DNA from: Dokdonia sp. 4H-3-7-5
Lineage (GTDB): Bacteria; Bacteroidota; Bacteroidia; Flavobacteriales; Flavobacteriaceae
Reading direction: 5' to 3'
DNA length: 64,000 nt
NCBI RefSeq assembly: GCF_000212355.1
Contig: NC_015496.1
Location: forward strand, 2,822,001-2,886,000
Under the pieces are notes generated by a model, which did no database searches, was not told the origin of the DNA, and was given only the letters and a program-made list of their open reading frames with translations. Of this stretch, positions 1 through 64,000 are shown in pieces (the first letter of the stretch is position 1; each line of letters starts with the position of its first letter). Made by a program: the position numbers and the translations under genes.

Positions 1-2
1 CC

Positions 3-179
3 GTGACGAGCAATAAGCAAATGAAAAAGCAAATGACCTACGCAAACCGACGTAATATTCCGTTTTTAGTACTTGCAGGAAAAGAAGAGATGGAAGCAAA
101 ACAATACACGCTCAAAAATATGGTAGAAGGCTCACAAGAAACTGTAAGTATAGATGAGCTAGTAGCCGCTTTGAAATAA
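3..179 (+). CDS. hisS: Histidyl-tRNA synthetase, C-terminal fragment (cut by window edge)
   Basis: The reading frame is open from the window edge to a TAA at 177-179 and encodes 58 residues. The stretch MTYANRRNIPFLVLAG, followed by YTLKNMVEGSQETV, is typical of the end of the anticodon-binding domain of bacterial HisRS, which charges tRNA-His in the cytoplasm. The catalytic core lies upstream of the window. No start codon belongs to this fragment. The next gene on the same strand begins 67 bases later. The call rests on recognised family sequence, not on a search. Confidence 0.85.
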   Translation: MTSNKQMKKQMTYANRRNIPFLVLAGKEEMEAKQYTLKNMVEGSQETVSIDELVAALK

Positions 180-246
180 AATTTAAACAGAGCCAACCTT
201 GAAGAACGGAAAGGCTCCGCCACTAACGACTATTGACTTAACACCT

Positions 247-2673
247 ATGAACATCGATTTTAAAAAATTCCTTCCGCATATTCTAGTTGTACTTGGCTTT
301 ATAGTCGTGGCGCTGGTTTACTTCAATCCGGTGTTATCTGGAAAGCGCATTTATCAAAATGATATCAAGCTCTATGAAGGGATGGCAAAGCAACATCGAG
401 ATTTTAGAGCAGAGACGGGTGAGGAGACTTACTGGACTAATAGTGCCTTTGGAGGGATGCCTACTTATCAGATGGGAGCGAGGTTTGAGTATGATATGAT
501 GGATAAGTTGGACCGTGTGATTCGCTTTTTACCACGCCCGGCAGATTATCTTTTTCTATATTTTATATCCTTTTATGCATTAATGCTTGTGATGCGCGTC
601 CCTTGGAAGCTCGCCGTAGTTGGCGCACTTGCCTTTGGTCTGTCTACGTATCTCATTATTATTATAGGCGTAGGGCATAATTCAAAGGTGCACGCCATCG
701 GGTATTTCCCGCTTGTTCTTGCGGGTATTATACTTACGTATCAAAAAAGATATCTCTGGGGATTTTTACTCACTGCCGTTGCAATGGGACTAGAAATACA
801 GGCTAATCACTACCAGATGACCTATTATCTAGGGTTGCTTTGTGTGATTTTAGGGATTGCATACCTCATAGATGCTATCAAGAAAAAACAACTTCCACAT
901 TTCTTCAAAGCTTCGGGAATACTAGTAATTGCTGTATTATTAGGTCTCGCTACAAACGCAACCACCTTACTTGCTACTGCAGAGTATGCAGAGACAAGTA
1001 TACGTGGCGAGCAATTATTAAAAGATGACCTTGCCAAAGACGCCGTAGAAGACGGTCTTGGTTTTGATTATATCACACAGTGGAGCTACGGTAAGCTAGA
1101 GTCTCTCAATCTCATCGCATCAGATTTTATGGGAACTGGTACCGCTGCCGATTTGGGTCGTGATTCCGCTTTCGCGAAAAAATTAAGCACATTAGGAGTT
1201 CCTGCAAACGAAGTAAGTTATTATGCTCAAGGAACGAGATTATACTGGGGAGAACAGCCATTTGTAGAAGCTCCTCCATACCTTGGAGTAACTGTTTTTG
1301 CACTTGCATTATTAGGACTGTTTCTAGTAAATGGAAGATTGCGCTGGTGGTTACTTGCAGGTATGATCGTTTCCCTAATATTAAGTTGGGGAAAGAACGT
1401 AGAAGGAATTACACGTTTCTTTATTGACTATGTGCCGTTGTACAATAAGTTTAGAGCGGTTACGAGTATACAGGTAATTTTAGAGTTGTTATTACCTATT
1501 GCAGCAATGGTAGGCTTGCACAGATTCTTTTATGACCGCGTAGATCAAGCCGAAAAGCAAAAGAAGTTACTTATCGCTATAGGTTCGCTAGCAGGGCTTT
1601 TTGTGGTACTCTACCTTTTTAGCGGAAGCTTATTTAACCTACGCTCTGCCGCCGAAGGACAGATGGCCATCGAGCAACCAGAAATATTAAATGCCATAAA
1701 AGAAGATCGACTTGCTGTATTGAAAAGTGATGTGTTGAGGTCTTTATTATTTGTGTTTTTTATAGGTGTAGCCTTGTGGTTAACACTCAAGAAAAAGATT
1801 TCAGAAAATATCGCAATAATCACCATTGGTGCGCTCATAGTTTTTGACCTTGTAGGTGTAGATAGACGTTCTGTAAATGAAGAAAACTTCATCACCCAGC
1901 GACAGTATGATCAGAACTTCCAGATTACTCCTATCGATGAAGAAATCAAAAAGGATGATAGCTACTTTCGTGTGATTGATCTTGCGAGAGGATTTAATAA
2001 TAGCCATACTTCGTACTATTTCAATTCGCTTAACGGATATTCTGCCGTTCAACCGCGTACGATAGATGATTTATACAATCAGCAGATTGCTCAAGGGAAT
2101 ACCGAGGTGCTTAATATGTATAATGTAAAATACATCCTTCAAGACAGCGAGCAGGGTATGAAAATAAGTAAAAACCCCGAAACAAACGGTCCAGCTTGGT
2201 TTGTAAATGAGATACAGTATGTACCAGATTATAATGCAGAGTTTGATGGTCTCACTAAAGTAGACACAAAAAATACAGTACTCATCCGTGAAGAATATCG
2301 TGAGGAATTAGGAAACTTTCAGCCGCAACGTGATAGCACGGCTGTGGTAAAAACTAAAGAGGTGCAACCTAACAAACTCGTGTACCAAGTAGAAAATGGA
2401 AGCGATGGCTTTATGGTTTTTGCAGAGAACTATTACAAAAATGGATGGATTGCCACGGTAGATGGTGTTGAGACTAGCATCTTGCCAGTAAACTATGCCT
2501 TGAGAGGCATAAAAGTACCTGCAGGCACTCACGAAGTAGTAATGACTTTTGAGCCACAAGTGGTAAAAACGGGAGGGATGATTATGCTAGGCAGTAGTTT
2601 ATTACTTTTCTTACTAGTTGCCGGAGGAATATTCTACACGGTAAAAAACCGTTATACAGAAGCACAGGCTTAA
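247..2673 (+). CDS. YfhO-family polytopic membrane protein
   Basis: An 808-residue integral membrane protein. I start it at the ATG at 247, just before a typical membrane N-terminus (MNIDFKKFLPHILVVLG), and not at the in-frame TTG at 199. Hydrophobic segments occur at about 7-26, in a dense block at about 95-235, again at about 340-540, and once near the C-terminus (about 775-800). Between about 550 and 770 lies a hydrophilic, probably extracytoplasmic domain. YfhO-like proteins resemble GT-C glycosyltransferases; B. subtilis YfhO is linked to teichoic-acid glycosylation, but the substrate in Bacteroidota is unknown. The stop overlaps the start of the following glycosyltransferase by one base, so the two are co-transcribed and probably act on the same envelope glycan. 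A palindrome copy at 1168 encodes part of the loop SAFAKK. Confidence 0.8.
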   Translation: MNIDFKKFLPHILVVLGFIVVALVYFNPVLSGKRIYQNDIKLYEGMAKQHRDFRAETGEETYWTNSAFGGMPTYQMGARFEYDMMDKLDRVIRFLPRPADYLFLYFISFYALMLVMRVPWKLAVVGALAFGLSTYLIIIIGVGHNSKVHAIGYFPLVLAGIILTYQKRYLWGFLLTAVAMGLEIQANHYQMTYYLGLLCVILGIAYLIDAIKKKQLPHFFKASGILVIAVLLGLATNATTLLATAEYAETSIRGEQLLKDDLAKDAVEDGLGFDYITQWSYGKLESLNLIASDFMGTGTAADLGRDSAFAKKLSTLGVPANEVSYYAQGTRLYWGEQPFVEAPPYLGVTVFALALLGLFLVNGRLRWWLLAGMIVSLILSWGKNVEGITRFFIDYVPLYNKFRAVTSIQVILELLLPIAAMVGLHRFFYDRVDQAEKQKKLLIAIGSLAGLFVVLYLFSGSLFNLRSAAEGQMAIEQPEILNAIKEDRLAVLKSDVLRSLLFVFFIGVALWLTLKKKISENIAIITIGALIVFDLVGVDRRSVNEENFITQRQYDQNFQITPIDEEIKKDDSYFRVIDLARGFNNSHTSYYFNSLNGYSAVQPRTIDDLYNQQIAQGNTEVLNMYNVKYILQDSEQGMKISKNPETNGPAWFVNEIQYVPDYNAEFDGLTKVDTKNTVLIREEYREELGNFQPQRDSTAVVKTKEVQPNKLVYQVENGSDGFMVFAENYYKNGWIATVDGVETSILPVNYALRGIKVPAGTHEVVMTFEPQVVKTGGMIMLGSSLLLFLLVAGGIFYTVKNRYTEAQA

Positions 2674-3956
2674 TGAATAACAAGGTACTCATCATCGCAT
2701 ATTATTGGCCGCCTGCTGGTGGTCCCGGCGTGCAACGATGGCTCAAGTTTACAAAGTACCTGCCAGAATTTGGCATAGAACCTATAGTTTATGTTCCCGA
2801 AAATCCTAGTTACCCTATTATAGATGATTCTTTGGTTGCTGAGGTTTCAGGTAAGGTGACCGTGATTAAACAACCTATTAAAGAGCCGTATGGGTGGGCG
2901 GGGACGCTTTCGCGAAAGCAAACTAAAACCATCTCATCGGGTATTTTACCCAAAGAAGGAAAGCAGAGTCTGTTGCAAAAAGCGATGCTCTACGTGCGTG
3001 GTAATTTTTTTGTACCTGATGCTAGAGTAGGATGGGTAGCACCTTCTGTAACGTTTTTGAAGAAATATATCGAAGAAAACGATATTGAAAAAATCATCAC
3101 TACAGGACCACCACACAGCCTACATCTCATAGGGAACCAACTTAAAAACTGGAAGCCTAGCCTTAATTGGCTAGCCGATTTTAGAGATCCGTGGTCGACT
3201 ATTGGGTATCACGATAAATTGCGAATGACCGCCAAAACAAAAGCGCGTCACAAGCAGTTAGAAAAGCAAGTACTTACCACTGCAGATCATATAATTGTAA
3301 CCAGTCCTGGAACAAAAAGAGAATTTCAAGCGATTACCGAAAGACCTATTACGGTTATCACAAACGGGTTTGATGATAGAGTAATCACACGATATAAACC
3401 TACAGAGCGATTTATATTATCTCACATTGGTTCTTTACTCTCAGACCGTAACCCGCAGTTGTTGTGGAAGGTGTTGAGAGAATTAAGTGATGAGTTACCA
3501 GCCTTTTCTGAAGCGCTAGAATTACAACTTGTAGGGAAAGTAAGTCAAGAAATCATTGACGAAATAACGGCAGCAGGTCTCAAGTCACAATTAAACCTTG
3601 TAGGTTATGTAAGTCACCAAGAAGCACAGCGTTTACAAGAACAAGCAAACGCCCTACTTCTTATAGAAATCAATGCCGAAAAAACAAAAGGCATTATTGC
3701 CGGAAAACTCTTTGAATACCTAAGCGCACAAAGACCTATAGTTGCCATAGGTCCTGAAGGAGCAGATCTAGGAGCTATTATAGAAAAAACAGCGACAGGC
3801 AGTTTTGTAGATTACAGTCAGGAAAAAAAGTTAAAAACAGTAATTAAAGATTTATTTACTGGTGGCTATAAGTATGCTAGTAATGAAAACGAAGTAGCTA
3901 AGTATCATAGGAGAGAACTCACAGCACAACTGAGTAATTTAATAGCGCATCTATAA
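2673..3956 (+). CDS. GT-B fold glycosyltransferase
   Basis: A 427-residue protein with the two-domain look of GT4-like glycosyltransferases. The N-terminus has a Rossmann strand and a glycine-rich acceptor loop (YYWPPAGGPGVQRW, about residues 10-23), common in Bacteroidetes sugar transferases. The C-terminal half has the donor-site pattern GKLFEYLS at about 344-351, whose glutamate usually binds the nucleotide sugar, followed by PIVAIG. No signal peptide or membrane segment is seen, so it should act at the inner face of the cytoplasmic membrane. It overlaps the YfhO-like gene by one base and is followed nine bases later by a flippase-like gene. Donor and acceptor cannot be told from sequence. 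A palindrome copy at 2907 encodes LSRKQ in a loop. Confidence 0.8.
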   Translation: MNNKVLIIAYYWPPAGGPGVQRWLKFTKYLPEFGIEPIVYVPENPSYPIIDDSLVAEVSGKVTVIKQPIKEPYGWAGTLSRKQTKTISSGILPKEGKQSLLQKAMLYVRGNFFVPDARVGWVAPSVTFLKKYIEENDIEKIITTGPPHSLHLIGNQLKNWKPSLNWLADFRDPWSTIGYHDKLRMTAKTKARHKQLEKQVLTTADHIIVTSPGTKREFQAITERPITVITNGFDDRVITRYKPTERFILSHIGSLLSDRNPQLLWKVLRELSDELPAFSEALELQLVGKVSQEIIDEITAAGLKSQLNLVGYVSHQEAQRLQEQANALLLIEINAEKTKGIIAGKLFEYLSAQRPIVAIGPEGADLGAIIEKTATGSFVDYSQEKKLKTVIKDLFTGGYKYASNENEVAKYHRRELTAQLSNLIAHL

Positions 3957-3965
3957 TGTCATAAC

Positions 3966-5459
3966 GTGGGAATTGTATTAAAACAATCTTTTCAGAATCT
4001 TATAACGACTTACTTAGGCTTTGGACTAGGAGCGGTAAATACGTTGTTTCTGTACGTGAATTTCATGAGCGATACGTATTATGGTTTAGTGAGCTTTATT
4101 CTTTCTACGGCTTTTATTTTAGTGCCGTTTCTAGCTTTTGGTGTTCAAAATACGATGGTAAAGTTTTATTCTTCTTTTGAAGGAGAAGATCAAGATCGCT
4201 TTTTGAGTTGGATGCTGTTATTGCCATTATTCTTAATTATACCTCTTACTGGAATCACCTATTTCTTACATCAACAAATAGCAGATTTCCTTTCGTCAAA
4301 AAATGAGATTGTTGCTGGTTATGTTTGGTATATTTTCATCATAGCGTTGTCTTCGGCGTATTTTGAGATTTTCTTTTCTTGGTCAAAGGTGCAGCTCAAG
4401 AGTACATTTGGTAATTTCTTAAAAGAGGTTTTTCATCGCTTAGGGGTTACACTGCTACTTGTTTTACTAGCAATATCTGCAATTGATGTAGATACCTTTA
4501 TAATTCTAACAGTCGTAATTTATATAGTTAGAATGATAATCATGATGGTGTATGCCTTCAAGCAGCGTAGGCCGTTAATCACATTTTCGCGAAAGCGTGC
4601 GAATACCACTTCAAAACTTGATGTGCAACGTACTTCAATTATTAAATATTCTACACTTATAATCATCGCGGGATCTGTAGCGACTTTACTTATAGATATC
4701 GATAAGTTTATGATAGGGAAGTATGTGGCGATAGAGAATGTGGCTTACTATGCTGTTGCTATTTACATCGCTACGGTGATTGGTGTGCCTTCTAGAGCGA
4801 TGCATCAGATTACGTATCCTATGGTGGCAGAGATGCTTAATAAAAAACAGTGGAGTGAGATGAGTGTGCTATATAAAAAGAGTAGCTTGAGTTTGCTGGT
4901 AATTTCTGGTTTGTTGTTTCTCCTTATCGTTTGTAACATTAAAAGCTTGTACTTACTCGTAGGTCCAGAGTATGCTACTGGCCTGTATGTGGTACTATTT
5001 ATAAGCGCTTCAAAACTATTAGATAACTGCCTTGGGATCAACAATGCAATCATTTTTAATAGCGATTATTATCGCATCGTGCTAGTAATAGGTGTGGTTG
5101 CCGTGATTGTAGCAATTATATTGAATATGATTTTGATTCCAGCATTAGGGATTAATGGAGCAGGAGTTGCTACGCTTATTGCTACAGTAGGATATTCTGT
5201 TGCTAAGCTTCTTGTGGTACAATCTAAATTTAAAATGCAACCATTTTCAAAGAATTCGCTTAAGATATTTGGGCTGATTATAGGTGTGTTTTGTCTTTGC
5301 TATTTTTGGGATTTTAATTTAAACCCAGTAGTAGCAATTGCTTTAAAAGGCTCGCTTATTACTATAGGATATTTATTGATTTCTTACGTATTCAAGCTAT
5401 CTATGGAGATCAATATTGCTATGGATAAAGTACTCAACATCGTTAAAAAGAGAGATTAA
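3966..5459 (+). CDS. Polysaccharide flippase-like membrane protein (Wzx/MOP superfamily)
   Basis: A 497-residue very hydrophobic protein starting with GTG at 3966, nine bases after the glycosyltransferase stop. About 12-14 membrane segments spread over the whole length, with short polar loops, match the polysaccharide-biosynthesis branch of the MOP exporter superfamily. Such proteins move lipid-linked oligosaccharides across the inner membrane. Its place after a glycosyltransferase fits that role. The longest cytoplasmic loop, around residues 200-225, carries a palindrome copy (4582) read as FSRKR. The substrate is unknown. MATE-type drug export is a less likely alternative. Confidence 0.78.
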   Translation: MGIVLKQSFQNLITTYLGFGLGAVNTLFLYVNFMSDTYYGLVSFILSTAFILVPFLAFGVQNTMVKFYSSFEGEDQDRFLSWMLLLPLFLIIPLTGITYFLHQQIADFLSSKNEIVAGYVWYIFIIALSSAYFEIFFSWSKVQLKSTFGNFLKEVFHRLGVTLLLVLLAISAIDVDTFIILTVVIYIVRMIIMMVYAFKQRRPLITFSRKRANTTSKLDVQRTSIIKYSTLIIIAGSVATLLIDIDKFMIGKYVAIENVAYYAVAIYIATVIGVPSRAMHQITYPMVAEMLNKKQWSEMSVLYKKSSLSLLVISGLLFLLIVCNIKSLYLLVGPEYATGLYVVLFISASKLLDNCLGINNAIIFNSDYYRIVLVIGVVAVIVAIILNMILIPALGINGAGVATLIATVGYSVAKLLVVQSKFKMQPFSKNSLKIFGLIIGVFCLCYFWDFNLNPVVAIALKGSLITIGYLLISYVFKLSMEINIAMDKVLNIVKKRD

Positions 5460-5476
5460 TTTATTCCATAGAAAAA

Positions 5477-5505
5477 CCCCAGTCTGTAATGAAACAGACC
5501 GAGGC
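5477..5505 (-). terminator. Terminator of the 5554-6105 gene
   Basis: On the minus strand an 11-bp stem with two G-U pairs (GGTCTGT paired with ACAGACT, extended by CCTC and GGGG) is followed by five T. On the plus strand the hairpin is weaker and no T-run follows, so it mainly ends the leftward gene; the convergent flippase transcript may also stop here. Confidence 0.7.
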
Positions 5506-5553
5506 TTTAAAAAACCAACCAAAGTTATCGTTTAGTCATCGTCGGGATTATCT

Positions 5554-6105
5554 CTAACCTCTGAGACGCTTATTATTTTTAGTATTCACTTTTATTTTAT
5601 TTGCTTTATAAGGTGCGTTGTTTCCGCGTGCAAATCTTGAAAGCTTTACAATACGGCCGCTTCTGTTATAAATAACGTGCATGTCGCCTACACGAGCTAG
5701 TTTGCCATTTTCATAACGAAGTGCAACAGTACCTATTTGATTTACTTTTCCTTTTCGGTTATAGTTTATGACATTACGGCCTACTTGATAGATGTCTCCG
5801 CGACGATCATATTTTACAAAGCTGTTACCTCTGTATGGAAAACTCACTCCGTAAGTTGTACCTGGTGTACTTTTAGCATATCCTCTGCGACCTTGATTGC
5901 GAATTTGAAAACGTTCTCCAGAACGAGCAAAATCAAACTGTCCATTTATAAAAACTTCAAATTCAACACCACGTTCTGTAAATGTGATAGACTGTGGCTG
6001 GTTGTAACGTTTCCCTTTTTCTATAGTGTGATCGAGATCTGTCACTGTGTTTGCTTGTGCAGTCATTCCTCCTAGGAACAATACTGCGAGTAATAGCTTT
6101 TTCAT
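5554..6105 (-). CDS. Secreted basic protein of unknown function
   Basis: A 183-residue protein with a clear signal peptide (MKKLLLAVLFLGGMTAQA, cleavage near residue 18). The mature part is rich in arginine, glycine, tyrosine and asparagine. It has short repeated turn-and-strand units of the kind RGxxYQVGRNVINYNRKGK, such as V-x-Y-N-R-x-G-R/K at about 110-155, suggesting a small beta-repeat protein in the periplasm or outside the cell. I do not recognise a named family. It is a single gene in a leftward direction with its own terminator. Flavobacteria often carry such proteins without known function. Confidence 0.65.
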   Translation of the reverse strand: MKKLLLAVLFLGGMTAQANTVTDLDHTIEKGKRYNQPQSITFTERGVEFEVFINGQFDFARSGERFQIRNQGRRGYAKSTPGTTYGVSFPYRGNSFVKYDRRGDIYQVGRNVINYNRKGKVNQIGTVALRYENGKLARVGDMHVIYNRSGRIVKLSRFARGNNAPYKANKIKVNTKNNKRLRG

Positions 6106-6297
6106 ATTAAAAGTATTAGGGTTTATACGTTACCGTCTTTCGGTATGCGCTTGTTAGATAGTTTGCAATCAGCGTGCCAAAAATGAAAAAATACTGTTAT
6201 GTGCTGTATTCATAGGCGTTCACGCTTTCGCTAAAATGTGAAATGAATCATACATTTGCAATTTGTTGTGTACAGTGCGAAGACCTTCTTGTAGGTT

Positions 6298-8487
6298 TTA
6301 AAGATTTACTCTTTTATGCTTAGGATATTTTAGTTCATAACTGAATTCCTTTTTTGAACTATCTGATGGCGCAAGTTTTATTATCCATTCAAGCAAACCT
6401 GTATCCTTATCATAAGTTGCATCAGAGGTTTCGATATCATCTACTTTGATTTCTTTGTTTTGAGATACAGGAACACGATCTACCATCTTTAGATTGATAC
6501 CTGTACTTTTATTATTCTTCACTGTTGTTGAGTACGCCATATCGACAATGCGTTGCGAACCAATAAATGAAGTTGACTTAAAGTTATCTAGTTGTTTGCG
6601 CTTTACGACGATATTTGGATCTACGCCAAGTGATACAGACAACTCCTTTGTTGTCTCTAGCGGATTGATATACGTCTTACCAGAAAAACTGCCTTCAAAG
6701 TAGATATTTGCTTCTCCAGGAAGTAAACTATAACGCACCCAGTCTTTTATAGAAGCTGTAAGAAATACATTTTCATTAATAGCAGGAGCGACAAAATATT
6801 CATAGGTTGCTGGTACCTCAAACTTATCAATTTCTATAACTGTCACATCTCCGTCGGAGTCAATTGAGTATTTCTTATTGATTTCAAAAGTAGTGGTGGT
6901 GATTCCTTCTGTTTTGGTGTCTCCAGTGGCTGTTAATATTGAGTTCTCAAATCCATTCTCGGTTTTAATGATTACCACTCCATTTTTTGCTTTAGCGCCA
7001 TAAATCGATGTAGCGCTTAGACCTTTGATTACTTTTATATCTTTTATGTTACTAGCATCTATATCATTGATTTCTCTAATTGATTTTTGAGAACTAAACG
7101 GAACTCCATCAATAATAAATAATGGGGGATTACTAGAACTTATAGATGAATAGCCTCTTATTACAACATTTGTTGAGCCACCAGCCAAACCTGATGCGTT
7201 ATTTATAGCCACACCTGAAGTTTTCCCTGAAAGAATATCATTAAGTGTATAATCTTCTTTCTTTGCAGGTTTTGGTGATTGCCCCCTTTTAGACCCAGAT
7301 GTTCCATAAGCGACAACAACTACCTCTTCCAGCGCATTATCTGCTTCTAGGTTTGCATTGATAATACTCGCATGAATGGGAATTTCTGAAGTTTTAAATC
7401 CTACGTAAGAGAACTGTAACGTTTCTCCTTCGTTTACTTGCAGTGTGTACTTTCCATCAAAGTCAGTTTGCGTCCCGTTTGTTGTTCCTTTCACTACTAC
7501 AGTTGCTCCTGGTAGTGGTCCATTAGTTTCAGTCACGATACCTGTGATTGTTTTAATAGTTGGGTTGTATTTATAGTTGTAGGCCTTCGTAGCATTACTA
7601 TTGTTACGGTAATTACGATTTACAAAACGTAAGTACTTTGTGTCAATAGTTGGCTTAAGGTTATTAGTGTTAGGATCTCCTGTTGATAATACAAGATTCA
7701 CATCATCCCAGTCTATTCCTGTTTTTTGATATAAATGAGCTTTATAAGATAATTGTAAAGGTGCATTTGTAGTAATTGCTTTTAAGTCATATTCTGGATA
7801 CCAACCTGCTTCGCTTACATTATAGGTGATTTTAAGTTTTAAAGTCTCTCGCTGCTCACCATTAAGTTTTAGAGTAATCTGTCCTTTACTTTTTTCTTCT
7901 GTGACATTAAACTCATTAAATTGCTTCGTGAGGTCATTTACACGACGCTGTAAATTTGTTTTTTCAATTTCGGCATCGAGAATAGCATTTTTGATTTCGG
8001 TTACTCGTTTTCTGTAGTAAGTAGATAGTTCCTTGATTTTAGCTAGATCTATTTCTGTGGTGTTGCTACCTAGTCGTTGGTTGGCTGTAATTACTTCTTC
8101 CTCTTTATGTAAACCATTCATGAGGCTATTGAGCTTTAGGATATCTGTCTCAAGTTTGGTTTTTAAACTTCGCAGACTGTCTACTTTCTTCGTATTAAGT
8201 TGTTCTGTGAGATAGTTAATTCCGAAGTTAATAGAGAGTATAGAGGTATTTTTTAAGCCAGAAATCTGGATGCTACTTTCATCAATATCGTTTGAGAGGT
8301 TATCAAATAGAAAGCTATTTGTTCCCTCTGTAACCATAACATCCGCAGTACGCTCTATTTGTGCGCCGCTTAAGTAGACAGTTACTTTTGATAGGTTAGT
8401 ACTTTTAGTTTGTGGTGGGGTAGAAGACGCTTTCGCGAAAGCGTAACTCATAAAACATAAGGCGAGTAATAATGTAGTTCTTTTCAT
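6298..8487 (-). CDS. DUF4139/MuiA-like protein with inserted carboxypeptidase-regulatory and TonB-plug domains
   Basis: A 729-residue exported protein. Residues 1-18 are a signal peptide ending in AFA, encoded by a palindrome copy (8430). Residues about 32-130 match the DUF4140 N-terminal domain (VTVYLSGAQIERTA), then comes a coiled coil (about 100-200) and the first part of DUF4139 (AGWYPEYDLKA, DDVNLVLSTGDP). At about 312-392 a CarboxypepD_reg-like domain is inserted (GIVTETNGPLPGATVVVKG), followed at about 410-510 by a SusC-type plug with VIRGYSS, PLFIIDGVPF and GVVIIKTENG. DUF4139 resumes to the C-terminus. No outer-membrane barrel follows the plug. The proteobacterial relative is called mucoidy inhibitor A; its biochemical role is unknown. 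The plug may dock with TonB-type or Sus-type partners; this is inference. Confidence 0.8.
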   Translation of the reverse strand: MKRTTLLLALCFMSYAFAKASSTPPQTKSTNLSKVTVYLSGAQIERTADVMVTEGTNSFLFDNLSNDIDESSIQISGLKNTSILSINFGINYLTEQLNTKKVDSLRSLKTKLETDILKLNSLMNGLHKEEEVITANQRLGSNTTEIDLAKIKELSTYYRKRVTEIKNAILDAEIEKTNLQRRVNDLTKQFNEFNVTEEKSKGQITLKLNGEQRETLKLKITYNVSEAGWYPEYDLKAITTNAPLQLSYKAHLYQKTGIDWDDVNLVLSTGDPNTNNLKPTIDTKYLRFVNRNYRNNSNATKAYNYKYNPTIKTITGIVTETNGPLPGATVVVKGTTNGTQTDFDGKYTLQVNEGETLQFSYVGFKTSEIPIHASIINANLEADNALEEVVVVAYGTSGSKRGQSPKPAKKEDYTLNDILSGKTSGVAINNASGLAGGSTNVVIRGYSSISSSNPPLFIIDGVPFSSQKSIREINDIDASNIKDIKVIKGLSATSIYGAKAKNGVVIIKTENGFENSILTATGDTKTEGITTTTFEINKKYSIDSDGDVTVIEIDKFEVPATYEYFVAPAINENVFLTASIKDWVRYSLLPGEANIYFEGSFSGKTYINPLETTKELSVSLGVDPNIVVKRKQLDNFKSTSFIGSQRIVDMAYSTTVKNNKSTGINLKMVDRVPVSQNKEIKVDDIETSDATYDKDTGLLEWIIKLAPSDSSKKEFSYELKYPKHKRVNL

Positions 8488-8509
8488 TGGTGTGATTTTT
8501 ATAGTTGGT

Positions 8510-8517
8510 CAAATCTA
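8510..8517 (-). promoter_or_regulatory. Candidate -7 element for the DUF4139 gene
   Basis: The minus strand reads TAGATTTG, a match to the Bacteroidetes -7 consensus TAnnTTTG, 23 bases before the ATG at 8487. No good TTG lies at the expected -33 distance, so support is partial. Confidence 0.4.
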
Positions 8518-8580
8518 TAAGCACACCATTGGAAATAAAACAGCTATTGAGCGAGTGGGTTATCTTAATGAGTGAACGAG

Positions 8581-8997
8581 CTATTGTGGCTGTTCGTAAT
8601 CTAAAAACTTGCTCTTAAGCTCAGGAGTAGGGATCATGCAAGCATCTTTTTTACCAAACCACTTATAGCGATTGCGGGCTATAAAATCATACACAGCATT
8701 GCGCAAAAACCTCGGAAGAATTAAAAACACAGCCAATAAAGGCCATCCACCATAAAGATGCTTTGCAATGCGAAGCGCCGCCGTAGATTTTGAGTAGGCT
8801 TTATCTTCTGTAACTAAAATAATAGAGTCTATCTTATTGAGGTCTATATGATGCTTTGCAGCAAGGTTTTTGCCAACCTCGCTTTGCAAAGGCGCATATC
8901 TAAACACATCATTTTTATCACGTTGTATGATAAAAGTGATGGCGCCGTTGCATAAGTTGCAAACTCCGTCAAAAAGGATAATTTTTTTATTTTGCAT
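8581..8997 (-). CDS. DCC-family thiol-disulfide oxidoreductase (DUF393)
   Basis: A 138-residue protein starting at the ATG at 8997 (MQNKKIILFDGVCNLCNG). Upstream in-frame codons lie inside mutS2 and look unrelated to the family. The hallmark DGVCNLC motif at residues 10-16 holds the CxxC pair of a thioredoxin-like active site, and residues 37-45 (FRYAPLQSE) and the C-terminal RYKWFGK are also typical. Many relatives are soluble or loosely membrane-associated; their substrates are not established. The start overlaps the end of mutS2 by 11 bases, so the two genes share a transcript. Confidence 0.85.
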   Translation of the reverse strand: MQNKKIILFDGVCNLCNGAITFIIQRDKNDVFRYAPLQSEVGKNLAAKHHIDLNKIDSIILVTEDKAYSKSTAALRIAKHLYGGWPLLAVFLILPRFLRNAVYDFIARNRYKWFGKKDACMIPTPELKSKFLDYEQPQ

Positions 8998-11164
8998 TCT
9001 TCTTCTTGCGTTGTACAAGTTCTAGTTGCTCCAGAGAGACATTTGTAGTAAACATTCCGTAATCTACAGTGGCTTTACCTTTTTCTATGTTATCAATAAC
9101 ACCAACAGCCTTCCCATCAAACATGCGCACGCGATCTCCTTCTTTTAAAGTCACCTTTGGCTTCATTGCTTCGGGTTCTTTTTTCTTAGCCTCCTTCTTT
9201 TTCTCGCGTATTACTTGTACATGTTTTTCTGCTTCTTTTTTTGTGGCAAGCTCTTTTGCTTTATCAGCTTTTGCTTGCTTAGCACTTTGTTTTTTACGCT
9301 TGCTATTTTCTATCTGTACGATTTTCATAAACTCTGCTACGAGTTCGCGTTTTTTCTTATCGTGGTAGAATTTTTTACTGATTCCATCTAGTTTTGTACC
9401 TAGATAAATCAAGCGCTGGTTGCTATCATACAGTTCTTGATAAGCCTCGAGCTTACTTTGTACTTTCTCATTTATTTCGGCAAGCTGTGCTTTTTCTTTT
9501 GCCGCTTGTAGTTCTTTCGCTTTAAGCGAACTCGTAGTTTTTGAGAGTTTGCTGCGTTCCTTTTGTAGGTTTGCGATACTCTTGTCAAAACGTATTTTGC
9601 CACGCTCTACCTTCTTCTTTGAGCGATTGATAAGCGAGTAGGGGATGCCATTTTTTTGTGCTACCTCAAAAGTAAAGGAGCTACCAGCTTCTCCCATATG
9701 TAGTTTAAAAAGTGGCTCCAACGTGCGTGCGTCAAAAAGCATATTTGCATTTACAATCTCTGGCGTTTCATTTGCCATCATCTTGAGGTTTGCGTAGTGC
9801 GTGGTAATAATTCCAAAGGCCTCGCGCTCGTGAAAAACTTCTAGAAATGTCTCTGCCAGTGCACCACCAAGCTCAGGATCTGATCCAGTACCAAATTCGT
9901 CAATGAGGATAAGCGTGTTTTTATCGCACTTCTTTAAGAAGTAATTCATGTTCTTAAGGCGATAACTATAGGTGCTCAAGTGATTTTCTATACTCTGGTT
10001 GTCACCTATATCTGTAAGGATTTTATCAAATAAGCACATGCGTGAATACTCGTGTACAGGTATGAGCATTCCACTTTGTAACATTAATTGAAGTAATCCT
10101 ACGGTTTTAAGTGTAATACTCTTTCCACCTGCGTTAGGTCCAGAAATCACAATAATTCGGCTTCCTTGATCTAGATGAATATCTTGTGGGTAGGTTTTTT
10201 CTTTTTTAGCATTATTACTTAAAAGCAATAATGGATGATAGGCTTCTTTTATAGTGAGTTCGCGATCTGTAGTGATTTTAGGCAGTAAGCCATTCATCTT
10301 TTCGGCGTACTTCATTTTAGCCGCAATCAGATCAATATCACTGAGCAACTCTTGATATTCTTCAAAAAGCGGAATATAAGGTCGCATTCTATTTGTAAGC
10401 TCTTTGAGTATACGTTTTACCTCTTCATCTTCTTCAAAAACTAAGTTATTAAGCTCTCTTTGTGCCTGCAATGTCGCTTCTGGCTGGATGTAGGTAATAC
10501 TTCCAGTCTTTGAGCTTCCCATAATAGAACCTTTAACTTTACGTCTGTGCATTGCAGTAACAGCAAGCACGCGCACATTATCTACTATAGTTTCTCGTAT
10601 ATCGTCCAGATATCCATATCCAGCGTACTGACCTAGTGCGCTAGCAAAACTTGAATTAATACGTCCTTTAGTTTGGTTAATTGCTCTACGTAATGTGCCC
10701 AGTGTAGGTGTTGCATCATCACGTACCTCGCCGTATTTATCAATAATGCGCGTGATGGTATCAATAATATCTGTAGTATACTCTGTCTCTCTTACCGTAT
10801 TATATAAAGTAGGGTAGAGCTCCTCAAATTTCTTAAAGAATTTGAGGTGAATATTTACAGTCTCAGAAATACTAGAAAGTTTTTTAAAACTCCCTTTTTC
10901 TAAGGTACTATCTTCAATAGCAAGATACTTCACCTCATGATCAAGACTATCAAAACCATGATTAGGTATCGCGGCATCTGCAGTGCGAGAAGAGAGATAT
11001 TCATTAGTTTGATGAAGCCCAAAAATTGCTTGTTTAGGAGTAGGGTAAGGCTCTATAGCTAGCGCCTTTGCCTTTCCTTTGTCTGTAGTACAGCGCTCTG
11101 AGACTTGCTCACATACGGTGTCAAACTCTAAATCTTGTAATGTTTTACTAGTGATCTTTATCAT
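8987..11164 (-). CDS. mutS2: MutS2-like ATPase without a recognisable Smr domain
   Basis: A 725-residue cytoplasmic protein. I choose the ATG at 11164 (MIKITSKTLQDLEFDTV), which matches the usual MutS2 beginning; the longer frame upstream would translate a palindrome copy (11175). Walker A (GPNAGGKS, about 341-348), a MutS-type Walker B (LILIDEFGTGSDPE, about 414-427) and a coiled-coil clamp region after about 520 are clear. MutS2 proteins act in control of recombination or rescue of collided ribosomes, not in mismatch repair. The C-terminus ends in a KOW-like beta segment (EGDRVRMFDGKAVGVID). The Smr nuclease signature HGxGTG is not visible, and the protein is shorter than the roughly 785 residues of B. 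subtilis MutS2. Confidence 0.85.
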   Translation of the reverse strand: MIKITSKTLQDLEFDTVCEQVSERCTTDKGKAKALAIEPYPTPKQAIFGLHQTNEYLSSRTADAAIPNHGFDSLDHEVKYLAIEDSTLEKGSFKKLSSISETVNIHLKFFKKFEELYPTLYNTVRETEYTTDIIDTITRIIDKYGEVRDDATPTLGTLRRAINQTKGRINSSFASALGQYAGYGYLDDIRETIVDNVRVLAVTAMHRRKVKGSIMGSSKTGSITYIQPEATLQAQRELNNLVFEEDEEVKRILKELTNRMRPYIPLFEEYQELLSDIDLIAAKMKYAEKMNGLLPKITTDRELTIKEAYHPLLLLSNNAKKEKTYPQDIHLDQGSRIIVISGPNAGGKSITLKTVGLLQLMLQSGMLIPVHEYSRMCLFDKILTDIGDNQSIENHLSTYSYRLKNMNYFLKKCDKNTLILIDEFGTGSDPELGGALAETFLEVFHEREAFGIITTHYANLKMMANETPEIVNANMLFDARTLEPLFKLHMGEAGSSFTFEVAQKNGIPYSLINRSKKKVERGKIRFDKSIANLQKERSKLSKTTSSLKAKELQAAKEKAQLAEINEKVQSKLEAYQELYDSNQRLIYLGTKLDGISKKFYHDKKKRELVAEFMKIVQIENSKRKKQSAKQAKADKAKELATKKEAEKHVQVIREKKKEAKKKEPEAMKPKVTLKEGDRVRMFDGKAVGVIDNIEKGKATVDYGMFTTNVSLEQLELVQRKKKNAK

Positions 11165-11209
11165 AGGGATCTCGCTTTCGCGAAAGCGTAATAGAGCCAC
11201 AAACGACTC

Positions 11210-11239
11210 TTGTAATTATTTTGTTTTTCTATAGCTTTG
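11210..11239 (+). promoter_or_regulatory. Promoter of ung
   Basis: TTG at 11210-11212, exactly 19 bases, then TAGCTTTG at 11232-11239. This is a full match to the Bacteroidetes housekeeping promoter. Transcription should begin near 11246, about 39 bases before the ATG at 11285. Confidence 0.7.
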
Positions 11240-11284
11240 GGTTGTCTAATAATAAGAACAAACTCCTTAACAAAAATACGGATA

Positions 11285-11950
11285 ATGCACGTAAAAATAG
11301 AAGCAAGCTGGAAGCAAGAACTCAAGGAAGAATTTGATAAGCCATATTTTAAATCTCTTACAGATTTTGTAACACAGGAGTACCATACACATACCTGTTA
11401 TCCACCCGGCGAAGAGATCTTTTCGGCTTTTGATCATTGTCCCTTTGATAAGGTTAAGGTGGTGATTATAGGTCAAGATCCGTATCATGGAGCAGGGCAG
11501 GCTAACGGATTATGTTTTTCTGTACAAGATGGTATTGCTCATCCACCGTCACTTAAGAATATATTTAAGGAGCTAGAAACAGATGTGGGAATAGCTACAC
11601 CAGCTTCTGGAAATCTTGATAAATGGGCAGCTCAAGGGGTTTTACTTCTTAATGCAACGCTTACGGTACGAGCAGGTGAGGCTGGATCACATCAAAAACA
11701 AGGATGGGAGCATTTTACAGATGTGGTGATAGATACGCTTTCGCGAAAGCGTGAAAACATTATTTTCCTACTTTGGGGAGGATTTGCCAAAAGGAAAGGA
11801 AAGAAAATAGATGCTTCAAAACATTTTATACTACTCTCTGGGCATCCATCACCGCTAAGTGCAAATCGCGGTTACTGGTTCGGTAATAAGCACTTTAGTA
11901 AGGTAAATGAGATTTTATTGAGTAAAGGAGAGGCTCCCATTGAATGGTAG
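11285..11950 (+). CDS. ung: Uracil-DNA glycosylase, family 1
   Basis: A 221-residue enzyme that removes uracil from DNA to start base-excision repair. The water-activating motif GQDPYHG is at residues 63-69 (Asp65) and the minor-groove HPSPLS motif at 187-192 (His187). Length and motifs match family-1 UNG. I use the ATG at 11285 (MHVKIEASWKQEL); the longer frame begins with residues unlike UNG and starts upstream of the likely transcript leader. A palindrome copy at 11738 encodes LSRKRE just before the beta-strand IIFLLWGG, where homologues carry a similar charged turn. It is divergent from mutS2 and has its own promoter. Confidence 0.93.
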   Translation: MHVKIEASWKQELKEEFDKPYFKSLTDFVTQEYHTHTCYPPGEEIFSAFDHCPFDKVKVVIIGQDPYHGAGQANGLCFSVQDGIAHPPSLKNIFKELETDVGIATPASGNLDKWAAQGVLLLNATLTVRAGEAGSHQKQGWEHFTDVVIDTLSRKRENIIFLLWGGFAKRKGKKIDASKHFILLSGHPSPLSANRGYWFGNKHFSKVNEILLSKGEAPIEW

Positions 11951-11958
11951 ATTAAGAC

Positions 11959-12003
11959 AAAAAAAAACGACGCCGAAAATTTGAATTAGCTTTCAGCGCC
12001 GTT
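11959..12003 (-). terminator. Terminator of the small gene at 12022-12132
   Basis: A 13-bp stem (11966-11978 with 11991-12003). On the minus strand its two mismatches become G-U pairs and it is followed by a run of eight or more T. On the plus strand the stem has two A-C mismatches and no T-run. The orientation therefore supports a leftward transcript from the small gene. Confidence 0.65.
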
Positions 12004-12021
12004 TACTTTAAAGGTTGAATG

Positions 12022-12132
12022 TTATTCTTCTTCTTCCTCTGCTTCAGGATCTGTAACTTCATTACATGAAAATTGCAATAGCAGGAAATTGATAGCAATA
12101 AGGATTGCTATCACACTAAAAAAAATGGTCAT
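12022..12132 (-). CDS. Small single-span membrane protein with acidic tail
   Basis: A 36-residue open frame from an ATG at 12132. Residues 1-22 are a continuous hydrophobic helix (MTIFFSVIAILIAINFLLLQ), then FSCNEVTDPE and a tail of glutamates. The shape is a one-span membrane microprotein. A minus-strand terminator follows its stop, and it fills an otherwise empty 250-base gap, which favours a real gene. Similar short hydrophobic proteins are common in Flavobacteriaceae as far as I recall, without assigned function. The single cysteine at residue 23 could be a lipidation or redox site, but this is speculation. Confidence 0.5.
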   Translation of the reverse strand: MTIFFSVIAILIAINFLLLQFSCNEVTDPEAEEEEE

Positions 12133-12204
12133 TAGAAAAAATGTGTAGTTTGTACCCTATAGATGCATATCTATGGGAAAGGTTGCGTGAGTATGTAGTA
12201 AATA

Positions 12205-13056
12205 TTACAGCGTTGCTTTAAAGAGACTCGCTTCGAGCTTATTTTCAATCATTTTTAAATCTGCTAGTCGAGATTGTATGCGCTCAATTTCTTTGTTTGT
12301 GATTTGCTCTTGAGACCAAGTGGTCATCGTGAGCCATTTCTGAATATCTTCTAGCTGTTGCTCATATCTATTTGCAAGCGTGCGGTCTATAGAAGGTATA
12401 TTTTTAAAATCTGCCGAAACTGTATTGATGGTTTCTAGTACGACATTAATAGCGTCATTATGTTCAGCAATAAAATCTTCTCTACCCGCAATCACAAAGC
12501 AACTCCAAGGCGTAGGAAAATCACCTAATCTCTTGAAGACTCCTTTATCTACAATAGGTTTTGTAGTAAAGTGTTCCCACATAAAATAATCTGCAGTACC
12601 TTCTGTAAGTGCTGTAATAGCGCCATCCAAGGTGTTAATTACTTTAAATTTAAGTTCATCCGTATTCCACTCTCTTTGTTCTGCTTGAACGTGAGCCATT
12701 ACGTGTGATCCAGAGCCATAGCGGCTTATTGCACATACTTTGTCCTCAAGTTCTTCTATAGTTTGTAATGTGCTGCTGCCAGCAACGTGAACACCCCATT
12801 GCAGTGGAGAAGATACAAATATTTGTAAAATTTTTGACGGGTTACCATTTGCGATATCCTTAATGATCCCACCAGTTAGAATAACCGCAAGATCAATCTC
12901 ATTATCACGTAAAGCTTTATTCATAGCGCCAGTACCTTCTGGAAAATCTATCCACTGTACATCTACTCCCTGTTCTTTAAACATTTCATCTTCTATCGCA
13001 AGATGCCATGGAAGGTTAAAATGTTCTGGTACTCCACCTATTCGTACTGTAGTCAT
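12205..13056 (-). CDS. Periplasmic-binding-protein-like protein lacking a signal peptide
   Basis: A 283-residue protein with the type 2 periplasmic binding fold of the NMT1/SsuA/ThiY kind: RIGGVPEHFNLPWHLAIEDEMFKEQGVDV at the start, then DLAVILTGG (about 54-62) and YFMWEHFTTKP (about 157-167). The N-terminus goes straight into the first beta strand with no signal peptide or lipobox, so the protein should stay in the cytoplasm. No ABC permease or ATPase gene is near. It starts 4 bases after the ppk stop and is surely co-transcribed with it. A ligand sensor or an enzyme with this fold is possible; the ligand is unknown. Confidence 0.7.
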   Translation of the reverse strand: MTTVRIGGVPEHFNLPWHLAIEDEMFKEQGVDVQWIDFPEGTGAMNKALRDNEIDLAVILTGGIIKDIANGNPSKILQIFVSSPLQWGVHVAGSSTLQTIEELEDKVCAISRYGSGSHVMAHVQAEQREWNTDELKFKVINTLDGAITALTEGTADYFMWEHFTTKPIVDKGVFKRLGDFPTPWSCFVIAGREDFIAEHNDAINVVLETINTVSADFKNIPSIDRTLANRYEQQLEDIQKWLTMTTWSQEQITNKEIERIQSRLADLKMIENKLEASLFKATL

Positions 13057-13060
13057 ATGC

Positions 13061-15115
13061 TTAATTGTACTTCGCTTTTAGATAGTCAAAAATAGCATAT
13101 TGTGATCTAATTTTTGGTGTTTCTTTTTCTGCTTTCGCGAAAGCGTTATTCTCTTCTTTATTTTGAATACGAGCCTTGACATTATCTGAGAGCTGAATGT
13201 CAAAAATCTCTTTTAACTCCTTGCGACAATCTGCGTCTGTAATAGGCACTAATACTTCAATACGTCTATCCAGATTTCTTGTCATCCAGTCTGCACTGCC
13301 CATAAAAAGTTGCTCATCGCCATCATGGTTAAACCAGTAAATGCGACCATGCTCGAGATATCTATCTAAAATTGAAGTCATATAGATATTCTCGCTCAGC
13401 CCTTTTACTCCAGGGATAAGAGCGGTAAAGCCGCGCACAAGCATTGTGATTTTTACTCCGGCTTGACTCGCTTTATAGAGCAATTTAATCATATCCTTAT
13501 CCTCAAGGCTATTCATTTTTATCTTGATCTCTGCGTGTTTTCCAGATTGAGCAAAATCAATCTCATCATTGATGAGCTTTTCAAAAGTGCGTCGCGTGGT
13601 AAAAGGCGAGACCAATAAATGCTTGTTGCGAGGTACAATGAGGTCTCCTTCTAGCACTTTAAACACACGGTTTAATTCTTTGCCCAGTTTCTTATCTGCC
13701 GAAAAGAAACCATGATCTGCATAGATTTTTGAGGTTTTTGCATTAAAGTTACCAGTGCCTATATAAATGTATCGGCGGTTTTTACCTTCCTCTTTGCGCT
13801 TTACAAGTAATATTTTTGAATGTACTTTGATACGTGGATAGCTATAAATAACAGTAGCTCCTTTTTCTTCAAAAGTGCGTCCCCAAGTAATGTTATTCTC
13901 TTCATCAAAGCGAGCTTTTGCTTCTATAAAGATGAACACCTTTTTACCATTATCTAACGCCTTAAGAAGCGCCGAAGTAAGTGGAGATTCACTTGCAACA
14001 CGATACAAGGATATCTTTATTTCTGTTACATCTTTATCCTCTGAGGCCTGCTCTATAAAACGCTCCACATAATTAAAAGACATAAAAGGAAAGTGTACGA
14101 GATGATCACGTTCTTTTAATACCTCAAAATAGTCTGTAGCTTTCTCGAGCGCATTATGTTTTATTAAGGGTTGTTTTTTAAAGTGTAGCTCAGGATTTTC
14201 TGTAGGATCCGGAAATTTAAAAAAGTCGTTAAAGTTATGATAGCGACCGCCTGGCATCATATCAACTTTACCTACACGCAAGAGCTTGCGCAATTTTTTT
14301 GCGTCATCTTTATCCATAGATGCATCATAAAGCAATCTTGTAGGCTGCCCTTTGTGGCGTCTCTTTAAGGATTCATAAATACGATCTGCAAGAATACCGT
14401 CAAGCTCATCATCTAGATATAACTCTGCATCTCTAGAGATTTTCACTTCAAAAATCCCACGTATTTCCTCATCAGGAAAAATTGTATCCATTTTATAATG
14501 AATAATGTCATCAATAAAAGTAAGATAGTGCTCGCCATTATCTTTAAGTAGGTGTACAAAACGATCTACTTTATGGGTAGGGATAGTGACAAATCCCACC
14601 TTTGAGCTGTCCTTAAAAAGTACGTAAAAGTACAGTGACTGATCTTCTAGAAAAATATCATTCTTGGCTGCAAGGTCAACCTTTTTTACATCAAGATGTT
14701 CTCTTATGGTAGAGGTGTACCAACCATCTGCAAGAATTTTATGCTTGTCTGTGTAGGTTTTTGAGGTAAGGATGTGGATATGATGCTTTTCAAGTTCTGG
14801 GATAATCACTTTTCTAAACGTGTGACCAAAACGTTGCTGCTGCTCATGTACCGTAGCTTTTATCTCTTTTACAATTTTATTTGGTTTGAGGGATAATTGC
14901 TTTCTAATTTCTTTTTTTACTCTTTTGAGTTGGCGCAACTGTGACACGCGAACTCTAAAAAACTCATCGAGATTAGTAGAATATATCGCTAGAAATTTAA
15001 GACGCTCATACAGCGGATTATTCTCAACATCCTCAGCTTCTTGAAGTACTCGCTCATTAAAACTAAGCCAGTTTAAATCTCTATGTCTATAATTATCGTC
15101 GGTAAGTTTAATCAT
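13061..15115 (-). CDS. ppk: Polyphosphate kinase 1
   Basis: A 684-residue PPK1, which makes inorganic polyphosphate from ATP. The N domain (DLNWLSFNERVLQEA), the head domain and the two phospholipase D-like C domains are all present. The autophosphorylated histidine corresponds to His432 in KVHSKILLV, followed by IYIGTGNFN. I use the ATG at 15115. The frame extends to a TTG at 15133, but a -7 box (15131-15138) overlaps that codon, so it would not be on the mRNA. The C-terminal tail carries a palindrome copy (13132) read as NNAFAKAEK, beyond the catalytic domains. The binding-protein-like gene follows in the same operon. Confidence 0.92.
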   Translation of the reverse strand: MIKLTDDNYRHRDLNWLSFNERVLQEAEDVENNPLYERLKFLAIYSTNLDEFFRVRVSQLRQLKRVKKEIRKQLSLKPNKIVKEIKATVHEQQQRFGHTFRKVIIPELEKHHIHILTSKTYTDKHKILADGWYTSTIREHLDVKKVDLAAKNDIFLEDQSLYFYVLFKDSSKVGFVTIPTHKVDRFVHLLKDNGEHYLTFIDDIIHYKMDTIFPDEEIRGIFEVKISRDAELYLDDELDGILADRIYESLKRRHKGQPTRLLYDASMDKDDAKKLRKLLRVGKVDMMPGGRYHNFNDFFKFPDPTENPELHFKKQPLIKHNALEKATDYFEVLKERDHLVHFPFMSFNYVERFIEQASEDKDVTEIKISLYRVASESPLTSALLKALDNGKKVFIFIEAKARFDEENNITWGRTFEEKGATVIYSYPRIKVHSKILLVKRKEEGKNRRYIYIGTGNFNAKTSKIYADHGFFSADKKLGKELNRVFKVLEGDLIVPRNKHLLVSPFTTRRTFEKLINDEIDFAQSGKHAEIKIKMNSLEDKDMIKLLYKASQAGVKITMLVRGFTALIPGVKGLSENIYMTSILDRYLEHGRIYWFNHDGDEQLFMGSADWMTRNLDRRIEVLVPITDADCRKELKEIFDIQLSDNVKARIQNKEENNAFAKAEKETPKIRSQYAIFDYLKAKYN

Positions 15116-15130
15116 CTCAGGGTATTTACT

Positions 15131-15138
15131 CAAATGTA
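15131..15138 (-). promoter_or_regulatory. Candidate -7 element for ppk
   Basis: The minus strand reads TACATTTG here, 15 bases before the ATG at 15115. The -33 region has no clear TTG. Its overlap with the alternative TTG start helps decide the start of ppk. Confidence 0.45.
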
Positions 15139-15172
15139 CAAAAGCACTACCCTGAAAGGATTAAGTCTATGT

Positions 15173-15203
15173 TAAAAGAGGAGCAATAAATGCTCCTCTT
15201 AAA
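15173..15203 (-). terminator. Terminator after the nucleoside phosphorylase operon
   Basis: A perfect 10-bp stem AAGAGGAGCA / TGCTCCTCTT with a five-base loop. On the minus strand it is followed by TTTTAAC, so it ends the leftward operon before ppk. Confidence 0.65.
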
Positions 15204-15228
15204 GTAAATGATATTGACCTAAAGCGTA

Positions 15229-16119
15229 TTAATCTTTAGTAATCGCGTCAAGTGTATACTGGATAAGAGCTTCGGTCTGCTCTGTAGGTTGCTCGCTAAA
15301 TGTCATATTTGCTCTATTGGCAATAATACAATTAAGAGACACAGCACGGTGTCCTAGTAATTTTGCAAGGCCATATATTCCAGAAGTTTCCATCTCTAGA
15401 TTAGTAACCTTAAGTTCTTTGTTAGTTGCGCTTTCGCGAAAGCAAAAAGTTCCCAATTTGTCATTCATGTTAGCGTCAGTTGTTTTAAGTCTTAACACTC
15501 TTCCTTGCGGTCCATAAAATCCAATATTTGTAGCAGTAAATCCATCGACCATTTTGTCTGAAGCAAATTTATCTGCAAGTTGCTCATCGCAAGCCACTAC
15601 ATAAGGATCACTTTTTTCTGGTGCCCATGACATGTGTTCTATAAAAGCTTTTTGGATTGCTGGATGCTGTACATGTTTACTATCATAAAAGTGGAGTAGG
15701 GCATCTAGTCCTATCGCATAGCGGCTCATTAAGAAAGAGTTTACAGGAATGTATGCCTGGATAGAACCACTTGTACCTATACGTACAATATCTAAGCTAG
15801 TGTGCTCTTTATTTATCTCTCTTGTTTCTAGATTTATATTAACTAGCGCATCAAGTTCATTGAGTACAATGTCGATGTTATCTGTACCTATTCCAGTTGA
15901 AATAACTGTGATTTCTTTTCCTTTATAAGTTCCGGTGCTTGTTTTGAATTCGCGTTTTTGTGTTGTAAAACGCACACTGTCAAAATATTTTGTCACCGTA
16001 TCTACACGGTCAGGATCTCCTACAGTTATTATTGTAGATGCAAGGTGTTCTGGTCTTAAATTTAGGTGGTAAATACTACCGTCTGGATTAAGTATAAGTT
16101 CTGATGGTGCTATTGCCAT
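15229..16119 (-). CDS. Nucleoside phosphorylase (uridine/purine type)
   Basis: A 296-residue enzyme of the PNP/UDP phosphorylase superfamily, which splits nucleosides with phosphate into base and ribose-1-phosphate. The phosphate-binding start (IITVGDPDRVD, about 30-40), the STGIGTDN segment (about 74-81), VRIGTSGSIQ (about 113-122) and the late NLEMETSGIYGLA (about 244-256) are all family landmarks; the MET motif sits at the ribose pocket. Base preference cannot be fixed; uridine phosphorylase is a common annotation for this type. It is the last gene of a leftward operon, three bases after the DUF1835 gene. A palindrome copy (15431) is read as CFRESATN. Confidence 0.82.
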   Translation of the reverse strand: MAIAPSELILNPDGSIYHLNLRPEHLASTIITVGDPDRVDTVTKYFDSVRFTTQKREFKTSTGTYKGKEITVISTGIGTDNIDIVLNELDALVNINLETREINKEHTSLDIVRIGTSGSIQAYIPVNSFLMSRYAIGLDALLHFYDSKHVQHPAIQKAFIEHMSWAPEKSDPYVVACDEQLADKFASDKMVDGFTATNIGFYGPQGRVLRLKTTDANMNDKLGTFCFRESATNKELKVTNLEMETSGIYGLAKLLGHRAVSLNCIIANRANMTFSEQPTEQTEALIQYTLDAITKD

Positions 16120-16122
16120 GTA

Positions 16123-17052
16123 TTAAGCTTTTGTAAGTTGGTGGTTATCGTTTTTATAAACGTATTCATATTTTGATGCACCTCCTAATGTGCAGGGGTA
16201 CTTCATTTCTTTAAAAACATTGTATGAATTGTCTAGAATGTTATTTGCTTTCTCTGTGAGGGTAAGACGACCTTCTATGTCCGTAAAAAATGAAGACATG
16301 CGAGTTATCATTTTTTTGATTTGTATATCACCGTAGCCATAGTAACCTTGGTAATTGAGCATATAACCACATAATTGATGTGGTGTTTTAATATTATACT
16401 TTCTTATGAGTCTAAGCATATTTGTCTCTAGCGTATTGAGCCCTGTAATTACACTAGGAAAACGTTCTTTATGAGCGCTTATACAATTAGATAGATAGGT
16501 GAAATTAGAATCTTTGGCTCTTTTTGGATCCAACTTAAGAGGGTCTTTACCACAATAAAGTCTCCATAAATCATCTGCAATAAAAAGGTCATGATTATTG
16601 AGAAGCACTTTATCATTATAATGACTCAGTAATTGCTTTTCAAATAATTGAGAGAGCGCAAATAAATCCTTTTCTCCAGAGATCCTGCCACTGCATACTA
16701 GATAAACGTTTCCTTTATATCCACGAGATTTTATAAAACTTATACAGGCGAGCATATTAATATGGCAAAAAAGGTCATATTCAAACCACAGTATAATTTC
16801 TTCGTAATGATGAGCATCTGCAATAATTGCTAGCTGACTCCCAAATTTCTCATCATAATCTCCCGCTTGGTCAGGGTAGTTGTTTTTAAAAAAATCAACA
16901 CGTGTTTTTCTAAAAGCGCTACTCGTAAGATCTACTATGGTTTTTCCCTCACAAAGCATTTCTCTCCATACTGCATAATCACCTTCTATTTTCATAGTTA
17001 ATAGGCGGTCATTAAGACTGTCACCATTAGTAACGTGTAACGTTTTCTTCAT
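16123..17052 (-). CDS. DUF1835 domain protein
   Basis: A 309-residue soluble protein. The start (LHVTNGDSLNDRL, about 5-17), VWREMLCEGKT (about 29-39) and later IILWFEYDLFCHINMLA (about 105-121) match DUF1835, followed by the C-terminal region usually found with it. Function is unknown. Members sit in Firmicutes and Bacteroidota, and the fold is suspected to bind nucleotides or act on nucleic acids, without proof. Here it sits between a SUI1 factor and a nucleoside phosphorylase in one operon, so a link to nucleotide or RNA metabolism is a guess from context. Confidence 0.75.
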   Translation of the reverse strand: MKKTLHVTNGDSLNDRLLTMKIEGDYAVWREMLCEGKTIVDLTSSAFRKTRVDFFKNNYPDQAGDYDEKFGSQLAIIADAHHYEEIILWFEYDLFCHINMLACISFIKSRGYKGNVYLVCSGRISGEKDLFALSQLFEKQLLSHYNDKVLLNNHDLFIADDLWRLYCGKDPLKLDPKRAKDSNFTYLSNCISAHKERFPSVITGLNTLETNMLRLIRKYNIKTPHQLCGYMLNYQGYYGYGDIQIKKMITRMSSFFTDIEGRLTLTEKANNILDNSYNVFKEMKYPCTLGGASKYEYVYKNDNHQLTKA

Positions 17053-17100
17053 AATACGGAGGGATATTTTAAAATGGCAACAGGTTAAATAATAGATGTA

Positions 17101-17433
17101 CTAGCCGCCTACACGCTTTGTTTTGAAGCCTTTTTCTTTTAAAAAGCTCATGATGCGATCTCTGTAATCGCCTTGAATGATAATACTTTCATTTTTAAAA
17201 CTTCCTCCTACACCTAGTAAGACCTTAATCTCTTTAGCAAGGATTTTAAAGTCTGATGTTTCTCCAGTATAACCTTCAATTATTGTAATGGGTTTGCCTT
17301 TGCGTTTCTCATATTTACAAATGAGTGGGTCATTTTGAATCCAGAGCGTATCTTCTATGTCAAGATTTTCTATAGGATCTTTTTCCGGAGTGTGATCTGG
17401 AAAAAGATTCTTTAATTGATCTCCTAAGTCCAT
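17101..17433 (-). CDS. SUI1/eIF1-like translation factor (YciH family)
   Basis: A 110-residue protein. The C-terminal 70 residues match the SUI1 fold: a basic strand (YEKRKGKPITIIEGY, about 41-55), then LAKEIKVLLGVGGSFKNESIIIQGD, with the conserved glycine turn and the IxIQGD strand at the end of the family core. Bacterial YciH proteins bind the ribosomal P-site region and affect start selection, particularly under stress; most of this is known from E. coli. The N-terminal 30 residues are variable. It lies three bases after the oxygenase gene in the same operon. Confidence 0.85.
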   Translation of the reverse strand: MDLGDQLKNLFPDHTPEKDPIENLDIEDTLWIQNDPLICKYEKRKGKPITIIEGYTGETSDFKILAKEIKVLLGVGGSFKNESIIIQGDYRDRIMSFLKEKGFKTKRVGG

Positions 17434-17435
17434 AC

Positions 17436-18386
17436 TTATTCTTTAATCAATCCTATTTCTACAAGGCGCTGGTGTAAAAACTCTCCAGCTGTGATATCCT
17501 CAAATGCTTTAGGGTGCTCTTCATTTACACACTCATCAAGACAGTTAAGTTTCATATCTGATCGTGGGTGCATAAAGAAAGGAATGCTGTAACGAGCCGT
17601 CCCCCATTCTTCTTTAGGTGGATTAATCACACGGTGTATGGTAGAACGTAACTTATTATTAGTATGGCGCTCCAGCATGTCACCTACATTAATCACAAGC
17701 TCATCTTCGTTAGGTATAGCGTCTATCCACTCTCCATCTTTACGTAATACTTGAAGACCTCCAGCAGATGCACCCATTAATAACGTAATCAGGTTAATGT
17801 CTCCATGTGCTCCTGCACGTACTGCTCCTTTAGGCTCTTCACTGATAGGTGGGTAATGAATAGGGCGCAAGATGCTATTTCCATTATTTGCCCAGTGGTC
17901 AAAATAGAATTCATCAAGACCTATATAAAGCGCTAGCGCTCTAAGTACATAAATACCTGTCTTCTCAAGCATGCGATATGCTTCCATACCTTTTTCATTG
18001 AACTCAGGTAATTCTGCTACTTCAATGTTTTCTGGATATGCTTCGGCAAGGTTTGCGTCTTCGTCTGCTTCTTGTCCAAAATGCCAAAATTCTTTTAAAT
18101 CTCCTTCTTTCTTTCCTTTTGCATGTTCTTTACCAAAAGAAATGTAACCACGCTGGCCACCACCACCTTCTATTTCGTACTTTTTCTTAGTATCTTCTGG
18201 AAGGGCAAAAAAGCCTTTCACATTCTTATATAATCCGTCTACAAGTTGGTCATCTAGAAAGTGATTCTTCAGTGATACAAATCCTATGTCTTCATATGCA
18301 GAACCTATTTCTTGAACAAATTTTGCTTTACGATTAGGATCTTCACTTAAAAAATCTGCGAGATCTACACTTGGTATATTATTCAT
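17436..18386 (-). CDS. Isopenicillin-N-synthase-like 2-oxoglutarate/Fe(II) oxygenase
   Basis: A 316-residue non-haem iron dioxygenase. The iron ligands are His194 and Asp196 (GAHGDINLITLL) and His251 (STIHRVINP), and the 2-oxoglutarate anchor is Arg265-x-Ser267 (ARYSIPFF). The N-terminal DIOX_N region begins VDLADFLSED and includes FVSLKNH. Members act in the cytoplasm on small molecules; the substrate here is unknown. It leads a leftward operon with SUI1, DUF1835 and a nucleoside phosphorylase. A CGAAGATA at 18413-18420 (minus TATCTTCG) is a near match to a -7 box. Confidence 0.85.
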   Translation of the reverse strand: MNNIPSVDLADFLSEDPNRKAKFVQEIGSAYEDIGFVSLKNHFLDDQLVDGLYKNVKGFFALPEDTKKKYEIEGGGGQRGYISFGKEHAKGKKEGDLKEFWHFGQEADEDANLAEAYPENIEVAELPEFNEKGMEAYRMLEKTGIYVLRALALYIGLDEFYFDHWANNGNSILRPIHYPPISEEPKGAVRAGAHGDINLITLLMGASAGGLQVLRKDGEWIDAIPNEDELVINVGDMLERHTNNKLRSTIHRVINPPKEEWGTARYSIPFFMHPRSDMKLNCLDECVNEEHPKAFEDITAGEFLHQRLVEIGLIKE

Positions 18387-18482
18387 CTTTTCCTTCTTTA
18401 GGGTTGTGTTACGAAGATAAGAATTTTCTATAGGTTTTATCAGTAGTTAATAGGGGTGAAGACGTGATTTTTTAGGGTTACG

Positions 18483-18496
18483 CTTTCGCGAAAGCG
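18483..18496. repeat. Iterated palindrome copy between divergent genes
   Basis: A complete GCTTTCGCGAAAGC copy in the 242-base gap between the divergent oxygenase (18386) and SDR (18629) genes. The rest of the gap is AT-rich and shows no other element I can support. Confidence 0.85.
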
Positions 18497-18628
18497 CACT
18501 CTTAAAAGTTTCCTCATAGTGTTAATAACTTTAATGAATAACTTAAATATTGTCGTATTACTATTAAATCATAGTTAAACTGAGCCCCATTTTTTTCAAA
18601 AGATGCGGTAAGCCCGTACCTTGAGGTC

Positions 18629-19267
18629 ATGGAACAGATATTAGTAGCAGGTGCACATGGTACCACAGGAAAAAAAATAGTTAACTTATTAAAAGAATCT
18701 CAATATTTCAACCCGATTGCAATGGTGAGAAAAGAAGAGCAAAAAAGCTTTTTCGAATCACAAGGAGTAGATACGGTTATGGGAGATCTAGAAGAGGATG
18801 TAAGTCCCGTTTTTAATCAATCATACGATAAAGTACTTTTTGCAGCAGGATCTGGAGGAAAGAAAGTAGTAGAGGTTGATCAAGAAGGTGCAAAGAAAAT
18901 GATTGACGCATCAAAACAGCATGACATTAAGAAGTTTGTAATGTTAAGCTCCATGGGAGCAGATAATCCATCTGAGGCAGAAGAGTTACAAGATTACTTG
19001 AAAGCAAAGCATAATGCAGATGAATATCTTAAAGATAGCGGATTAAATTATGCTATTGTAAGACCTGGAAGTCTTACAGATAACGAACTAACGAATAAAA
19101 TAGAGCTTGCCGAAAAGCTGAATAAAAGAGGTGAGATAAGCCGTAATGACGTTGCACAAACCTTAGTACGTACATTAAATGATGACGTAGCTAATAAGTC
19201 AACATTTGAAATCATTAAAGGAGAAACAATCATTGCAGACGCTTTAAATAAAGTAGCCGTACATTAA
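18629..19267 (+). CDS. Atypical SDR (NAD(P)-binding, NmrA/SDR5-like)
   Basis: A 212-residue protein with an N-terminal Rossmann motif GAHGTTGKKIVNLL (about 8-21) and the conserved VMLSSMGADNP (about 103-113) and YAIVRPGSLTD (about 140-150) segments of the SDR_a5 group (YwnB/YtfG-like). Members bind NADP(H) and act as small oxidoreductases or regulators; the YxxxK catalytic pair is not conserved in an obvious way. It is a single gene followed by a strong terminator. Substrate unknown. Confidence 0.8.
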   Translation: MEQILVAGAHGTTGKKIVNLLKESQYFNPIAMVRKEEQKSFFESQGVDTVMGDLEEDVSPVFNQSYDKVLFAAGSGGKKVVEVDQEGAKKMIDASKQHDIKKFVMLSSMGADNPSEAEELQDYLKAKHNADEYLKDSGLNYAIVRPGSLTDNELTNKIELAEKLNKRGEISRNDVAQTLVRTLNDDVANKSTFEIIKGETIIADALNKVAVH

Positions 19268-19283
19268 TAAAGTACGACCGACT

Positions 19284-19322
19284 AAAAAAATGCGACTTCC
19301 CTAAGGAAGTCGCATTTTTTTT
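19284..19322. terminator. Strong bidirectional terminator
   Basis: An 11-bp perfect stem (19290-19300 with 19305-19315) with loop CTAA, flanked by seven A on the left and eight T on the right. It can end both the rightward SDR transcript and the leftward amine oxidase transcript. Confidence 0.9.
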
Positions 19323-19368
19323 GCTCTTTATTTTATAGTATAATTATCTAAGACGAACAGGCAGGTGA

Positions 19369-20418
19369 TTATAAGCTTAATTTTTTTATGATTTTGGTAG
19401 CAGTTTCATTTGCCGATGAAATTGCACCATCCATATATCCTGGAAACTCTTTTGCACTTTCTGAACTTGAGATAAATAAACTGTTATTCCATAGAGATTC
19501 ACGAAACAACGGATTACCATTGTTTTGATGCGGGAATAATGGACTCTCAGATACTACATGAGTTTGAGGCTCTTTACTCCATACGCATTCATGATATGCT
19601 GTATACTCTTGAGCACCATTACCAAAAACACTCACCAGCTGATTTATAACTAGCTTTTGACGTTCTTCACTACTCAGTTTGCTATAAGAGGCGTTTATAA
19701 AACCGCAAAGGGCAAAGCTTGTTTTTTCTACATTTTCATGGTTGTAAAATTCAGTTACGGGGCCTATGTTGCTAAAAAGTGTACTAGGCTTTTGCTCTTC
19801 TTTCCAGAAAGGTGTAGGATAGGTAATCGCCACTTTTATGGAGTCTTCCATCCAAGTTTGGGTTTGTAATGAAAGTAGTCTTAAGTTATTTGATAACTGC
19901 GGCTCAAAATTGATTTGAGAACCCCAAAGTTTAGGCGGTAGTGCCAGAACGACAACATCTCCATCAAAGGCTTTTTTGCTTAAAACTTGTACTTTATTAT
20001 TGACGTATCGTATAGATTTTACGGATTGATTCAGTAATACATTTGCGCTATCAAGCTTGTCATAAATCGCATTGATTAAAGCAGATGTTCCGCCGGCTAC
20101 TCTATAACTTGCGGCTTGTGGTGGGATTTCTACTTGCTGTGCTCCATTGCTTTCCACAGGCTCATAAAAAACAGTTGCATCCATGTGCTGTGTAAACCTA
20201 GGAATGTCTAACTCCTCCAAAAGTCGAACAACCTCCGTATGATAATCTCCGAACCATGTTGCGCCCATTTCTACGGGAGCTTGCTTCTCATTGTAAAGTG
20301 TGTGTATTCTTCCTCCTATGCGAGATCTCGCCTCGAGAATGGTGTAGGGAATCCCTTGTTCTTGTAATCGATATGCCGTAAGTAATCCTGATAATCCAGC
20401 TCCTATAATTATAACCAT
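19369..20418 (-). CDS. Flavin-containing amine oxidase-like protein
   Basis: A 349-residue FAD enzyme. Residues 1-30 (MVIIIGAGLSGLLTAYRL, then EAR) are the dinucleotide-binding motif, followed by GGRIHT (about 36-41), which contacts FAD, and by EMGATWFG (about 50-57), typical of monoamine oxidases. I choose the ATG at 20418; the longer frame begins at a TTG at 20460, and a -7-like box lies between the two. The protein is shorter than the usual 430-500 residues, but the C-terminal FAD segment (PGYMDGAISSANETA) is present, so it seems complete. Substrate unknown. Confidence 0.82.
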   Translation of the reverse strand: MVIIIGAGLSGLLTAYRLQEQGIPYTILEARSRIGGRIHTLYNEKQAPVEMGATWFGDYHTEVVRLLEELDIPRFTQHMDATVFYEPVESNGAQQVEIPPQAASYRVAGGTSALINAIYDKLDSANVLLNQSVKSIRYVNNKVQVLSKKAFDGDVVVLALPPKLWGSQINFEPQLSNNLRLLSLQTQTWMEDSIKVAITYPTPFWKEEQKPSTLFSNIGPVTEFYNHENVEKTSFALCGFINASYSKLSSEERQKLVINQLVSVFGNGAQEYTAYHECVWSKEPQTHVVSESPLFPHQNNGNPLFRESLWNNSLFISSSESAKEFPGYMDGAISSANETATKIIKKLSL

Positions 20419-20422
20419 CTTA

Positions 20423-20430
20423 CAAAAGTA
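20423..20430 (-). promoter_or_regulatory. Candidate -7 element for the amine oxidase gene
   Basis: The minus strand reads TACTTTTG, ending only five bases before the ATG at 20418. If used, the transcript would be nearly leaderless. The -33 match is weak. Confidence 0.4.
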
Positions 20431-20501
20431 TGGAAATAGCGTACAGTTTGAGATTGTCAACTATGTGTTTTATTATAAAAAGTTGAGCTGCTTTTACTCA
20501 C

Positions 20502-20516
20502 ATTTTCGCGAAGGCG
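20502..20516. repeat. Degenerate iterated palindrome in divergent gap
   Basis: ATTTTCGCGAAGGC keeps the TTCGCGAA core but has one altered arm. It lies in the 294-base gap between the divergent amine oxidase and methyltransferase genes. The gap also has a near-consensus TATCTTCG at 20622-20629, a possible -7 box for the gene at 20713. Confidence 0.7.
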
Positions 20517-20712
20517 GAAACATTATTATAGTCACCCTTAAATACTTCAATTACTTTTTATATCGCCTTATATCGCCCTATATTGATGGGTTTTAATAGC
20601 GTACCTTTAAAAAGCAGTTTATATCTTCGCGCACTGCAATAATTGATTATGGGATGTTCTCTACAACTTATAATTATAGAGTTCCAATCCCAATACTAAA
20701 CGACATAACAGC

Positions 20713-21798
20713 ATGAGTACAGACATACCATTACATAGACCGACTCCTATTACTTCTGAAAAGAGAAGAGGTACTTTTGAGCGTGATACAGATGTAAAAC
20801 GCACCATTAGATTACTAGAGCAAGGAAAAGAGGTGTTAATCTCAGCATTTTATAGTGATGGGTTGACGCTACTTAAAGCGCTTAAGGTTCATCTAGACAG
20901 AACAATGCCTAATGATTCTTTTGAAGAGCAGCGTGCGCACCGTGAAGCGTATCACCGAATGTCAAATTTTATTGTGATAGAAGTGGTAAATCATGCGCTT
21001 GCTGTAAAAAAAGCACCTTCCATAGGTTGGTTTGCAAAACTATATCCAAAAACAGAAGACTTTTTACTTACGTTTCCTCAAGTTCAAGGACTTAATAGTG
21101 CATGGCAGTGGTATAAAAATGGAATTGTAATCCCTGTATTGCGTAATAAGGTACATCCTTATTATGGAACATATTTTCCAACTCGTTTTGATCATCTCAA
21201 GCTTTTTGATAACTGGTTAAAGCGTTATGAAGGCCCTAAGAAAACGGCTATTGATGTAGGTATAGGTAGTGGAGTGTTATCATTACAGATGGTACAGGCT
21301 GGTTTTCAAAAAGTATTTGGTACAGATACTAACCCCAATGCAATTATAGGTTTAAAGGAATCTATGGGAGACACAAAGCTCTCGCGTAAGATTGAGTTGG
21401 ATTATGCGCCGTATTTTGGTAAATTTAATAAGCCTACTGAGCTTATTGTTTTTAATCCGCCGTGGTTGCCATCTTCTCAAAAGCTTGAGAATATTGATGA
21501 GGCAATGTATTACAATGAAGATCTTTTCCCAACATTTTTTGCTAAGGCAAAAGAGGCATTATTACCTGATGGAAAACTAGTACTCATATTTTCAAACCTT
21601 GCAAAAATCACACACCTAATAGACACGCACCCTATAGAGCAAGAGCTTGAAAAAGGTGGAAGGTTCCAGTTAGAAAAATGTTTGAAGAAGAAAGTTAGAA
21701 AAGCCTCAGAAGAGACAAAACGTGACCAACACTGGCGCGAGGATGAGGAAGTTGAACTATGGATACTTACTCATAAAGAATACATAGCACCTGAATAG
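20713..21798 (+). CDS. Class I SAM-dependent methyltransferase with NPPW motif
   Basis: A 361-residue protein. The SAM-binding loop is AIDVGIGSGVLSL (about 179-191), and NPPW at 248-251 is the catalytic motif of amino-methyltransferases of the PrmC/RsmC/HemK sort that modify glutamine or nucleic-acid bases. About 170 residues precede the methyltransferase domain and contain WQWYKNGIVIPVL; I do not know their fold. Target is unknown; protein N5-glutamine or an RNA base is possible. Single gene, own terminator at 21821-21858. Confidence 0.75.
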   Translation: MSTDIPLHRPTPITSEKRRGTFERDTDVKRTIRLLEQGKEVLISAFYSDGLTLLKALKVHLDRTMPNDSFEEQRAHREAYHRMSNFIVIEVVNHALAVKKAPSIGWFAKLYPKTEDFLLTFPQVQGLNSAWQWYKNGIVIPVLRNKVHPYYGTYFPTRFDHLKLFDNWLKRYEGPKKTAIDVGIGSGVLSLQMVQAGFQKVFGTDTNPNAIIGLKESMGDTKLSRKIELDYAPYFGKFNKPTELIVFNPPWLPSSQKLENIDEAMYYNEDLFPTFFAKAKEALLPDGKLVLIFSNLAKITHLIDTHPIEQELEKGGRFQLEKCLKKKVRKASEETKRDQHWREDEEVELWILTHKEYIAPE

Positions 21799-21820
21799 GA
21801 GAGTTTTTTGAATATAGACT

Positions 21821-21860
21821 AATAGCCCATTACGGTACTTGTATCTTAATGGGCTATTTT
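21821..21860 (+). terminator. Terminator of the methyltransferase gene
   Basis: A 12-bp perfect stem AATAGCCCATTA / TAATGGGCTATT (21821-21832 with 21847-21858), then TT. Confidence 0.8.
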
Positions 21861-21936
21861 ATGCTAGAGAGAGAACGGTAAATTAGAAACGAAATCAAAT
21901 TAAAATCGCGATATCGTTTTCGTTCTTATAATTCGC

Positions 21937-21944
21937 TACATTTG
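21937..21944 (+). promoter_or_regulatory. Candidate -7 element for the E1 gene
   Basis: TACATTTG, 20 bases before the ATG at 21965. A weak TTTT at 21917-21920 stands in for the -33 TTG. Confidence 0.5.
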
Positions 21945-21964
21945 AGGTAATAGACAACAACCTA

Positions 21965-23968
21965 ATGGCGACTACAACAAAATCTAGCATACCCTTTATT
22001 TACAATAGAGCATCCTTAGATAACGATACCTTACTTAGACTATACAGAGCAATGCTTAAACCTCGATTAATAGAGGAGCGCATGCTTATTTTACTAAGAC
22101 AAGGAAAGGTTTCAAAATGGTTTTCTGGAATAGGCCAAGAAGCAATCTCCGTAGGAGTTACTGCTGCGATGAAGCCAGAAGAGTACATATTACCTATGCA
22201 CCGTAACCTCGGTGTTTTTACTACTCGTGAGATTCCTTTATATAGATTATTTACACAATGGCAAGGGAAAATGAGCGGCTTTACAAAGGGACGCGATCGT
22301 AGTTTTCACTTTGGGACACAAGAATTTAATATTGTAGGTATGATATCTCACTTAGGTCCACAACTTGGCGTGGCAGACGGTATTGCACTTGCACATAAAT
22401 TGCGCAATGAGAATGCGGTTACCGCTGTTTTTACTGGCGAAGGAGGAACAAGTGAAGGAGATTTTCATGAGGCGCTCAATGTTGCATCAGTATGGCAATT
22501 ACCTGTACTATTCTGTATAGAGAATAACGGCTACGGACTATCGACACCTACTAGTGAGCAATATAATTGTGAGCATCTTGCAGATAGAGCAAAAGGCTAT
22601 GGGATGGAATCTCACATCATTGATGGGAATAACATTCTAGAGATTTATACCAAAATTTTGGCAATAGCGGAAGACATACGTAACAATCCGCGACCTGTTT
22701 TAATAGAGTTTAAAACGTTTAGAATGCGTGGTCACGAGGAAGCAAGTGGTACTAAGTATGTTCCTGAGGAGTTAATGGAAGCATGGGGAGAAAAAGACCC
22801 GCTACTTAATTTTGAAAAGTACTTAATACATGAAGGGATTCTCTCTCAAGAGACAAAAGATGCTTATGAAGTCTCTATTAAAGAGGAAATCACAGAACAC
22901 CTAGATAAGGCATATGCAGAGGAGAGTATTACTCCTAATCTAGAAACTGAGATGAAGGATGTATATGCTCCGTTTAGCTTTCGCGAAAGCGTGCCTAGCG
23001 AAGACACAGAAGAGCTCCGCTTGATTGATGCAATTTCCCAAGGACTAAGACAGTCTATGGAGAAGTATGATGATCTTGTGATTATGGGGCAAGATGTAGC
23101 CGAATATGGAGGTGTATTTAAAATCACCGATGGTTTTGTGGAGCAGTTTGGTCGCGATCGTGTGCGCAATACTCCTATATGTGAGAGCGCCATTGTAGAG
23201 ACTGCTATGGGTCTTGCAATCAATGGTAAAAAAGCACTAATGGAAATGCAATTCTCAGATTTTGCAACTTCTGGCTTTAATCCTATTGTAAACTACCTCG
23301 CAAAATCACACTATCGCTGGTCACAACCTGCAGATGTGGTGATACGTATGCCTTGTGGTGCTGGTGTGGGGGCAGGTCCTTTTCACTCGCAAACTAATGA
23401 AGCGTGGTTTACCCATACACCAGGTTTAAAAGTGGTGTATCCAGCGTTTCCAGCAGATGCAAAAGGATTGCTAGCGACTGCAATAGAAGACCCTAATCCA
23501 GTGCTGTTTTTTGAGCATAAAAAATTATATCGCAGCATACGTCAAGAGGTGCCAACTAACTACTATACATTACCTCTAGGTAAAGCTTCATTAGTAAGAG
23601 AAGGCGAGCAAGTAACTATTATAACTTATGGCGCAGGCGTACACTGGGCAATTGAGTTGCTAGATAGTATTAATGTCTCTGCAGATCTTCTAGACTTGCG
23701 TACGTTACAGCCGTTAGATAAAGAAGCAATAATTACCTCTGTACGTAAAACGGGGAGAGTGTTACTACTTACAGAAGACAGTGCCTTTGGATCTGTAATG
23801 TCTGATATTTCTGCAATGATTATGGAGGAATGTTTTGAAAGCCTAGATGCACCAGTGAGACGAGTGGCGAGTATAGATACTCCTATTCCTTTTGATGCAG
23901 AACTTGAGAAGCAGTACTTACCTGTGGAGCGATTAGCGACTACACTTCAAGAGCTGCTAGATTACTAA
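21965..23968 (+). CDS. Fused E1 alpha/beta subunit of a 2-oxo acid dehydrogenase
   Basis: A 667-residue protein joining E1 alpha (about 1-330) and E1 beta (about 345-667) of a branched-chain-type 2-oxo acid dehydrogenase. It decarboxylates a 2-oxo acid with thiamine diphosphate and passes the acyl group to lipoyl-E2. The thiamine site is GEGGTSEGDFHEALN (about 157-171; the usual GDG is GEG here) with IENNGYGLSTP after it. The beta part has IMGQDVAEYGGVFKIT and MPCGAGVGAGPFHSQ. Branched-chain acids are the likely substrate, which would feed branched fatty acids; pyruvate or acetoin are alternatives. A palindrome copy (22978) encodes FSFRESVPS exactly in the alpha/beta linker. No E2 or E3 gene is adjacent. 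Confidence 0.88.
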   Translation: MATTTKSSIPFIYNRASLDNDTLLRLYRAMLKPRLIEERMLILLRQGKVSKWFSGIGQEAISVGVTAAMKPEEYILPMHRNLGVFTTREIPLYRLFTQWQGKMSGFTKGRDRSFHFGTQEFNIVGMISHLGPQLGVADGIALAHKLRNENAVTAVFTGEGGTSEGDFHEALNVASVWQLPVLFCIENNGYGLSTPTSEQYNCEHLADRAKGYGMESHIIDGNNILEIYTKILAIAEDIRNNPRPVLIEFKTFRMRGHEEASGTKYVPEELMEAWGEKDPLLNFEKYLIHEGILSQETKDAYEVSIKEEITEHLDKAYAEESITPNLETEMKDVYAPFSFRESVPSEDTEELRLIDAISQGLRQSMEKYDDLVIMGQDVAEYGGVFKITDGFVEQFGRDRVRNTPICESAIVETAMGLAINGKKALMEMQFSDFATSGFNPIVNYLAKSHYRWSQPADVVIRMPCGAGVGAGPFHSQTNEAWFTHTPGLKVVYPAFPADAKGLLATAIEDPNPVLFFEHKKLYRSIRQEVPTNYYTLPLGKASLVREGEQVTIITYGAGVHWAIELLDSINVSADLLDLRTLQPLDKEAIITSVRKTGRVLLLTEDSAFGSVMSDISAMIMEECFESLDAPVRRVASIDTPIPFDAELEKQYLPVERLATTLQELLDY

Positions 23969-23990
23969 GTAATTAATTAGAGATTTTTAC

Positions 23991-24026
23991 AAACCCCTAA
24001 CTATAGAATATAGTTAGGGGTTTTCC
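23991..24026 (+). terminator. Terminator of the E1 gene
   Basis: A 15-bp perfect inverted repeat (23991-24005 with 24009-24023) with a three-base loop, then T and C bases. Confidence 0.9.
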
Positions 24027-24190
24027 CATTATGGTCAAACAAGCATGTTAATATTTTAAGCAAAAATTAGTGATTGCTAGTATTATTGGCGTATCGTTAA
24101 CAGATCCTAGTTAAAAGCTGCTAAAGAATAAAAATAAAGCGACATATCCCAATACTTTTACAGCATACTAATCAATAAAAACAATATATT

Positions 24191-24352
24191 ATGTTACGCT
24201 GGACAGTTATTTTTATCATCATTGCAATCATCGCAGCAGTCTTCGGATTTGGCGGAATCGCTTCAGGTGCGGAAAGCATTGCAAAAATATTATTCTTCAT
24301 CTTTATTGTACTCTTCTTGCTTTCTTTAGTAAGTAGATTATTCAAGAGATAA
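24191..24352 (+). CDS. DUF1328-like small membrane protein
   Basis: A 53-residue protein starting [20 protein letters not shown], then [19 protein letters not shown] and ending SLVSRLFKR. Two hydrophobic spans separated by a [11 protein letters not shown] turn are the exact layout of DUF1328 (YtjA family). Function is unknown; related proteins are often stress-inducible. A terminator follows directly. The 220 bases upstream, after the E1 terminator, hold no gene that I can see. Confidence 0.85.
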
Positions 24353-24375
24353 GACTATTTAAACATACTTAAAAT

Positions 24376-24408
24376 GCAGCCTTTCATTTACGAAAGGTTG
24401 CTTTTTTT
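24376..24408 (+). terminator. Terminator of the DUF1328 gene
   Basis: A 10-bp stem GCAGCCTTTC / GAAAGGTTGC with one G-U pair, then seven T. Confidence 0.85.
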
Positions 24409-24426
24409 AATTTAACCCTAATTATT

Positions 24427-24912
24427 ATGAATTATATAAAATCAGTAATACTCGTTCTTTTAGTTGCTACTATAGCAAGCTGTGGACCATCTCAAGTGGT
24501 AAAGCAATCTAAAAAAACACTTAAAGGAACTTGGACGCTTAACGAAGTAAGTTATGATCGTCAAGGAACTTTTAATATCAACCTTTTTAATGACGCATCA
24601 CAAGAATGTATGGAAGGAAGTACATGGCGTTTTATCCCTAATAATAACTTTGGAAACTACGAACTTTCTGGAGTAGGTTGCGATACGGAGAAACGTTACT
24701 TCGTTTGGAGTATTCCAGATACAGAGGGTGATGATATGAATTATAACATCCTTGTGAAGCCAACAGATGCCAAAATGAAGTCTGAAACTAATGCTGGTTT
24801 TAGGGTTGCACTTTCTTACCTTTCTGAAGACCAATTACAAATGTCACAGACAGTAAGCGTAGAAGGAAAGCCATTTAATATCACAATGAATTTTACAAAA
24901 ATAGCAGAGTAA
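24427..24912 (+). CDS. Lipocalin-like lipoprotein
   Basis: A 161-residue lipoprotein. The signal peptide ends in a lipobox (IASC) with Cys19 as the lipid-bearing residue. The mature part begins LKGTWTLNEVSYDRQG, a lipocalin-type first strand with the GxW motif, and has eight or so predicted strands, including STWRFIPNNNFGNYEL. Flavobacterial lipocalin-like lipoproteins sit in the cell envelope and may bind small hydrophobic ligands; the ligand is unknown. It lies 35 bases before an OmpA-like lipoprotein gene with no terminator between, so the two are probably one transcript. Confidence 0.82.
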   Translation: MNYIKSVILVLLVATIASCGPSQVVKQSKKTLKGTWTLNEVSYDRQGTFNINLFNDASQECMEGSTWRFIPNNNFGNYELSGVGCDTEKRYFVWSIPDTEGDDMNYNILVKPTDAKMKSETNAGFRVALSYLSEDQLQMSQTVSVEGKPFNITMNFTKIAE

Positions 24913-24947
24913 TCTGTAGTCAACAATCAACTTAAAGAATTAAGATT

Positions 24948-25658
24948 ATGAAAAATATAGTAAGAAATATTACAGCAGTAGCATTAGGAGCAGCAATGCT
25001 TACAGGTTTCACAAGTTGTGAGGCTACAAAAAATGCAAACAACAAACAGAAAGGAGCTGTTATAGGAGCTACAGGTGGAGCAATCCTTGGAGCTATTATT
25101 GGGAACAATGCTGGTAAAGGTGGAAATGGAGAGCTAGGAGCCGTAATAGGTGGTGTAGTAGGTGGTGGAGCAGGTGTTCTCATTGGTAACAAGATGGATA
25201 AGCAAGCACAACAAATTGAGCAAGAACTTCCAGGAGCTACTGTAGAGCGTATAGATGATGGTATTGTAGTGACATTTGACGAAAATTCGGGTGTTTACTT
25301 TGATACTGCGAAGTATAACGTGAATACAGCAAGCCAGACGTTACTAAATAAGCTTTCTAATATTATGAAAGAATATAATCAAACTAATGTTGTAGTTGCT
25401 GGACATACTGATAGTGTAGGGTCTGATACAAATAACATGACCTTATCACAAAATAGAGCTAACGCAGTTACTAATTATATGGTGGGTACTGGATTATCTG
25501 CAGGAAGATTTACAACGGTATGGTACGGTGAAACGCAGCCAGCTGCAAGTAATGATACTGCAGAGGGACGTGCTCAAAACAGACGTGTACAACTTGCTAT
25601 TGTTCCTAACGAAGAGATGAAGCAAGACGCAATGAAAGAAGCAAACGGAGGGAACTAA
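24948..25658 (+). CDS. OmpA-family lipoprotein with glycine zipper
   Basis: A 236-residue lipoprotein. Residues 1-23 are a signal peptide with lipobox GFTSC (Cys24). Residues about 40-90 are a glycine-zipper segment (GAVIGATGGAILGAIIGNNAG), likely membrane-associated. Residues about 118-225 are an OmpA-like domain with VVVAGHTDSVGSD and SQNRANAVTNYM, where the Asp and Arg bind meso-diaminopimelate of peptidoglycan. The protein thus tethers outer membrane to cell wall (YiaD-like). It is followed by a strong terminator. Confidence 0.9.
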   Translation: MKNIVRNITAVALGAAMLTGFTSCEATKNANNKQKGAVIGATGGAILGAIIGNNAGKGGNGELGAVIGGVVGGGAGVLIGNKMDKQAQQIEQELPGATVERIDDGIVVTFDENSGVYFDTAKYNVNTASQTLLNKLSNIMKEYNQTNVVVAGHTDSVGSDTNNMTLSQNRANAVTNYMVGTGLSAGRFTTVWYGETQPAASNDTAEGRAQNRRVQLAIVPNEEMKQDAMKEANGGN

Positions 25659-25684
25659 ACCCTTCTGTTAAACAGAAATCACAA

Positions 25685-25718
25685 AATCCTCAAAACTTAT
25701 GTTTTGGGGATTTTTTAT
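25685..25718 (+). terminator. Terminator of the lipoprotein pair
   Basis: A 12-bp stem AATCCTCAAAAC / GTTTTGGGGATT with one G-U pair and loop TTAT, then TTTT. It isolates the following biosynthetic cluster. Confidence 0.85.
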
Positions 25719-25743
25719 GCAATGTAATCTGTAAATTCACATA

Positions 25744-26862
25744 GTGGAACAAGATTGCGATATCATTATAATAGGTGGAGGTCTTGCGGGACTCACAGCC
25801 GCTGTACACTTGCTGCAAGCTGACTTCTCTGTGGTTCTTATTGAGAAAAATACATACCCTAAGCATAAGGTATGTGGAGAGTACGTTTCTAATGAAGTGT
25901 TGCCATATCTAGATGCGTTAGGTATATATCCCATAACTAATGGCGCTAAGAAAATAAACCGTTTTCAATTTTCTGGACTCTCTGGTAATGCGCTTGAGAT
26001 TGCACTTCCCTTAGGAGGTTTTGGGATTAGCAGGTATGCTTTAGATCTAGTGCTATACGAACGAGCTTTAAGTTTAGGGTTGGTATTTGAGCAGGCAACC
26101 GCTACAAATGTTACTTTCGGGAGAGAGGAATTTGAGGTTACCACAAAAGATAAAAGTTTTAGAGCACCCTATGCTCTTGGAGCTTATGGTAAGAGGAGCG
26201 GATTAGATATTACGCTTTCGCGAAAATTTATAAGTACAAAATCCCCTTGGATGGGTGTAAAAGCACATTATGCTGGACAATTCCCAGAAGATCTAGTGGC
26301 TTTACACAATTTTTCAGGAGGTTACTGCGGATTATCAAAAGTGGAAACAGATGCGATAAATGTTTGTTATCTAGCAGATGTAAATTCATTTAAGAAGCAT
26401 AAAGATTTAGACACATATCGAGTTGAGGTATTAGAGCAGAATCGTTATTTAAAAGAATTTTTCGCGCAAGCGGAACCTATTTTTGAAAAACCACTCACCA
26501 TTAGTCAGATCTCATTTCAAGATAAATCTGTTGTGGAAAATCACATACTTATGATAGGTGATAGTGCAGGACTCATACATCCTTTATGCGGTAACGGTAT
26601 GGCAATGGCAATTCATAGCGCAAAGATTGCAAGTGAGTGTCTTAGTAACCATATAAGTACTTCAAAAAAGCGGGAGCAGCTAGAAAAAGAATATACGAAG
26701 CAGTGGAAGCAAACCTTTGCGACTAGAATGCGCAACGGGGCACTTATACAGCGTGGGTTGCATAATACAACGATAACTAGATTAGGAGTAGGGATACTTC
26801 AAAAATCGCCTAGATTATTGAGTAGCGTGATACAGTCTACACATGGAAATCTTATAACATAA
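25744..26862 (+). CDS. FAD-dependent oxidoreductase of the polyketide cluster
   Basis: A 372-residue flavoprotein starting with GTG at 25744. The FAD-binding motif is IIIIGGGLAGLTAA (about 7-20), then KHKVCGEYVS (about 41-50), and the second flavin motif is MIGDSAGLIHPLCGNGMAMA (about 270-289). This is the layout of geranylgeranyl-reductase/UbiH-like enzymes, which either reduce double bonds or hydroxylate aromatic rings. As first gene of a type III PKS operon it could oxidise the polyketide ring, as SrsC does in Streptomyces griseus, or reduce a chain; I cannot decide. It overlaps the methyltransferase by one base. Confidence 0.8.
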   Translation: MEQDCDIIIIGGGLAGLTAAVHLLQADFSVVLIEKNTYPKHKVCGEYVSNEVLPYLDALGIYPITNGAKKINRFQFSGLSGNALEIALPLGGFGISRYALDLVLYERALSLGLVFEQATATNVTFGREEFEVTTKDKSFRAPYALGAYGKRSGLDITLSRKFISTKSPWMGVKAHYAGQFPEDLVALHNFSGGYCGLSKVETDAINVCYLADVNSFKKHKDLDTYRVEVLEQNRYLKEFFAQAEPIFEKPLTISQISFQDKSVVENHILMIGDSAGLIHPLCGNGMAMAIHSAKIASECLSNHISTSKKREQLEKEYTKQWKQTFATRMRNGALIQRGLHNTTITRLGVGILQKSPRLLSSVIQSTHGNLIT

Positions 26863-27569
26863 TGAATTTTAAGAATCGTAGTACAACCCCAGAGTTAATG
26901 GATGACCCCAGTCTTCCAGAGGCAGACTTACATCTAGCATTAAAGGATCTCGCTACGGTAAATAAATACTTAGGAGGTAATCATATTACGATTACGGCGC
27001 TAGAAGAATTAATGAGTGAGCATCCTGAAAAAAGTAAATGGAAGATAGTAGATGTGGGGTGTAGCGATGGAGAGGTGTTGAGACACATAGCTAAGCACTT
27101 TCAAAAAAGCACTATTGATATTTCGTTTTTTGGGGTTGATATCAATGATAAAAGTATTGATAGCGCCCGAGAGAAATCTAAAGACTATGATAACTTAACC
27201 TTTAGCCGCCAGAATATATTAACGATAGATGAAACTACGTTTGAATGTGATGTGATTATCTGTACCTTAACAATGCACCATTTTTCTGATGAACAACTAC
27301 TGGTGTTTATGGAGAAATTTAAAAAATTGGCAAGTATAGGTGTCATAGTAAACGATTTACAGCGAAGTAAGATAGCGTACCGTTTATTTCAGCTTTTTAG
27401 CGGTATATTTATGAAAAGTAAGATTGCCAAATACGACGGAAGAGTGAGCATTGCCCGCTCTTTTAGAAGAAAAGAATTAGAAACCTATTCAAAACAACTT
27501 GCACTAGACGACTATTCCATACAATGGAAATGGGCCTTTAGATATTTGTGGGTGATAAAAACTATATGA
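26862..27569 (+). CDS. SAM-dependent methyltransferase of the polyketide cluster
   Basis: A 235-residue class I methyltransferase. The SAM loop is KIVDVGCSDGEVLRHIA (about 61-77), the acidic residue ending strand 2 is in FFGVDIND (about 88-95), and the post-motif region reads VIICTLTMHHFSDEQLL. The C-terminal part (VNDLQRSKIAYRLFQLF) is similar to proteins found beside type III PKS genes in several phyla. It overlaps both neighbours by a few bases, so translation is coupled. It should methylate the polyketide product on oxygen or carbon. Confidence 0.8.
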   Translation: MNFKNRSTTPELMDDPSLPEADLHLALKDLATVNKYLGGNHITITALEELMSEHPEKSKWKIVDVGCSDGEVLRHIAKHFQKSTIDISFFGVDINDKSIDSAREKSKDYDNLTFSRQNILTIDETTFECDVIICTLTMHHFSDEQLLVFMEKFKKLASIGVIVNDLQRSKIAYRLFQLFSGIFMKSKIAKYDGRVSIARSFRRKELETYSKQLALDDYSIQWKWAFRYLWVIKTI

Positions 27570-28618
27570 GCGTAACCATTACGACGGTAGCAAAACAGTT
27601 ACCACAATATTCACGTACTACAGCAGAGATAATGCCTTTTCTAGACATATGGCTAGATGGGCAAGAAGATCGTTTTAAACGAAAGGTTAAGAAGATTTTT
27701 GGTAATGCAGCAGTAGATAAGCGCTATAGTATTATGGCGCCAGAAGAGGTATTTACAGCCACTAGTTTTCAAGAGAAGAATGACATTTATACTCGTGAGG
27801 TTGTAAAGCTAGGAGAGCAGGTATTATCTAAAGCGCTTACTAAAGCTTCATGGGATGGTACTAGCCTTGACTATATTATTACAGTTAGTTGTACGGGTAT
27901 TATGATCCCTTCGCTAGATGCATATTTAATTAATGCGCTCAAACTACGCCAAGATATTGTACGATTACCGGTAACGGAGATGGGTTGTGCTGCTGGAGTA
28001 AGTGGTGTGCTATATGCAAATGAATTTCTTAAAGCAAATCCTGGAAAACGAGCAGCTGTTATAGCGATTGAAAGTCCTACGGCTACTTTTCAACATGATG
28101 ATTACTCGATGGTAAACGTGGTGAGTGCAGCTATCTTTGGAGATGGTGCGGCTTGCGTTCTCATGTCAAGTAAAGAAGAAGATAGCGGACCGCAAATAGT
28201 GGATACAGAAATGTATCACTTTTATGATGCGCAGGAAATGATGGGCTTTAAGCTTGTAAATAGTGGTTTACAGATGATTCTAGATCAACAGGTGCCACAA
28301 CAGATAGTAGATAAGTTTCCAGATATAATTCATCCATTTTTAGAAAAAAACGGCTACAGTATAGAAGATGTAAACCACTTGATATTTCATCCAGGAGGGC
28401 GTAAGATTGTAGAAACGGTTGAAGATCTTTTTGGTAAGCTTGGTAAAAATATAGATGACACGAAGGAGGTACTTAAGTTATATGGGAATATGAGTAGTGC
28501 TACTGTATTGTACGTTTTAGAACGTTTTCTTGATAGAGAATGTGAGGAAGGTGATCTGGGAATTATGCTAAGTTTTGGCCCAGGATTTTCGGCGCAACGT
28601 GTATTATTAAAATGGTAA
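27566..28618 (+). CDS. Type III polyketide synthase (chalcone/stilbene synthase family)
   Basis: A 350-residue iterative ketosynthase that extends an acyl starter with malonyl units and cyclises the product. The catalytic triad is visible: Cys141 (TEMGCAAGVSG), His275 (LIFHPGGRK) and Asn308 (LYGNMSSATVL). I choose the ATG at 27566 (MSVTITTVAKQLPQ), which overlaps the preceding stop as ATGA. The bacterial type with upstream methyltransferase and flavoprotein recalls srsABC of Streptomyces, which makes alkylresorcinols and alkylquinones. The starter here may come from the fatty-acid-like enzymes encoded downstream. Product unknown. Confidence 0.92.
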   Translation: MSVTITTVAKQLPQYSRTTAEIMPFLDIWLDGQEDRFKRKVKKIFGNAAVDKRYSIMAPEEVFTATSFQEKNDIYTREVVKLGEQVLSKALTKASWDGTSLDYIITVSCTGIMIPSLDAYLINALKLRQDIVRLPVTEMGCAAGVSGVLYANEFLKANPGKRAAVIAIESPTATFQHDDYSMVNVVSAAIFGDGAACVLMSSKEEDSGPQIVDTEMYHFYDAQEMMGFKLVNSGLQMILDQQVPQQIVDKFPDIIHPFLEKNGYSIEDVNHLIFHPGGRKIVETVEDLFGKLGKNIDDTKEVLKLYGNMSSATVLYVLERFLDRECEEGDLGIMLSFGPGFSAQRVLLKW

Positions 28619-28621
28619 GTG

Positions 28622-29410
28622 ATGAGTCAATCTTATAAAAATAAATACGCAGTAATATTAGGAGGTAGCTCAGGTCTTGGGCTAGCCACCGCAAAGAAAC
28701 TAGCGCATGAGGGAATGAACATTATTATCATTCACAGATCTCGTCGTAGTGTGATAGCAGCTTTTGAAGACGCTATGCGCGAGATGGAAGTACCTGGAGC
28801 GACCATTTTATCATATAATACAGATGCCCTTAATGCAGATAAGCGTCAAGCTACTATTTCAGAAATAAAGGATACTGTAGGTGCAGGAGCCATAAAAGTA
28901 GTGGTGCATAGCATCGCGCGTGGTAATTTGAAGCCATTATATTCAGAAGATAGTGCCACACTTAGCAATGAGGATTTTAAAGGTACTCTAGACGCCATGG
29001 CGGTGAGTTATTATGATTGGGTATCCGCTTTCGCGAAAGCGGAATTATTTACCCCATCTGCAAGAGCCATTGCATTTACAAGTGAAGGTAGCAGCAAAGC
29101 ATGGCCACAATATGGCGCAGTTGCTGCAGCCAAAGCAGCTCTTGAAGCCATCTCGAGAGGGATTGCATTAGAGTTTGCACCACTAGGTCTTACGTCTAAC
29201 TGTATTCAAGCAGGAGTGACAGATACAGAGAGCTTACGCCTCATACCTGGGAGTGAGCATATGAAAGAAATGGCACAACAACGTAATCCCTACAAGCGAT
29301 TAACACTGCCTAAGGATGTAGGCAATGCTGTGTATTTGTTAACACGTGATGAAGCAGCCTGGATTAATGGCGCTGTGATTCACGTAGATGGAGGGGAACA
29401 CATACGATGA
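28622..29410 (+). CDS. FabL-like enoyl-ACP reductase (SDR)
   Basis: A 262-residue short-chain dehydrogenase starting at ATG 28622 (a GTG directly before it is also in frame). The nucleotide motif is GGSSGLGLATA (about 13-23). The catalytic pair is Tyr164 and Lys171, spaced Y-x6-K as in enoyl reductases FabI and FabL, not Y-x3-K as in FabG. The segment KAALEAISRGIALEFAP is FabL-like, and VVHSIA recalls FabI. It should reduce an enoyl thioester in this cluster. A palindrome copy (29028) is read as SAFAKAEL. It is separated from the PKS stop by three bases and overlaps the dehydratase by four. Confidence 0.78.
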   Translation: MSQSYKNKYAVILGGSSGLGLATAKKLAHEGMNIIIIHRSRRSVIAAFEDAMREMEVPGATILSYNTDALNADKRQATISEIKDTVGAGAIKVVVHSIARGNLKPLYSEDSATLSNEDFKGTLDAMAVSYYDWVSAFAKAELFTPSARAIAFTSEGSSKAWPQYGAVAAAKAALEAISRGIALEFAPLGLTSNCIQAGVTDTESLRLIPGSEHMKEMAQQRNPYKRLTLPKDVGNAVYLLTRDEAAWINGAVIHVDGGEHIR

Positions 29411-29841
29411 GCAGTGAAGAGATTATAGCGTTATTACCTTACACGGGGCCTTTTCTATTTGTAGATCAAATAGAAGAGCTGGGCGACTCATATATTGTTG
29501 GTTCTTATACATTTTCTAGAGAATCTTATTTTTATGAAGGACACTTTAAGGGTAATCCTGTTACACCTGGCGTGATACTCACAGAATGCATGGCGCAAAT
29601 AGGTTTAGTAAGTCTGGGTATTTCTAAGTTGGCAGGTCAAGATCTAGCTGCTTTAAAAGTAGCATTTACTAGCGCAGATGTTGAGTTTTTACAACCTGTG
29701 ATGCCTGGCGAGAAAGTGACCGTTGTGTCAGAGGAGGCCTATTTTAGATTTAATAAATTAAAATGTAATGTGAAGCTTCTTAATGCGCAAGATGAGGTGT
29801 GTGTAAAAGGAACACTTGCAGGAATTTTTAGTACTAAATAA
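29407..29841 (+). CDS. FabZ-like 3-hydroxyacyl-ACP dehydratase
   Basis: A 144-residue hot-dog fold protein. The start (LLPYTGPFLFVDQIEEL) and the active-site strand-helix FYEGHFKGNPVTPGVILTECMAQ are FabZ-like. His46 and Glu60 are the catalytic pair. This is a second dehydratase in the window besides the one fused to LpxC, and the sequence differs (TECMAQ versus IEAMAQ). Placed between an enoyl reductase and a ketosynthase, it should dehydrate an intermediate of a dedicated chain. It overlaps its two neighbours by four and one bases. Confidence 0.85.
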   Translation: MSSEEIIALLPYTGPFLFVDQIEELGDSYIVGSYTFSRESYFYEGHFKGNPVTPGVILTECMAQIGLVSLGISKLAGQDLAALKVAFTSADVEFLQPVMPGEKVTVVSEEAYFRFNKLKCNVKLLNAQDEVCVKGTLAGIFSTK

Positions 29842-31112
29842 TGAAGCATAGAGTAGTCATAACAGGAATGGGCGTTTGTGCACCTAATGGAATAGGGCTC
29901 AAAGCATTTTCTGATGCCATTTTTTCAGGTAAAAGTGGAATTAAATTTCACCAGAAACTAGCAGACCTCAATTTTGGGTGTCAGATTGCTGGACAGCCAG
30001 AAATTCCCGAAGGAATGCTCGAAAACTACTTTACAGCCTTGCAACTTCGAGATTTACAGAGCTCTGGTATTGAGTACGGAATGATAGCTGGAGTAGATGC
30101 ATGGACAGACGCTGGACTCGCGCCTACAGATAAAGATACTGTCGATTATGATAGCGGAATCGTCTTTGGAGTTTCCTTACTAGGCGCCGAAAAATTTAGA
30201 AGTGCTATTTACCTAACTGATGAAGGCAAAGTACGCCGCTTAGGGAGTACTTCTGTTGTGCAAACGATGGCAAGTGGTATTAGTGCATATTTAGGAGGGT
30301 ATCTAGGTTGTGGAAACCAAGTAACTACAAATTCTAGTGCTTGCACTACGGGACTAGAAAGTGTACTTATGGGGTATGAGCGTGTGCGCAACGGTGATGC
30401 AGTGCGAATGCTTGTAGGCAGTTGCAATGATAGCGGTCCTTATATTTGGGGAGGTTTTGATGCGATGCGTGTACTCACAAAAAAATATAACGAAGATCCA
30501 GAAGCTGGAAGCAGACCTATGCAGGAAGATGCAAATGGTTTTGTGCCAGGTGCTGGTGCAGGAGCATTAGTGCTAGAAACTCTCGAAAGTGCACAACAAC
30601 GAGGCGCAAAGATATATGCCGAAGTTTTAGGTGGTGCAGTAAATAGTGGAGGACAGCGTAATGGCGGTACCATGACTGCACCTAATAGTGAGGCAGTACA
30701 GCATTGTATAAAAACTGCCGTTAAAAATGCAGGAGTATCTGCGACGGAAATTGATACCATAAATGGGCATCTCACTTCTACAGGAATGTGCCCAACAGAA
30801 ATTGCAAACTGGAGTGAAGCTCTTGAATTGAAAGGAGAGGATTTTCCTTATATCAATTCGCTTAAAAGCATGACTGGACACTGTCTCGCGGCGGCTGGGA
30901 GTATTGAGACGGTAGCGACTATTTTAGAACTTAAGGAAGGTCGTATTTTTGGGAATATTAACTCTACTCACATACATCCGGAAATATTAGAGCGAGTAGC
31001 TCAGGTTAAAGTACTTACACAAACCATTGATATGCCTGTAAAGGTAGCAGCAAAAGCTAGTTTTGGTTTTGGCGATGTTAATTGCTGTATGATTTTTAAG
31101 AAATTTGAATAA
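29841..31112 (+). CDS. Beta-ketoacyl-ACP synthase (KAS I/II-like)
   Basis: A 423-residue decarboxylating ketosynthase. The Cys-His-His triad is complete: Cys168 (SSACTTGLES), His310 (TINGHLTSTG) and His347 (SMTGHCLAAAGS), so the protein is an active elongating enzyme and not a chain-length factor. The start MKHRVVITGMGVCAPNGIG is usual. It ends 53 bases before the acyl carrier protein gene. With the dehydratase and enoyl reductase it makes most of an elongation cycle; a ketoreductase is missing from the cluster and could be supplied by housekeeping FabG. Confidence 0.88.
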   Translation: MKHRVVITGMGVCAPNGIGLKAFSDAIFSGKSGIKFHQKLADLNFGCQIAGQPEIPEGMLENYFTALQLRDLQSSGIEYGMIAGVDAWTDAGLAPTDKDTVDYDSGIVFGVSLLGAEKFRSAIYLTDEGKVRRLGSTSVVQTMASGISAYLGGYLGCGNQVTTNSSACTTGLESVLMGYERVRNGDAVRMLVGSCNDSGPYIWGGFDAMRVLTKKYNEDPEAGSRPMQEDANGFVPGAGAGALVLETLESAQQRGAKIYAEVLGGAVNSGGQRNGGTMTAPNSEAVQHCIKTAVKNAGVSATEIDTINGHLTSTGMCPTEIANWSEALELKGEDFPYINSLKSMTGHCLAAAGSIETVATILELKEGRIFGNINSTHIHPEILERVAQVKVLTQTIDMPVKVAAKASFGFGDVNCCMIFKKFE

Positions 31113-31165
31113 CTAGAGAAAAAAATAACAAACTGTGGTAATTATCACAGCTTACACATAAGATT

Positions 31166-31414
31166 ATGAATAACGAACACTACGAAGCATTAAAGAATAT
31201 CATCAAAATTTACCTACCAGAAGATGTCTCTGTAGATGATATAAAACCTACTAGCCACTTAACTCAAGAACTCAACGTAAATTCTGCAAACCTTGTAGAT
31301 ATCGTGCTTGACGTAGAAGATCATTTTGATATTACTATTGAAGATGATGAGATAGAAAAAATGGAAACGGTGCAGTCTGCTATCGAGATTATCGAGGCAA
31401 AAGTACAGTCTTAA
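31166..31414 (+). CDS. Acyl carrier protein of the polyketide cluster
   Basis: An 82-residue four-helix carrier protein. The phosphopantetheine serine is Ser40 within LNVNSANLVDIVLDVEDHFDI; the usual DSL motif reads NSA here, while the following helix II is normal. The protein is acidic, as ACPs are. It should carry the chain made by the ketosynthase, dehydratase and reductase, perhaps to hand it to the type III PKS. It is the last gene of the cluster; its stop lies one base before the stop of the convergent gene, and I see no terminator hairpin between them. Confidence 0.85.
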   Translation: MNNEHYEALKNIIKIYLPEDVSVDDIKPTSHLTQELNVNSANLVDIVLDVEDHFDITIEDDEIEKMETVQSAIEIIEAKVQS

Positions 31415-31415
31415 T

Positions 31416-32174
31416 TTACTTTATTTCATAGTTTGAGTAGTCGTAATCTGCTCTTAAGTATTGTCTCACTTTTAAGGAATCTGTGCGGTAACTGCTACGC
31501 TTTCGCGAAAATTGAAATTCATCCACCTCTGTCATTTCATCATTAATAACAAGGCTATAGTGATCTGAAGTTTGCACCCAGTAACCGAGCCATGCGAACG
31601 TTTTTGGCTCATAATAAAGGCTCCAGACATCTTCGCTACCTGTAAATGTAACGACCAGTTCATGTGATCTTACGCCTTCAAAATCTTGTAAGCCATTGTA
31701 TGTTTTTGTTGAATTATCAGTATTTAAAGTATAGGGCAATCCTAAAACGAAAGTAGCGGCGTTTAGTTTATTTTGCAGTGAAACTTTTGTTGCGGTAGTG
31801 TCTGTCGCTCCATTTATAGTCTGGTATATATCTGAGTCCTTTTGTATGAGCTCATAATTTGTAGTATCTGATGACCAACTTACATTGCGTTGTGTTCCAT
31901 CACTAAAATCATATTGATGTAACTCAGTACGGTCTATTTCTACAGTTCCATCTTCGTGGTATAGATGAAAAGCTTTTTCAAAGCGTATGCTTTTTATGTT
32001 TTTGTAACGCTCTTTTGTACCACTGGCGTTCATTACTTTTTCTAATAAATCTTCGGCAGTATGAACTTCGGGTGAGGTTGTTGTTTGGTTTCTATAAATC
32101 AGTAGTATAGCAATGGCGCCACCTACAAAGGCGATTAATAATAATCTTCGATTTAATCCATTTAGTACTGCCAT
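31416..32174 (-). CDS. Membrane-anchored envelope protein of unknown function (possibly DUF6503)
   Basis: A 252-residue protein starting at the ATG at 32174 (MAVLNGLNRRLLLIAFVGG); further upstream codons add an unlikely N-terminus. Residues about 9-27 form a membrane anchor or uncleaved signal. The rest is a beta-rich domain with FEKAFHLYHEDGTVEIDR, GLQDFEGVRSHELVVTFTG and WSLYYEPKTFAWLGY, similar in style to flavobacterial DUF6503 proteins and LolA-like folds; this assignment is tentative. The palindrome copy at 31499 encodes FSRKR in the C-terminal region. It stands alone, convergent with the polyketide cluster. Confidence 0.6.
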   Translation of the reverse strand: MAVLNGLNRRLLLIAFVGGAIAILLIYRNQTTTSPEVHTAEDLLEKVMNASGTKERYKNIKSIRFEKAFHLYHEDGTVEIDRTELHQYDFSDGTQRNVSWSSDTTNYELIQKDSDIYQTINGATDTTATKVSLQNKLNAATFVLGLPYTLNTDNSTKTYNGLQDFEGVRSHELVVTFTGSEDVWSLYYEPKTFAWLGYWVQTSDHYSLVINDEMTEVDEFQFSRKRSSYRTDSLKVRQYLRADYDYSNYEIK

Positions 32175-32251
32175 AAAATCTAACTTTGTAAGGATAGAAA
32201 GATACAAATCACATGGTTTGTAAGGAAAAAGGACAGAGAATAATTTAATCA

Positions 32252-32265
32252 TATTTTCGCGAAAG
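32252..32265. repeat. Oriented palindrome variant before parE
   Basis: ATTTTCGCGAAAGC, the oriented variant with one GC arm lost, in the 203-base gap between the divergent DUF6503-like gene and parE. Confidence 0.8.
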
Positions 32266-32377
32266 CATAGAGAATTTGGTAATCAACAATGCTATTTTTA
32301 AAATTGTTAATTATTTCTTTATTTTGAGGTTCTTTAAGCCATTGCAAGTCCTTATATTAGCGACTCCACGACATTTT

Positions 32378-34237
32378 ATGACTCAAGAAACACAATACAA
32401 CGAAGATAATATCCGATCGCTCGATTGGAAGGAGCACATCCGCATGCGTCCAGGGATGTACATAGGTAAACTAGGTGATGGTTCTAGCGCAGACGACGGT
32501 ATCTATATCCTTGTAAAGGAGGTGCTTGATAACTGTATCGATGAGTTTGTAATGGGAGCCGGGAAGACCATAGAGGTTTCTATACAAGGAGAAAAAGTGA
32601 TTGTACGTGATTACGGTCGTGGTATTCCGCTTGGAAAAGTAGTGGATGTTGTTTCAAAAATGAACACGGGAGGTAAGTATGATTCGCGTGCATTTAAAAA
32701 ATCTGTAGGTCTAAACGGTGTAGGTACTAAGGCGGTAAACGCATTATCCAGCTACTTTAGAGTAGAATCTACTAGAGATGCAAAATCTGCAAGTGCAGAG
32801 TTTGCTCGTGGCGAACTAACAAATCAAGATTTGCTAGATGAGACCTCTCGCAGACGCGGTACTAAAGTGTCGTTTGTTCCAGATGCAGAGATTTTTAAGA
32901 ACTTTAAATTTCGCTCTGAGTACGTAGAGCGTTTGATTAAGAACTACGTATATCTTAATCCAGGACTTACCATCGTTTTTAACGGTGAAAAGTTCTTTTC
33001 TGAAAATGGACTGAAAGATTTACTTTCAGAAAGTATCGCAGAAGGAGATCGCTTATATGATATCATCCACTTAAAAGGGGAGGATATCGAAGTTGCAATA
33101 ACACACAGTAAATCGCAATATTCAGAAGAGTATCATTCATTTGTAAATGGACAGAATACTACGCAGGGTGGAACGCACCAGGCAGCTTTTCGCGAAAGCA
33201 TAGTAAAAACCATTCGTGAGTTTTACAATAAGAGTTACGAGGCATCAGATATTAGAAAGTCAATTGTATCTGCGATTAGTATTAAAGTGATGGAGCCTGT
33301 TTTTGAATCGCAAACGAAGACCAAACTAGGATCTACAGATATGGGAGGTGAGTTACCTACCGTGAGAACGTATATTAATGATTTTCTTAAAACTGCACTT
33401 GATAACTTTTTACATAAAAATACTCCCGTAGCCGATGCACTGCAACGTAAGATATTACAAGCAGAACGTGAGCGAAAGGATCTTTCTGGAATACGTAAGC
33501 TAGCAAAAGACAGGGCAAAAAAAGCAAACCTTCACAATAAGAAATTAAGAGATTGCCGTATCCACCTTACAGACAGTAAGAAAGAACGTAACCTCGAGAC
33601 TACCTTGTTTATTACCGAGGGAGACTCAGCATCTGGATCAATTACAAAGTCACGTGATGTAAACACACAAGCTGTTTTTAGTCTTAAAGGAAAGCCTCTT
33701 AATAGCTACGGACTTTCAAAGAAAATCGTTTACGAAAACGAGGAGTTTAATCTCTTGCAAGCTGCACTTAATATAGAAGAGTCTATAGAGGACTTACGTT
33801 ATAACAACATTGTGATAGCAACAGATGCCGATGTTGACGGTATGCACATACGACTATTACTAATAACCTTCTTCTTGCAGTTCTTTCCAGAGCTCATAAA
33901 AGAAGGGCATTTATATATTCTTGAAACACCTCTTTTTAGAGTGCGTAATAAGAAAGAAACAGTGTACTGTTATAGTGATCAAGAAAAGGCAGATGCTATG
34001 GCGCGCTTAGGAGCAAAGCCAGAGATTACCCGATTTAAGGGACTTGGAGAGATATCTCCAGATGAGTTCCAGTTTTTTATAGGAGAAGATATAAGGCTAG
34101 CGCCAGTAATGCTAGATAAAGCTTTGATGATTGAAGAATTATTGTCTTTCTACATGGGTAAAAACACGCCAGATAGACAGAAGTTTATTATTGAAAATCT
34201 CAAGGTAGAACTAGATAGAGTAGTGGAGGAGGACTAG
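32378..34237 (+). CDS. parE: DNA topoisomerase IV subunit B
   Basis: A 619-residue type IIA topoisomerase ATPase subunit. I start at ATG 32378 ([17 protein letters not shown]). The GHKL ATP site shows [10 protein letters not shown] (about 49-58), DYGRGIP (about 79-85) and [13 protein letters not shown] (about 110-122). The TOPRIM domain has [11 protein letters not shown] (about 411-421) and [10 protein letters not shown]. The length, under 650 residues, and the partner gene downstream favour topoisomerase IV over gyrase. The enzyme unlinks replicated chromosomes. A palindrome copy at 33187 is read as AAFRES in a place where the family itself has FRE. parC follows after 78 bases. Confidence 0.92.
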
Positions 34238-34244
34238 TAGTACG

Positions 34245-34258
34245 CTTTCGCGAAAACG
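34245..34258. repeat. Palindrome variant between parE and parC
   Basis: GCTTTCGCGAAAAC lies ten bases after the parE stop, inside what is probably one transcript. As RNA it could fold into a short stem with a CGCG loop. Confidence 0.8.
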
Positions 34259-34315
34259 TGAATAAAGAAAGATTGAGGCAACCATTAGAAAAGTAAGTGT
34301 TATTATAACCAATTA

Positions 34316-37003
34316 ATGAGCGAAGAAATAAACGACCATAACGAAGACGAAGAATTAAATCCAGAGACACTTCCAGCAGAAGTTGTGGATGGAGGTGGAG
34401 AAACCATCACCCGCGTTTCGGGGATGTTTGAAGACTGGTTTCTAGATTATGCATCTTATGTAATCTTAGAACGTGCTGTACCGTCTATAGAAGACGGTTT
34501 CAAACCGGTACAACGTCGTATTATGCATGCTTTAAAAGAGCTTGATGATGGTCGCTATAATAAGGTTGCTAATGTGGTAGGTCACACGATGCAGTATCAC
34601 CCTCACGGTGATGCGAGTATAGGTGATGCCATGGTGCAAATAGGCCAAAAAGATTTACTCATTGATACTCAAGGTAACTGGGGAAATATTCTAACTGGTG
34701 ACCGTGCAGCGGCATCTCGTTACATAGAAGCAAGACTTACCAAGTTTGCACTTGATGTCGTTTACAATCCAAAAATCACAGAATGGCAAGCTTCTTACGA
34801 TGGTCGTAAGAAGGAGCCTATAAATTTACCAGTAATGTTCCCAATGCTTCTAGCGTCTGGTGCAGAGGGTATTGCTGTAGGTTTAAGTACAAAGGTACTT
34901 CCCCACAATTTTATAGAACTGATTGATGCTTCTATCAAGCATCTTAAGGATAAGAAATTTACATTATATCCAGATTTCCCTACAGCAGGTATAGCCGACT
35001 TTACTGATTATAAAGATGGAATGCGCGGTGGTAAAGTACGTTGTAGAGCACGTATAAGTCAGCAAGATAAAAACACGCTTGTCATTACTGAGTTGCCTTT
35101 TGGGCAGACCACAACATCGCTTATAGATTCTATTCTTAAAGCAAATGATAAGGGTAAGATCAAGATTAAAAAAATAGAAGATAATACCTCTGCAAACGTG
35201 GAGATATTAGTACATCTTCCAGGAGGTATTTCACCAGATAAAACAATTGATGCATTATATGCATTTACAAATTGTGAGACTTCTATATCACCGCTTAGTT
35301 GTGTCATAGAAAATAATAAACCACTCTTTGTAGGTGTAACAGAAATGTTACGTCGCTCAACAGACCGCACAAAAGATTTATTAAAAGCAGAACTTGAGAT
35401 ACAGCTAGGTGAATTTGAAAACCAATGGCACTATGCTTCACTAGAGCGTATTTTTATTGAAAATAGAATTTACCGTGACATTGAAGAGCAAGAAACTTGG
35501 GATGGCGTAATCAAAGCGATTGATGACGGTTTAAAGCCACATATAGGTCATCTAAAAAGAGCTGTTACGGTTGAGGATATAACAAGATTGACGGAGATAC
35601 GTATAAAACGTATTTCTAAGTTTGATATAGATAAAGCACAACAGAAGATAGATGCGCTAGAGGATCAAATCACTCAGGTGAAATATCATTTAGATAATCT
35701 CACGCAATATGCGATAGATTATTTCACAAGATTAAAAAAGGACTACGGCAAAGGAAAAGAACGCAAAACAGAGATTAAAATCTTTGATGACATTCAAGCA
35801 GCCAAAGTCGTGCTTAGAAACACGAAGCTCTACGTAAATAGAGCTGAAGGGTTTGTGGGAACATCTCTTAAAAAGGATGAGTATGTAACCGATTGTTCTG
35901 ACATTGATGATGTAATTGTATTTACAAAGTCTGGAACGATGATGGTGGTAAAGGTGGAGTCTAAAACATTTATAGGTAAGGATATTTTGCATGTCGCTAT
36001 TTTCAAGAAAAAGGATAAGCGTACTACTTATAATATGATTTACAGAGCAGGTAATGGATTGCCTACTTACGTTAAGCGCTTTAACGTTACCTCAGTTACA
36101 CGTAATAACGATTATAAGCTAGCTGGTGATCAGAAGAGTGCTCAGGTACTTTATTTTAGTGCAAATCCTAATGGAGAAGCAGAACTAGTTACGGTATACT
36201 TGAGAGCTGTTGCCTCCATAAAGAAGCTCCGATTAGAAATAGACTTTGCAGATGTTATCATAAAAGGAAGATCTTCAAAGGGTAACATCGTTTCTAAAAA
36301 TGCAGTAAAATCTGTAGAGCTTAAGGAAAAAGGATTGTCCACTCTTAAACCACGTAAAATTTGGTTTGACAATACGGTACAGCGTCTTAACCTAGATGAA
36401 CGTGGTGATTTACTTGGGGAATTTCGTCCAGAGGATCGTCTATTGATTATTAATCAGCATGGTAATGTGCGCACAATTATTCCAGAAGTAACACATCATT
36501 TTGATGAAGATATGATTGTGTTAGAAAAGTGGAATCCGCAAAAACCTATTACGGCTATATATTGGGATGGTAATAAAGATCGTTATTATGGTAAGCGATT
36601 CCTGATAGATTCTCCAGATAAAGAAGAAACATTTATATCTGATCATGAGAATAGCGTGCTAGAGCTTGTCTCCACCGACTGGCGACCTGTCGCTGAAATG
36701 ATATTTTACAAGCAGCGAGGTAAGGAAGCCAAGGAAAATGAGATAGTATCCATGGAAGACTTTATAACAATAAAAGGGTTAACCGCTCTAGGTAATACTT
36801 TCTATACAGAAAAACTTAAAGGTTTAAACTGGATGGAGTCTTTACCTTATGAAGAAGAAGTAGAAGAAGAAAAGGAAAATATAGATGTTGTAGGTGAGGA
36901 AGAAGTAACTCCCGAAAAGAGTTCTCCTCAAACCGCAAAAAAAACAGACGGTGAAGTAAGTAGCGATGATGATGATTCTAAGTCGCAAACTTCTTTATTT
37001 TAG
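34316..37003 (+). CDS. parC: DNA topoisomerase IV subunit A
   Basis: An 895-residue DNA-cutting subunit. The catalytic tyrosine is Tyr136 in ASRYIEARLTKFA, and upstream are the winged-helix segments GFKPVQRRIMHAL (about 61-73) and YHPHGDASIGDAM. The C-terminal third has the beta-pinwheel character of the A subunit, but no canonical gyrase box (QRRGGKG) is visible, in agreement with topoisomerase IV. The last 60 residues are acidic and low-complexity (EEEVEEEKENIDVVGEEE, then SSDDDDSKSQTSLF). It is co-directional with parE. I see no terminator hairpin after its stop. Confidence 0.92.
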   Translation: MSEEINDHNEDEELNPETLPAEVVDGGGETITRVSGMFEDWFLDYASYVILERAVPSIEDGFKPVQRRIMHALKELDDGRYNKVANVVGHTMQYHPHGDASIGDAMVQIGQKDLLIDTQGNWGNILTGDRAAASRYIEARLTKFALDVVYNPKITEWQASYDGRKKEPINLPVMFPMLLASGAEGIAVGLSTKVLPHNFIELIDASIKHLKDKKFTLYPDFPTAGIADFTDYKDGMRGGKVRCRARISQQDKNTLVITELPFGQTTTSLIDSILKANDKGKIKIKKIEDNTSANVEILVHLPGGISPDKTIDALYAFTNCETSISPLSCVIENNKPLFVGVTEMLRRSTDRTKDLLKAELEIQLGEFENQWHYASLERIFIENRIYRDIEEQETWDGVIKAIDDGLKPHIGHLKRAVTVEDITRLTEIRIKRISKFDIDKAQQKIDALEDQITQVKYHLDNLTQYAIDYFTRLKKDYGKGKERKTEIKIFDDIQAAKVVLRNTKLYVNRAEGFVGTSLKKDEYVTDCSDIDDVIVFTKSGTMMVVKVESKTFIGKDILHVAIFKKKDKRTTYNMIYRAGNGLPTYVKRFNVTSVTRNNDYKLAGDQKSAQVLYFSANPNGEAELVTVYLRAVASIKKLRLEIDFADVIIKGRSSKGNIVSKNAVKSVELKEKGLSTLKPRKIWFDNTVQRLNLDERGDLLGEFRPEDRLLIINQHGNVRTIIPEVTHHFDEDMIVLEKWNPQKPITAIYWDGNKDRYYGKRFLIDSPDKEETFISDHENSVLELVSTDWRPVAEMIFYKQRGKEAKENEIVSMEDFITIKGLTALGNTFYTEKLKGLNWMESLPYEEEVEEEKENIDVVGEEEVTPEKSSPQTAKKTDGEVSSDDDDSKSQTSLF

Positions 37004-37123
37004 ATTTTGAAATAATATTTTATCGCTCCTAATTGATTCAAAATCATATCTAATTTTTCCTACAAGATGCGTTAACGGCTGGTCAGTATAATTGACAGGT
37101 CTTTATTTTGAAAACTTTGTAGA

Positions 37124-38884
37124 ATGAATTTGAGTAGTAGAGAGGGTTGCCTTCGGTTCTATTTAATAGGATTGTTTTGTGTTTTTCACGTTTTCGCGAA
37201 AGCGGCCGTTCAAGACACCAGCTGTGCTTTGCTTATTTCTCCCGCTCAAGGAGAAACCAATGTTTCTGTAATTGCGCCAATAAGTTTTGAGCCAGTAGCA
37301 GGAGCTGTTAATTATTTTATAGACTTAGGTACTACTACAGGAGGTGCAGACATACTCAATAATTTTAGTGTAGGTATTTCAGCGAGTTTTAATCCTCCGC
37401 AGGGAATGCCAGAAAGTACAATCATCTACATTACGATCCGAGCCTTTTTTGTAAGTGGCTCGCAGTCATGCAATAGTCAGTCTTTTACTACGCAAGATGT
37501 TACTGTTGTTCCGTCCTGTACGCAAATAAGTTTTCCAGTAAATGGAGCAGTAGACGTTCCTTTAAACACTACAATAAGTTGGCCTTATGCACCTAGAGCT
37601 ACGGGTTACATTATAAATATAGGTACTTCACCTGGAGGAATCGATGTTGTAAATGCCCAGAATTTAGGAAATACTTTGACGTATAATAACGCTGTAAATT
37701 TTAACCCTGATACGACGTATTATGTTACCGTGATAGCATACAATGAGAATGGACAAGCGGTAAATTGTGTAGAGACATCATTTACTACAGAAATAGTTGC
37801 CACAGAAGTTCCAGAATGTACACAACTTATCGCGCCGATAAATGGGGCTACTGAAGTTGCCTTAACACCAATACTTGAATGGCCAGCAGTGACTAATGTA
37901 GAGGGTTACCTTATAAGGATAGGTACAACACCCGGAGGATCAGACGTACTTGCAAATACAGATATTGGTCTAGCTACATCTACAGCTGTACTTGACTTTC
38001 TTGAAGGAACTTTATACTTTGTAACTATAACACCTTTTAATGCTGCTGGAGAGGCACAAAATTGTACGCAAACAAGCTTTACGACCACCTATGGTTGTGG
38101 CCCTTACACAGATGGAATTACAGGTGAAATGGTTGATTTAAATCCCATAATTGATCTCGCCGAAAATTATGAGATTTGCAGAGATAATGCTCCATTAGTC
38201 CTGAGCTATCTAGAACCGTATGAGCGCATTGTGTGGAATACAATAAATGATGGTGAAATGGTAAGTATATCATCAGACGCTCTAGTTACAATCAATACCT
38301 CAGGAGTGTATATGGTGGAGGTGAGTACAGAAACAGTTATTGATTCTGGAACTATTATTTGTACAGCAACCCACTCGTTTGAGGTTTCTATAATTGATCC
38401 TCCTATTATTGATAACTTAGTGATTTCAAATCAAGGAAACACAGTAAACGTTCTTGTAGAATTAGAAGAGGAAGGCGATTTTGAATATTCTAGCACTACT
38501 GAGAATGGCCCTTATCAATCTAGTGCATTACTTATAGATGTTGATGCGACAGATATTCAGGTATATGTAAGAGACCGCAATGGTTGTGGGATGGACAGCA
38601 GACGTATCAAACCTGACCCAGGATTTCCAAAATACTTCACTCCTAATGGAGATGGTGTTAATGACACCTGGCAGGTGAGGGGAGTAGTGGTAAATGGGGA
38701 AACGGTTACGAGTATAGAAATTTATGATCGCTTTGGAAAACGTCTCAAGACCATTTCTCCATATGGGCAAGGTTGGGATGGAAGCTATCAAGGTAAAGCG
38801 CTATTCGATAATAGCTTTTGGTACAAAGCAAATACGCGTTCAAACGTGACCTTCACAGGATATTTTGCTTTAAGAAGATATTAA
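37124..38884 (+). CDS. T9SS type B cargo protein with fibronectin-like repeats
   Basis: A 586-residue secreted protein. The signal peptide ends in HVFAKAA, encoded by a palindrome copy (37191). Three fibronectin III-like domains follow (about 35-125, 130-220, 225-320), each starting with C-T-x-L/I-x-x-P-x-N-G and containing GTxPGGxDV and TTYYVTVIAYN-like strands. A region of about 320-480 is Ig-like. The last 85 residues are a gliding-motility-associated C-terminal domain (PKYFTPNGDGVNDTW, IYDRFGKRLKTISP), the type B signal for export by the type IX system. The protein should be displayed or released at the cell surface, perhaps as an adhesin. Confidence 0.85.
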   Translation: MNLSSREGCLRFYLIGLFCVFHVFAKAAVQDTSCALLISPAQGETNVSVIAPISFEPVAGAVNYFIDLGTTTGGADILNNFSVGISASFNPPQGMPESTIIYITIRAFFVSGSQSCNSQSFTTQDVTVVPSCTQISFPVNGAVDVPLNTTISWPYAPRATGYIINIGTSPGGIDVVNAQNLGNTLTYNNAVNFNPDTTYYVTVIAYNENGQAVNCVETSFTTEIVATEVPECTQLIAPINGATEVALTPILEWPAVTNVEGYLIRIGTTPGGSDVLANTDIGLATSTAVLDFLEGTLYFVTITPFNAAGEAQNCTQTSFTTTYGCGPYTDGITGEMVDLNPIIDLAENYEICRDNAPLVLSYLEPYERIVWNTINDGEMVSISSDALVTINTSGVYMVEVSTETVIDSGTIICTATHSFEVSIIDPPIIDNLVISNQGNTVNVLVELEEEGDFEYSSTTENGPYQSSALLIDVDATDIQVYVRDRNGCGMDSRRIKPDPGFPKYFTPNGDGVNDTWQVRGVVVNGETVTSIEIYDRFGKRLKTISPYGQGWDGSYQGKALFDNSFWYKANTRSNVTFTGYFALRRY

Positions 38885-38893
38885 GGTATTCCG

Positions 38894-38907
38894 CTTTCGC
38901 GAAAATT
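38894..38907. repeat. Oriented palindrome variant after the T9SS gene
   Basis: GCTTTCGCGAAAAT, followed by TTGA, the same extended form as at 59864. It lies ten bases after the stop of the T9SS gene. Confidence 0.8.
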
Positions 38908-39025
38908 TGATGATTTATAAATTATTTTATTTGCAATAATTAGAGGTGAGTATCTGATTTTTAAATGAATAGATTACTGACATATATGACCTTTAATTTT
39001 TTTTGAATTAAAGTTGAAATTATTC

Positions 39026-39056
39026 TTGTTTTCTTCTATTTGTTGATGTAGATTTG
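39026..39056 (+). promoter_or_regulatory. Promoter of the tRNA block
   Basis: TTG at 39026-39028, 20 bases, then TAGATTTG at 39049-39056. Transcription would start near 39063, about 32 bases before the first tRNA. Confidence 0.65.
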
Positions 39057-39094
39057 CATCCGCTTACAACAAGCAAGTTCATTATTTTATTAAA

Positions 39095-39183
39095 GGAGAG
39101 GTGCCTGAGTGGCCGAAAGGAGCGGTTTGCTAAATCGTCGTAGGTGGAAACACTTACCCAGGGTTCGAATCCCTGTCTCTCCG
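39095..39183 (+). tRNA. tRNA-Ser (GCT)
   Basis: An 89-base type II tRNA with a long variable arm (TCGTAGGTGGAAACACTTAC). The acceptor stem GGAGAGG pairs with TCTCTCC, and the anticodon loop TTGCTAA gives GCT, reading AGC and AGT. CCA is not encoded. Confidence 0.95.
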
Positions 39184-39254
39184 CAAGTCATAACAAAACA
39201 GATGAGTAATCATCTGTTTTGTTATTTAAAGATTTATACACTTAGTGTATATTT

Positions 39255-39329
39255 CGGGGTATAGCGTAGCCCGGTTATCGCGCCTCGTTTGGGACGAGGA
39301 GGTCGCAAGTTCGAATCTTGCTACCCCGA
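39255..39329 (+). tRNA. tRNA-Pro (TGG)
   Basis: A 75-base tRNA. The acceptor CGGGGTA pairs with TACCCCG. The anticodon stem CCTCG/CGAGG holds the loop TTTGGGA with anticodon TGG. The T arm GTTCGAATC is normal. It lies 71 bases after tRNA-Ser, with no promoter of its own seen. Confidence 0.95.
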
Positions 39330-39343
39330 CTTATTGTTGATTA

Positions 39344-39417
39344 GGGCTCTTAGCTCAGCTGGATAGAGCACCTCCCTTCTAAGGAGGCGGTCGCAGGTTC
39401 GAATCCTGCAGGGCTCA
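39344..39417 (+). tRNA. tRNA-Arg (TCT)
   Basis: A 74-base tRNA. The anticodon stem CCTCC/GGAGG carries the loop CTTCTAA with anticodon TCT, reading AGA and AGG. The acceptor has two G-U pairs. It is the last of the three and is followed by a terminator. Confidence 0.95.
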
Positions 39418-39426
39418 CATCACTTT

Positions 39427-39462
39427 AAAAACCACATTCTTTTTAGAATGTGGTTTTTTTTT
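39427..39462 (+). terminator. Terminator of the tRNA block
   Basis: A 14-bp stem (39427-39440 with 39445-39458), loop TTTT, followed by more T. The remaining 280 bases up to the next gene are AT-rich; I see no gene in them and only weak promoter-like boxes. Confidence 0.9.
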
Positions 39463-39744
39463 TGCTCCTCTAAATTAAATAACCTAATTATAACAATATG
39501 ACATACAATCACTTATTTGTAGCTCCATATTTTTATATATTCGAACTTTGCAATCAATAACTTAGATAATTCCAATATTCTCAGTAATAGTTTGGGTGCA
39601 TTTATTAAAGGTTATGGATTTTATTGTTTGAGCTGTTCTATATAGTAGGACAGTAAATATTAATTATAAACTGAAGGTGTTGAAGAATTTGCTTAGCGTA
39701 ATTTACCAAGTGTTTTTCTGCTTTTTGATTTTAAGGATTTATTG

Positions 39745-42700
39745 ATGAAAAAATTTTTACTTGGTATTATTTTATCGTTTTCTAGTTACGGCGGACTATT
39801 AGGACAAAGCATAGCTGTCAATAATCCAATCTTTCCCGAATCTTCATTCACTGCAGAAGAGCTCATTCAAAATGTATTAATAAGTGGCTCTTCTTGTGCT
39901 GATGTATCGCTAACTAATTTTCAAGAAAATCCTAGTGGCGTTAGTAATCCTAATCAAAAAAGTTGGGGTTACTTCAATGCAAATGGATCTAATTTTCCTT
40001 TTCAAGACGGAATAATTCTTACTTCTGGATTTGCAAGTTTGGCTGAAGGACCTAATGATGATGTAGGTGGTAACAGTGGTGGAAGTTGGAATGGGGATAC
40101 TGATCTTCAAACAATTTTAGATAATTTGTACGGGACTTTTGTGCCTACAAATGATGCAACTGTTTTTGAGTTTACATTTTCTTCAAATATTGATACTGTT
40201 GATTTTGAATTTATTTTTGCGTCTGAAGAGTATGAGAACGAATTTGAGTGTGATGACGTATTTAGAGATGGTTTTGCATTTTTAGTAAAAGGTCCAGGAA
40301 TCCCTGATGATTCTGGTACTGCTTTTGGAGGTACTAATATTGCAGCAATCCAAGGCTCATCAAACGTTGCTGTAAGCACAGCAACAATACATTTAGATCC
40401 CACCCAAGATGCTGTTAACGGGTTTTTATGTGGTACAGAAGACTTAGGTGTAAACTATTTTCCAGAATTATATGTAAGTAATTCAAATGATAATCTTAAC
40501 GATTTGCCTACTCAATTTGACGGATTAACTACGGTACTAACCACAACAACCGTTACAATTGTACCTAATGAGACATACACACTTAAAATGGTTATAGCAG
40601 ATCGTTCTGATAGCGGTTTCGACTCTGCTGTCTTTTTACGTGGAGGTAGTTTAAGTTTAGGGGTAGATATTGGAGCAGACCAAGTAGGTATTAACTTTAA
40701 TGCTGCTTGTCAAGGAGAAACAGTAACCCTGGATGCTACTAATAATACAACTGCATCAACAATATTTGAGTGGCAACAACTGAATACTATGACCAATATG
40801 TTTGAGCCCTTTGTGCCAGCTCAAGTTAATGGGACCCTTGATGTAACAAGTGATGGTCAATATAGAGTATTAGTCGATACTGGCACTGGTTGTTTAGGTG
40901 AGGATACAGTAACAATAGAGTTCGCATCTGCTACTTATAATGATCCAATGGATATTATGGTTTGTGATGATTCATCTGGTGATGGGATTGAAATATTCAA
41001 CTTAGAAGATCAAATTCCTGCTATAACGTCAGGACAAACAGATGTCTTTGTAACATTTCATAGCTCACAAGTTGATGCGGAAATGGATATTAATGATATT
41101 GCTAATCCAGAGGTTTATAGCAACACAGCACCATCTGAAGAAATTTTTGTCCGTATAGAGACCACTCTGAGTGAAAGCTGTTTTGATGTTGGCTCATTTA
41201 TAATATCTGTAAGTGATCAAACCGTGGCCAATGATCCTGGTCCGTTTTTAGTTTGTGATGATGCTACAGATGGAGATGATACTAATGGAATTACTGTTTT
41301 TGATTTATCTAGTATAACGGATGCTATTTTAGGAACCCAAGATCCTGCGTTATTTAATGTTAGTTATCACAGTGGAGGTGTAGATGCTAATAATAATGAC
41401 AACCCTTTGCCGCTCGCTTATACTAATTCCAATGCAGGTGGAGAAACTATAGTTGTCCGTGTAGAAAATAGTAGTGACGTAAATTGCTTTGCAACAAGAA
41501 ATATTTCTCTTGTTGTAGGTGAACTCCCAATGATAACCACACCAGTAACCTTACGTCAGTGTGATGATGATACAAATGGTATTACGACTTTAAACTTAAC
41601 ACAGTCACAGAGTGAATTAAGTACAAACTCAGCTAATGAGACTTTTACATACGTAGACGCTTCTGGCGCACCTATAACTGATCCAACGGCTTATGTAAAT
41701 AGTGCTTCTCCTTTTACAGAGGCTATTGCTGTAACAGTTACAAATCTAGATGGATGTTCACGAGAAGGCGTTATTAATGTGATTGTGAGTGCTTCTCAAA
41801 TTTCAGATGGAACGCTCTTTGCAGATGAGATTGAGTGTGATACTGATGGTGATGGTATCGCTGTATTTGATTTCTCTGCTGCTACCACCGCGATAATGAC
41901 ATCGTTCTCACCACAGGTAGTATCTGTTGCTTATTATGAAACAGAACAAGAGGCTTTATCTGAGATTAATCCTATTACGGATATTGCTGCTTATAGCAAC
42001 AACCCACTATTTACAAGTGCTAGCGGTGTTCAAGACATTTGGGTTCGTGTAGAGGCAGCTACAGATAGTGGATGTGTAGGTCTTGGAGAGCATGTGAGAC
42101 TCACCGTCACCCCCAACCCAACATTCCTACCAAGCATCAGTAGTATTGAAACCTGTTCTGCTGTAGCCAATGCTGCTACTTTTGATTTGACGCAGAATAT
42201 AACGGAGATTACTGGTGGAGATACAGATCTAGAAGTTACTTTTTATGAGAGCATTGCAGCTTACACGGCTACACCTCCAGTAGCGATTGCAAGTCCTGCC
42301 TCTTTTTCAAATAGTAGTAACCCGCAGACTATTTTCTATAGTCTAAGAAGTACAAGCAGCACGTGTACGACGTTTGATACAGCAATGAACTTTGAGATTA
42401 TTGTGAATCAGAATCCTGTGGCAATTACGCCATCAGAGCTTCAAGTGTGTGATGATGATGGCGTAGTAGATGGATTTACCACGGTTGATCTTTCTCAAAA
42501 AGATGCCGAAATCACTAGTGGTTTTAATGCAAATCTCACGGTAACCTATCACTTGGACGCTGCTGGCGCTACTACTGGCGATGCAAGTATTCCAGATAGC
42601 ACGATGTTTACCACCACGAGCAATCCTCAGATTGTAGGGGTACGTGTGACTAATAATATAACAGGTTGTTTTTCAACGACGAGTATGAGCATTCGAAGCT

Positions 42701-45700
42701 TCCCAGTGCCTGTGGCTGTCACTCCAGCGGATTATGAGGCTTGTGATGATGATAATGATGGTGTATTTGACTTTTTTGTACTTTCTTCTAGAGATGCCGA
42801 AATCACTGGTGGTGACCCTAGTTTAAATGTTGCCTACTACCTTACCCAGGCAGATGCAGATAATGCGCCTGTAGGTCAAGAGCTGGACGCAGCAATGTAT
42901 ATCAACAACGATCCTTTTGAGCAAATCATTTTTGCTCGTGTATTTAATGCGATAGGTTGTTATGACACAACACCACTTACCTTGAGAGTGCTTAACACTC
43001 CAATGCCTAATGAAAATGCAACTCCTTTTACGCTTTGTGATGATAATAGCGACGGACTACAGATTTTTGATTTAAGCACGCAAGTGGTAAATATTTTAGG
43101 AGGTCTAGACCCTGCAACCCACAGTGTAGTATGGTTTTCTTCTCTCGCTTCCGCGGAAGCTGGAACTCCTGCCATCGCAGCTCCTACCGCTTACACCAGC
43201 AACACGGCAACCGTTTTTGCAGTGGTGACAGATACGGCGCAACCAACGACCACAGCTACTTTTTGTAGTAACATAGCGACCCTTTCTCTTGTTGTAAATC
43301 CGCTTCCTACACCAATACAACCTGCCGAATATGAGCTTTGTGATGATTTAGCCAGTGGTAGTGATACCGATGAGTTTGCGAGTTTTGACCTACGTAGCCG
43401 TGATGATGAAATTACTGGTGGTAATGATGACTGGGCAGTGAGCTATCACCTTACCCAAGGCGATGCCGATGCAGGTGCACCAGCGCTTCCAGATGTATAT
43501 CAAAATACCGTAATGGCCAACCAAACTATTTTTGCTAGAGTAGAAAATATAGTAACTAGCTGTTTTGAAACCACCACGCTTACTTTAGTGGTAAACCCAC
43601 TACCATCACCTACTACTATTGCAGCGGTAGAAGAATGTGATACCATGGCAAACGATGGAGATGTAGATAATGATGGAGATGCCATATTTGACCTAACAGG
43701 CCAAGTAACTACAGATATTATCAATGGAGAGACGTTTATGTCACTCACTTTTCATGAGACACTCGCTTCCGCGGAACTAGGCAGTCCATCGATAGCAACA
43801 CCAGCGGCTTATGAGACTGTATCTAGAACAATATATGTACGAGCAACCGATACGGACCCAGCAACAGCAACCCAGTGTTACCGTGTTATCGAACTAGTAC
43901 TTACCGTACAACCAGCACCTGTACTTCCTACAGTAATCCCAGATTTAACCTCTTGTGATGATAATGAAGATGGACAAGCGCTTTTTGATCTTACTCAAAA
44001 TGATGCAATTGTTCTAGGAACACAAACTACTGCTGATGTTACTTTAACGTATCATGAAACGCTGGCTAGCGCAGAAGCGATGGTAGGAAGCGCAAGTGAC
44101 ATGCCAGTTGCCGATCCGCTGAATTACTTAGCAAGTGCGCCAACCACGCCAATCTGGGTGCGTCTAGAAAATACAACTACAGGATGTACGGTCGTTGGCA
44201 CTTTCAATCTAAACATAGCGATGATTCCAGTAATCACACCTCCTGGAGTTTTTGAGCAGTGCGATAGCGCAGGAGCACTGGTAGGCAACGATACTGATGG
44301 GATTACAAGTTTTGATTTAACGAGCCTTGATACTTTAATTACTGGAGGAGACACCACTTTAAGTGTTAGCTATTATGAATCGCAAGCCGACTTAGATGCT
44401 GGGGCAACCAATGCGATTTCTACTCCAACAGCCTATGTAAATACAGGCATGAGTCCGCAGACCATTTTCATTTTAGTTACTAGTAATCAGGCAGGAATGT
44501 GTGGTGCTCAAACTACGGTAGACCTTCAGGTGAATCCACTGCCAGTCATTGGAGAGCCATTACCAGCGGCAGTAGCTTGTGATGAAGATAATGATGGCTT
44601 TGGAGCATTTGACCTGCAGCAATATAATGACGACTTACTAGCAACAGTAACGAATGTAGCCTTACGTTTTTATGAAACACTAGATAATGCAACGGCAGAT
44701 ACAGGAGCAGGTCAAATAGATATTACGCTTCCTTATAATAACATTTCAGGAATGACTTCGCTGTATGTCGTTGCACAAGATACGGATGCTACCACAGCCA
44801 CAAGTTGTACGAAGATCTATGAGTTTGAACTTATTGTGTTCCCTATTCCTGAACTTCCTACAACATTAGCAACTCTTGCTGCTTGTGATGATAACAATGA
44901 TTTAATGGAAATCATTGACCTTACCCAAAATGAGTCAGCGATTATAGGAACGCAAGATCCAGCAACCCTTGTTATTACCTACCATAATACACAAGTAGAT
45001 GCCGATTTGGGAATCAATCCAATTGTAAACCCTACCGCTTATACAGCAACACAGATAATACCACTAGAAACTATCTGGGTACGCTTACAAGTAAGTGATG
45101 GCTCTCCAAATATATGTGCTGCCATTGGTTCTTTTCAGATATCGGTAGAGACACCACCTACGGCAAATCCGAATGGTGATGAGCTAGACCTGATGATTTG
45201 TGATGATGATATAGACACCTTTACCGTATTTGACTTGAGCGTAAACCAAGCCGGTCTCACTGGTGGTGATCCGCTGCTTACGGTAACGTATTATGAGAGT
45301 CTTGCAGCTTTGAATGCAGGAACTCCTATTACAGATCCTTCGGCGTACACAAATACATTAAATCCTCAGACCATCCAGGCAGTAGTATCAAGCCCAGCAG
45401 GATGTAGTGATGGAACGACCTTTAATATTGAAGTGTTACCACTGCCAACGCCGAATACCAACCCAGATGCGCTAGAAGTGTGTGATACGACTACAGATAT
45501 TGATACTGATGGTGACGGAGTGATTGATGCAGGTTCAGGTTCGGCAACAGATGGTTTTGAAGTCTTTGATTTAACACCTGCTATCGCACAGATTGCTGGA
45601 GCAGAACCTGTGAATATAACAGTGTATACAGAGCTCGCTTTCGCGGAAGCGAACCCAGAAGACACCACGCTAGCCATTGCAGATGTGACTGCGTTTATCA

Positions 45701-47232
45701 ATACCGTGACTGGCAACCAAACATTATACGCAAGAGTGGAACGTGATGTGCCAGGAAACAGCGACTTAGATAGCGACGGAAATCTATGTTTTGTAGTAGT
45801 TCCTTTTGAAGTGGTGGTAAACCCGCTACCGATCTTGGCAGCAGCTGGACCTGTAGATTATACCTTCTGTGAAGAATTTGATGGTGATGACGCGATGGGA
45901 AGTGTCGATTTAACAACCCTCGCAGATTTGGCTGGATTACTTGCTGCGCCGCAGGTAACCAGTGATTTTATTATCACTTACCATGAACTAGAGGTGCAAG
46001 CGGCAGCAAATGCAGCAGCGCTTAGCTCGCCATACACGGTGGCAGATAATCAGGAATTATTTGTACGTATAGAAAATGCGACCACAGGATGCGTGAGTTT
46101 TACCAGCATCATCTTTACGGTAGAGTCACGCCCAGAGGTATTTCCAGCATTTAATATCGTGCAATGTGCAGACGATTTTGGAGTAAATATCGCACCAGAG
46201 CAGAGTACGGCAACTTTTGATCTTACTCAGCAAAACGCTGTCATCACTGGAAACGTAGCCGCAACTTCCGTAAGTTATTATACTAGCCTTGCAGATGCGC
46301 AGGCGATGACAAATGCGATTGCTACTCCTAGTGCTTTTGAAAACACCATAAATCCGCAGGTGATTTATGCTAGAGCGGTAAACACTGCAAGTAGCTGTGA
46401 GAGTAGCACGATAGAGAGTTTTGAGATATTTGTACAACCGTTGCCATACACCAATTTAACTAATGAAGGCGGACAGATTTGTGTAGATGAAATTACAGGC
46501 GAAGCGCTTAATCCGTTTATCATTGATGGTACGGTGGAGAGTCCGCAGATTGGGGTTACTTATAGTTATGTTTGGACACGTGACGGCGCATTAGTATCGC
46601 TAAACCCTGAGGTAACTATTGATGCTGCAGGGACGTATCAAGTGATGATTACCGCTACTTATGGAGATGGCACGAGCTGTGATTATGTAGCAGAAGCGGT
46701 GTATAGCGCAGAGAGCGCACCCGTTTTTGAAGCCGTCGTTGTAGAATCTTCCTTTAACAATAGCGGATTATACACGGTAGAAGTAATTAATGTTACAGGA
46801 GCAGATGTCGCTTCAGCATATGAGTTTGCGATAGATGATGGGCCGTTCCAGAGTAGTACTACTTTTACAGGAGTAACACCGGGGACACACACTGTTTTTG
46901 GAAGACTGGCGAGTGGTAACTGTAGCGTATCAGAAGTAGAGATAGGGATAATTGATTACCCAAGATTCTTCACGCCAAATGCAGATGGTTTCCATGATAC
47001 ATGGAATATCATAGGACTGGGAGTAGCACCAAACTTAAACGCAAAGATCTTCATCTTTGATAGATACGGAAAACTATTAAAGCAAATCAGTCCAGTAGGT
47101 GCTGGATGGGACGGTACTTTTAATGGACAGCCTATGCCATCAAACGATTACTGGTTCCGCGTAGAGTTTACAGAAGTAGACGAGCTAGGAACACAGAGAA
47201 CCGTAAACGGACACTTTACGTTGAAACGATAA
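39745..47232 (+). CDS. Giant T9SS type B surface protein with 18 CDD repeats
   Basis: A 2495-residue secreted protein, starting at ATG 39745 (a TTG directly before it is in frame). Residues 1-21 are a signal peptide. Residues about 25-290 match the choice-of-anchor L domain (FEFIFASEEYENEF). An Ig-like segment follows (about 310-385). From about 405 to 2230 there are 18 repeats of roughly 90-115 residues, each with CDD or CD plus D/N/G residues, then F-D-L, an ITGGD-type turn, V-x-Y-x-S/T, P-x-x-Y-x-N, IxxRV and a late C. A PKD/Ig-like stretch precedes the C-terminal gliding domain (about 2405-2495: PRFFTPNADGFHDTW, IFDRYGKLLKQISP). The acidic loops suggest calcium binding. Likely a cell-surface adhesin. 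Later repeats look richer in GC than the first four. Confidence 0.88.
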   Translation: MKKFLLGIILSFSSYGGLLGQSIAVNNPIFPESSFTAEELIQNVLISGSSCADVSLTNFQENPSGVSNPNQKSWGYFNANGSNFPFQDGIILTSGFASLAEGPNDDVGGNSGGSWNGDTDLQTILDNLYGTFVPTNDATVFEFTFSSNIDTVDFEFIFASEEYENEFECDDVFRDGFAFLVKGPGIPDDSGTAFGGTNIAAIQGSSNVAVSTATIHLDPTQDAVNGFLCGTEDLGVNYFPELYVSNSNDNLNDLPTQFDGLTTVLTTTTVTIVPNETYTLKMVIADRSDSGFDSAVFLRGGSLSLGVDIGADQVGINFNAACQGETVTLDATNNTTASTIFEWQQLNTMTNMFEPFVPAQVNGTLDVTSDGQYRVLVDTGTGCLGEDTVTIEFASATYNDPMDIMVCDDSSGDGIEIFNLEDQIPAITSGQTDVFVTFHSSQVDAEMDINDIANPEVYSNTAPSEEIFVRIETTLSESCFDVGSFIISVSDQTVANDPGPFLVCDDATDGDDTNGITVFDLSSITDAILGTQDPALFNVSYHSGGVDANNNDNPLPLAYTNSNAGGETIVVRVENSSDVNCFATRNISLVVGELPMITTPVTLRQCDDDTNGITTLNLTQSQSELSTNSANETFTYVDASGAPITDPTAYVNSASPFTEAIAVTVTNLDGCSREGVINVIVSASQISDGTLFADEIECDTDGDGIAVFDFSAATTAIMTSFSPQVVSVAYYETEQEALSEINPITDIAAYSNNPLFTSASGVQDIWVRVEAATDSGCVGLGEHVRLTVTPNPTFLPSISSIETCSAVANAATFDLTQNITEITGGDTDLEVTFYESIAAYTATPPVAIASPASFSNSSNPQTIFYSLRSTSSTCTTFDTAMNFEIIVNQNPVAITPSELQVCDDDGVVDGFTTVDLSQKDAEITSGFNANLTVTYHLDAAGATTGDASIPDSTMFTTTSNPQIVGVRVTNNITGCFSTTSMSIRSFPVPVAVTPADYEACDDDNDGVFDFFVLSSRDAEITGGDPSLNVAYYLTQADADNAPVGQELDAAMYINNDPFEQIIFARVFNAIGCYDTTPLTLRVLNTPMPNENATPFTLCDDNSDGLQIFDLSTQVVNILGGLDPATHSVVWFSSLASAEAGTPAIAAPTAYTSNTATVFAVVTDTAQPTTTATFCSNIATLSLVVNPLPTPIQPAEYELCDDLASGSDTDEFASFDLRSRDDEITGGNDDWAVSYHLTQGDADAGAPALPDVYQNTVMANQTIFARVENIVTSCFETTTLTLVVNPLPSPTTIAAVEECDTMANDGDVDNDGDAIFDLTGQVTTDIINGETFMSLTFHETLASAELGSPSIATPAAYETVSRTIYVRATDTDPATATQCYRVIELVLTVQPAPVLPTVIPDLTSCDDNEDGQALFDLTQNDAIVLGTQTTADVTLTYHETLASAEAMVGSASDMPVADPLNYLASAPTTPIWVRLENTTTGCTVVGTFNLNIAMIPVITPPGVFEQCDSAGALVGNDTDGITSFDLTSLDTLITGGDTTLSVSYYESQADLDAGATNAISTPTAYVNTGMSPQTIFILVTSNQAGMCGAQTTVDLQVNPLPVIGEPLPAAVACDEDNDGFGAFDLQQYNDDLLATVTNVALRFYETLDNATADTGAGQIDITLPYNNISGMTSLYVVAQDTDATTATSCTKIYEFELIVFPIPELPTTLATLAACDDNNDLMEIIDLTQNESAIIGTQDPATLVITYHNTQVDADLGINPIVNPTAYTATQIIPLETIWVRLQVSDGSPNICAAIGSFQISVETPPTANPNGDELDLMICDDDIDTFTVFDLSVNQAGLTGGDPLLTVTYYESLAALNAGTPITDPSAYTNTLNPQTIQAVVSSPAGCSDGTTFNIEVLPLPTPNTNPDALEVCDTTTDIDTDGDGVIDAGSGSATDGFEVFDLTPAIAQIAGAEPVNITVYTELAFAEANPEDTTLAIADVTAFINTVTGNQTLYARVERDVPGNSDLDSDGNLCFVVVPFEVVVNPLPILAAAGPVDYTFCEEFDGDDAMGSVDLTTLADLAGLLAAPQVTSDFIITYHELEVQAAANAAALSSPYTVADNQELFVRIENATTGCVSFTSIIFTVESRPEVFPAFNIVQCADDFGVNIAPEQSTATFDLTQQNAVITGNVAATSVSYYTSLADAQAMTNAIATPSAFENTINPQVIYARAVNTASSCESSTIESFEIFVQPLPYTNLTNEGGQICVDEITGEALNPFIIDGTVESPQIGVTYSYVWTRDGALVSLNPEVTIDAAGTYQVMITATYGDGTSCDYVAEAVYSAESAPVFEAVVVESSFNNSGLYTVEVINVTGADVASAYEFAIDDGPFQSSTTFTGVTPGTHTVFGRLASGNCSVSEVEIGIIDYPRFFTPNADGFHDTWNIIGLGVAPNLNAKIFIFDRYGKLLKQISPVGAGWDGTFNGQPMPSNDYWFRVEFTEVDELGTQRTVNGHFTLKR
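43147..43160. repeat. Symmetrically altered palindrome in the giant gene
   Basis: GCTTCCGCGGAAGC differs from the common palindrome by one change on each arm, so perfect symmetry is kept. Related copies are at 43765-43776 (GCTTCCGCGGAA) and 45637-45650 (GCTTTCGCGGAAGC, one arm changed). They encode LASAEA, LASAEL and LAFAEA in equivalent places of three repeats. Confidence 0.6.
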
Positions 47233-47258
47233 GCAAAGCATACATTGATTACAAAAAG

Positions 47259-47288
47259 CCCTCAGTATGTGTTACTGGGGGTTTTTTT
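47259..47288 (+). terminator. Terminator of the giant surface-protein gene
   Basis: A 9-bp stem CCCTCAGTA / TACTGGGGG with one G-U pair, then seven T. Confidence 0.85.
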
Positions 47289-47369
47289 ATGTCTTGATAT
47301 TTAGGATAGAAATAGTCAGTTATCTGCTAAGCAATCTTAATGTTTAAACAAGCTTTAGCAATTTATAAT

Positions 47370-47545
47370 GCATGGATAACCTTTAATTACCCGCGTGAGG
47401 GATAGCAGTGGTTACCCTGCAGTGTTGTGGAGCGATAGCGACATAGCACGAAGCGTAAAAACGTATAGCCCGGTCACTAAACTTCAAGAATGAAATGAAT
47501 GAAGGATAGGGGCACGCCCTCAGGGAAAGAAAGTGTGCTATAAAA
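47370..47545. repeat. GC-richer structured intergenic element
   Basis: This part of a 355-base gap is clearly richer in GC than its surroundings and has no coding frame. It contains CCCGCGTGAGGGATAGCAG, then a possible hairpin GTGTTGTG / CATAGCAC around GAGCGATAGCGA, then AAGCGTAAAAACGTATAGCC and a second inverted pair near CACGCCCTCAGGG. From memory, similar strings with GCGTGAGGGAT and ATAGCCCGG occur between genes in many Bacteroidota genomes, without a settled function. Direction is unknown. It may be a structured RNA or a dispersed repeat. Confidence 0.5.
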
Positions 47546-47587
47546 GTATATAATTGCCTCTGTAGCGTATAACTATAGTGTTATTGA

Positions 47588-48172
47588 TTAATCCTCCAGC
47601 TCGTCATCTACTTCATCATCACCTACTTCGGGAATATTAAGTGGAGAGTCTGCGGGGATTTTTACAATTTTTCCATTCCAGCGAACACGCTTGAACTCTT
47701 GATCTAGATCTACGCCGTATAAGCGATCAAAGATTTTGGTTCTTATGGCGTAAGTTATAGCTGCGACAATAGCAATTATAGGAATTATATAAGTGATTTC
47801 ATTTGTATCGTTAAATTCTAAATCTTGATTAAGTGAAATATAAATCTGAATTACATACATACTGATAGGTACAATGATGGAGTGATACCACCAATGCTTA
47901 CAAGTAAAGAACCAAAGAAGTAGAAGGAAAAGCGGTACAATTTTGCCAAATAATACCCAAGCTAAAGTGTAAATGCTCTCGTAATAGTAACTATTTATAG
48001 TACCAAATAAAGAGGATTCCCAAGATTTAACATCTGGGAATCCTTGATATACATAAAAAAGTATTGGCGATAGCACTATAAATAATGCAATCATTGTGCT
48101 TGATGATAGAATTTTTATTCTATCCAGCTTTTGGTACTTTGATTTTGCTCCTGTCGATTGCTTGTGATTCAT
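47588..48172 (-). CDS. Membrane protein of unknown function
   Basis: A 194-residue protein with about four hydrophobic segments (about 27-47, 70-92, 96-116, 125-145), a basic N-terminus (GAKSKYQKLDRIK) and an acidic C-terminal tail (VGDDEVDDELED). I do not recognise a family. Its start overlaps the end of a small secreted peptide gene by 53 bases in another frame. An ATG at 48094 would avoid the overlap, but it would remove the positively charged N-terminus that normally precedes the first membrane span. It stands after tsaE on the same strand, 267 bases away. Confidence 0.55.
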   Translation of the reverse strand: MNHKQSTGAKSKYQKLDRIKILSSSTMIALFIVLSPILFYVYQGFPDVKSWESSLFGTINSYYYESIYTLAWVLFGKIVPLFLLLLWFFTCKHWWYHSIIVPISMYVIQIYISLNQDLEFNDTNEITYIIPIIAIVAAITYAIRTKIFDRLYGVDLDQEFKRVRWNGKIVKIPADSPLNIPEVGDDEVDDELED

Positions 48173-48248
48173 TATCTGTTATTGCTGTGTACGATAACGC
48201 TGTTGCACCAGCGATCACTAGTGCTAAAAATAAAGCTTTAATTTTCAT
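48120..48248 (-). CDS. Small secreted peptide
   Basis: A 42-residue open frame from ATG 48248. Residues 1-18 are a good signal peptide (MKIKALFLALVIAGATALS), followed by a 23-residue charged tail (NESQAIDRSKIKVPKAG at the end). There is no lipobox. The gene overlaps the next membrane-protein gene, which suggests co-expression. Function unknown; peptides of this size can be processing products, signals or subunits. The 267 bases upstream, to tsaE, are AT-rich and hold no gene that I can support. Confidence 0.5.
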   Translation of the reverse strand: MKIKALFLALVIAGATALSYTAITDNESQAIDRSKIKVPKAG

Positions 48249-48515
48249 AATTTAGAGTGTTTTGAGTAATGATTTGTTGTTGCAAACATCACTCTAATCT
48301 CTCAAAATATTGCTAATTAATTTTTTATGTATATTCGCGCCCGTTTTGAAAAAAAAGGCACCCAGTATTATATGTGTACGGTTTAAGGGGTTATCTATTA
48401 AATTCTTTAATTTCGTTTAAAGGTTTTAACCTTTGTTTTTTGCCTTTGTTAAAAAAACCCTAAAGAGAAAATTCTTACAATTATAAATAATCGCTTTAAC
48501 TTTTTTTTAACATAT

Positions 48516-48923
48516 CTAATGTAATCTCAACTGTCTTTTATCTGCACTTATTGTGGTAATCGTAATTTTTTGTGCATTTAATGGTAAAAAGGAGGTGATT
48601 TTTTCTGGCCATTCAATAAAAACCCAATCTCCTTGAGTTAAATATTCTTCAAAACCGAGATCCAAAGCCTCTTCTTCTTTTTCTAGCCTATAAAAGTCAA
48701 AATGGTATAACACTTCGTTATTATCAGAAATATATTCGTTAACAATTGAAAAGGTAGGGCTACTTGCAGTCTCTTGTACGCCTAATTCTTTTGCAAGCGA
48801 TTTTACAAGTGTAGTCTTTCCTGCTCCCATTTCTCCATAAAAGAGAAGGATATTACTTTTTGAAGAAGAGATTATTGTTTTTGCAATATGCTCAATTTCA
48901 GACAAATTATAAATCATCTGCAT
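48516..48923 (-). CDS. tsaE: tRNA threonylcarbamoyladenosine ATPase TsaE
   Basis: A 135-residue P-loop ATPase of the TsaBDE complex, which makes t6A at position 37 of ANN-decoding tRNAs. Walker A is GEMGAGKT at residues 30-37, followed by TLVKSLAKELGV; SPTFSIVNEY (about 54-63), HFDFYRL (about 73-79) and VFIEWPEK are all family landmarks. Length is normal. In flavobacteria as I remember them, tsaE often lies next to porX; here the same-strand porX is 4.8 kb away, behind two duplicated genes. Confidence 0.92.
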   Translation of the reverse strand: MQMIYNLSEIEHIAKTIISSSKSNILLFYGEMGAGKTTLVKSLAKELGVQETASSPTFSIVNEYISDNNEVLYHFDFYRLEKEEEALDLGFEEYLTQGDWVFIEWPEKITSFLPLNAQKITITTISADKRQLRLH

Positions 48924-49452
48924 TAGTAGGGTATTTAAGGGTGTTGCGAAGATAAGAAAATCTTAAAGTTTTAAGATTTTAAATTATAAAAGTAGATTTT
49001 ATATGCCTTTAAACGATAATTTCTCGCTTTTCTAGGGATATATACTTAAATATATAATTATTGGAGTGGTGTCCTTAATTCAAAAAGACAGAAAGAAAAA
49101 TAATATAAATAGAGTGGTTGTGGTAAGAGGTGTGTAGGTGTAAAATAAAAATCGATGTCAACCTATAAATAGGTTTGAAGAATGTATTGAAAATATATTC
49201 TCCCTAATTACTAGTTAAAGTGCAAACCCCTAAAATGTAATTTCAAACTAGTTGTTAAACACCGATTTTAATTCTTCTTACTTGTAAGACTATAATTTGT
49301 GTTTGATGAAACACTAAATGATGTAAGTCCGTTTTTTGATTGATGAACATATAGTTATTTTGTAACTAACTATATTGATGATTAGGAGTGTAAAAGTCAG
49401 CTATACTTAAGAGGATATCAAGAGTTGTGTAGGAACATTCATAAATTTTCGC
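48924..49452. other. Long AT-rich intergenic region
   Basis: About 530 bases upstream of tsaE and before the duplicated unit. It is very AT-rich with many stops in all frames. I see no gene, RNA or clear promoter. A short frame on the minus strand at 49366-49548 has a composition unlike a protein. Confidence 0.5.
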
Positions 49453-51520
49453 TTTAAATTTATGATTTTTCCCATATTTATGAATCTTCCCTTTAATTCT
49501 TCGTTTTTTAACGGTGCCTATCATAAAATTGAGGAATTTAGTAGTCATGAGATTTAATAATAGGGATATAAACTTTAACTTGCAGCCCGCTTAAATTAGC
49601 CTAAAACCATTTTTAATATATAGAGGAGTAAGATTTTTCTTATAAAATAGTGCTCCCAATCGTTTCGTTAATGATTATAAAGTCCCCTTTATTTATAGTA
49701 ATCTTTATGTGCTCTTTTTTCTCTATAAGTGCACAAGAGCTTCCATATCTATCAGATATTACTGTACCTGATTCTATAGCTGTAAAAAGTTACCCTGTAT
49801 TAAGAACTGAATTTTTTGCTCTTTTTAATGAATGTAAAACTTCGGTTGATTCATTGGCACTTGAATTAAAAGGAAAGGAGCTTGTAAGACGGGCTACATT
49901 AAGTAGAAACAAGTCCGATGTCGCTAAATTCTATTTGACTTTAGAAAATGTAAGAGATGGTGATTATGATATACTTGAATATATACTTGAGTATACAAGA
50001 ACTAATGAGTTAGATGATTCCTATGAAGAAGGGTTGTTGCAAAAAGCTATTGCTCTTTACTATGATCAGCGAATTAAAGAGGCTTTAGCAGTAGCAGAAG
50101 AAGCGTATAGATTTTCTGAAAAAACTCAAAATATATCTAATAAATGGGTTTTAAAAAGTCTTATTGGTAATCTACAAGTTGATTATGGTAATGTTTCTAT
50201 TGGATTGCAACATTTAAAAGAGGTAGAGTCTATTTATATAACAGGAGAGGTTCAAACAATACACCCTTACAATACAGATAGCTATAATAAAGATGTGCTG
50301 GCATCTATTCGATATTCAATTGCAAAGACATATTTTGAAATTGATAGTCTTGATGAGGCAGATGATTATATTGAAAAAGTTAGGATATATGCTGAATCAG
50401 TAGGAAATAAAGATCATTTAGATTATTACCTTGGTTTAAAAGCAGGAATACTAATCAAACAAAAGAGATATTTAGAAGGGTTAGATGTAACCAATCAATA
50501 TATTTCTAATGATCTGAAAAAAAGTAATCAGGAGTTGTCTCATTCTTATGCCATGCAGGGTATTGCCTATGAAGGGTTGAATTTAGACGAAAAAGCAACT
50601 ACTTCTTTCCTTACCGCTGATAGCCTTTTCGTAGCTGCAGGATCAGATTATTATTTTGATGAACTCAAGCAAACATTTAATTATTTACTTAATCATTATA
50701 AGAAAGAAGCAAACACAAAAAAGCAAATAGAATACCTAAATAAAATGATTGCCTACGAGGAATCAGTAGGCAGTATGAAGGAATATGTGAGCAACGGTGT
50801 ATCGACTATGTATACAATCCCAGAGCTTATAGTTGAGAAAGAACTTTTAATACGTAAGCTAGAAAAGGAAAAGTCAACAAGTCATGCTGGTGTTATTCTA
50901 TTCTTAATTTTGAGTTGCATAGGTGTCATCGTAGCGATATTTCAGTACAGAAAAAAACTTATCTATAAAAAGAGGTTTAATAAGCTCAGAGTAACACTCG
51001 AGAAGCGCATTGAAAATGAGATGTCATCTCCTATAAAACCTACTAGTGCGAATGAGACAACTATAAATAATTCTACACCTCAATTAAAGTCTCAACAAAC
51101 AGATAAAATTAAAGCTGGTCTAAAAACTTTTGAGGACACATTAATGTTTACAGAAGAAAATATTACGCTTAAGCGTTTAGCTCTCCAAGTAGGTACTAAT
51201 ACAGCATATCTGTCTAAGTATATTAATGACAAGAAATCAGAGAATTTCTCTGTTTATATTAATGACTTGCGTATAAATCATGTACTTAAATTGCTTTATA
51301 GTTCTGAAAAAATAAGAACGTACACAGTGAGTGCTCTAGCAAGAGAAGTTGGTTTTTCTAATTCTAAATCTTTTTCAAATCACTTTAAACGCATCACTGG
51401 GCTCTCGGTGACTTATTTCATAAAAAATCTTGAGGATATTAAAGCGGCACCTACAAAAGAAAAGGGTGATAATGTGATTGATTTTTTAGAGCGAATTAAT
51501 AAAACGGGGTAAGCAGTTTT
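49453..51520 (+). repeat. Tandem duplication, copy 1
   Basis: This 2.07-kb unit, about 220 bases of leader plus a regulator gene, is repeated at 51571-53640 with a constant offset of about 2118-2119 bases. The leader of the two copies is very similar, including TATTTATGAATCTTCCC, CATAAAATTGAGGAATTTAG and AGGAGTAAGATTTTTCTT. Confidence 0.85.
49671..51512 (+). CDS. TPR-membrane-AraC regulator, copy 1
   Basis: A 613-residue one-piece sensor-regulator, starting at ATG 49671 (a GTG 21 bases upstream is in frame). A signal peptide (to about 22, SISAQ) places the N-terminal part in the periplasm. Residues about 60-390 form helical TPR-like repeats (for example HSYAMQGIAYEGLNLDEKATTSF). One membrane span is at about 406-425 (AGVILFLILSCIGVIVAIF), and residues about 500-600 are an AraC-type double helix-turn-helix (LKRLALQVGTNTAYLSKYIN, VSALAREVGFSNSKSFSNHF). 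It may sense an envelope signal and bind DNA directly from the membrane. Tandem paralogue follows at 51790. Confidence 0.82.
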   Translation: MIIKSPLFIVIFMCSFFSISAQELPYLSDITVPDSIAVKSYPVLRTEFFALFNECKTSVDSLALELKGKELVRRATLSRNKSDVAKFYLTLENVRDGDYDILEYILEYTRTNELDDSYEEGLLQKAIALYYDQRIKEALAVAEEAYRFSEKTQNISNKWVLKSLIGNLQVDYGNVSIGLQHLKEVESIYITGEVQTIHPYNTDSYNKDVLASIRYSIAKTYFEIDSLDEADDYIEKVRIYAESVGNKDHLDYYLGLKAGILIKQKRYLEGLDVTNQYISNDLKKSNQELSHSYAMQGIAYEGLNLDEKATTSFLTADSLFVAAGSDYYFDELKQTFNYLLNHYKKEANTKKQIEYLNKMIAYEESVGSMKEYVSNGVSTMYTIPELIVEKELLIRKLEKEKSTSHAGVILFLILSCIGVIVAIFQYRKKLIYKKRFNKLRVTLEKRIENEMSSPIKPTSANETTINNSTPQLKSQQTDKIKAGLKTFEDTLMFTEENITLKRLALQVGTNTAYLSKYINDKKSENFSVYINDLRINHVLKLLYSSEKIRTYTVSALAREVGFSNSKSFSNHFKRITGLSVTYFIKNLEDIKAAPTKEKGDNVIDFLERINKTG

Positions 51521-51570
51521 ACACTTCAGTTATATGTCCTGTCCTTCAATAACAATACACTAAATTCTCC

Positions 51571-53640
51571 TTTTAAATCTATGGTTGTTTCCATATTTAT
51601 GAATCTTCCCTTTAATTTTTAGTTTTTTAAGGGTGCCAATCATAAAATTGAGGAATTTAGTAGTTATGAGATTTAATTATAGGGATACAACTATTAACTT
51701 GCAGCCCTCTTAATTATGCCTGAAACCATTATTAATATATATAGGAGTAAGATTTTTCTTAAAAAATAGTGCTCTCAATCGTTTAGTTAATGACTATAAG
51801 AACCCCTTTATTTATAATATTTTTTCTGTGCTCTTTGCTCTCCATAAGTGCACAAGAACTTCCGTATCTCTCTGAAATTGCTGTACCAGATTCTATAGCT
51901 GTAAAAAGTTACCCCGTATTAAGAACTGAATTTTTTGCTCTTTTTGAAGAAGATATGACATCAGTTGATTCATTGGTGCTAGAATTAAAAGGGAAAGAGC
52001 TTATAAAACGAGCAGCACGAAGTGAGAATAAATCTGATGTTGTTAAATTTTATCTTGTTTTAGCTGAATTAAGAAATAATGATTTTGATTTATTTGATTA
52101 CATATTAAATTTTACTGAAGAAAATAATTTGCTCGTTTTGTATGAAACAGCTCTGTTGAGTAAGGCAATATCATATTATTATAATGATCAAATCGATATG
52201 TCTTTACAGTTAGCAGAAGAGGCGTATAAATATTCTGAAGAATCCGGAAATTTATCTAACAAATGGACTCTAAAGAATTTTATTGGGGTATTACAGATAA
52301 ATTATGGAAATGTAAGTCGCGGTATTTCAAATTTAAAGGAAGTAGAGTCTATTTACACAACTGGAAAAGTTAAGAATATTCACATCTACAATAGTGATTC
52401 TCAGAACAAGAATATTCTTGCTTCCGTTAGATATTCTATTGCATCTTCTTACTTTGATATAGATAGTCTAGATGCTGCAAGCGATTACATAGAAAAAGTG
52501 AAGATTTATGCTGATATTGATAATGATAAAGAGTATCAGAACACTTACTTAGGGCTTAAAGGGGCTATTTTAATTAAACAAAAAAAATACCTAGAAGGGT
52601 TAGATGTAGCCAATCAATATATTTCTAATGACTATGAAAAAGGAGATGATGAGTTGTCTCATTCTTTTGCCATGCAAGGAATAGCCTACGAGGGATTAGA
52701 TTTAACAGAAAAGGCGACTACTTCATTTATAATTTCAGATAGTCTTTTTGTAGCAGCAGGATCTGATTATTATTTTGATGAGCTCAAGCATACATTTGAT
52801 TATTTACTTAATCATTATAAGAATGAAGGAAACACAGATAAGCAAATAGAATACCTAAATAAAATGATTGCCTATGAGGAATCATTAGGTAGTATTAAAG
52901 AGTCAGTGAGTAACGGTGTCGTGTCTATGTATACTATCCCTGAGCTTACAGCTGAGAAGGAACTTTTAATACATAAGCTAGAAAAGGAAAAGTCAACAAG
53001 TAATGCTGGTGTTATTCTATTCTTAATCTTGAGTTGTATAGGAGTCATCGTAGCGATATTTCAATATAGAAAAAGGCTTATTTATAAAAAGAGGTTTGAT
53101 AATCTCAAAGCGGCAATTGAAAAGCGCATTAAAAATGAGGTGTCATCTCCTATAAATACTACTAGCACGACTGAGACAACTATTAAAAGTTCTCCGCCAC
53201 AATTAAAGTCTACACAAACAGATAAAATTAAAGCTGGTCTCAAAACTTTTGAGGACACATTAATGTTTACAGAGGAAAATATCACGCTTAAGAGTCTAGC
53301 TCTCCAGGTAGGTACTAATTCAACATATCTATCTAAGTATATTAATGATGACAAATCAGAGAATTTCTCTGTTTATATTAATGACCTGCGTATTAATCAT
53401 ATACTCAAACTACTCTATAGTTCTGAGAAAATAAGAACGTACACAGTGAGTGCTCTAGCAAAAGAGGTTGGTTTTTCTAATCCAAAATCTTTTTCTAATC
53501 ACTTTAAGCGTATTACTGGGCTTTCGGTGACTTATTTCATAAAAAATCTTGAGAATATTAAAGCGGCTCCTGCGAAAGAAAAGGGTGATAATGTAATTGA
53601 TTTTTTAGAGCGAATTAATAAAACGGGTTAAGCAGCTCTT
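51571..53640 (+). repeat. Tandem duplication, copy 2
   Basis: Second copy of the unit described at 49453, including its non-coding leader (51571-51789). The similarity begins near TTTAAATCTATGG and fades shortly after the stop codon of the gene. Confidence 0.85.
51790..53631 (+). CDS. TPR-membrane-AraC regulator, copy 2
   Basis: A 613-residue paralogue of the preceding gene with the same layout: signal peptide (to about 22), TPR-like sensor (about 60-390), membrane span (about 406-425) and AraC DNA-binding domain (about 500-600). The first 60 residues and those after about 235 are nearly the same as in copy 1, whereas about 60-230 differ strongly (for instance LAELRNNDFDLFDYILNFTE against LENVRDGDYDILEYILEYTR). 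The DNA-binding helices are almost identical, so both probably bind the same sites while the sensor parts have drifted apart. Confidence 0.82.
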   Translation: MTIRTPLFIIFFLCSLLSISAQELPYLSEIAVPDSIAVKSYPVLRTEFFALFEEDMTSVDSLVLELKGKELIKRAARSENKSDVVKFYLVLAELRNNDFDLFDYILNFTEENNLLVLYETALLSKAISYYYNDQIDMSLQLAEEAYKYSEESGNLSNKWTLKNFIGVLQINYGNVSRGISNLKEVESIYTTGKVKNIHIYNSDSQNKNILASVRYSIASSYFDIDSLDAASDYIEKVKIYADIDNDKEYQNTYLGLKGAILIKQKKYLEGLDVANQYISNDYEKGDDELSHSFAMQGIAYEGLDLTEKATTSFIISDSLFVAAGSDYYFDELKHTFDYLLNHYKNEGNTDKQIEYLNKMIAYEESLGSIKESVSNGVVSMYTIPELTAEKELLIHKLEKEKSTSNAGVILFLILSCIGVIVAIFQYRKRLIYKKRFDNLKAAIEKRIKNEVSSPINTTSTTETTIKSSPPQLKSTQTDKIKAGLKTFEDTLMFTEENITLKSLALQVGTNSTYLSKYINDDKSENFSVYINDLRINHILKLLYSSEKIRTYTVSALAKEVGFSNPKSFSNHFKRITGLSVTYFIKNLENIKAAPAKEKGDNVIDFLERINKTG

Positions 53641-53661
53641 TTAGTTTATATACAAACATAA

Positions 53662-53695
53662 AAAAACCACAGCTTGTATTGCTGTGGTTTTTTTG
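53662..53695. terminator. Bidirectional terminator between the regulator and porX
   Basis: A 12-bp stem AAAAACCACAGC / GCTGTGGTTTTT with a seven-base loop, A-rich on the left and T-rich on the right. It serves both convergent transcripts. Confidence 0.88.
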
Positions 53696-53707
53696 TTTGT
53701 GGTCACG

Positions 53708-53721
53708 CTTTCGCGAAAGCG
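53708..53721. repeat. Iterated palindrome GCTTTCGCGAAAGC (positions of all copies)
   Basis: Twelve perfect 14-base copies begin at 2907, 8430, 11175, 11738, 13132, 15431, 18483, 22978, 29028, 53708, 55353 and 63053. Twelve more keep the TTCGCGAA core with an asymmetric arm: 1168, 4584, 20502, 26215, 31500, 32252, 33187, 34245, 37191, 38894, 59864 and 59961 (starts within two bases). Thirteen lie in genes and eleven between genes. In genes the element is read as AFAK, SRK or FRES. Near copies are at 6218 and 26460, and three symmetric variants lie in the giant gene. Confidence 0.9.
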
Positions 53722-53729
53722 TAACATTT

Positions 53730-55277
53730 CTATTTAGGTTCAAGCACGACAAAAGGAATCACCATTTCTTCAAGGCTTACGCCACCATGCTGGTATGTAT
53801 TTCTATAATAACTTACGTAGTGATTAAAATTATTAGGATACGCAAAGAATAGATCTCCCTTTGCAAATATGAATGAGCTACTCATATTAATAGTAGGTAG
53901 GTGTATCGTGCGAGGATCTTCGGCAGCGAGTACGTCTTTATTTTCATACGTCAGACTTCTTCCTGTTTTATAACGCAGGTTGAGACTTGTATTCTTATCA
54001 CCAATAACTTTAGATGGATTTTTGACATTAATAGTGCCATGATCTGTAGTAAGTATAAGCTTCATGCCTAGCTCTTGCGCTTGCTGTATCATCGTGAGTA
54101 ACGGTGAATTTTTAAACCAACTCTCTGTAAGTGATCTGTAAGCCTTGTCATTACTAGCGAGTTCTTTAATTACTTCCATTTCTGTCTTAGAGTGAGAAAG
54201 CATATCTACAAAATTGTAAACGACTACCGTAAGGTCATTATTTTTCTGAGATTTAAAATTATCGGCAAGTTTTTTACCGTTTTTTAAGTTGGTGATTTTG
54301 TGATATTCCCAGCTTAGGTCAAGACGTAGTCTTTTAAGTTGTGCCTCAAGAAAATCTGCTTCGTGCATATTTTTTCCTCCCTCATCTGTATCATCAAGCC
54401 ATAAGTCTGGATGCTTCTTTTTCATCTCTTCTGGCATGAGTCCAGAAAATATAGCATTACGAGCATACTGAGTTGCAGTAGGCAAGATGCTGTAATAAGG
54501 TTCTTCTTGTACTTTTTTATAATGCGCATTAAGGTGAGGCTCAAAAGCCTTCCATTGATCATAGCGCATGTTATCTATGACAATGAATAGGGTAGGACTA
54601 CCTTTTTTAAGGTGTGGTTGTACCTTGTCTTTAAATAATGTGTGAGACATCGTAGGTCCCTCATAGCCGTTAAACCAGTCTGGGTAATTTTTATCAATAA
54701 ATTTACAAAACTGATTATTTGCTTCAGATTTTTGAGATTCTAATATTTCAAACATTCCAGTATCTTCTATCCCCTCAAGCTCCATCTCCCAGTAAATAAG
54801 CTTTTGGTACAGCTCAGACCATTCTTCAAAACTATTTACCATAGATAAATCCATAGCAATCTTGCGGAATTCTTGCTGATATGAAGAAGTAGTTTTCTGA
54901 CTTATTAATCTACTATGATCAAGATTTTTCTTTAAACTCAGTAATATCTGGTTAGGATTTACTGGTTTAATGAGATAGTCTACTATTTTAGAGCCTATCG
55001 CTTCCTCCATAATATACTCTTCCTCACTTTTAGTGATCATGACAACAGGAACATTTTCCCGTTTATTTTTGATTTCGCTCAGAGTTTCTAGACCTGAGAG
55101 ACCTGGCATATTTTCATCAAGAAAAATGATGTCAAAGTTTTGCTCATCTATCATTTCTACAGCTTCGGCACCATTATCACAAGTAGTTACGCTGTAATTC
55201 TTCTTTTCAAGAAATAAAATATGTGGCTTAAGTAAGTCAATTTCGTCATCTACCCAAAGTATTTGTATGTTGCTCAT
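53730..55277 (-). CDS. porX: PorX, response regulator with PglZ domain (T9SS control)
   Basis: A 515-residue cytoplasmic protein. Residues 1-120 are a receiver domain with phosphoacceptor Asp54 (IIFLDENMPG), acidic pair DDE (10-12) and the switch Thr and Lys in VVMITKSEE and YLIKPVNP. A helical linker follows, then a PglZ alkaline-phosphatase-like domain (about 205-515) with VIDNMRYDQW and LILTTDHGTINV holding metal ligands. In Porphyromonas and Flavobacterium PorX works with PorY and a sigma factor to regulate T9SS genes; the PglZ part has phosphodiesterase activity on cyclic and linear oligoadenylates. The window carries two T9SS cargo genes, so the system is surely present. Confidence 0.92.
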   Translation of the reverse strand: MSNIQILWVDDEIDLLKPHILFLEKKNYSVTTCDNGAEAVEMIDEQNFDIIFLDENMPGLSGLETLSEIKNKRENVPVVMITKSEEEYIMEEAIGSKIVDYLIKPVNPNQILLSLKKNLDHSRLISQKTTSSYQQEFRKIAMDLSMVNSFEEWSELYQKLIYWEMELEGIEDTGMFEILESQKSEANNQFCKFIDKNYPDWFNGYEGPTMSHTLFKDKVQPHLKKGSPTLFIVIDNMRYDQWKAFEPHLNAHYKKVQEEPYYSILPTATQYARNAIFSGLMPEEMKKKHPDLWLDDTDEGGKNMHEADFLEAQLKRLRLDLSWEYHKITNLKNGKKLADNFKSQKNNDLTVVVYNFVDMLSHSKTEMEVIKELASNDKAYRSLTESWFKNSPLLTMIQQAQELGMKLILTTDHGTINVKNPSKVIGDKNTSLNLRYKTGRSLTYENKDVLAAEDPRTIHLPTINMSSSFIFAKGDLFFAYPNNFNHYVSYYRNTYQHGGVSLEEMVIPFVVLEPK

Positions 55278-55313
55278 ATAATTAGTTAAGTATGTTAGTT
55301 TTTAAGAGGCTCC

Positions 55314-55341
55314 TTGTTTGCAAGGCGAAACCTTATATTTG
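55314..55341 (+). promoter_or_regulatory. Promoter of the HD hydrolase gene
   Basis: TTG at 55314-55316, 17 bases, TATATTTG at 55334-55341. A full palindrome copy (55353-55366) lies in the leader, about 5 bases after the predicted start of transcription. Confidence 0.6.
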
Positions 55342-55395
55342 TAAGTAATACGCTTTCGCGAAAGCATAAAAAATAGAAATCCAAAATTTTTAATA

Positions 55396-56619
55396 TTGAG
55401 GTCTCCCAAAGTTACAATTATTAACGACCCTATTTATGGGTTTATTACTATACCTAATGGTATAGTCTTTGATTTGATACAGCACAAATACTTTCAAAGA
55501 CTACGACGTATCACGCAGATGGGATTGTCATATCTTGTATATCCTGGTGCGCATCATACTCGTTTTCAGCACGCGATAGGATGTCTGGGCGTTATGCAGA
55601 AAGCCATCAAAGTCCTTGAAGACAAAGGTGTTGAGATATCACCTGAAGAAAAAGAAGGTGTGTTTATAGCAATCTTACTTCACGATATAGGTCATGGTCC
55701 TTTCTCTCATGCTATGGAACATAGTATTGTAGAGGGTGTAAGTCATGAGCACATTTCTAGCTTATTTATGGAGGGTCTCAATACGGAGTTTAACGGAAGT
55801 TTAACGCTGGCAATAGAGATTTTCAAGGGATCATATCATCGCTCTTTTTTAAATCAGCTGGTTTCTGGTCAGCTAGATATGGATCGTACCGACTATTTAA
55901 AACGTGATAGTTTTTATACGGGAATGGCCGAGGGTAACATTAATACGGAGCGTATAGTTGCTATGCTTAACGTGATGGATGACAAGCTTGTAGTAGAAGA
56001 AAAAGGAGTCTATACTGTAGAGAAGTTTCTTGTCGCTAGAAGGCTTATGTACTGGCAGGTGTACCTACATAAAACAGGTATTGTAGCAGAGCAATTAATA
56101 ACGAGGGTACTCAAGCGTGCAAAAGAGCTCTCTCATAACGGAGTTGTGCTAACTTCGAGTAAAGCTTTACAGTATTTTTTACAACATAGAATAGATAGTG
56201 ATACCATAAAAAATAGCCTTGATACGTTTGCTCAGCTAGACGATTATGATATTATTTCTGCTATGAAAGAATGGTGTTTTCATGAGGATTTTGTGCTTTC
56301 TGAGCTGTCTAAGGCGATTATAAATAGAGATCTTTTGAATGTAAAAATTAAAAAGAAACCATTTGCACCGTCTAAGCTTGAGCAACATAAGTCCTTATTA
56401 ATGGAGAAGTTTAATATAACGGAACATGAGGCATCATACTTTGTGTTTACAGGTACTATATCAAACCAAGCATATAATTATGAGAAAGGTGGAATCAATA
56501 TTCTTCTCAATAGTGGGAAGATTGTAGATGTGGTAAAAGCAAGTGATCAATTAAGTTTAAAGTCACTTACAAAAGAAGTAGTTAAAAACTATCTCTGTTA
56601 CCCAAAACCTAAACGTTAA
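55396..56619 (+). CDS. HD-domain phosphohydrolase (dNTPase-like)
   Basis: A 407-residue protein of the HD superfamily. Metal ligands are in YPGAHHTRFQHAIG (about 49-62) and LLHDIGHGPFSHAME (His96, Asp97), with a further Asp in SGQLDMDRTDYL (about 157-168). This resembles the SAMHD1/dGTPase branch, which cuts dNTPs or other nucleotides. I accept the TTG start at 55396 because no ATG is nearby and the sequence right after it (VTIINDPIYGFI) is the conserved family start. The preceding promoter has a palindrome in its leader. lpxD follows 21 bases later, possibly as part of the same transcript. Confidence 0.85.
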   Translation: MRSPKVTIINDPIYGFITIPNGIVFDLIQHKYFQRLRRITQMGLSYLVYPGAHHTRFQHAIGCLGVMQKAIKVLEDKGVEISPEEKEGVFIAILLHDIGHGPFSHAMEHSIVEGVSHEHISSLFMEGLNTEFNGSLTLAIEIFKGSYHRSFLNQLVSGQLDMDRTDYLKRDSFYTGMAEGNINTERIVAMLNVMDDKLVVEEKGVYTVEKFLVARRLMYWQVYLHKTGIVAEQLITRVLKRAKELSHNGVVLTSSKALQYFLQHRIDSDTIKNSLDTFAQLDDYDIISAMKEWCFHEDFVLSELSKAIINRDLLNVKIKKKPFAPSKLEQHKSLLMEKFNITEHEASYFVFTGTISNQAYNYEKGGINILLNSGKIVDVVKASDQLSLKSLTKEVVKNYLCYPKPKR

Positions 56620-56626
56620 TTTTTCC

Positions 56627-56634
56627 TATTTTTG
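56627..56634 (+). promoter_or_regulatory. Candidate -7 element for lpxD
   Basis: TATTTTTG ends only seven bases before the ATG at 56641. If it works, the lpx transcript would be almost leaderless. The -33 position lacks a clear TTG. Confidence 0.4.
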
Positions 56635-56640
56635 TCATCC

Positions 56641-57666
56641 ATGAAATTTACCGCAAATCAAATCGCAGGAATACTAGAAGGAACTATAGAAGGTAACCCC
56701 GATGTAGAAGTATCAAAGCTTGCAAAAATAGAAGAAGGGATCCCAGGGTCTCTAACCTTCTTAGCAAATCCTAAGTACACATCATTTATATATACTACAG
56801 AGGCAAGTATTGCCATTGTAGGTAATGACTTTGAACCAGAGCAACCCGTTAAGCCTACGCTTATACGAGTAGAGGATGCCTATAAGTCATTTTCAAAACT
56901 TCTAGAATATTATAATCAAGTAAAACTTAATAAGTCGGGAATAGAGCAGCCTTGCTTTATTTCTGAAACAGCTACTTATGGAGACGGACTGTATCTAGGA
57001 GCTTTTTCATACCTAGGAGAGAACGTAACTATAGGGAGTAATGTAAAAATTTATCCTAATGTTTATATAGGGGATAATGTTACTATAGGAGACAATTGTG
57101 TGCTCTTTGCAGGATCTAAAGTGTATTCTGACTGTGTTATAGGTAACACGGTCTACATACACAGTGGTGCTATTGTAGGTGCAGATGGTTTTGGCTTTAC
57201 TCCAAATGAAAAAGGAGAGTATAGTAAAGTACCACAAACAGGAAATGTAATTATAGAAGATCACGTAGATATAGGAGCAGGAACTACGATAGATCGTGCA
57301 ACATTAGGATCTACTGTGATTAGAACAGGTGTTAAACTTGATAACCAGATTCAGATTGCACATAATGTAGAGATAGGTTCTCATACAGCCATTGCTGCAC
57401 AAACAGGTATTGCTGGTTCTACTAAAATAGGAAAGCACTGTCTTATAGGTGGTCAAGTGGGTATCTCTGGACACCTAACCATAGGTGATAATGTGCGTAT
57501 ACAAGCACAATCTGGAATAGGAAGAAATATAAAGGATAATGAAGTGCTGCAGGGATCTCCATCATTTAATTATGCTGATTGGAATCGTTCTTACGTACAC
57601 TTTAAAAATTTACCAAAAATTGTACAAACGGTAAACGAATTAAAAAAACAACAAAATAATGAGTAA
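56641..57666 (+). CDS. lpxD: UDP-3-O-acylglucosamine N-acyltransferase
   Basis: A 341-residue left-handed beta-helix acyltransferase that adds the N-linked hydroxyacyl chain in lipid A synthesis. The start (MKFTANQIAGILEG) is the LpxD N-terminal domain, followed from about 100 by hexapeptide repeats (for example IGDNVTIGDNCVLF). The catalytic histidine is His241 in QIAHNVEIG and the second conserved histidine is His278 in GISGHLTIG. I use ATG 56641, in line with the family; a TTG at 56632 is in frame. It overlaps lpxC-fabZ by eight bases. Confidence 0.93.
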   Translation: MKFTANQIAGILEGTIEGNPDVEVSKLAKIEEGIPGSLTFLANPKYTSFIYTTEASIAIVGNDFEPEQPVKPTLIRVEDAYKSFSKLLEYYNQVKLNKSGIEQPCFISETATYGDGLYLGAFSYLGENVTIGSNVKIYPNVYIGDNVTIGDNCVLFAGSKVYSDCVIGNTVYIHSGAIVGADGFGFTPNEKGEYSKVPQTGNVIIEDHVDIGAGTTIDRATLGSTVIRTGVKLDNQIQIAHNVEIGSHTAIAAQTGIAGSTKIGKHCLIGGQVGISGHLTIGDNVRIQAQSGIGRNIKDNEVLQGSPSFNYADWNRSYVHFKNLPKIVQTVNELKKQQNNE

Positions 57667-59065
57667 CGCTAAAGCACAACAACGTACGATAGCTAAAGAA
57701 ATAAGCTTACAAGGTGTAGGTTTGCACACAGGTGCAGATGTACTAATGACCTTTAAGCCAGCTCCAGAAAACCACGGCTATAAATTTAAACGCCTTGATC
57801 TTGAAGGAGAGCCAGTACTAAATGCAGATGCTTCTCTTGTAACCAATACACAACGAGGAACAAACCTTGAAAGAAACGGCGTTTCTATTCAAACTACAGA
57901 GCACGTACTTGCTGCTTGCGTAGGACTTGAAATAGATAACCTTCTTATTGAGCTTAATGCTTCTGAGCCTCCTATTATGGATGGCTCTTCGAAGTTTTTT
58001 GTAGAAGCACTTGAAGAAGCAGGGGTTCTAGAACAGGATGCTGTACGTGATGAATATGTGGTGAAAGAAATTATCACTTATCTAGACGAAGAGTCTGGGA
58101 GTGAGATTATTTTAATGCCGGCAGATGAGTATCAAGTTACTACTATGGTAGACTTTGGTACTAAAGTGCTAGGTACTCAGAATGCAAGCATACAACACAT
58201 ATCGCAATTTAAGGAGGAAATTTCAGATAGTAGAACATTTAGTTTTCTACATGAGATAGAGATGTTGCTTGAGCACGGTCTCATTAAAGGTGGAGATCTC
58301 AATAATGCGATTGTATATGTAGATAAAGAATTATCTGCTAGTACAATGGAAAAATTGAAGGTAGCCTTTAATAAGGATGATATCGCTGTAAAGCCTAACG
58401 GCATACTAGATAACCTTACTCTGCACCATGCTAATGAAGCAGCACGTCATAAACTACTTGACGTTATAGGAGACTTAGCACTAGTAGGTACAAGAATACG
58501 TGGTAAAATCATTGCAAATAAGCCTGGTCACTTTATAAACACACAGTTTGCAAAAAAACTTCAGAAAATTATTAAGAATGAACGCCGTAATTATGTTCCA
58601 GATGTAGATTTGCATGCGACCCCTGTAAAGGACGTAAATCAAATAATGGAGATGTTACCTCATAGACCTCCATTCTTGCTTGTAGATAAGATTTTAGAGC
58701 TCACAAAAGAGCATGTGATTGGAGTGAAAAATGTAACAATGAATGAACCATTCTTTGTGGGGCATTTTCCCGGATCTCCGGTAATGCCTGGCGTACTTCA
58801 AATAGAAGCAATGGCTCAAACGGGAGGTATTTTAGTTTTAAGTACCGTTCCAGATCCAGAAAACTATCTAACTTATTTACTTAAAATAGATAAAGTAAGA
58901 TATAAGCATCAGGTGGTACCTGGTGATACTCTTATTTTCAAATTAGACCTAATGTCACCTATACGTAGAGGAATCTGCCAGATGCAAGCTCGCGCTTATG
59001 CAAATGGTAAACTTGTCTCAGAAGCCGAAATAATGGCGCAAATAGTAAAAGTAAAAAATCTCTAG
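57659..59065 (+). CDS. lpxC: Fused LpxC deacetylase / FabZ dehydratase
   Basis: A 468-residue bifunctional protein, standard in Bacteroidota. Residues 1 to about 315 are LpxC, the zinc deacetylase of lipid A synthesis, with ligands in TTEHVLAACVG (His82) and ARHKLLDVIGDL (His264, Asp268). Residues about 320-468 are FabZ with HRPPFLLVDKI and GHFPGSPVMPGVLQIEAMAQ (His369, Glu383), which dehydrates 3-hydroxyacyl-ACP. Joining the two balances lipid A against fatty-acid synthesis, since both draw on hydroxyacyl-ACP. It lies between lpxD and lpxA, which starts one base after its stop. Confidence 0.95.
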   Translation: MSNAKAQQRTIAKEISLQGVGLHTGADVLMTFKPAPENHGYKFKRLDLEGEPVLNADASLVTNTQRGTNLERNGVSIQTTEHVLAACVGLEIDNLLIELNASEPPIMDGSSKFFVEALEEAGVLEQDAVRDEYVVKEIITYLDEESGSEIILMPADEYQVTTMVDFGTKVLGTQNASIQHISQFKEEISDSRTFSFLHEIEMLLEHGLIKGGDLNNAIVYVDKELSASTMEKLKVAFNKDDIAVKPNGILDNLTLHHANEAARHKLLDVIGDLALVGTRIRGKIIANKPGHFINTQFAKKLQKIIKNERRNYVPDVDLHATPVKDVNQIMEMLPHRPPFLLVDKILELTKEHVIGVKNVTMNEPFFVGHFPGSPVMPGVLQIEAMAQTGGILVLSTVPDPENYLTYLLKIDKVRYKHQVVPGDTLIFKLDLMSPIRRGICQMQARAYANGKLVSEAEIMAQIVKVKNL

Positions 59066-59066
59066 T

Positions 59067-59849
59067 ATGAATCAACCACTAGCATATGTACACCCAGGTG
59101 CAAAAATTGCAAAGAATGTTGTTATCGAGCCATTTACAACCATTCATAATAACGTTGTAATAGGCGAGGGTAGCTGGATAGGGTCTAATGTGACTATTAT
59201 GGAAGGTGCTCGTATAGGAAAGAACGTAAGTATCTTTCCAGGCGCAGTAATCTCTGCAGTACCACAGGATAAAAAGTTTAATGACGAGGATACCGTTACT
59301 ATTATAGGTGATAATACAACGATACGTGAGTGTGTGACCATTAACCGTGGCACCTCAGATCGTATGAAAACTCAGGTAGGAAACAATTGTTGGATTATGG
59401 CATACTGCCATATTGCTCATGATTGTATCGTAGGTGATAATTGTATTTTTTCTAATAACAGTACGCTTGCTGGGCACATTACTGTAGGTGACTACGTGGT
59501 ACTAGCTGGTATGGCTGCTATACAGCAGTTTTGTACGATAGGAAGCCATGCTTTTGTAACTGGTGGGTCACTAGTACGTAAGGATGTACCGCCTTTTGTT
59601 AAGGCCGGTCGCGAGCCGTTGAGCTACGTAGGGATTAATTCTATAGGACTACGTCGTCGCGGATTTACAACAGAAAAAATACGTGAGATCCAGGATATAT
59701 TCCGCATCTTGTATCAGAAGAATTATAACAACTCTCAAGCTGTTGCGATTATTGAAGCAGAGATGGAAGCTACTCAGGAACGTGATGAGATATTGCAATT
59801 TATACGTAATTCTCAACGCGGTATTATGAAAGGATACTTCAATTCATAA
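59067..59849 (+). CDS. lpxA: UDP-N-acetylglucosamine O-acyltransferase
   Basis: A 260-residue hexapeptide-repeat trimeric enzyme, first step of lipid A synthesis: transfer of a hydroxyacyl chain from ACP to UDP-GlcNAc. The catalytic histidine is His118 in YCHIAHDCIVG. After the beta-helix comes the helical C-terminus with YVGINSIGLRRRGFT. It is the last gene of lpxD-lpxC/fabZ-lpxA. No hairpin terminator follows; two palindrome copies lie in the 180 bases before efp. Confidence 0.95.
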   Translation: MNQPLAYVHPGAKIAKNVVIEPFTTIHNNVVIGEGSWIGSNVTIMEGARIGKNVSIFPGAVISAVPQDKKFNDEDTVTIIGDNTTIRECVTINRGTSDRMKTQVGNNCWIMAYCHIAHDCIVGDNCIFSNNSTLAGHITVGDYVVLAGMAAIQQFCTIGSHAFVTGGSLVRKDVPPFVKAGREPLSYVGINSIGLRRRGFTTEKIREIQDIFRILYQKNYNNSQAVAIIEAEMEATQERDEILQFIRNSQRGIMKGYFNS

Positions 59850-59863
59850 GTTTTCTTTTTACG

Positions 59864-59974
59864 CTTTCGCGAAAATTTGACAACATAACACTCATGCTTT
59901 TGCCTAACATAAGGTGAGCGGTGAAATTCATAAAACGGAGAGATTGATAATCTTTTCATATTTTCGCGAAAGCG
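59864..59974. repeat. Pair of oppositely oriented palindrome variants
   Basis: GCTTTCGCGAAAAT at 59864-59877 and ATTTTCGCGAAAGC at 59959-59972 face each other with 81 bases between. This is the closest pair in the window and lies between lpxA and efp. A long hairpin is not formed by the DNA between them. Confidence 0.75.
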
Positions 59975-60029
59975 AGATTAACTTTTAATTAAATAAGAAT
60001 TCTGCATTTGCAGAAACTTGATACTATAT

Positions 60030-60596
60030 ATGGCAACAACATCAGACATACGCAACGGACTTTGTATACACTACAATCACGATATTTATAAAATCATCGA
60101 GTTTTTACACGTAAAGCCGGGTAAAGGCCCAGCATTTGTAAGAACAAAAATGAAAAGTGTTACCTCTGGAAAAGTATTAGATAATACATTTTCTGCAGGA
60201 CATAAGATTGAAGAAGTACGTGTAGAAACACATAAGTTCCAGTTTTTATATAATGATGGAGAGGGGTATCACTTTATGAATACAGAAGACTACACGCAAA
60301 TCGCTTTACAAGAGACTGCGTTAGATCGTTCTGATTTATTAAAGGAAGGAGAGGTTGTTACCGTACTTATAAATACGGAAGATAACGCACCACTTTCTGT
60401 AGACATGCCTGCTTCTGTAATACTTGAAGTGAGTCACACAGAGCCAGGAGTAAAAGGTAATACAGCAACTAACGCTACAAAGCCAGCAACTGTTGAGACA
60501 GGAGCAGAGGTAAACGTTCCTTTGTTTATTAATGAAGGAGATAAGATAAAAATAGAGACCGATAAAGGGACCTATAAAGAGCGCGTTAAGGAGTAA
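60030..60596 (+). CDS. efp: Elongation factor P
   Basis: A 188-residue EF-P, which helps ribosomes that stall on proline runs. I take ATG 60030 (MATTSDIRNGLCIHYN). The tip of domain I is VKPGKGPAF with Lys32, the residue that is modified in many bacteria. Domains II and III are complete, ending IKIETDKGTYKERVKE. TGCATTTG at 60003-60010 is a near -7 box. A terminator follows at 60622. Confidence 0.95.
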   Translation: MATTSDIRNGLCIHYNHDIYKIIEFLHVKPGKGPAFVRTKMKSVTSGKVLDNTFSAGHKIEEVRVETHKFQFLYNDGEGYHFMNTEDYTQIALQETALDRSDLLKEGEVVTVLINTEDNAPLSVDMPASVILEVSHTEPGVKGNTATNATKPATVETGAEVNVPLFINEGDKIKIETDKGTYKERVKE

Positions 60597-60621
60597 ATAA
60601 TCTTCCATTAACTTATTATAT

Positions 60622-60652
60622 AAATCCCGTCAAATGACGGGATTTTCTTTTA
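60622..60652 (+). terminator. Terminator of efp
   Basis: A 10-bp perfect stem AAATCCCGTC / GACGGGATTT with loop AAAT, then T-rich. An ATG at 60634 lies in the loop and is therefore an unlikely start for the next gene. Confidence 0.88.
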
Positions 60653-60663
60653 TATTCGTAATC

Positions 60664-61599
60664 GTGAAATTTAAAAAACAACATACGCTTCAAGATATTG
60701 CAAGTCTTCTTAATATCACTTTTGTGGGTGATCCTTCGTTTCCAGTTTTGGGTATGAATGAGATCCATGTAGTAACACCAGGAGATATTGTTTTTGTAGA
60801 TCATCCTAAGTATTACGACAAGGCGCTACAAAGTGCCGCGACTATTGTGCTTATAAACAAAGAAGTAGCTTGCCCAGAGGGTAAAGCACTTTTAATATCT
60901 GATGATCCTTTTAGAGATTTTAATAAGCTTACAGATCACTTTAAACCTTTTAAAAGCGCTGCTGCTGCTATAGCAGAGACGGCAATTATAGGTCAAGGAA
61001 CCGTTATACAGCCTAATGTCTTCATTGGGAATAATGTGGTTATAGGTGATCACTGTACCATACATCCTAATGTATGTCTCTATGACAATACGATTATAGG
61101 TGATAACGTTACTATACACGCAGGAAGCATACTAGGTGCAGACGCTTTTTATTACAAAAAACGTCCAGAAGGTTTTGATAAACTTAAATCTGGTGGTCGT
61201 GTTGTAATAGAAGATAATGTAGATATAGGAGCTGGGACGACTATAGACAAGGGTGTTACTGGTGATACTACTGTAAGAAAAGGAACTAAGATTGATAACC
61301 AGGTTCATGTAGGGCATGATACTGTTATAGGAGAACGTGTTTTAATCGCGGCTCAAACTACCATAGCTGGTTGTGTCGTTATAGAGGACGAGGTGACGTT
61401 ATGGGGTCAGGTAGGAGTTACTAGTGGTATATCTATAGGGAAGAAGGCTATCATATCTGCACAAAGTGGTGTGAGTAAGTCCCTAGAAGGAGAAAAAAGT
61501 TATTTTGGGTCACCAGCAGGTGATTTCAGAACAAAATATAAAGAGCTTGCAGCGTTGAGACAAGTGCAAGAATTATTAGAAAAACTAAAGCAACAATAA
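60664..61599 (+). CDS. LpxD-like acyltransferase paralogue
   Basis: A 311-residue hexapeptide-repeat protein similar to LpxD. I start at GTG 60664 (MKFKKQHTLQDIASLL), since the in-frame ATG at 60634 sits in the efp terminator. The N-terminal domain is shorter than in LpxD. The catalytic histidine is kept (His218, VHVGHDTVIG), but where LpxD has GISGHLTIG this protein has GVTSGISIG, so the second histidine is missing. It may use another acyl donor or sugar; copies after efp appear, as far as I recall, in other Bacteroidota too. TATATTCG at 60651-60658 could be its -7 box. It overlaps the NTF2-like gene by one base. Confidence 0.82.
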   Translation: MKFKKQHTLQDIASLLNITFVGDPSFPVLGMNEIHVVTPGDIVFVDHPKYYDKALQSAATIVLINKEVACPEGKALLISDDPFRDFNKLTDHFKPFKSAAAAIAETAIIGQGTVIQPNVFIGNNVVIGDHCTIHPNVCLYDNTIIGDNVTIHAGSILGADAFYYKKRPEGFDKLKSGGRVVIEDNVDIGAGTTIDKGVTGDTTVRKGTKIDNQVHVGHDTVIGERVLIAAQTTIAGCVVIEDEVTLWGQVGVTSGISIGKKAIISAQSGVSKSLEGEKSYFGSPAGDFRTKYKELAALRQVQELLEKLKQQ

Positions 61600-62000
61600 T
61601 GGCTAAGAGTAATAAGAAAATCGTAAAAGAGTTTTATAGCTCAGACTTTTTTAATGACACAACTGCTTTTGATGAGTATATTCATCCTGATATGCAGCTT
61701 TTTTGGAATGCAAAAACAGGCTACAACCATATGGAAATAGCAGGATTAAAAGAAATGGCAGCAGAGGCTGGTAAATCTTTTGATGCAGTACGTCCAGAGA
61801 TTACACACCTTCTTTCTAAAGAGGATCAGGTAGTGATAAGGTTCACGTATTTTGTAACTACGATTGAGCAACCAGATACAGAGCAACCTATGGCACATTT
61901 TATGGCTATATGGGAAATGAAAGATGGTTTGATGTATAGAGGGTACCAAATGAGCCAACCAGCAGAAGAAGCAAAAGAGAGCATGAAATCTTGGAAGTAA
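61599..62000 (+). CDS. NTF2-like (SnoaL) fold protein
   Basis: A 133-residue protein with the alpha-beta cone pattern of the NTF2/SnoaL superfamily: an N-terminal helix KIVKEFYSSDFFND, then IHPDMQLFWNAKTGYNHM, VVIRFTYFVTTIE and the strand MAHFMAIWEMKDGLMYRGYQ. Such proteins are small enzymes or binding proteins with very varied roles; I cannot name a substrate. It is translationally coupled to the LpxD-like gene upstream. Confidence 0.72.
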   Translation: MAKSNKKIVKEFYSSDFFNDTTAFDEYIHPDMQLFWNAKTGYNHMEIAGLKEMAAEAGKSFDAVRPEITHLLSKEDQVVIRFTYFVTTIEQPDTEQPMAHFMAIWEMKDGLMYRGYQMSQPAEEAKESMKSWK

Positions 62001-62039
62001 ATTTCATTGTTTTTACTTCATAATACTTAACCAAACTGT

Positions 62040-62047
62040 TACTTTTG
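62040..62047 (+). promoter_or_regulatory. Candidate -7 element for sucD
   Basis: TACTTTTG, 25 bases before the ATG at 62073. A weak TTTT near 62011 is the only -33 candidate, at a long spacing. Confidence 0.45.
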
Positions 62048-62072
62048 CAATGCAAAATTTTAAAACAAACCG

Positions 62073-62948
62073 ATGAGCGTTTTAGTTAATAAAGATTCGA
62101 AAATAATTGTTCAAGGATTCACAGGTAGCGAGGGAACTTTCCACGCGGGCCAGATGATTGATTATGGAACAAACGTAGTAGGTGGTGTAACTCCAGGAAA
62201 AGGAGGACAAACACATCTTGATAAGCCTGTTTTTAATACTGTTCAAGAAGCAGTAGAAAAAGTAGGAGCAGATACTACCATTATTTTTGTACCGCCAGCA
62301 TTTGCTGCAGATGCAATTATGGAAGCTGCAGATGCAGGAATCAAAGTGATTATCACAATTACAGAAGGTATCCCTGTTGCAGATATGATCAAAGCATCAG
62401 ACTATATCTCAACAAAAGAGTGTCGCCTTATAGGACCTAACTGTCCAGGAGTTATCACTCCAGGTGAGGCAAAAGTAGGTATCATGCCAGGTTTTGTATT
62501 TAAAAAGGGTACTGTAGGTATTGTTTCAAAATCTGGAACACTTACGTATGAAGCGGCAGATCAGGTTGTAAAACAAGGTCTTGGTATTACTACAGCAATC
62601 GGTATTGGAGGAGATCCTATTATAGGAACTACTACAAAAGAAGCAGTAGAATTACTTATTAATGATCCAGAAACTGAAGCTGTTGTAATGATAGGTGAGA
62701 TAGGTGGTCAACTAGAAGGTGACGCTGCAAAGTGGTATAAAGAAAGCGGTAGTAAGAAACCAGTGATAGGTTTTATCGCAGGTGAGACTGCGCCAGCAGG
62801 ACGTACTATGGGTCATGCAGGAGCAATTGTAGGTGGATCTGATGATACAGCACAAGCTAAAAAAGCAATCATGAGAGAATGTGGTATTCACGTTGTGGAT
62901 AGCCCAGCAGAAATAGGTAAAAAAGTTGCCGAAGTTTTAGGTAAATAA
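62073..62948 (+). CDS. sucD: Succinyl-CoA synthetase alpha subunit
   Basis: A 291-residue TCA-cycle enzyme subunit. The CoA-binding start ([18 protein letters not shown], about 9-26) and the ligase domain with [20 protein letters not shown] are clear. The phosphorylated histidine is His248 in [11 protein letters not shown]. The beta subunit gene is not next to it, as is common in Bacteroidota. It has its own terminator. Confidence 0.95.
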
Positions 62949-62968
62949 TTTTACGATATATTATAAAG

Positions 62969-62999
62969 AAACCTCCTTTTTTAGGGAGGTTTTTTTGTT
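62969..62999 (+). terminator. Terminator of sucD
   Basis: An 8-bp stem AAACCTCC / GGAGGTTT followed by seven T. Its T-run overlaps the -33 box of the fabG promoter. Confidence 0.85.
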
Positions 63000-63028
63000 T
63001 CTAGTCGGTATCGTAATTCTTATATTTG
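62995..63028 (+). promoter_or_regulatory. Candidate promoter of fabG
   Basis: TTG at 62995-62997, 23 bases, TATATTTG at 63021-63028. The leader would be about 130 bases long and includes the palindrome copy at 63053. Confidence 0.5.
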
Positions 63029-63052
63029 AGTAAGTAAATTTAGTGATGTATG

Positions 63053-63066
63053 CTTTCGCGAAAGCG
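63053..63066. repeat. Palindrome copy in the fabG leader
   Basis: A full GCTTTCGCGAAAGC about 25 bases after the -7 box of fabG and 97 bases before its ATG. With its flank it can form a 6-bp RNA stem and a CGCG loop. Confidence 0.85.
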
Positions 63067-63162
63067 TGACGATACAACCTACTATTTAAGTTAATTAGAT
63101 CAATAAAAAATAACCTCAGATAGTAATCATACTGGTTAACTATCTATTCATAGCATTTATAT

Positions 63163-63909
63163 ATGAAATTATTAGAAGGAAAAACAGCTATCATCACTGG
63201 TGCTAGCCGTGGCATAGGAAAAGGAATCGCAGAAGTATTTGCTCAGCATGGAGCAAATGTTGCTTTTACATACAGCTCATCATCTGCTGCGGCAGATGAG
63301 CTAGAGAAAAGCCTAGAGAGTACAGGTGTAAAAATCAAAGGATATAAAAGTAATGCAGCAGATTTTGAGCAGGCTCAAGAGCTTGTAAAGAACGTGCTTG
63401 AAGATTTTGGAACTATTGATATTCTTGTAAATAATGCAGGTATTACAAAGGATAATCTCCTTATGCGTATGTCTGAAGAGGATTTTGATAACGTAATAGA
63501 GGTAAACCTTAAGTCTATCTTTAATATGACTAAAGCGGTGCAGCGCACGATGCTTAAAGCTCGCAAAGGAAGTATCATTAATATGAGCTCTGTAGTAGGA
63601 GTAAAAGGAAATGCTGGTCAAGCAAACTATGCTGCCTCAAAGGCTGGAATGATAGGTTTCTCTAAGTCTATGGCACTTGAGCTAGGTTCTCGTAACATAC
63701 GTACAAACGTGATTGCTCCTGGATTTATCGAAACTGAGATGACAGGTAAGCTTGATGAAGCTACTGTAGATGGATGGAGACAGTCTATACCATTAAAACG
63801 CGGTGGAAGCCCAGAAGATATTGCAAACGCTTGCGTATTTCTTGCTAGTGATATGAGTGCATACATCACAGGTCAAGTTATTAATGTAGACGGAGGAATG
63901 CTTACGTAA
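63163..63909 (+). CDS. fabG: 3-oxoacyl-ACP reductase
   Basis: A 248-residue SDR that reduces 3-oxoacyl-ACP with NADPH in fatty-acid elongation. The cofactor motif is TGASRGIG (about 11-18), the central NNAGITKDNLLMRM segment is typical, and the catalytic residues are Ser near 143, Tyr156 and Lys160 (YAASKAG, Y-x3-K). The end INVDGGMLT is standard. It could also serve the polyketide cluster, which lacks its own ketoreductase; this is inference. After the stop, to the window end, nothing else can be seen. Confidence 0.93.
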   Translation: MKLLEGKTAIITGASRGIGKGIAEVFAQHGANVAFTYSSSSAAADELEKSLESTGVKIKGYKSNAADFEQAQELVKNVLEDFGTIDILVNNAGITKDNLLMRMSEEDFDNVIEVNLKSIFNMTKAVQRTMLKARKGSIINMSSVVGVKGNAGQANYAASKAGMIGFSKSMALELGSRNIRTNVIAPGFIETEMTGKLDEATVDGWRQSIPLKRGGSPEDIANACVFLASDMSAYITGQVINVDGGMLT

Positions 63910-64000
63910 TTTACGAGTTACGTGCTTATTGCCCATTCTCAAAATATTTGAGATAAGAACAACCACGACATTTGCAAACAGAAACATTATTATTAATTAT

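What the first reader, a model, noticed from the sequence alone, without database searches (positions are those of the whole stretch)
1168..63066. Highly iterated palindrome TTTCGCGAAA scattered through the window
The 8-mer TTCGCGAA occurs 24 times in 64 kb and 23 of these extend to TTTCGCGAAA. With about 31% each of A and T and 19% each of G and C, a hand estimate gives under one chance copy of the 8-mer and about 0.07 of the 10-mer. Twelve copies are perfect 14-base palindromes. Eleven copies are intergenic although intergenic DNA is only about a tenth of the window, so they favour gaps, but thirteen are tolerated in genes in all frames. This resembles HIP1 of cyanobacteria in style, but the sequence is different. 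It may be the target of a methyltransferase, an uptake or repair signal, or a site for a chromosome-organising protein. I know of no description.
Basis: partly seen in the sequence, partly recalled or inferred. Interest (0 to 1): 0.8.

Follow-up and report, generated by a model that had tools for sequence, protein, structure and literature searches.

The report
Thousand-copy DNA palindrome in Dokdonia chromosomes
Marine Dokdonia bacteria carry about a thousand nearly evenly spaced copies of one short symmetric DNA word, kept in place by natural selection even inside genes, which looks like the docking site of an unidentified protein that acts all along the chromosome.

Summary
The window lies in a Dokdonia chromosome (3,389,993 bp) with 1012 copies of TTTCGCGAAA, against 10 for the reversed word. 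All 18 genomes of the genus searched have 481-1195 copies. Of 237 family genera sampled only two others are rich. The site extends to a symmetric TTACGCTTTCGCGAAAGCGTAA, about 34 bp in one genus. Where relatives lack a copy the core is substituted, not missing (11 comparisons). Copies are strongly conserved in place: 12 of 13 aligned sites in a 74%-identical species, against 7% of random 10-mers. Spacing is too even for chance. The rich genera share almost no positions (2 of 67 comparisons, one site), as if a transferable trans-acting factor reads them. Some temperate phages and a metal-resistance island carry copies too. REP-type transposase, two methyltransferase families, a Noc-like ParB and type IV pili do not track the motif. 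Best reading: binding sites of an unidentified dimeric DNA-binding factor, HIP1-like. A DNA-uptake signal is the main rival, since some Dokdonia species recombine heavily. The factor was not found. My searches found no published description.

The parts
1170..1179 (.). site 1, TTTCGCGAAA, inside YfhO-like gene 199-2673
   Evidence: kept in G249 and G254
2908..2917 (.). site 2, inside glycosyltransferase gene
4585..4594 (.). site 3, inside polysaccharide biosynthesis gene; core substituted in G251
8431..8440 (.). site 4, near 5' end of DUF4139/Plug gene 6298-8487 (-)
11176..11185 (.). site 5, at the start of a MutS domain V gene (-), probably upstream of the true start
11739..11748 (.). site 6, inside uracil-DNA glycosylase gene
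13133..13142 (.). site 7, near 3' end of polyphosphate kinase gene (-)
15432..15441 (.). site 8, inside phosphorylase-superfamily gene (-)
18484..18493 (.). site 9, intergenic between divergent genes
20505..20512 (.). 8-mer only (10-mer would read TTTCGCGAAG), intergenic; the relative G253 has the full 10-mer
22979..22988 (.). site 10, inside dehydrogenase E1/transketolase gene
26216..26225 (.). site 11, inside gene 25744-26862
29029..29038 (.). site 12, inside SDR gene 28619-29410
31501..31510 (.). site 13, inside gene 31416-32252 (-)
32255..32264 (.). site 14, intergenic just upstream of the parE/gyrB-like ORF
33188..33197 (.). site 15, inside the parE/gyrB-like gene; peptide AAFRES is fixed in 5 species, the DNA motif is present in 3
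34246..34255 (.). site 16, between the parE/gyrB-like gene and a topoisomerase subunit A gene
37192..37201 (.). site 17, near 5' end of CHU_C gene 37124-38884
38895..38904 (.). site 18, about 10 bp after a stop codon
53709..53718 (.). site 19, between convergent genes
55354..55363 (.). site 20, between divergent genes (PglZ/response regulator; HD domain)
59865..59874 (.). site 21, intergenic, one arm AAAATT; 97 bp from site 22
59962..59971 (.). site 22, intergenic, arm asymmetry opposite to site 21, upstream of the EF-P gene
63054..63063 (.). site 23, intergenic

Best explanation
Each copy is a double-stranded binding site, two-fold symmetric over about 22-34 bp with an invariant 10-bp core, for an unidentified homodimeric sequence-specific DNA-binding factor that works inside the cell and acts locally, over a few kilobases. 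Selection therefore keeps roughly one site per 3 kb along the chromosome, preferably between genes and often just after a stop codon, and removes mutated copies. The likeliest task is chromosome or nucleoid organisation or another DNA-processing role of the HIP1 type. Shown: the motif, its symmetry, conservation in place, even spacing, substituted (not empty) sites in relatives that lack a copy, nearly separate arrays in three genera, copies in some phages and in a metal-resistance island.
For: Two-fold symmetric signal out to +-11 in Dokdonia and +-17 in genus g11 (both orientations pooled). The core tolerates few variants: 152 perfect against 33 one-mismatch sites where about 15 are expected (66 against 30.5 counting both strands). 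Conserved in place: 12 of 13 aligned window sites in G254 (74% identity) and 16 of 18 in G249 (78%), against 7% and 14% of random 10-mers; G251-G249 outside recombinant tracts 21 of 23 against 10.6%. In the parE/gyrB-like gene the peptide is fixed in five species while the DNA is motif in three and other synonymous codons in two. Spacing is under-dispersed: CV 0.63 against 0.99, 3 gaps below 800 bp against 19.4 expected in the first 100 sites of G000; gaps below 1 kb 17 of 131 against a null mean of 41.3. Almost no shared positions between rich genera (2 of 67 comparisons, one site seen from both sides) although the motif is the same, against 243 of 269 within Dokdonia, which points to a trans-acting reader. 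Temperate-phage DNA carries full-armed copies.
Against: No reader protein was identified; the one candidate examined at length, chromosomal ParB, shows no tell-tale change. Four giant ORFs (2496-5060 aa; window 39742-47232, L379, L380, L382) hold no site over 7-15 kb, which a strict one-per-3-kb need would not tolerate, though two ORFs of 1512 and 1625 aa hold two each. Most features also fit an uptake signal, and some Dokdonia species do exchange DNA. In G249 the spacing CV is only mildly low (0.83, P 0.034).
Confidence: 0.45

Rival explanations
1. The motif is a DNA-uptake (self-recognition) sequence: competent Dokdonia cells preferentially import DNA bearing it, and recombination of imported DNA spreads and preserves the sites by molecular drive, as with DUS and USS.
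For: Neisseria DUS are reported as far more conserved than their surroundings (PMC2397512, passages), as these sites are; for Haemophilus USS a perfect inner core plus AT tracts is needed (PMC7811141, passages). Some Dokdonia species are mosaics: my two-state segmentation of G251 against G249 (76.5% identical elsewhere; 120 kb of G251, 85 kb aligned) gives 12 segments at 91-98% identity spanning 37.8 kb. Windows more than 0.12 above the pair median are 27 of 76 for this pair, against 0 of 394 in 10 Leeuwenhoekiella pairs and 1 of 313 in 10 Mesonia pairs at one 22-kb locus. Natural transformation exists in Riemerella, described there as Flavobacteriaceae (abstract starts; passages), and R. columbina prefers its own DNA (section 16 read).
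Against: A palindromic uptake signal is unlike the DUS and USS that I recall. The type IV pilus ATPase family T2SSE is above its cut-off in only 4 of 12 rich genomes, not in the window's own, though the passages of the Riemerella screen that I saw name no type IV pilus gene among its essential ones. Sites are not enriched in recombinant tracts: 14 against 13.6 expected, and 5 of 12 tracts hold one against 6.0 expected. DUS flanks are reported as more divergent than average; flanks of genic sites here are not. Sites lie inside phage head-protease, portal and terminase genes. Eight motif-poor genera sampled show no other iterated word.
Confidence: 0.28
2. A Chi-like site: a palindromic stop signal for the end-processing recombinase, working from both directions; the T/G-rich strand on its 5' side would favour RecA loading.
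For: The strand running 5' to 3' into the site is C-poor and T/G-rich to about 25 bp on both sides, also in genes in coding orientation. One site per 3.3 kb is on the scale that I recall for Chi in E. coli, and G/T-rich surroundings of Chi are recalled too. Some phages carry it.
Against: Known Chi sites are, as I recall, 5-8 nt, non-palindromic and shared across a clade; here the symmetric site is far longer and the distribution is patchy. No recBCD or addAB comparison was made.
Confidence: 0.08
3. HIP-type mutation bias: a DNA methyltransferase recognising an inner word (CGCG, TCGCGA) plus methyl-directed mismatch repair creates and keeps the sites without any function of their own.
For: Elhai 2015 (PMC4390886: abstract, passages and section 18 part 1 of 2 seen) ties HIP1 and alternate HIPs to methyltransferases and models their gain this way.
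Against: PF01555 is not above its cut-off in any of 8 Dokdonia genomes (it is in 2 of 4 other rich genomes), and PF00145 is absent from 6 of 12 rich genomes including the window's own. The conserved word is 18-34 bp, longer than the model's. C-to-T variants of the core are not the leading one-mismatch class. Other methylase families untested.
Confidence: 0.07
4. A mobile repeat of REP/REPIN type copied around the genome by a RAYT (Y1) transposase.
For: Palindromic and dispersed; one pair of copies with facing asymmetric arms (sites 21 and 22). Y1_Tnp matches exist in three of the five rich genomes searched (G206, G010, G242).
Against: No Y1_Tnp match in the complete rich genomes G000 and G190. 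In all 11 differing comparisons the relative has substituted, ungapped sequence at the core, not an empty site. Only about 22 bp shared, and copies sit in genes in all frames.
Confidence: 0.02

Closest known systems
HIP1 (GCGATCGC) of cyanobacteria and alternate HIPs
   Same: Hyper-abundant palindrome, patchy among genomes, no proven function; from recall of a paper not held here (Xu et al. 2018, not read; my look-up found nothing held), HIP1 sites are conserved by selection in and between genes and periodic along the chromosome.
   Different: Different sequence and phylum; about 1 per 3.3 kb against the roughly 1 per kb that Elhai gives; a much longer symmetric site; no PF01555/PF00145 methylase above cut-off in the window's genome; nearly separate arrays in three genera; copies in phages and in a metal-resistance island.
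DNA uptake sequences: Neisseria DUS, Haemophilus USS
   Same: Of the order of 1000 conserved-in-place copies, an invariant core plus A/T-rich flanks, in a genus where some species exchange DNA.
   Different: Palindromic; no type IV pilus ATPase above cut-off in the window's genome; some phages carry it; no enrichment in recombinant tracts; genic flanks not faster-evolving.
Noc binding sites / parS (ParB family), recalled consensus sequences
   Same: TTTC...GAAA palindromes read by a dimeric chromosomal DNA-binding protein.
   Different: Two base pairs shorter between half-sites; 1000 copies everywhere; no ParB paralogue that tracks the motif.
REP/REPIN elements
   Same: Dispersed short palindromes.
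   Different: Substituted rather than empty sites in relatives, in genes in all frames, no RAYT in the complete rich genomes G000 and G190.
Chi sites
   Same: Density scale and G/T-rich strand on the 5' side (both recalled for Chi).
   Different: Symmetric and long; patchy among close genera.

Membership tests
HIP (highly iterated palindrome) | palindrome at gross excess over expectation across the genome | tested here: met
   1012 against 10 for the reversed control; 152 against 0.52 in 464 kb
HIP (highly iterated palindrome) | copies both in genes and between genes | tested here: met
   87 genic and 65 intergenic of 152
HIP (highly iterated palindrome) | cognate DNA methyltransferase in genomes rich in the word (Elhai 2015) | tested here: inconclusive
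   PF01555 and PF00145 do not track it and are not above cut-off in G000; other methylase families not tested
DNA uptake sequence (DUS/USS) | conserved in place well above surroundings | tested here: met
DNA uptake sequence (DUS/USS) | promotes DNA uptake in a competent cell | not testable with these tools
   needs a transformation assay
DNA uptake sequence (DUS/USS) | type IV pilus uptake machinery present | tested here: not met
   T2SSE above cut-off in 4 of 12 rich and 3 of 14 poor genomes, not in G000; other uptake machines not excluded
DNA uptake sequence (DUS/USS) | linked to recombination tracts | tested here: inconclusive
   interspecies tracts exist, but sites are not enriched in the 12 found
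DNA uptake sequence (DUS/USS) | flanks in faster-evolving parts of core genes | tested here: not met
   identity 20-60 bp away 0.881/0.787/0.729 against 0.881/0.778/0.742 at random genic places, 12-14 sites
REP/REPIN | RAYT (Y1) transposase in genome | tested here: not met
   none in the complete rich genomes G000 and G190; present in rich G206, G010, G242
REP/REPIN | copies are insertions | tested here: not met
   cores substituted, not missing, in 11 of 11 differing comparisons
Noc/ParB site | cognate ParB-family paralogue beside the chromosomal ParB | tested here: not met
   one ~300-aa ParB in each of 26 genomes; extra 598-616-aa ParB_N proteins occur in 5 of 26, of which 1 is rich
Chi | attenuates RecBCD/AddAB and stimulates recombination | not testable with these tools
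   biochemical
Restriction-modification target | avoided by phages of the host | tested here: inconclusive

The most novel reading that the evidence does not exclude
A transferable genome-marking system: a lineage that gains one trans-acting DNA-reading factor goes on to evolve 500-1000 evenly spaced symmetric sites by point mutation, through genes as well as gaps, and phages or islands that live in such hosts acquire the same mark. In Dokdonia this mark may define the circle of species that exchange DNA, which would make it the first palindromic, type IV pilus-independent self-DNA signal that I know of.
Probability: 0.25. Interest if true: 0.88.

Novelty: new variant of a known kind. Interest (0 to 1): 0.72.

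Why it matters
HIP1 has stood as an unexplained oddity of cyanobacteria. Here is a comparable system in an unrelated phylum, in culturable marine bacteria, with sharper features: an invariant core inside a long symmetric site, site-by-site conservation, even spacing, rich genera beside poor ones, and copies in phages. The sharp rich/poor contrast between genera should make the reader protein findable by gene-content comparison, and the function testable with one oligonucleotide pull-down and one uptake assay. The motif is also a possible tracer of horizontal transfer: clustered copies in a motif-poor genome may mark an island from a rich donor.

Tried and rejected
REP/RAYT element: Y1_Tnp absent from G000 and G190 though present in G206, G010 and G242; no empty sites in the 11 differing comparisons. 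Peptide or RNA motif: three frames, palindromic, no Rfam family at the sites (only three tRNAs in the window); single-strand DNA hairpins weak (z -0.3 to -2.0 in 5 sites folded); an intrinsic-terminator reading was not pursued because most copies lie inside genes. Noc-like ParB: rejected; one ParB column (alignment column 86, G/S/A in 12 rich, D/E in 14 poor) splits the sets; it may be chance, which I did not compute, and is left as a weak lead. Type IV pilus: not tracking. PF01555 and PF00145 methylases: not tracking. Other iterated words in motif-poor genera: none comparable in 8 genera at 100 kb each nor in Leeuwenhoekiella and Mesonia loci (best 10-mer z 18 against 70-294 in rich genomes; words seen in fewer than 4 stretches were left out). 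Faster-evolving flanks of genic sites: not seen (12-14 sites). Site enrichment in recombination tracts: none. Tight site pairs as operators of a regulator: no such gene stood out by eye among the 7 pairs looked at.
Full report
OBSERVATION. The window holds 24 TTCGCGAA and 23 TTTCGCGAAA; shuffles give means of 0.78 and 0.08. It lies at 2,822,001-2,886,000 of a single-contig genome of 3,389,993 bp with 1012 copies of the 10-mer; the same pattern read backwards occurs 10 times. Polyphosphate kinase places it in Dokdonia: two fragments from one uncultured Dokdonia MAG are 96-98% identical. In 464 kb of this genome (window plus 20 stretches) there are 152 copies against 0.52 from a third-order Markov model. 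One-mismatch neighbours are few: 66 counting both strands against 30.5 expected, that is about 33 sites against 15.

ANATOMY. Around the invariant core the consensus is TTACGCTTTCGCGAAAGCGTAA; arm identities in G000 are 86% and 88% at the two positions next to the core, 76% at the third and 60-64% at the TTA positions. In genus g11 the symmetric signal reaches +-17, with T at -17 and at -11 in 83% (G242) and 91% (G010) of arms (g11 half-site consensus T..T..TT.CGCTTTCG). Beyond the arms the strand running into the site is depleted of C to about 25 bp. In coding-strand terms C is 7.7% on the left against 17% background and G is 10.6% on the right against 20.6% (108 genic sites). The far flanks are not themselves palindromic. 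Of 152 sites, 87 are in genes in all three phases and 65 between genes, in a sample that is 90% coding by my ORF-based calls. Density is 13.2 per 10 kb between genes and 1.4-3.1 per 10 kb in genes up to 6 kb, and 0 in two longer genes, 17.6 kb in all. Of 74 gene 3' ends next to intergenic sites, 30 lie within 20 bp of the core.

SPACING. The first 100 sites of G000 have mean gap 3642 bp and CV 0.63, against 0.99 for random points (0 of 20,000 simulations as low); gaps below 800 bp are 3 against 19.4 expected. G249 (its 3,293,944 bp equal the published length of D. donghaensis DSW-1) gives CV 0.83 (P 0.034) and 5 short gaps against 20.9. A null that keeps the genic and intergenic numbers expects 41.3 gaps below 1 kb in the sampled stretches; 17 of 131 are seen. 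Counts in 20 spread stretches of 20 kb have an index of dispersion of 0.43. Five long gaps were examined: three hold giant ORFs of 3368-5060 aa, function not searched, and two hold mostly small unannotated genes, one stretch with 33% G+C.

SELECTION. I aligned the window with orthologous stretches of congeners. The 10-bp core is unchanged at 23 of 23 sites in G253 (93% identity), 21 of 23 in G251 (88%), 16 of 18 aligned sites in G249 (78%) and 12 of 13 aligned in G254 (74%); random 10-mers are unchanged in 56%, 35%, 14% and 7%. In G206, where little aligned, 3 of 4 are kept and 19 sites are unaligned. Restricting to sites with local identity below 0.85 leaves 13 of 15 in G249 and 12 of 13 in G254. 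In all 11 differing comparisons (six window sites, five sites of relatives) the core is substituted and ungapped. In the parE/gyrB-like gene the peptide [10 protein letters not shown] is the same in five species, but three write it with TTTCGCGAAAGC and two, G251 and G249, with TTTAGAGAGAGT: three codons of the core differ synonymously. Those two species share a recombinant tract there, and I cannot say whether this was a gain or a loss.

DISTRIBUTION. All 18 Dokdonia genomes searched have 481-1195 copies (the two lowest are 78-85% complete). In the family, 249 genomes searched with the 10-mer and 397 with the 14-mer GCTTTCGCGAAAGC (both drawn from a larger group, 237 genera in the second) show two further rich genera: g11 (10-mer 595 and 700; 14-mer 578, 664 and 609) and g191 (one genome, 559 and 408). 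The rest have 0-34 and 0-19. A draw of 395 genomes of the class, which held no g11 or g191 genome, has none above 4 outside Dokdonia. In genic sites with a homologous gene in hand, positions are shared in 243 of 269 comparisons within Dokdonia (10 of 12 for G000 with G249, 10 of 11 with G254) but in 2 of 67 between rich genera, which are one site in a MeaB gene seen from both sides (34 distinct query sites). The arrays therefore arose, or turned over, separately around the same word.

MOBILE DNA. In several poor genomes the few 14-mers are clustered, often a few kb apart, and a pair exactly 933 bp apart recurs in G087, G078, G101, G215 and G160. In G087 the cluster lies among heavy-metal resistance genes (ACR_tran and OEP efflux genes, multicopper oxidase, P-type ATPases; 9 proteins scanned). 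G078, G101 and G215 have nearly the same order of gene lengths around the pair but were not annotated. I read these as transfers from rich donors. Seven of the 14 were examined and each has phage-type genes: head protease, portal, major head protein, terminase, tail sheath, baseplate hub or integrase. These contigs were chosen because they hold a copy, so they give no unbiased density. The exact 18-mer, present in 32 of 152 host sites, occurs in only 3 viral stretches.

WHAT READS IT. A family search over 12 rich and 14 poor genomes found one ~300-aa ParB in each and no paralogue tracking the motif; the ParB helix-turn-helix region looks alike in both sets. T2SSE is above cut-off in 4 of 12 rich and 3 of 14 poor genomes. 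PF01555 is above cut-off in 0 of 8 Dokdonia and 2 of 4 other rich genomes. PF00145 is present in 6 of 12 rich genomes and absent from G000. Y1_Tnp is absent from G000 and G190 and present in rich G206, G010 and G242.

RECOMBINATION. Some Dokdonia species are mosaics. In 85 kb aligned between G251 and G249, identity is bimodal; a two-state segmentation with parameters that I set gives 12 segments spanning 37.8 kb at 91-98% and the rest at 76.5%. Outside them 21 of 23 aligned sites are unchanged, against 10.6% of random 10-mers. Windows more than 0.12 above the pair median are 27 of 76 for this pair, 9 of 89 and 7 of 92 for G249 with G000 and G253, and 0 or 1 for the remaining seven Dokdonia pairs, of which three have medians too high for the criterion to fire. 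Ten Leeuwenhoekiella pairs give 0 of 394 and ten Mesonia pairs 1 of 313, at one 22-kb locus, with one such blind pair in each genus. Sites are not enriched in tracts: 14 against 13.6. This keeps the uptake-signal reading alive without proving it. Competence is known in Riemerella: a transposon screen names ComEC, DprA, ComF, RecA and proteins of unknown function as essential (passages of PMC8459023), and R. columbina prefers its own DNA (section 16 of PMC7965970). Against the uptake reading, genic flanks are not faster-evolving than random genic places.

LITERATURE. A text search for the letters of the motif gave 10 papers, none on this subject by title and abstract start. Searches on HIP, Dokdonia and palindromes, Dokdonia with methyltransferase, PacBio and motif, uptake sequences and flavobacterial over-representation gave no description of it in the listings seen; one search was swamped by one of its terms. 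In PMC3587595, a Dokdonia genome paper, the word stem palindrom does not occur in the main text. The library excludes most subscription papers.

VERDICT. A real, genome-wide, conserved, symmetric site array: HIP1-like in kind, new in sequence, phylum and several properties. I give 0.45 to binding sites of an intracellular dimeric factor, 0.28 to an uptake signal, and the rest to Chi-like, methylase-driven or other readings.

Noticed in passing
G087, G078, G101, G215, G160, G353, G012 (L310-L322): Clusters of the motif in motif-poor genomes, with a conserved 933-bp pair in five of them; in G087 they lie among heavy-metal resistance genes. A likely signature of transfer from motif-rich donors.
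   Followed up: partly
window about 0-6.5, 8.5-12 and 32.5-36 kb; G251 and G249 stretches: Large interspecies recombination tracts between Dokdonia species (about 95% identity within a 77% background).
   Followed up: partly
window 31501-34255: Four sites within 2.8 kb around the parE/gyrB-like gene, much denser than average.
   Followed up: no
ParB alignment column 86 (L323-L348): G/S/A in all 12 motif-rich genomes, D/E in all 14 poor ones; may be chance.
   Followed up: no
L185, L203, L256: In these phage contigs a motif copy lies within about 20 bp after the stop codon of the integrase gene, near where attP might be.
   Followed up: no
window 39742-47232; L379, L380, L382: Giant ORFs of 2496-5060 aa (function not searched) without any site, in L380 and L382 with sites outside both ends.
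   Followed up: partly
G190 site in EEYLSRKRLA against G254 DQYLSRKRLK: G254 has the peptide LSRKRL at the homologous place without the DNA motif: a possible decayed site, or coincidence.
   Followed up: no
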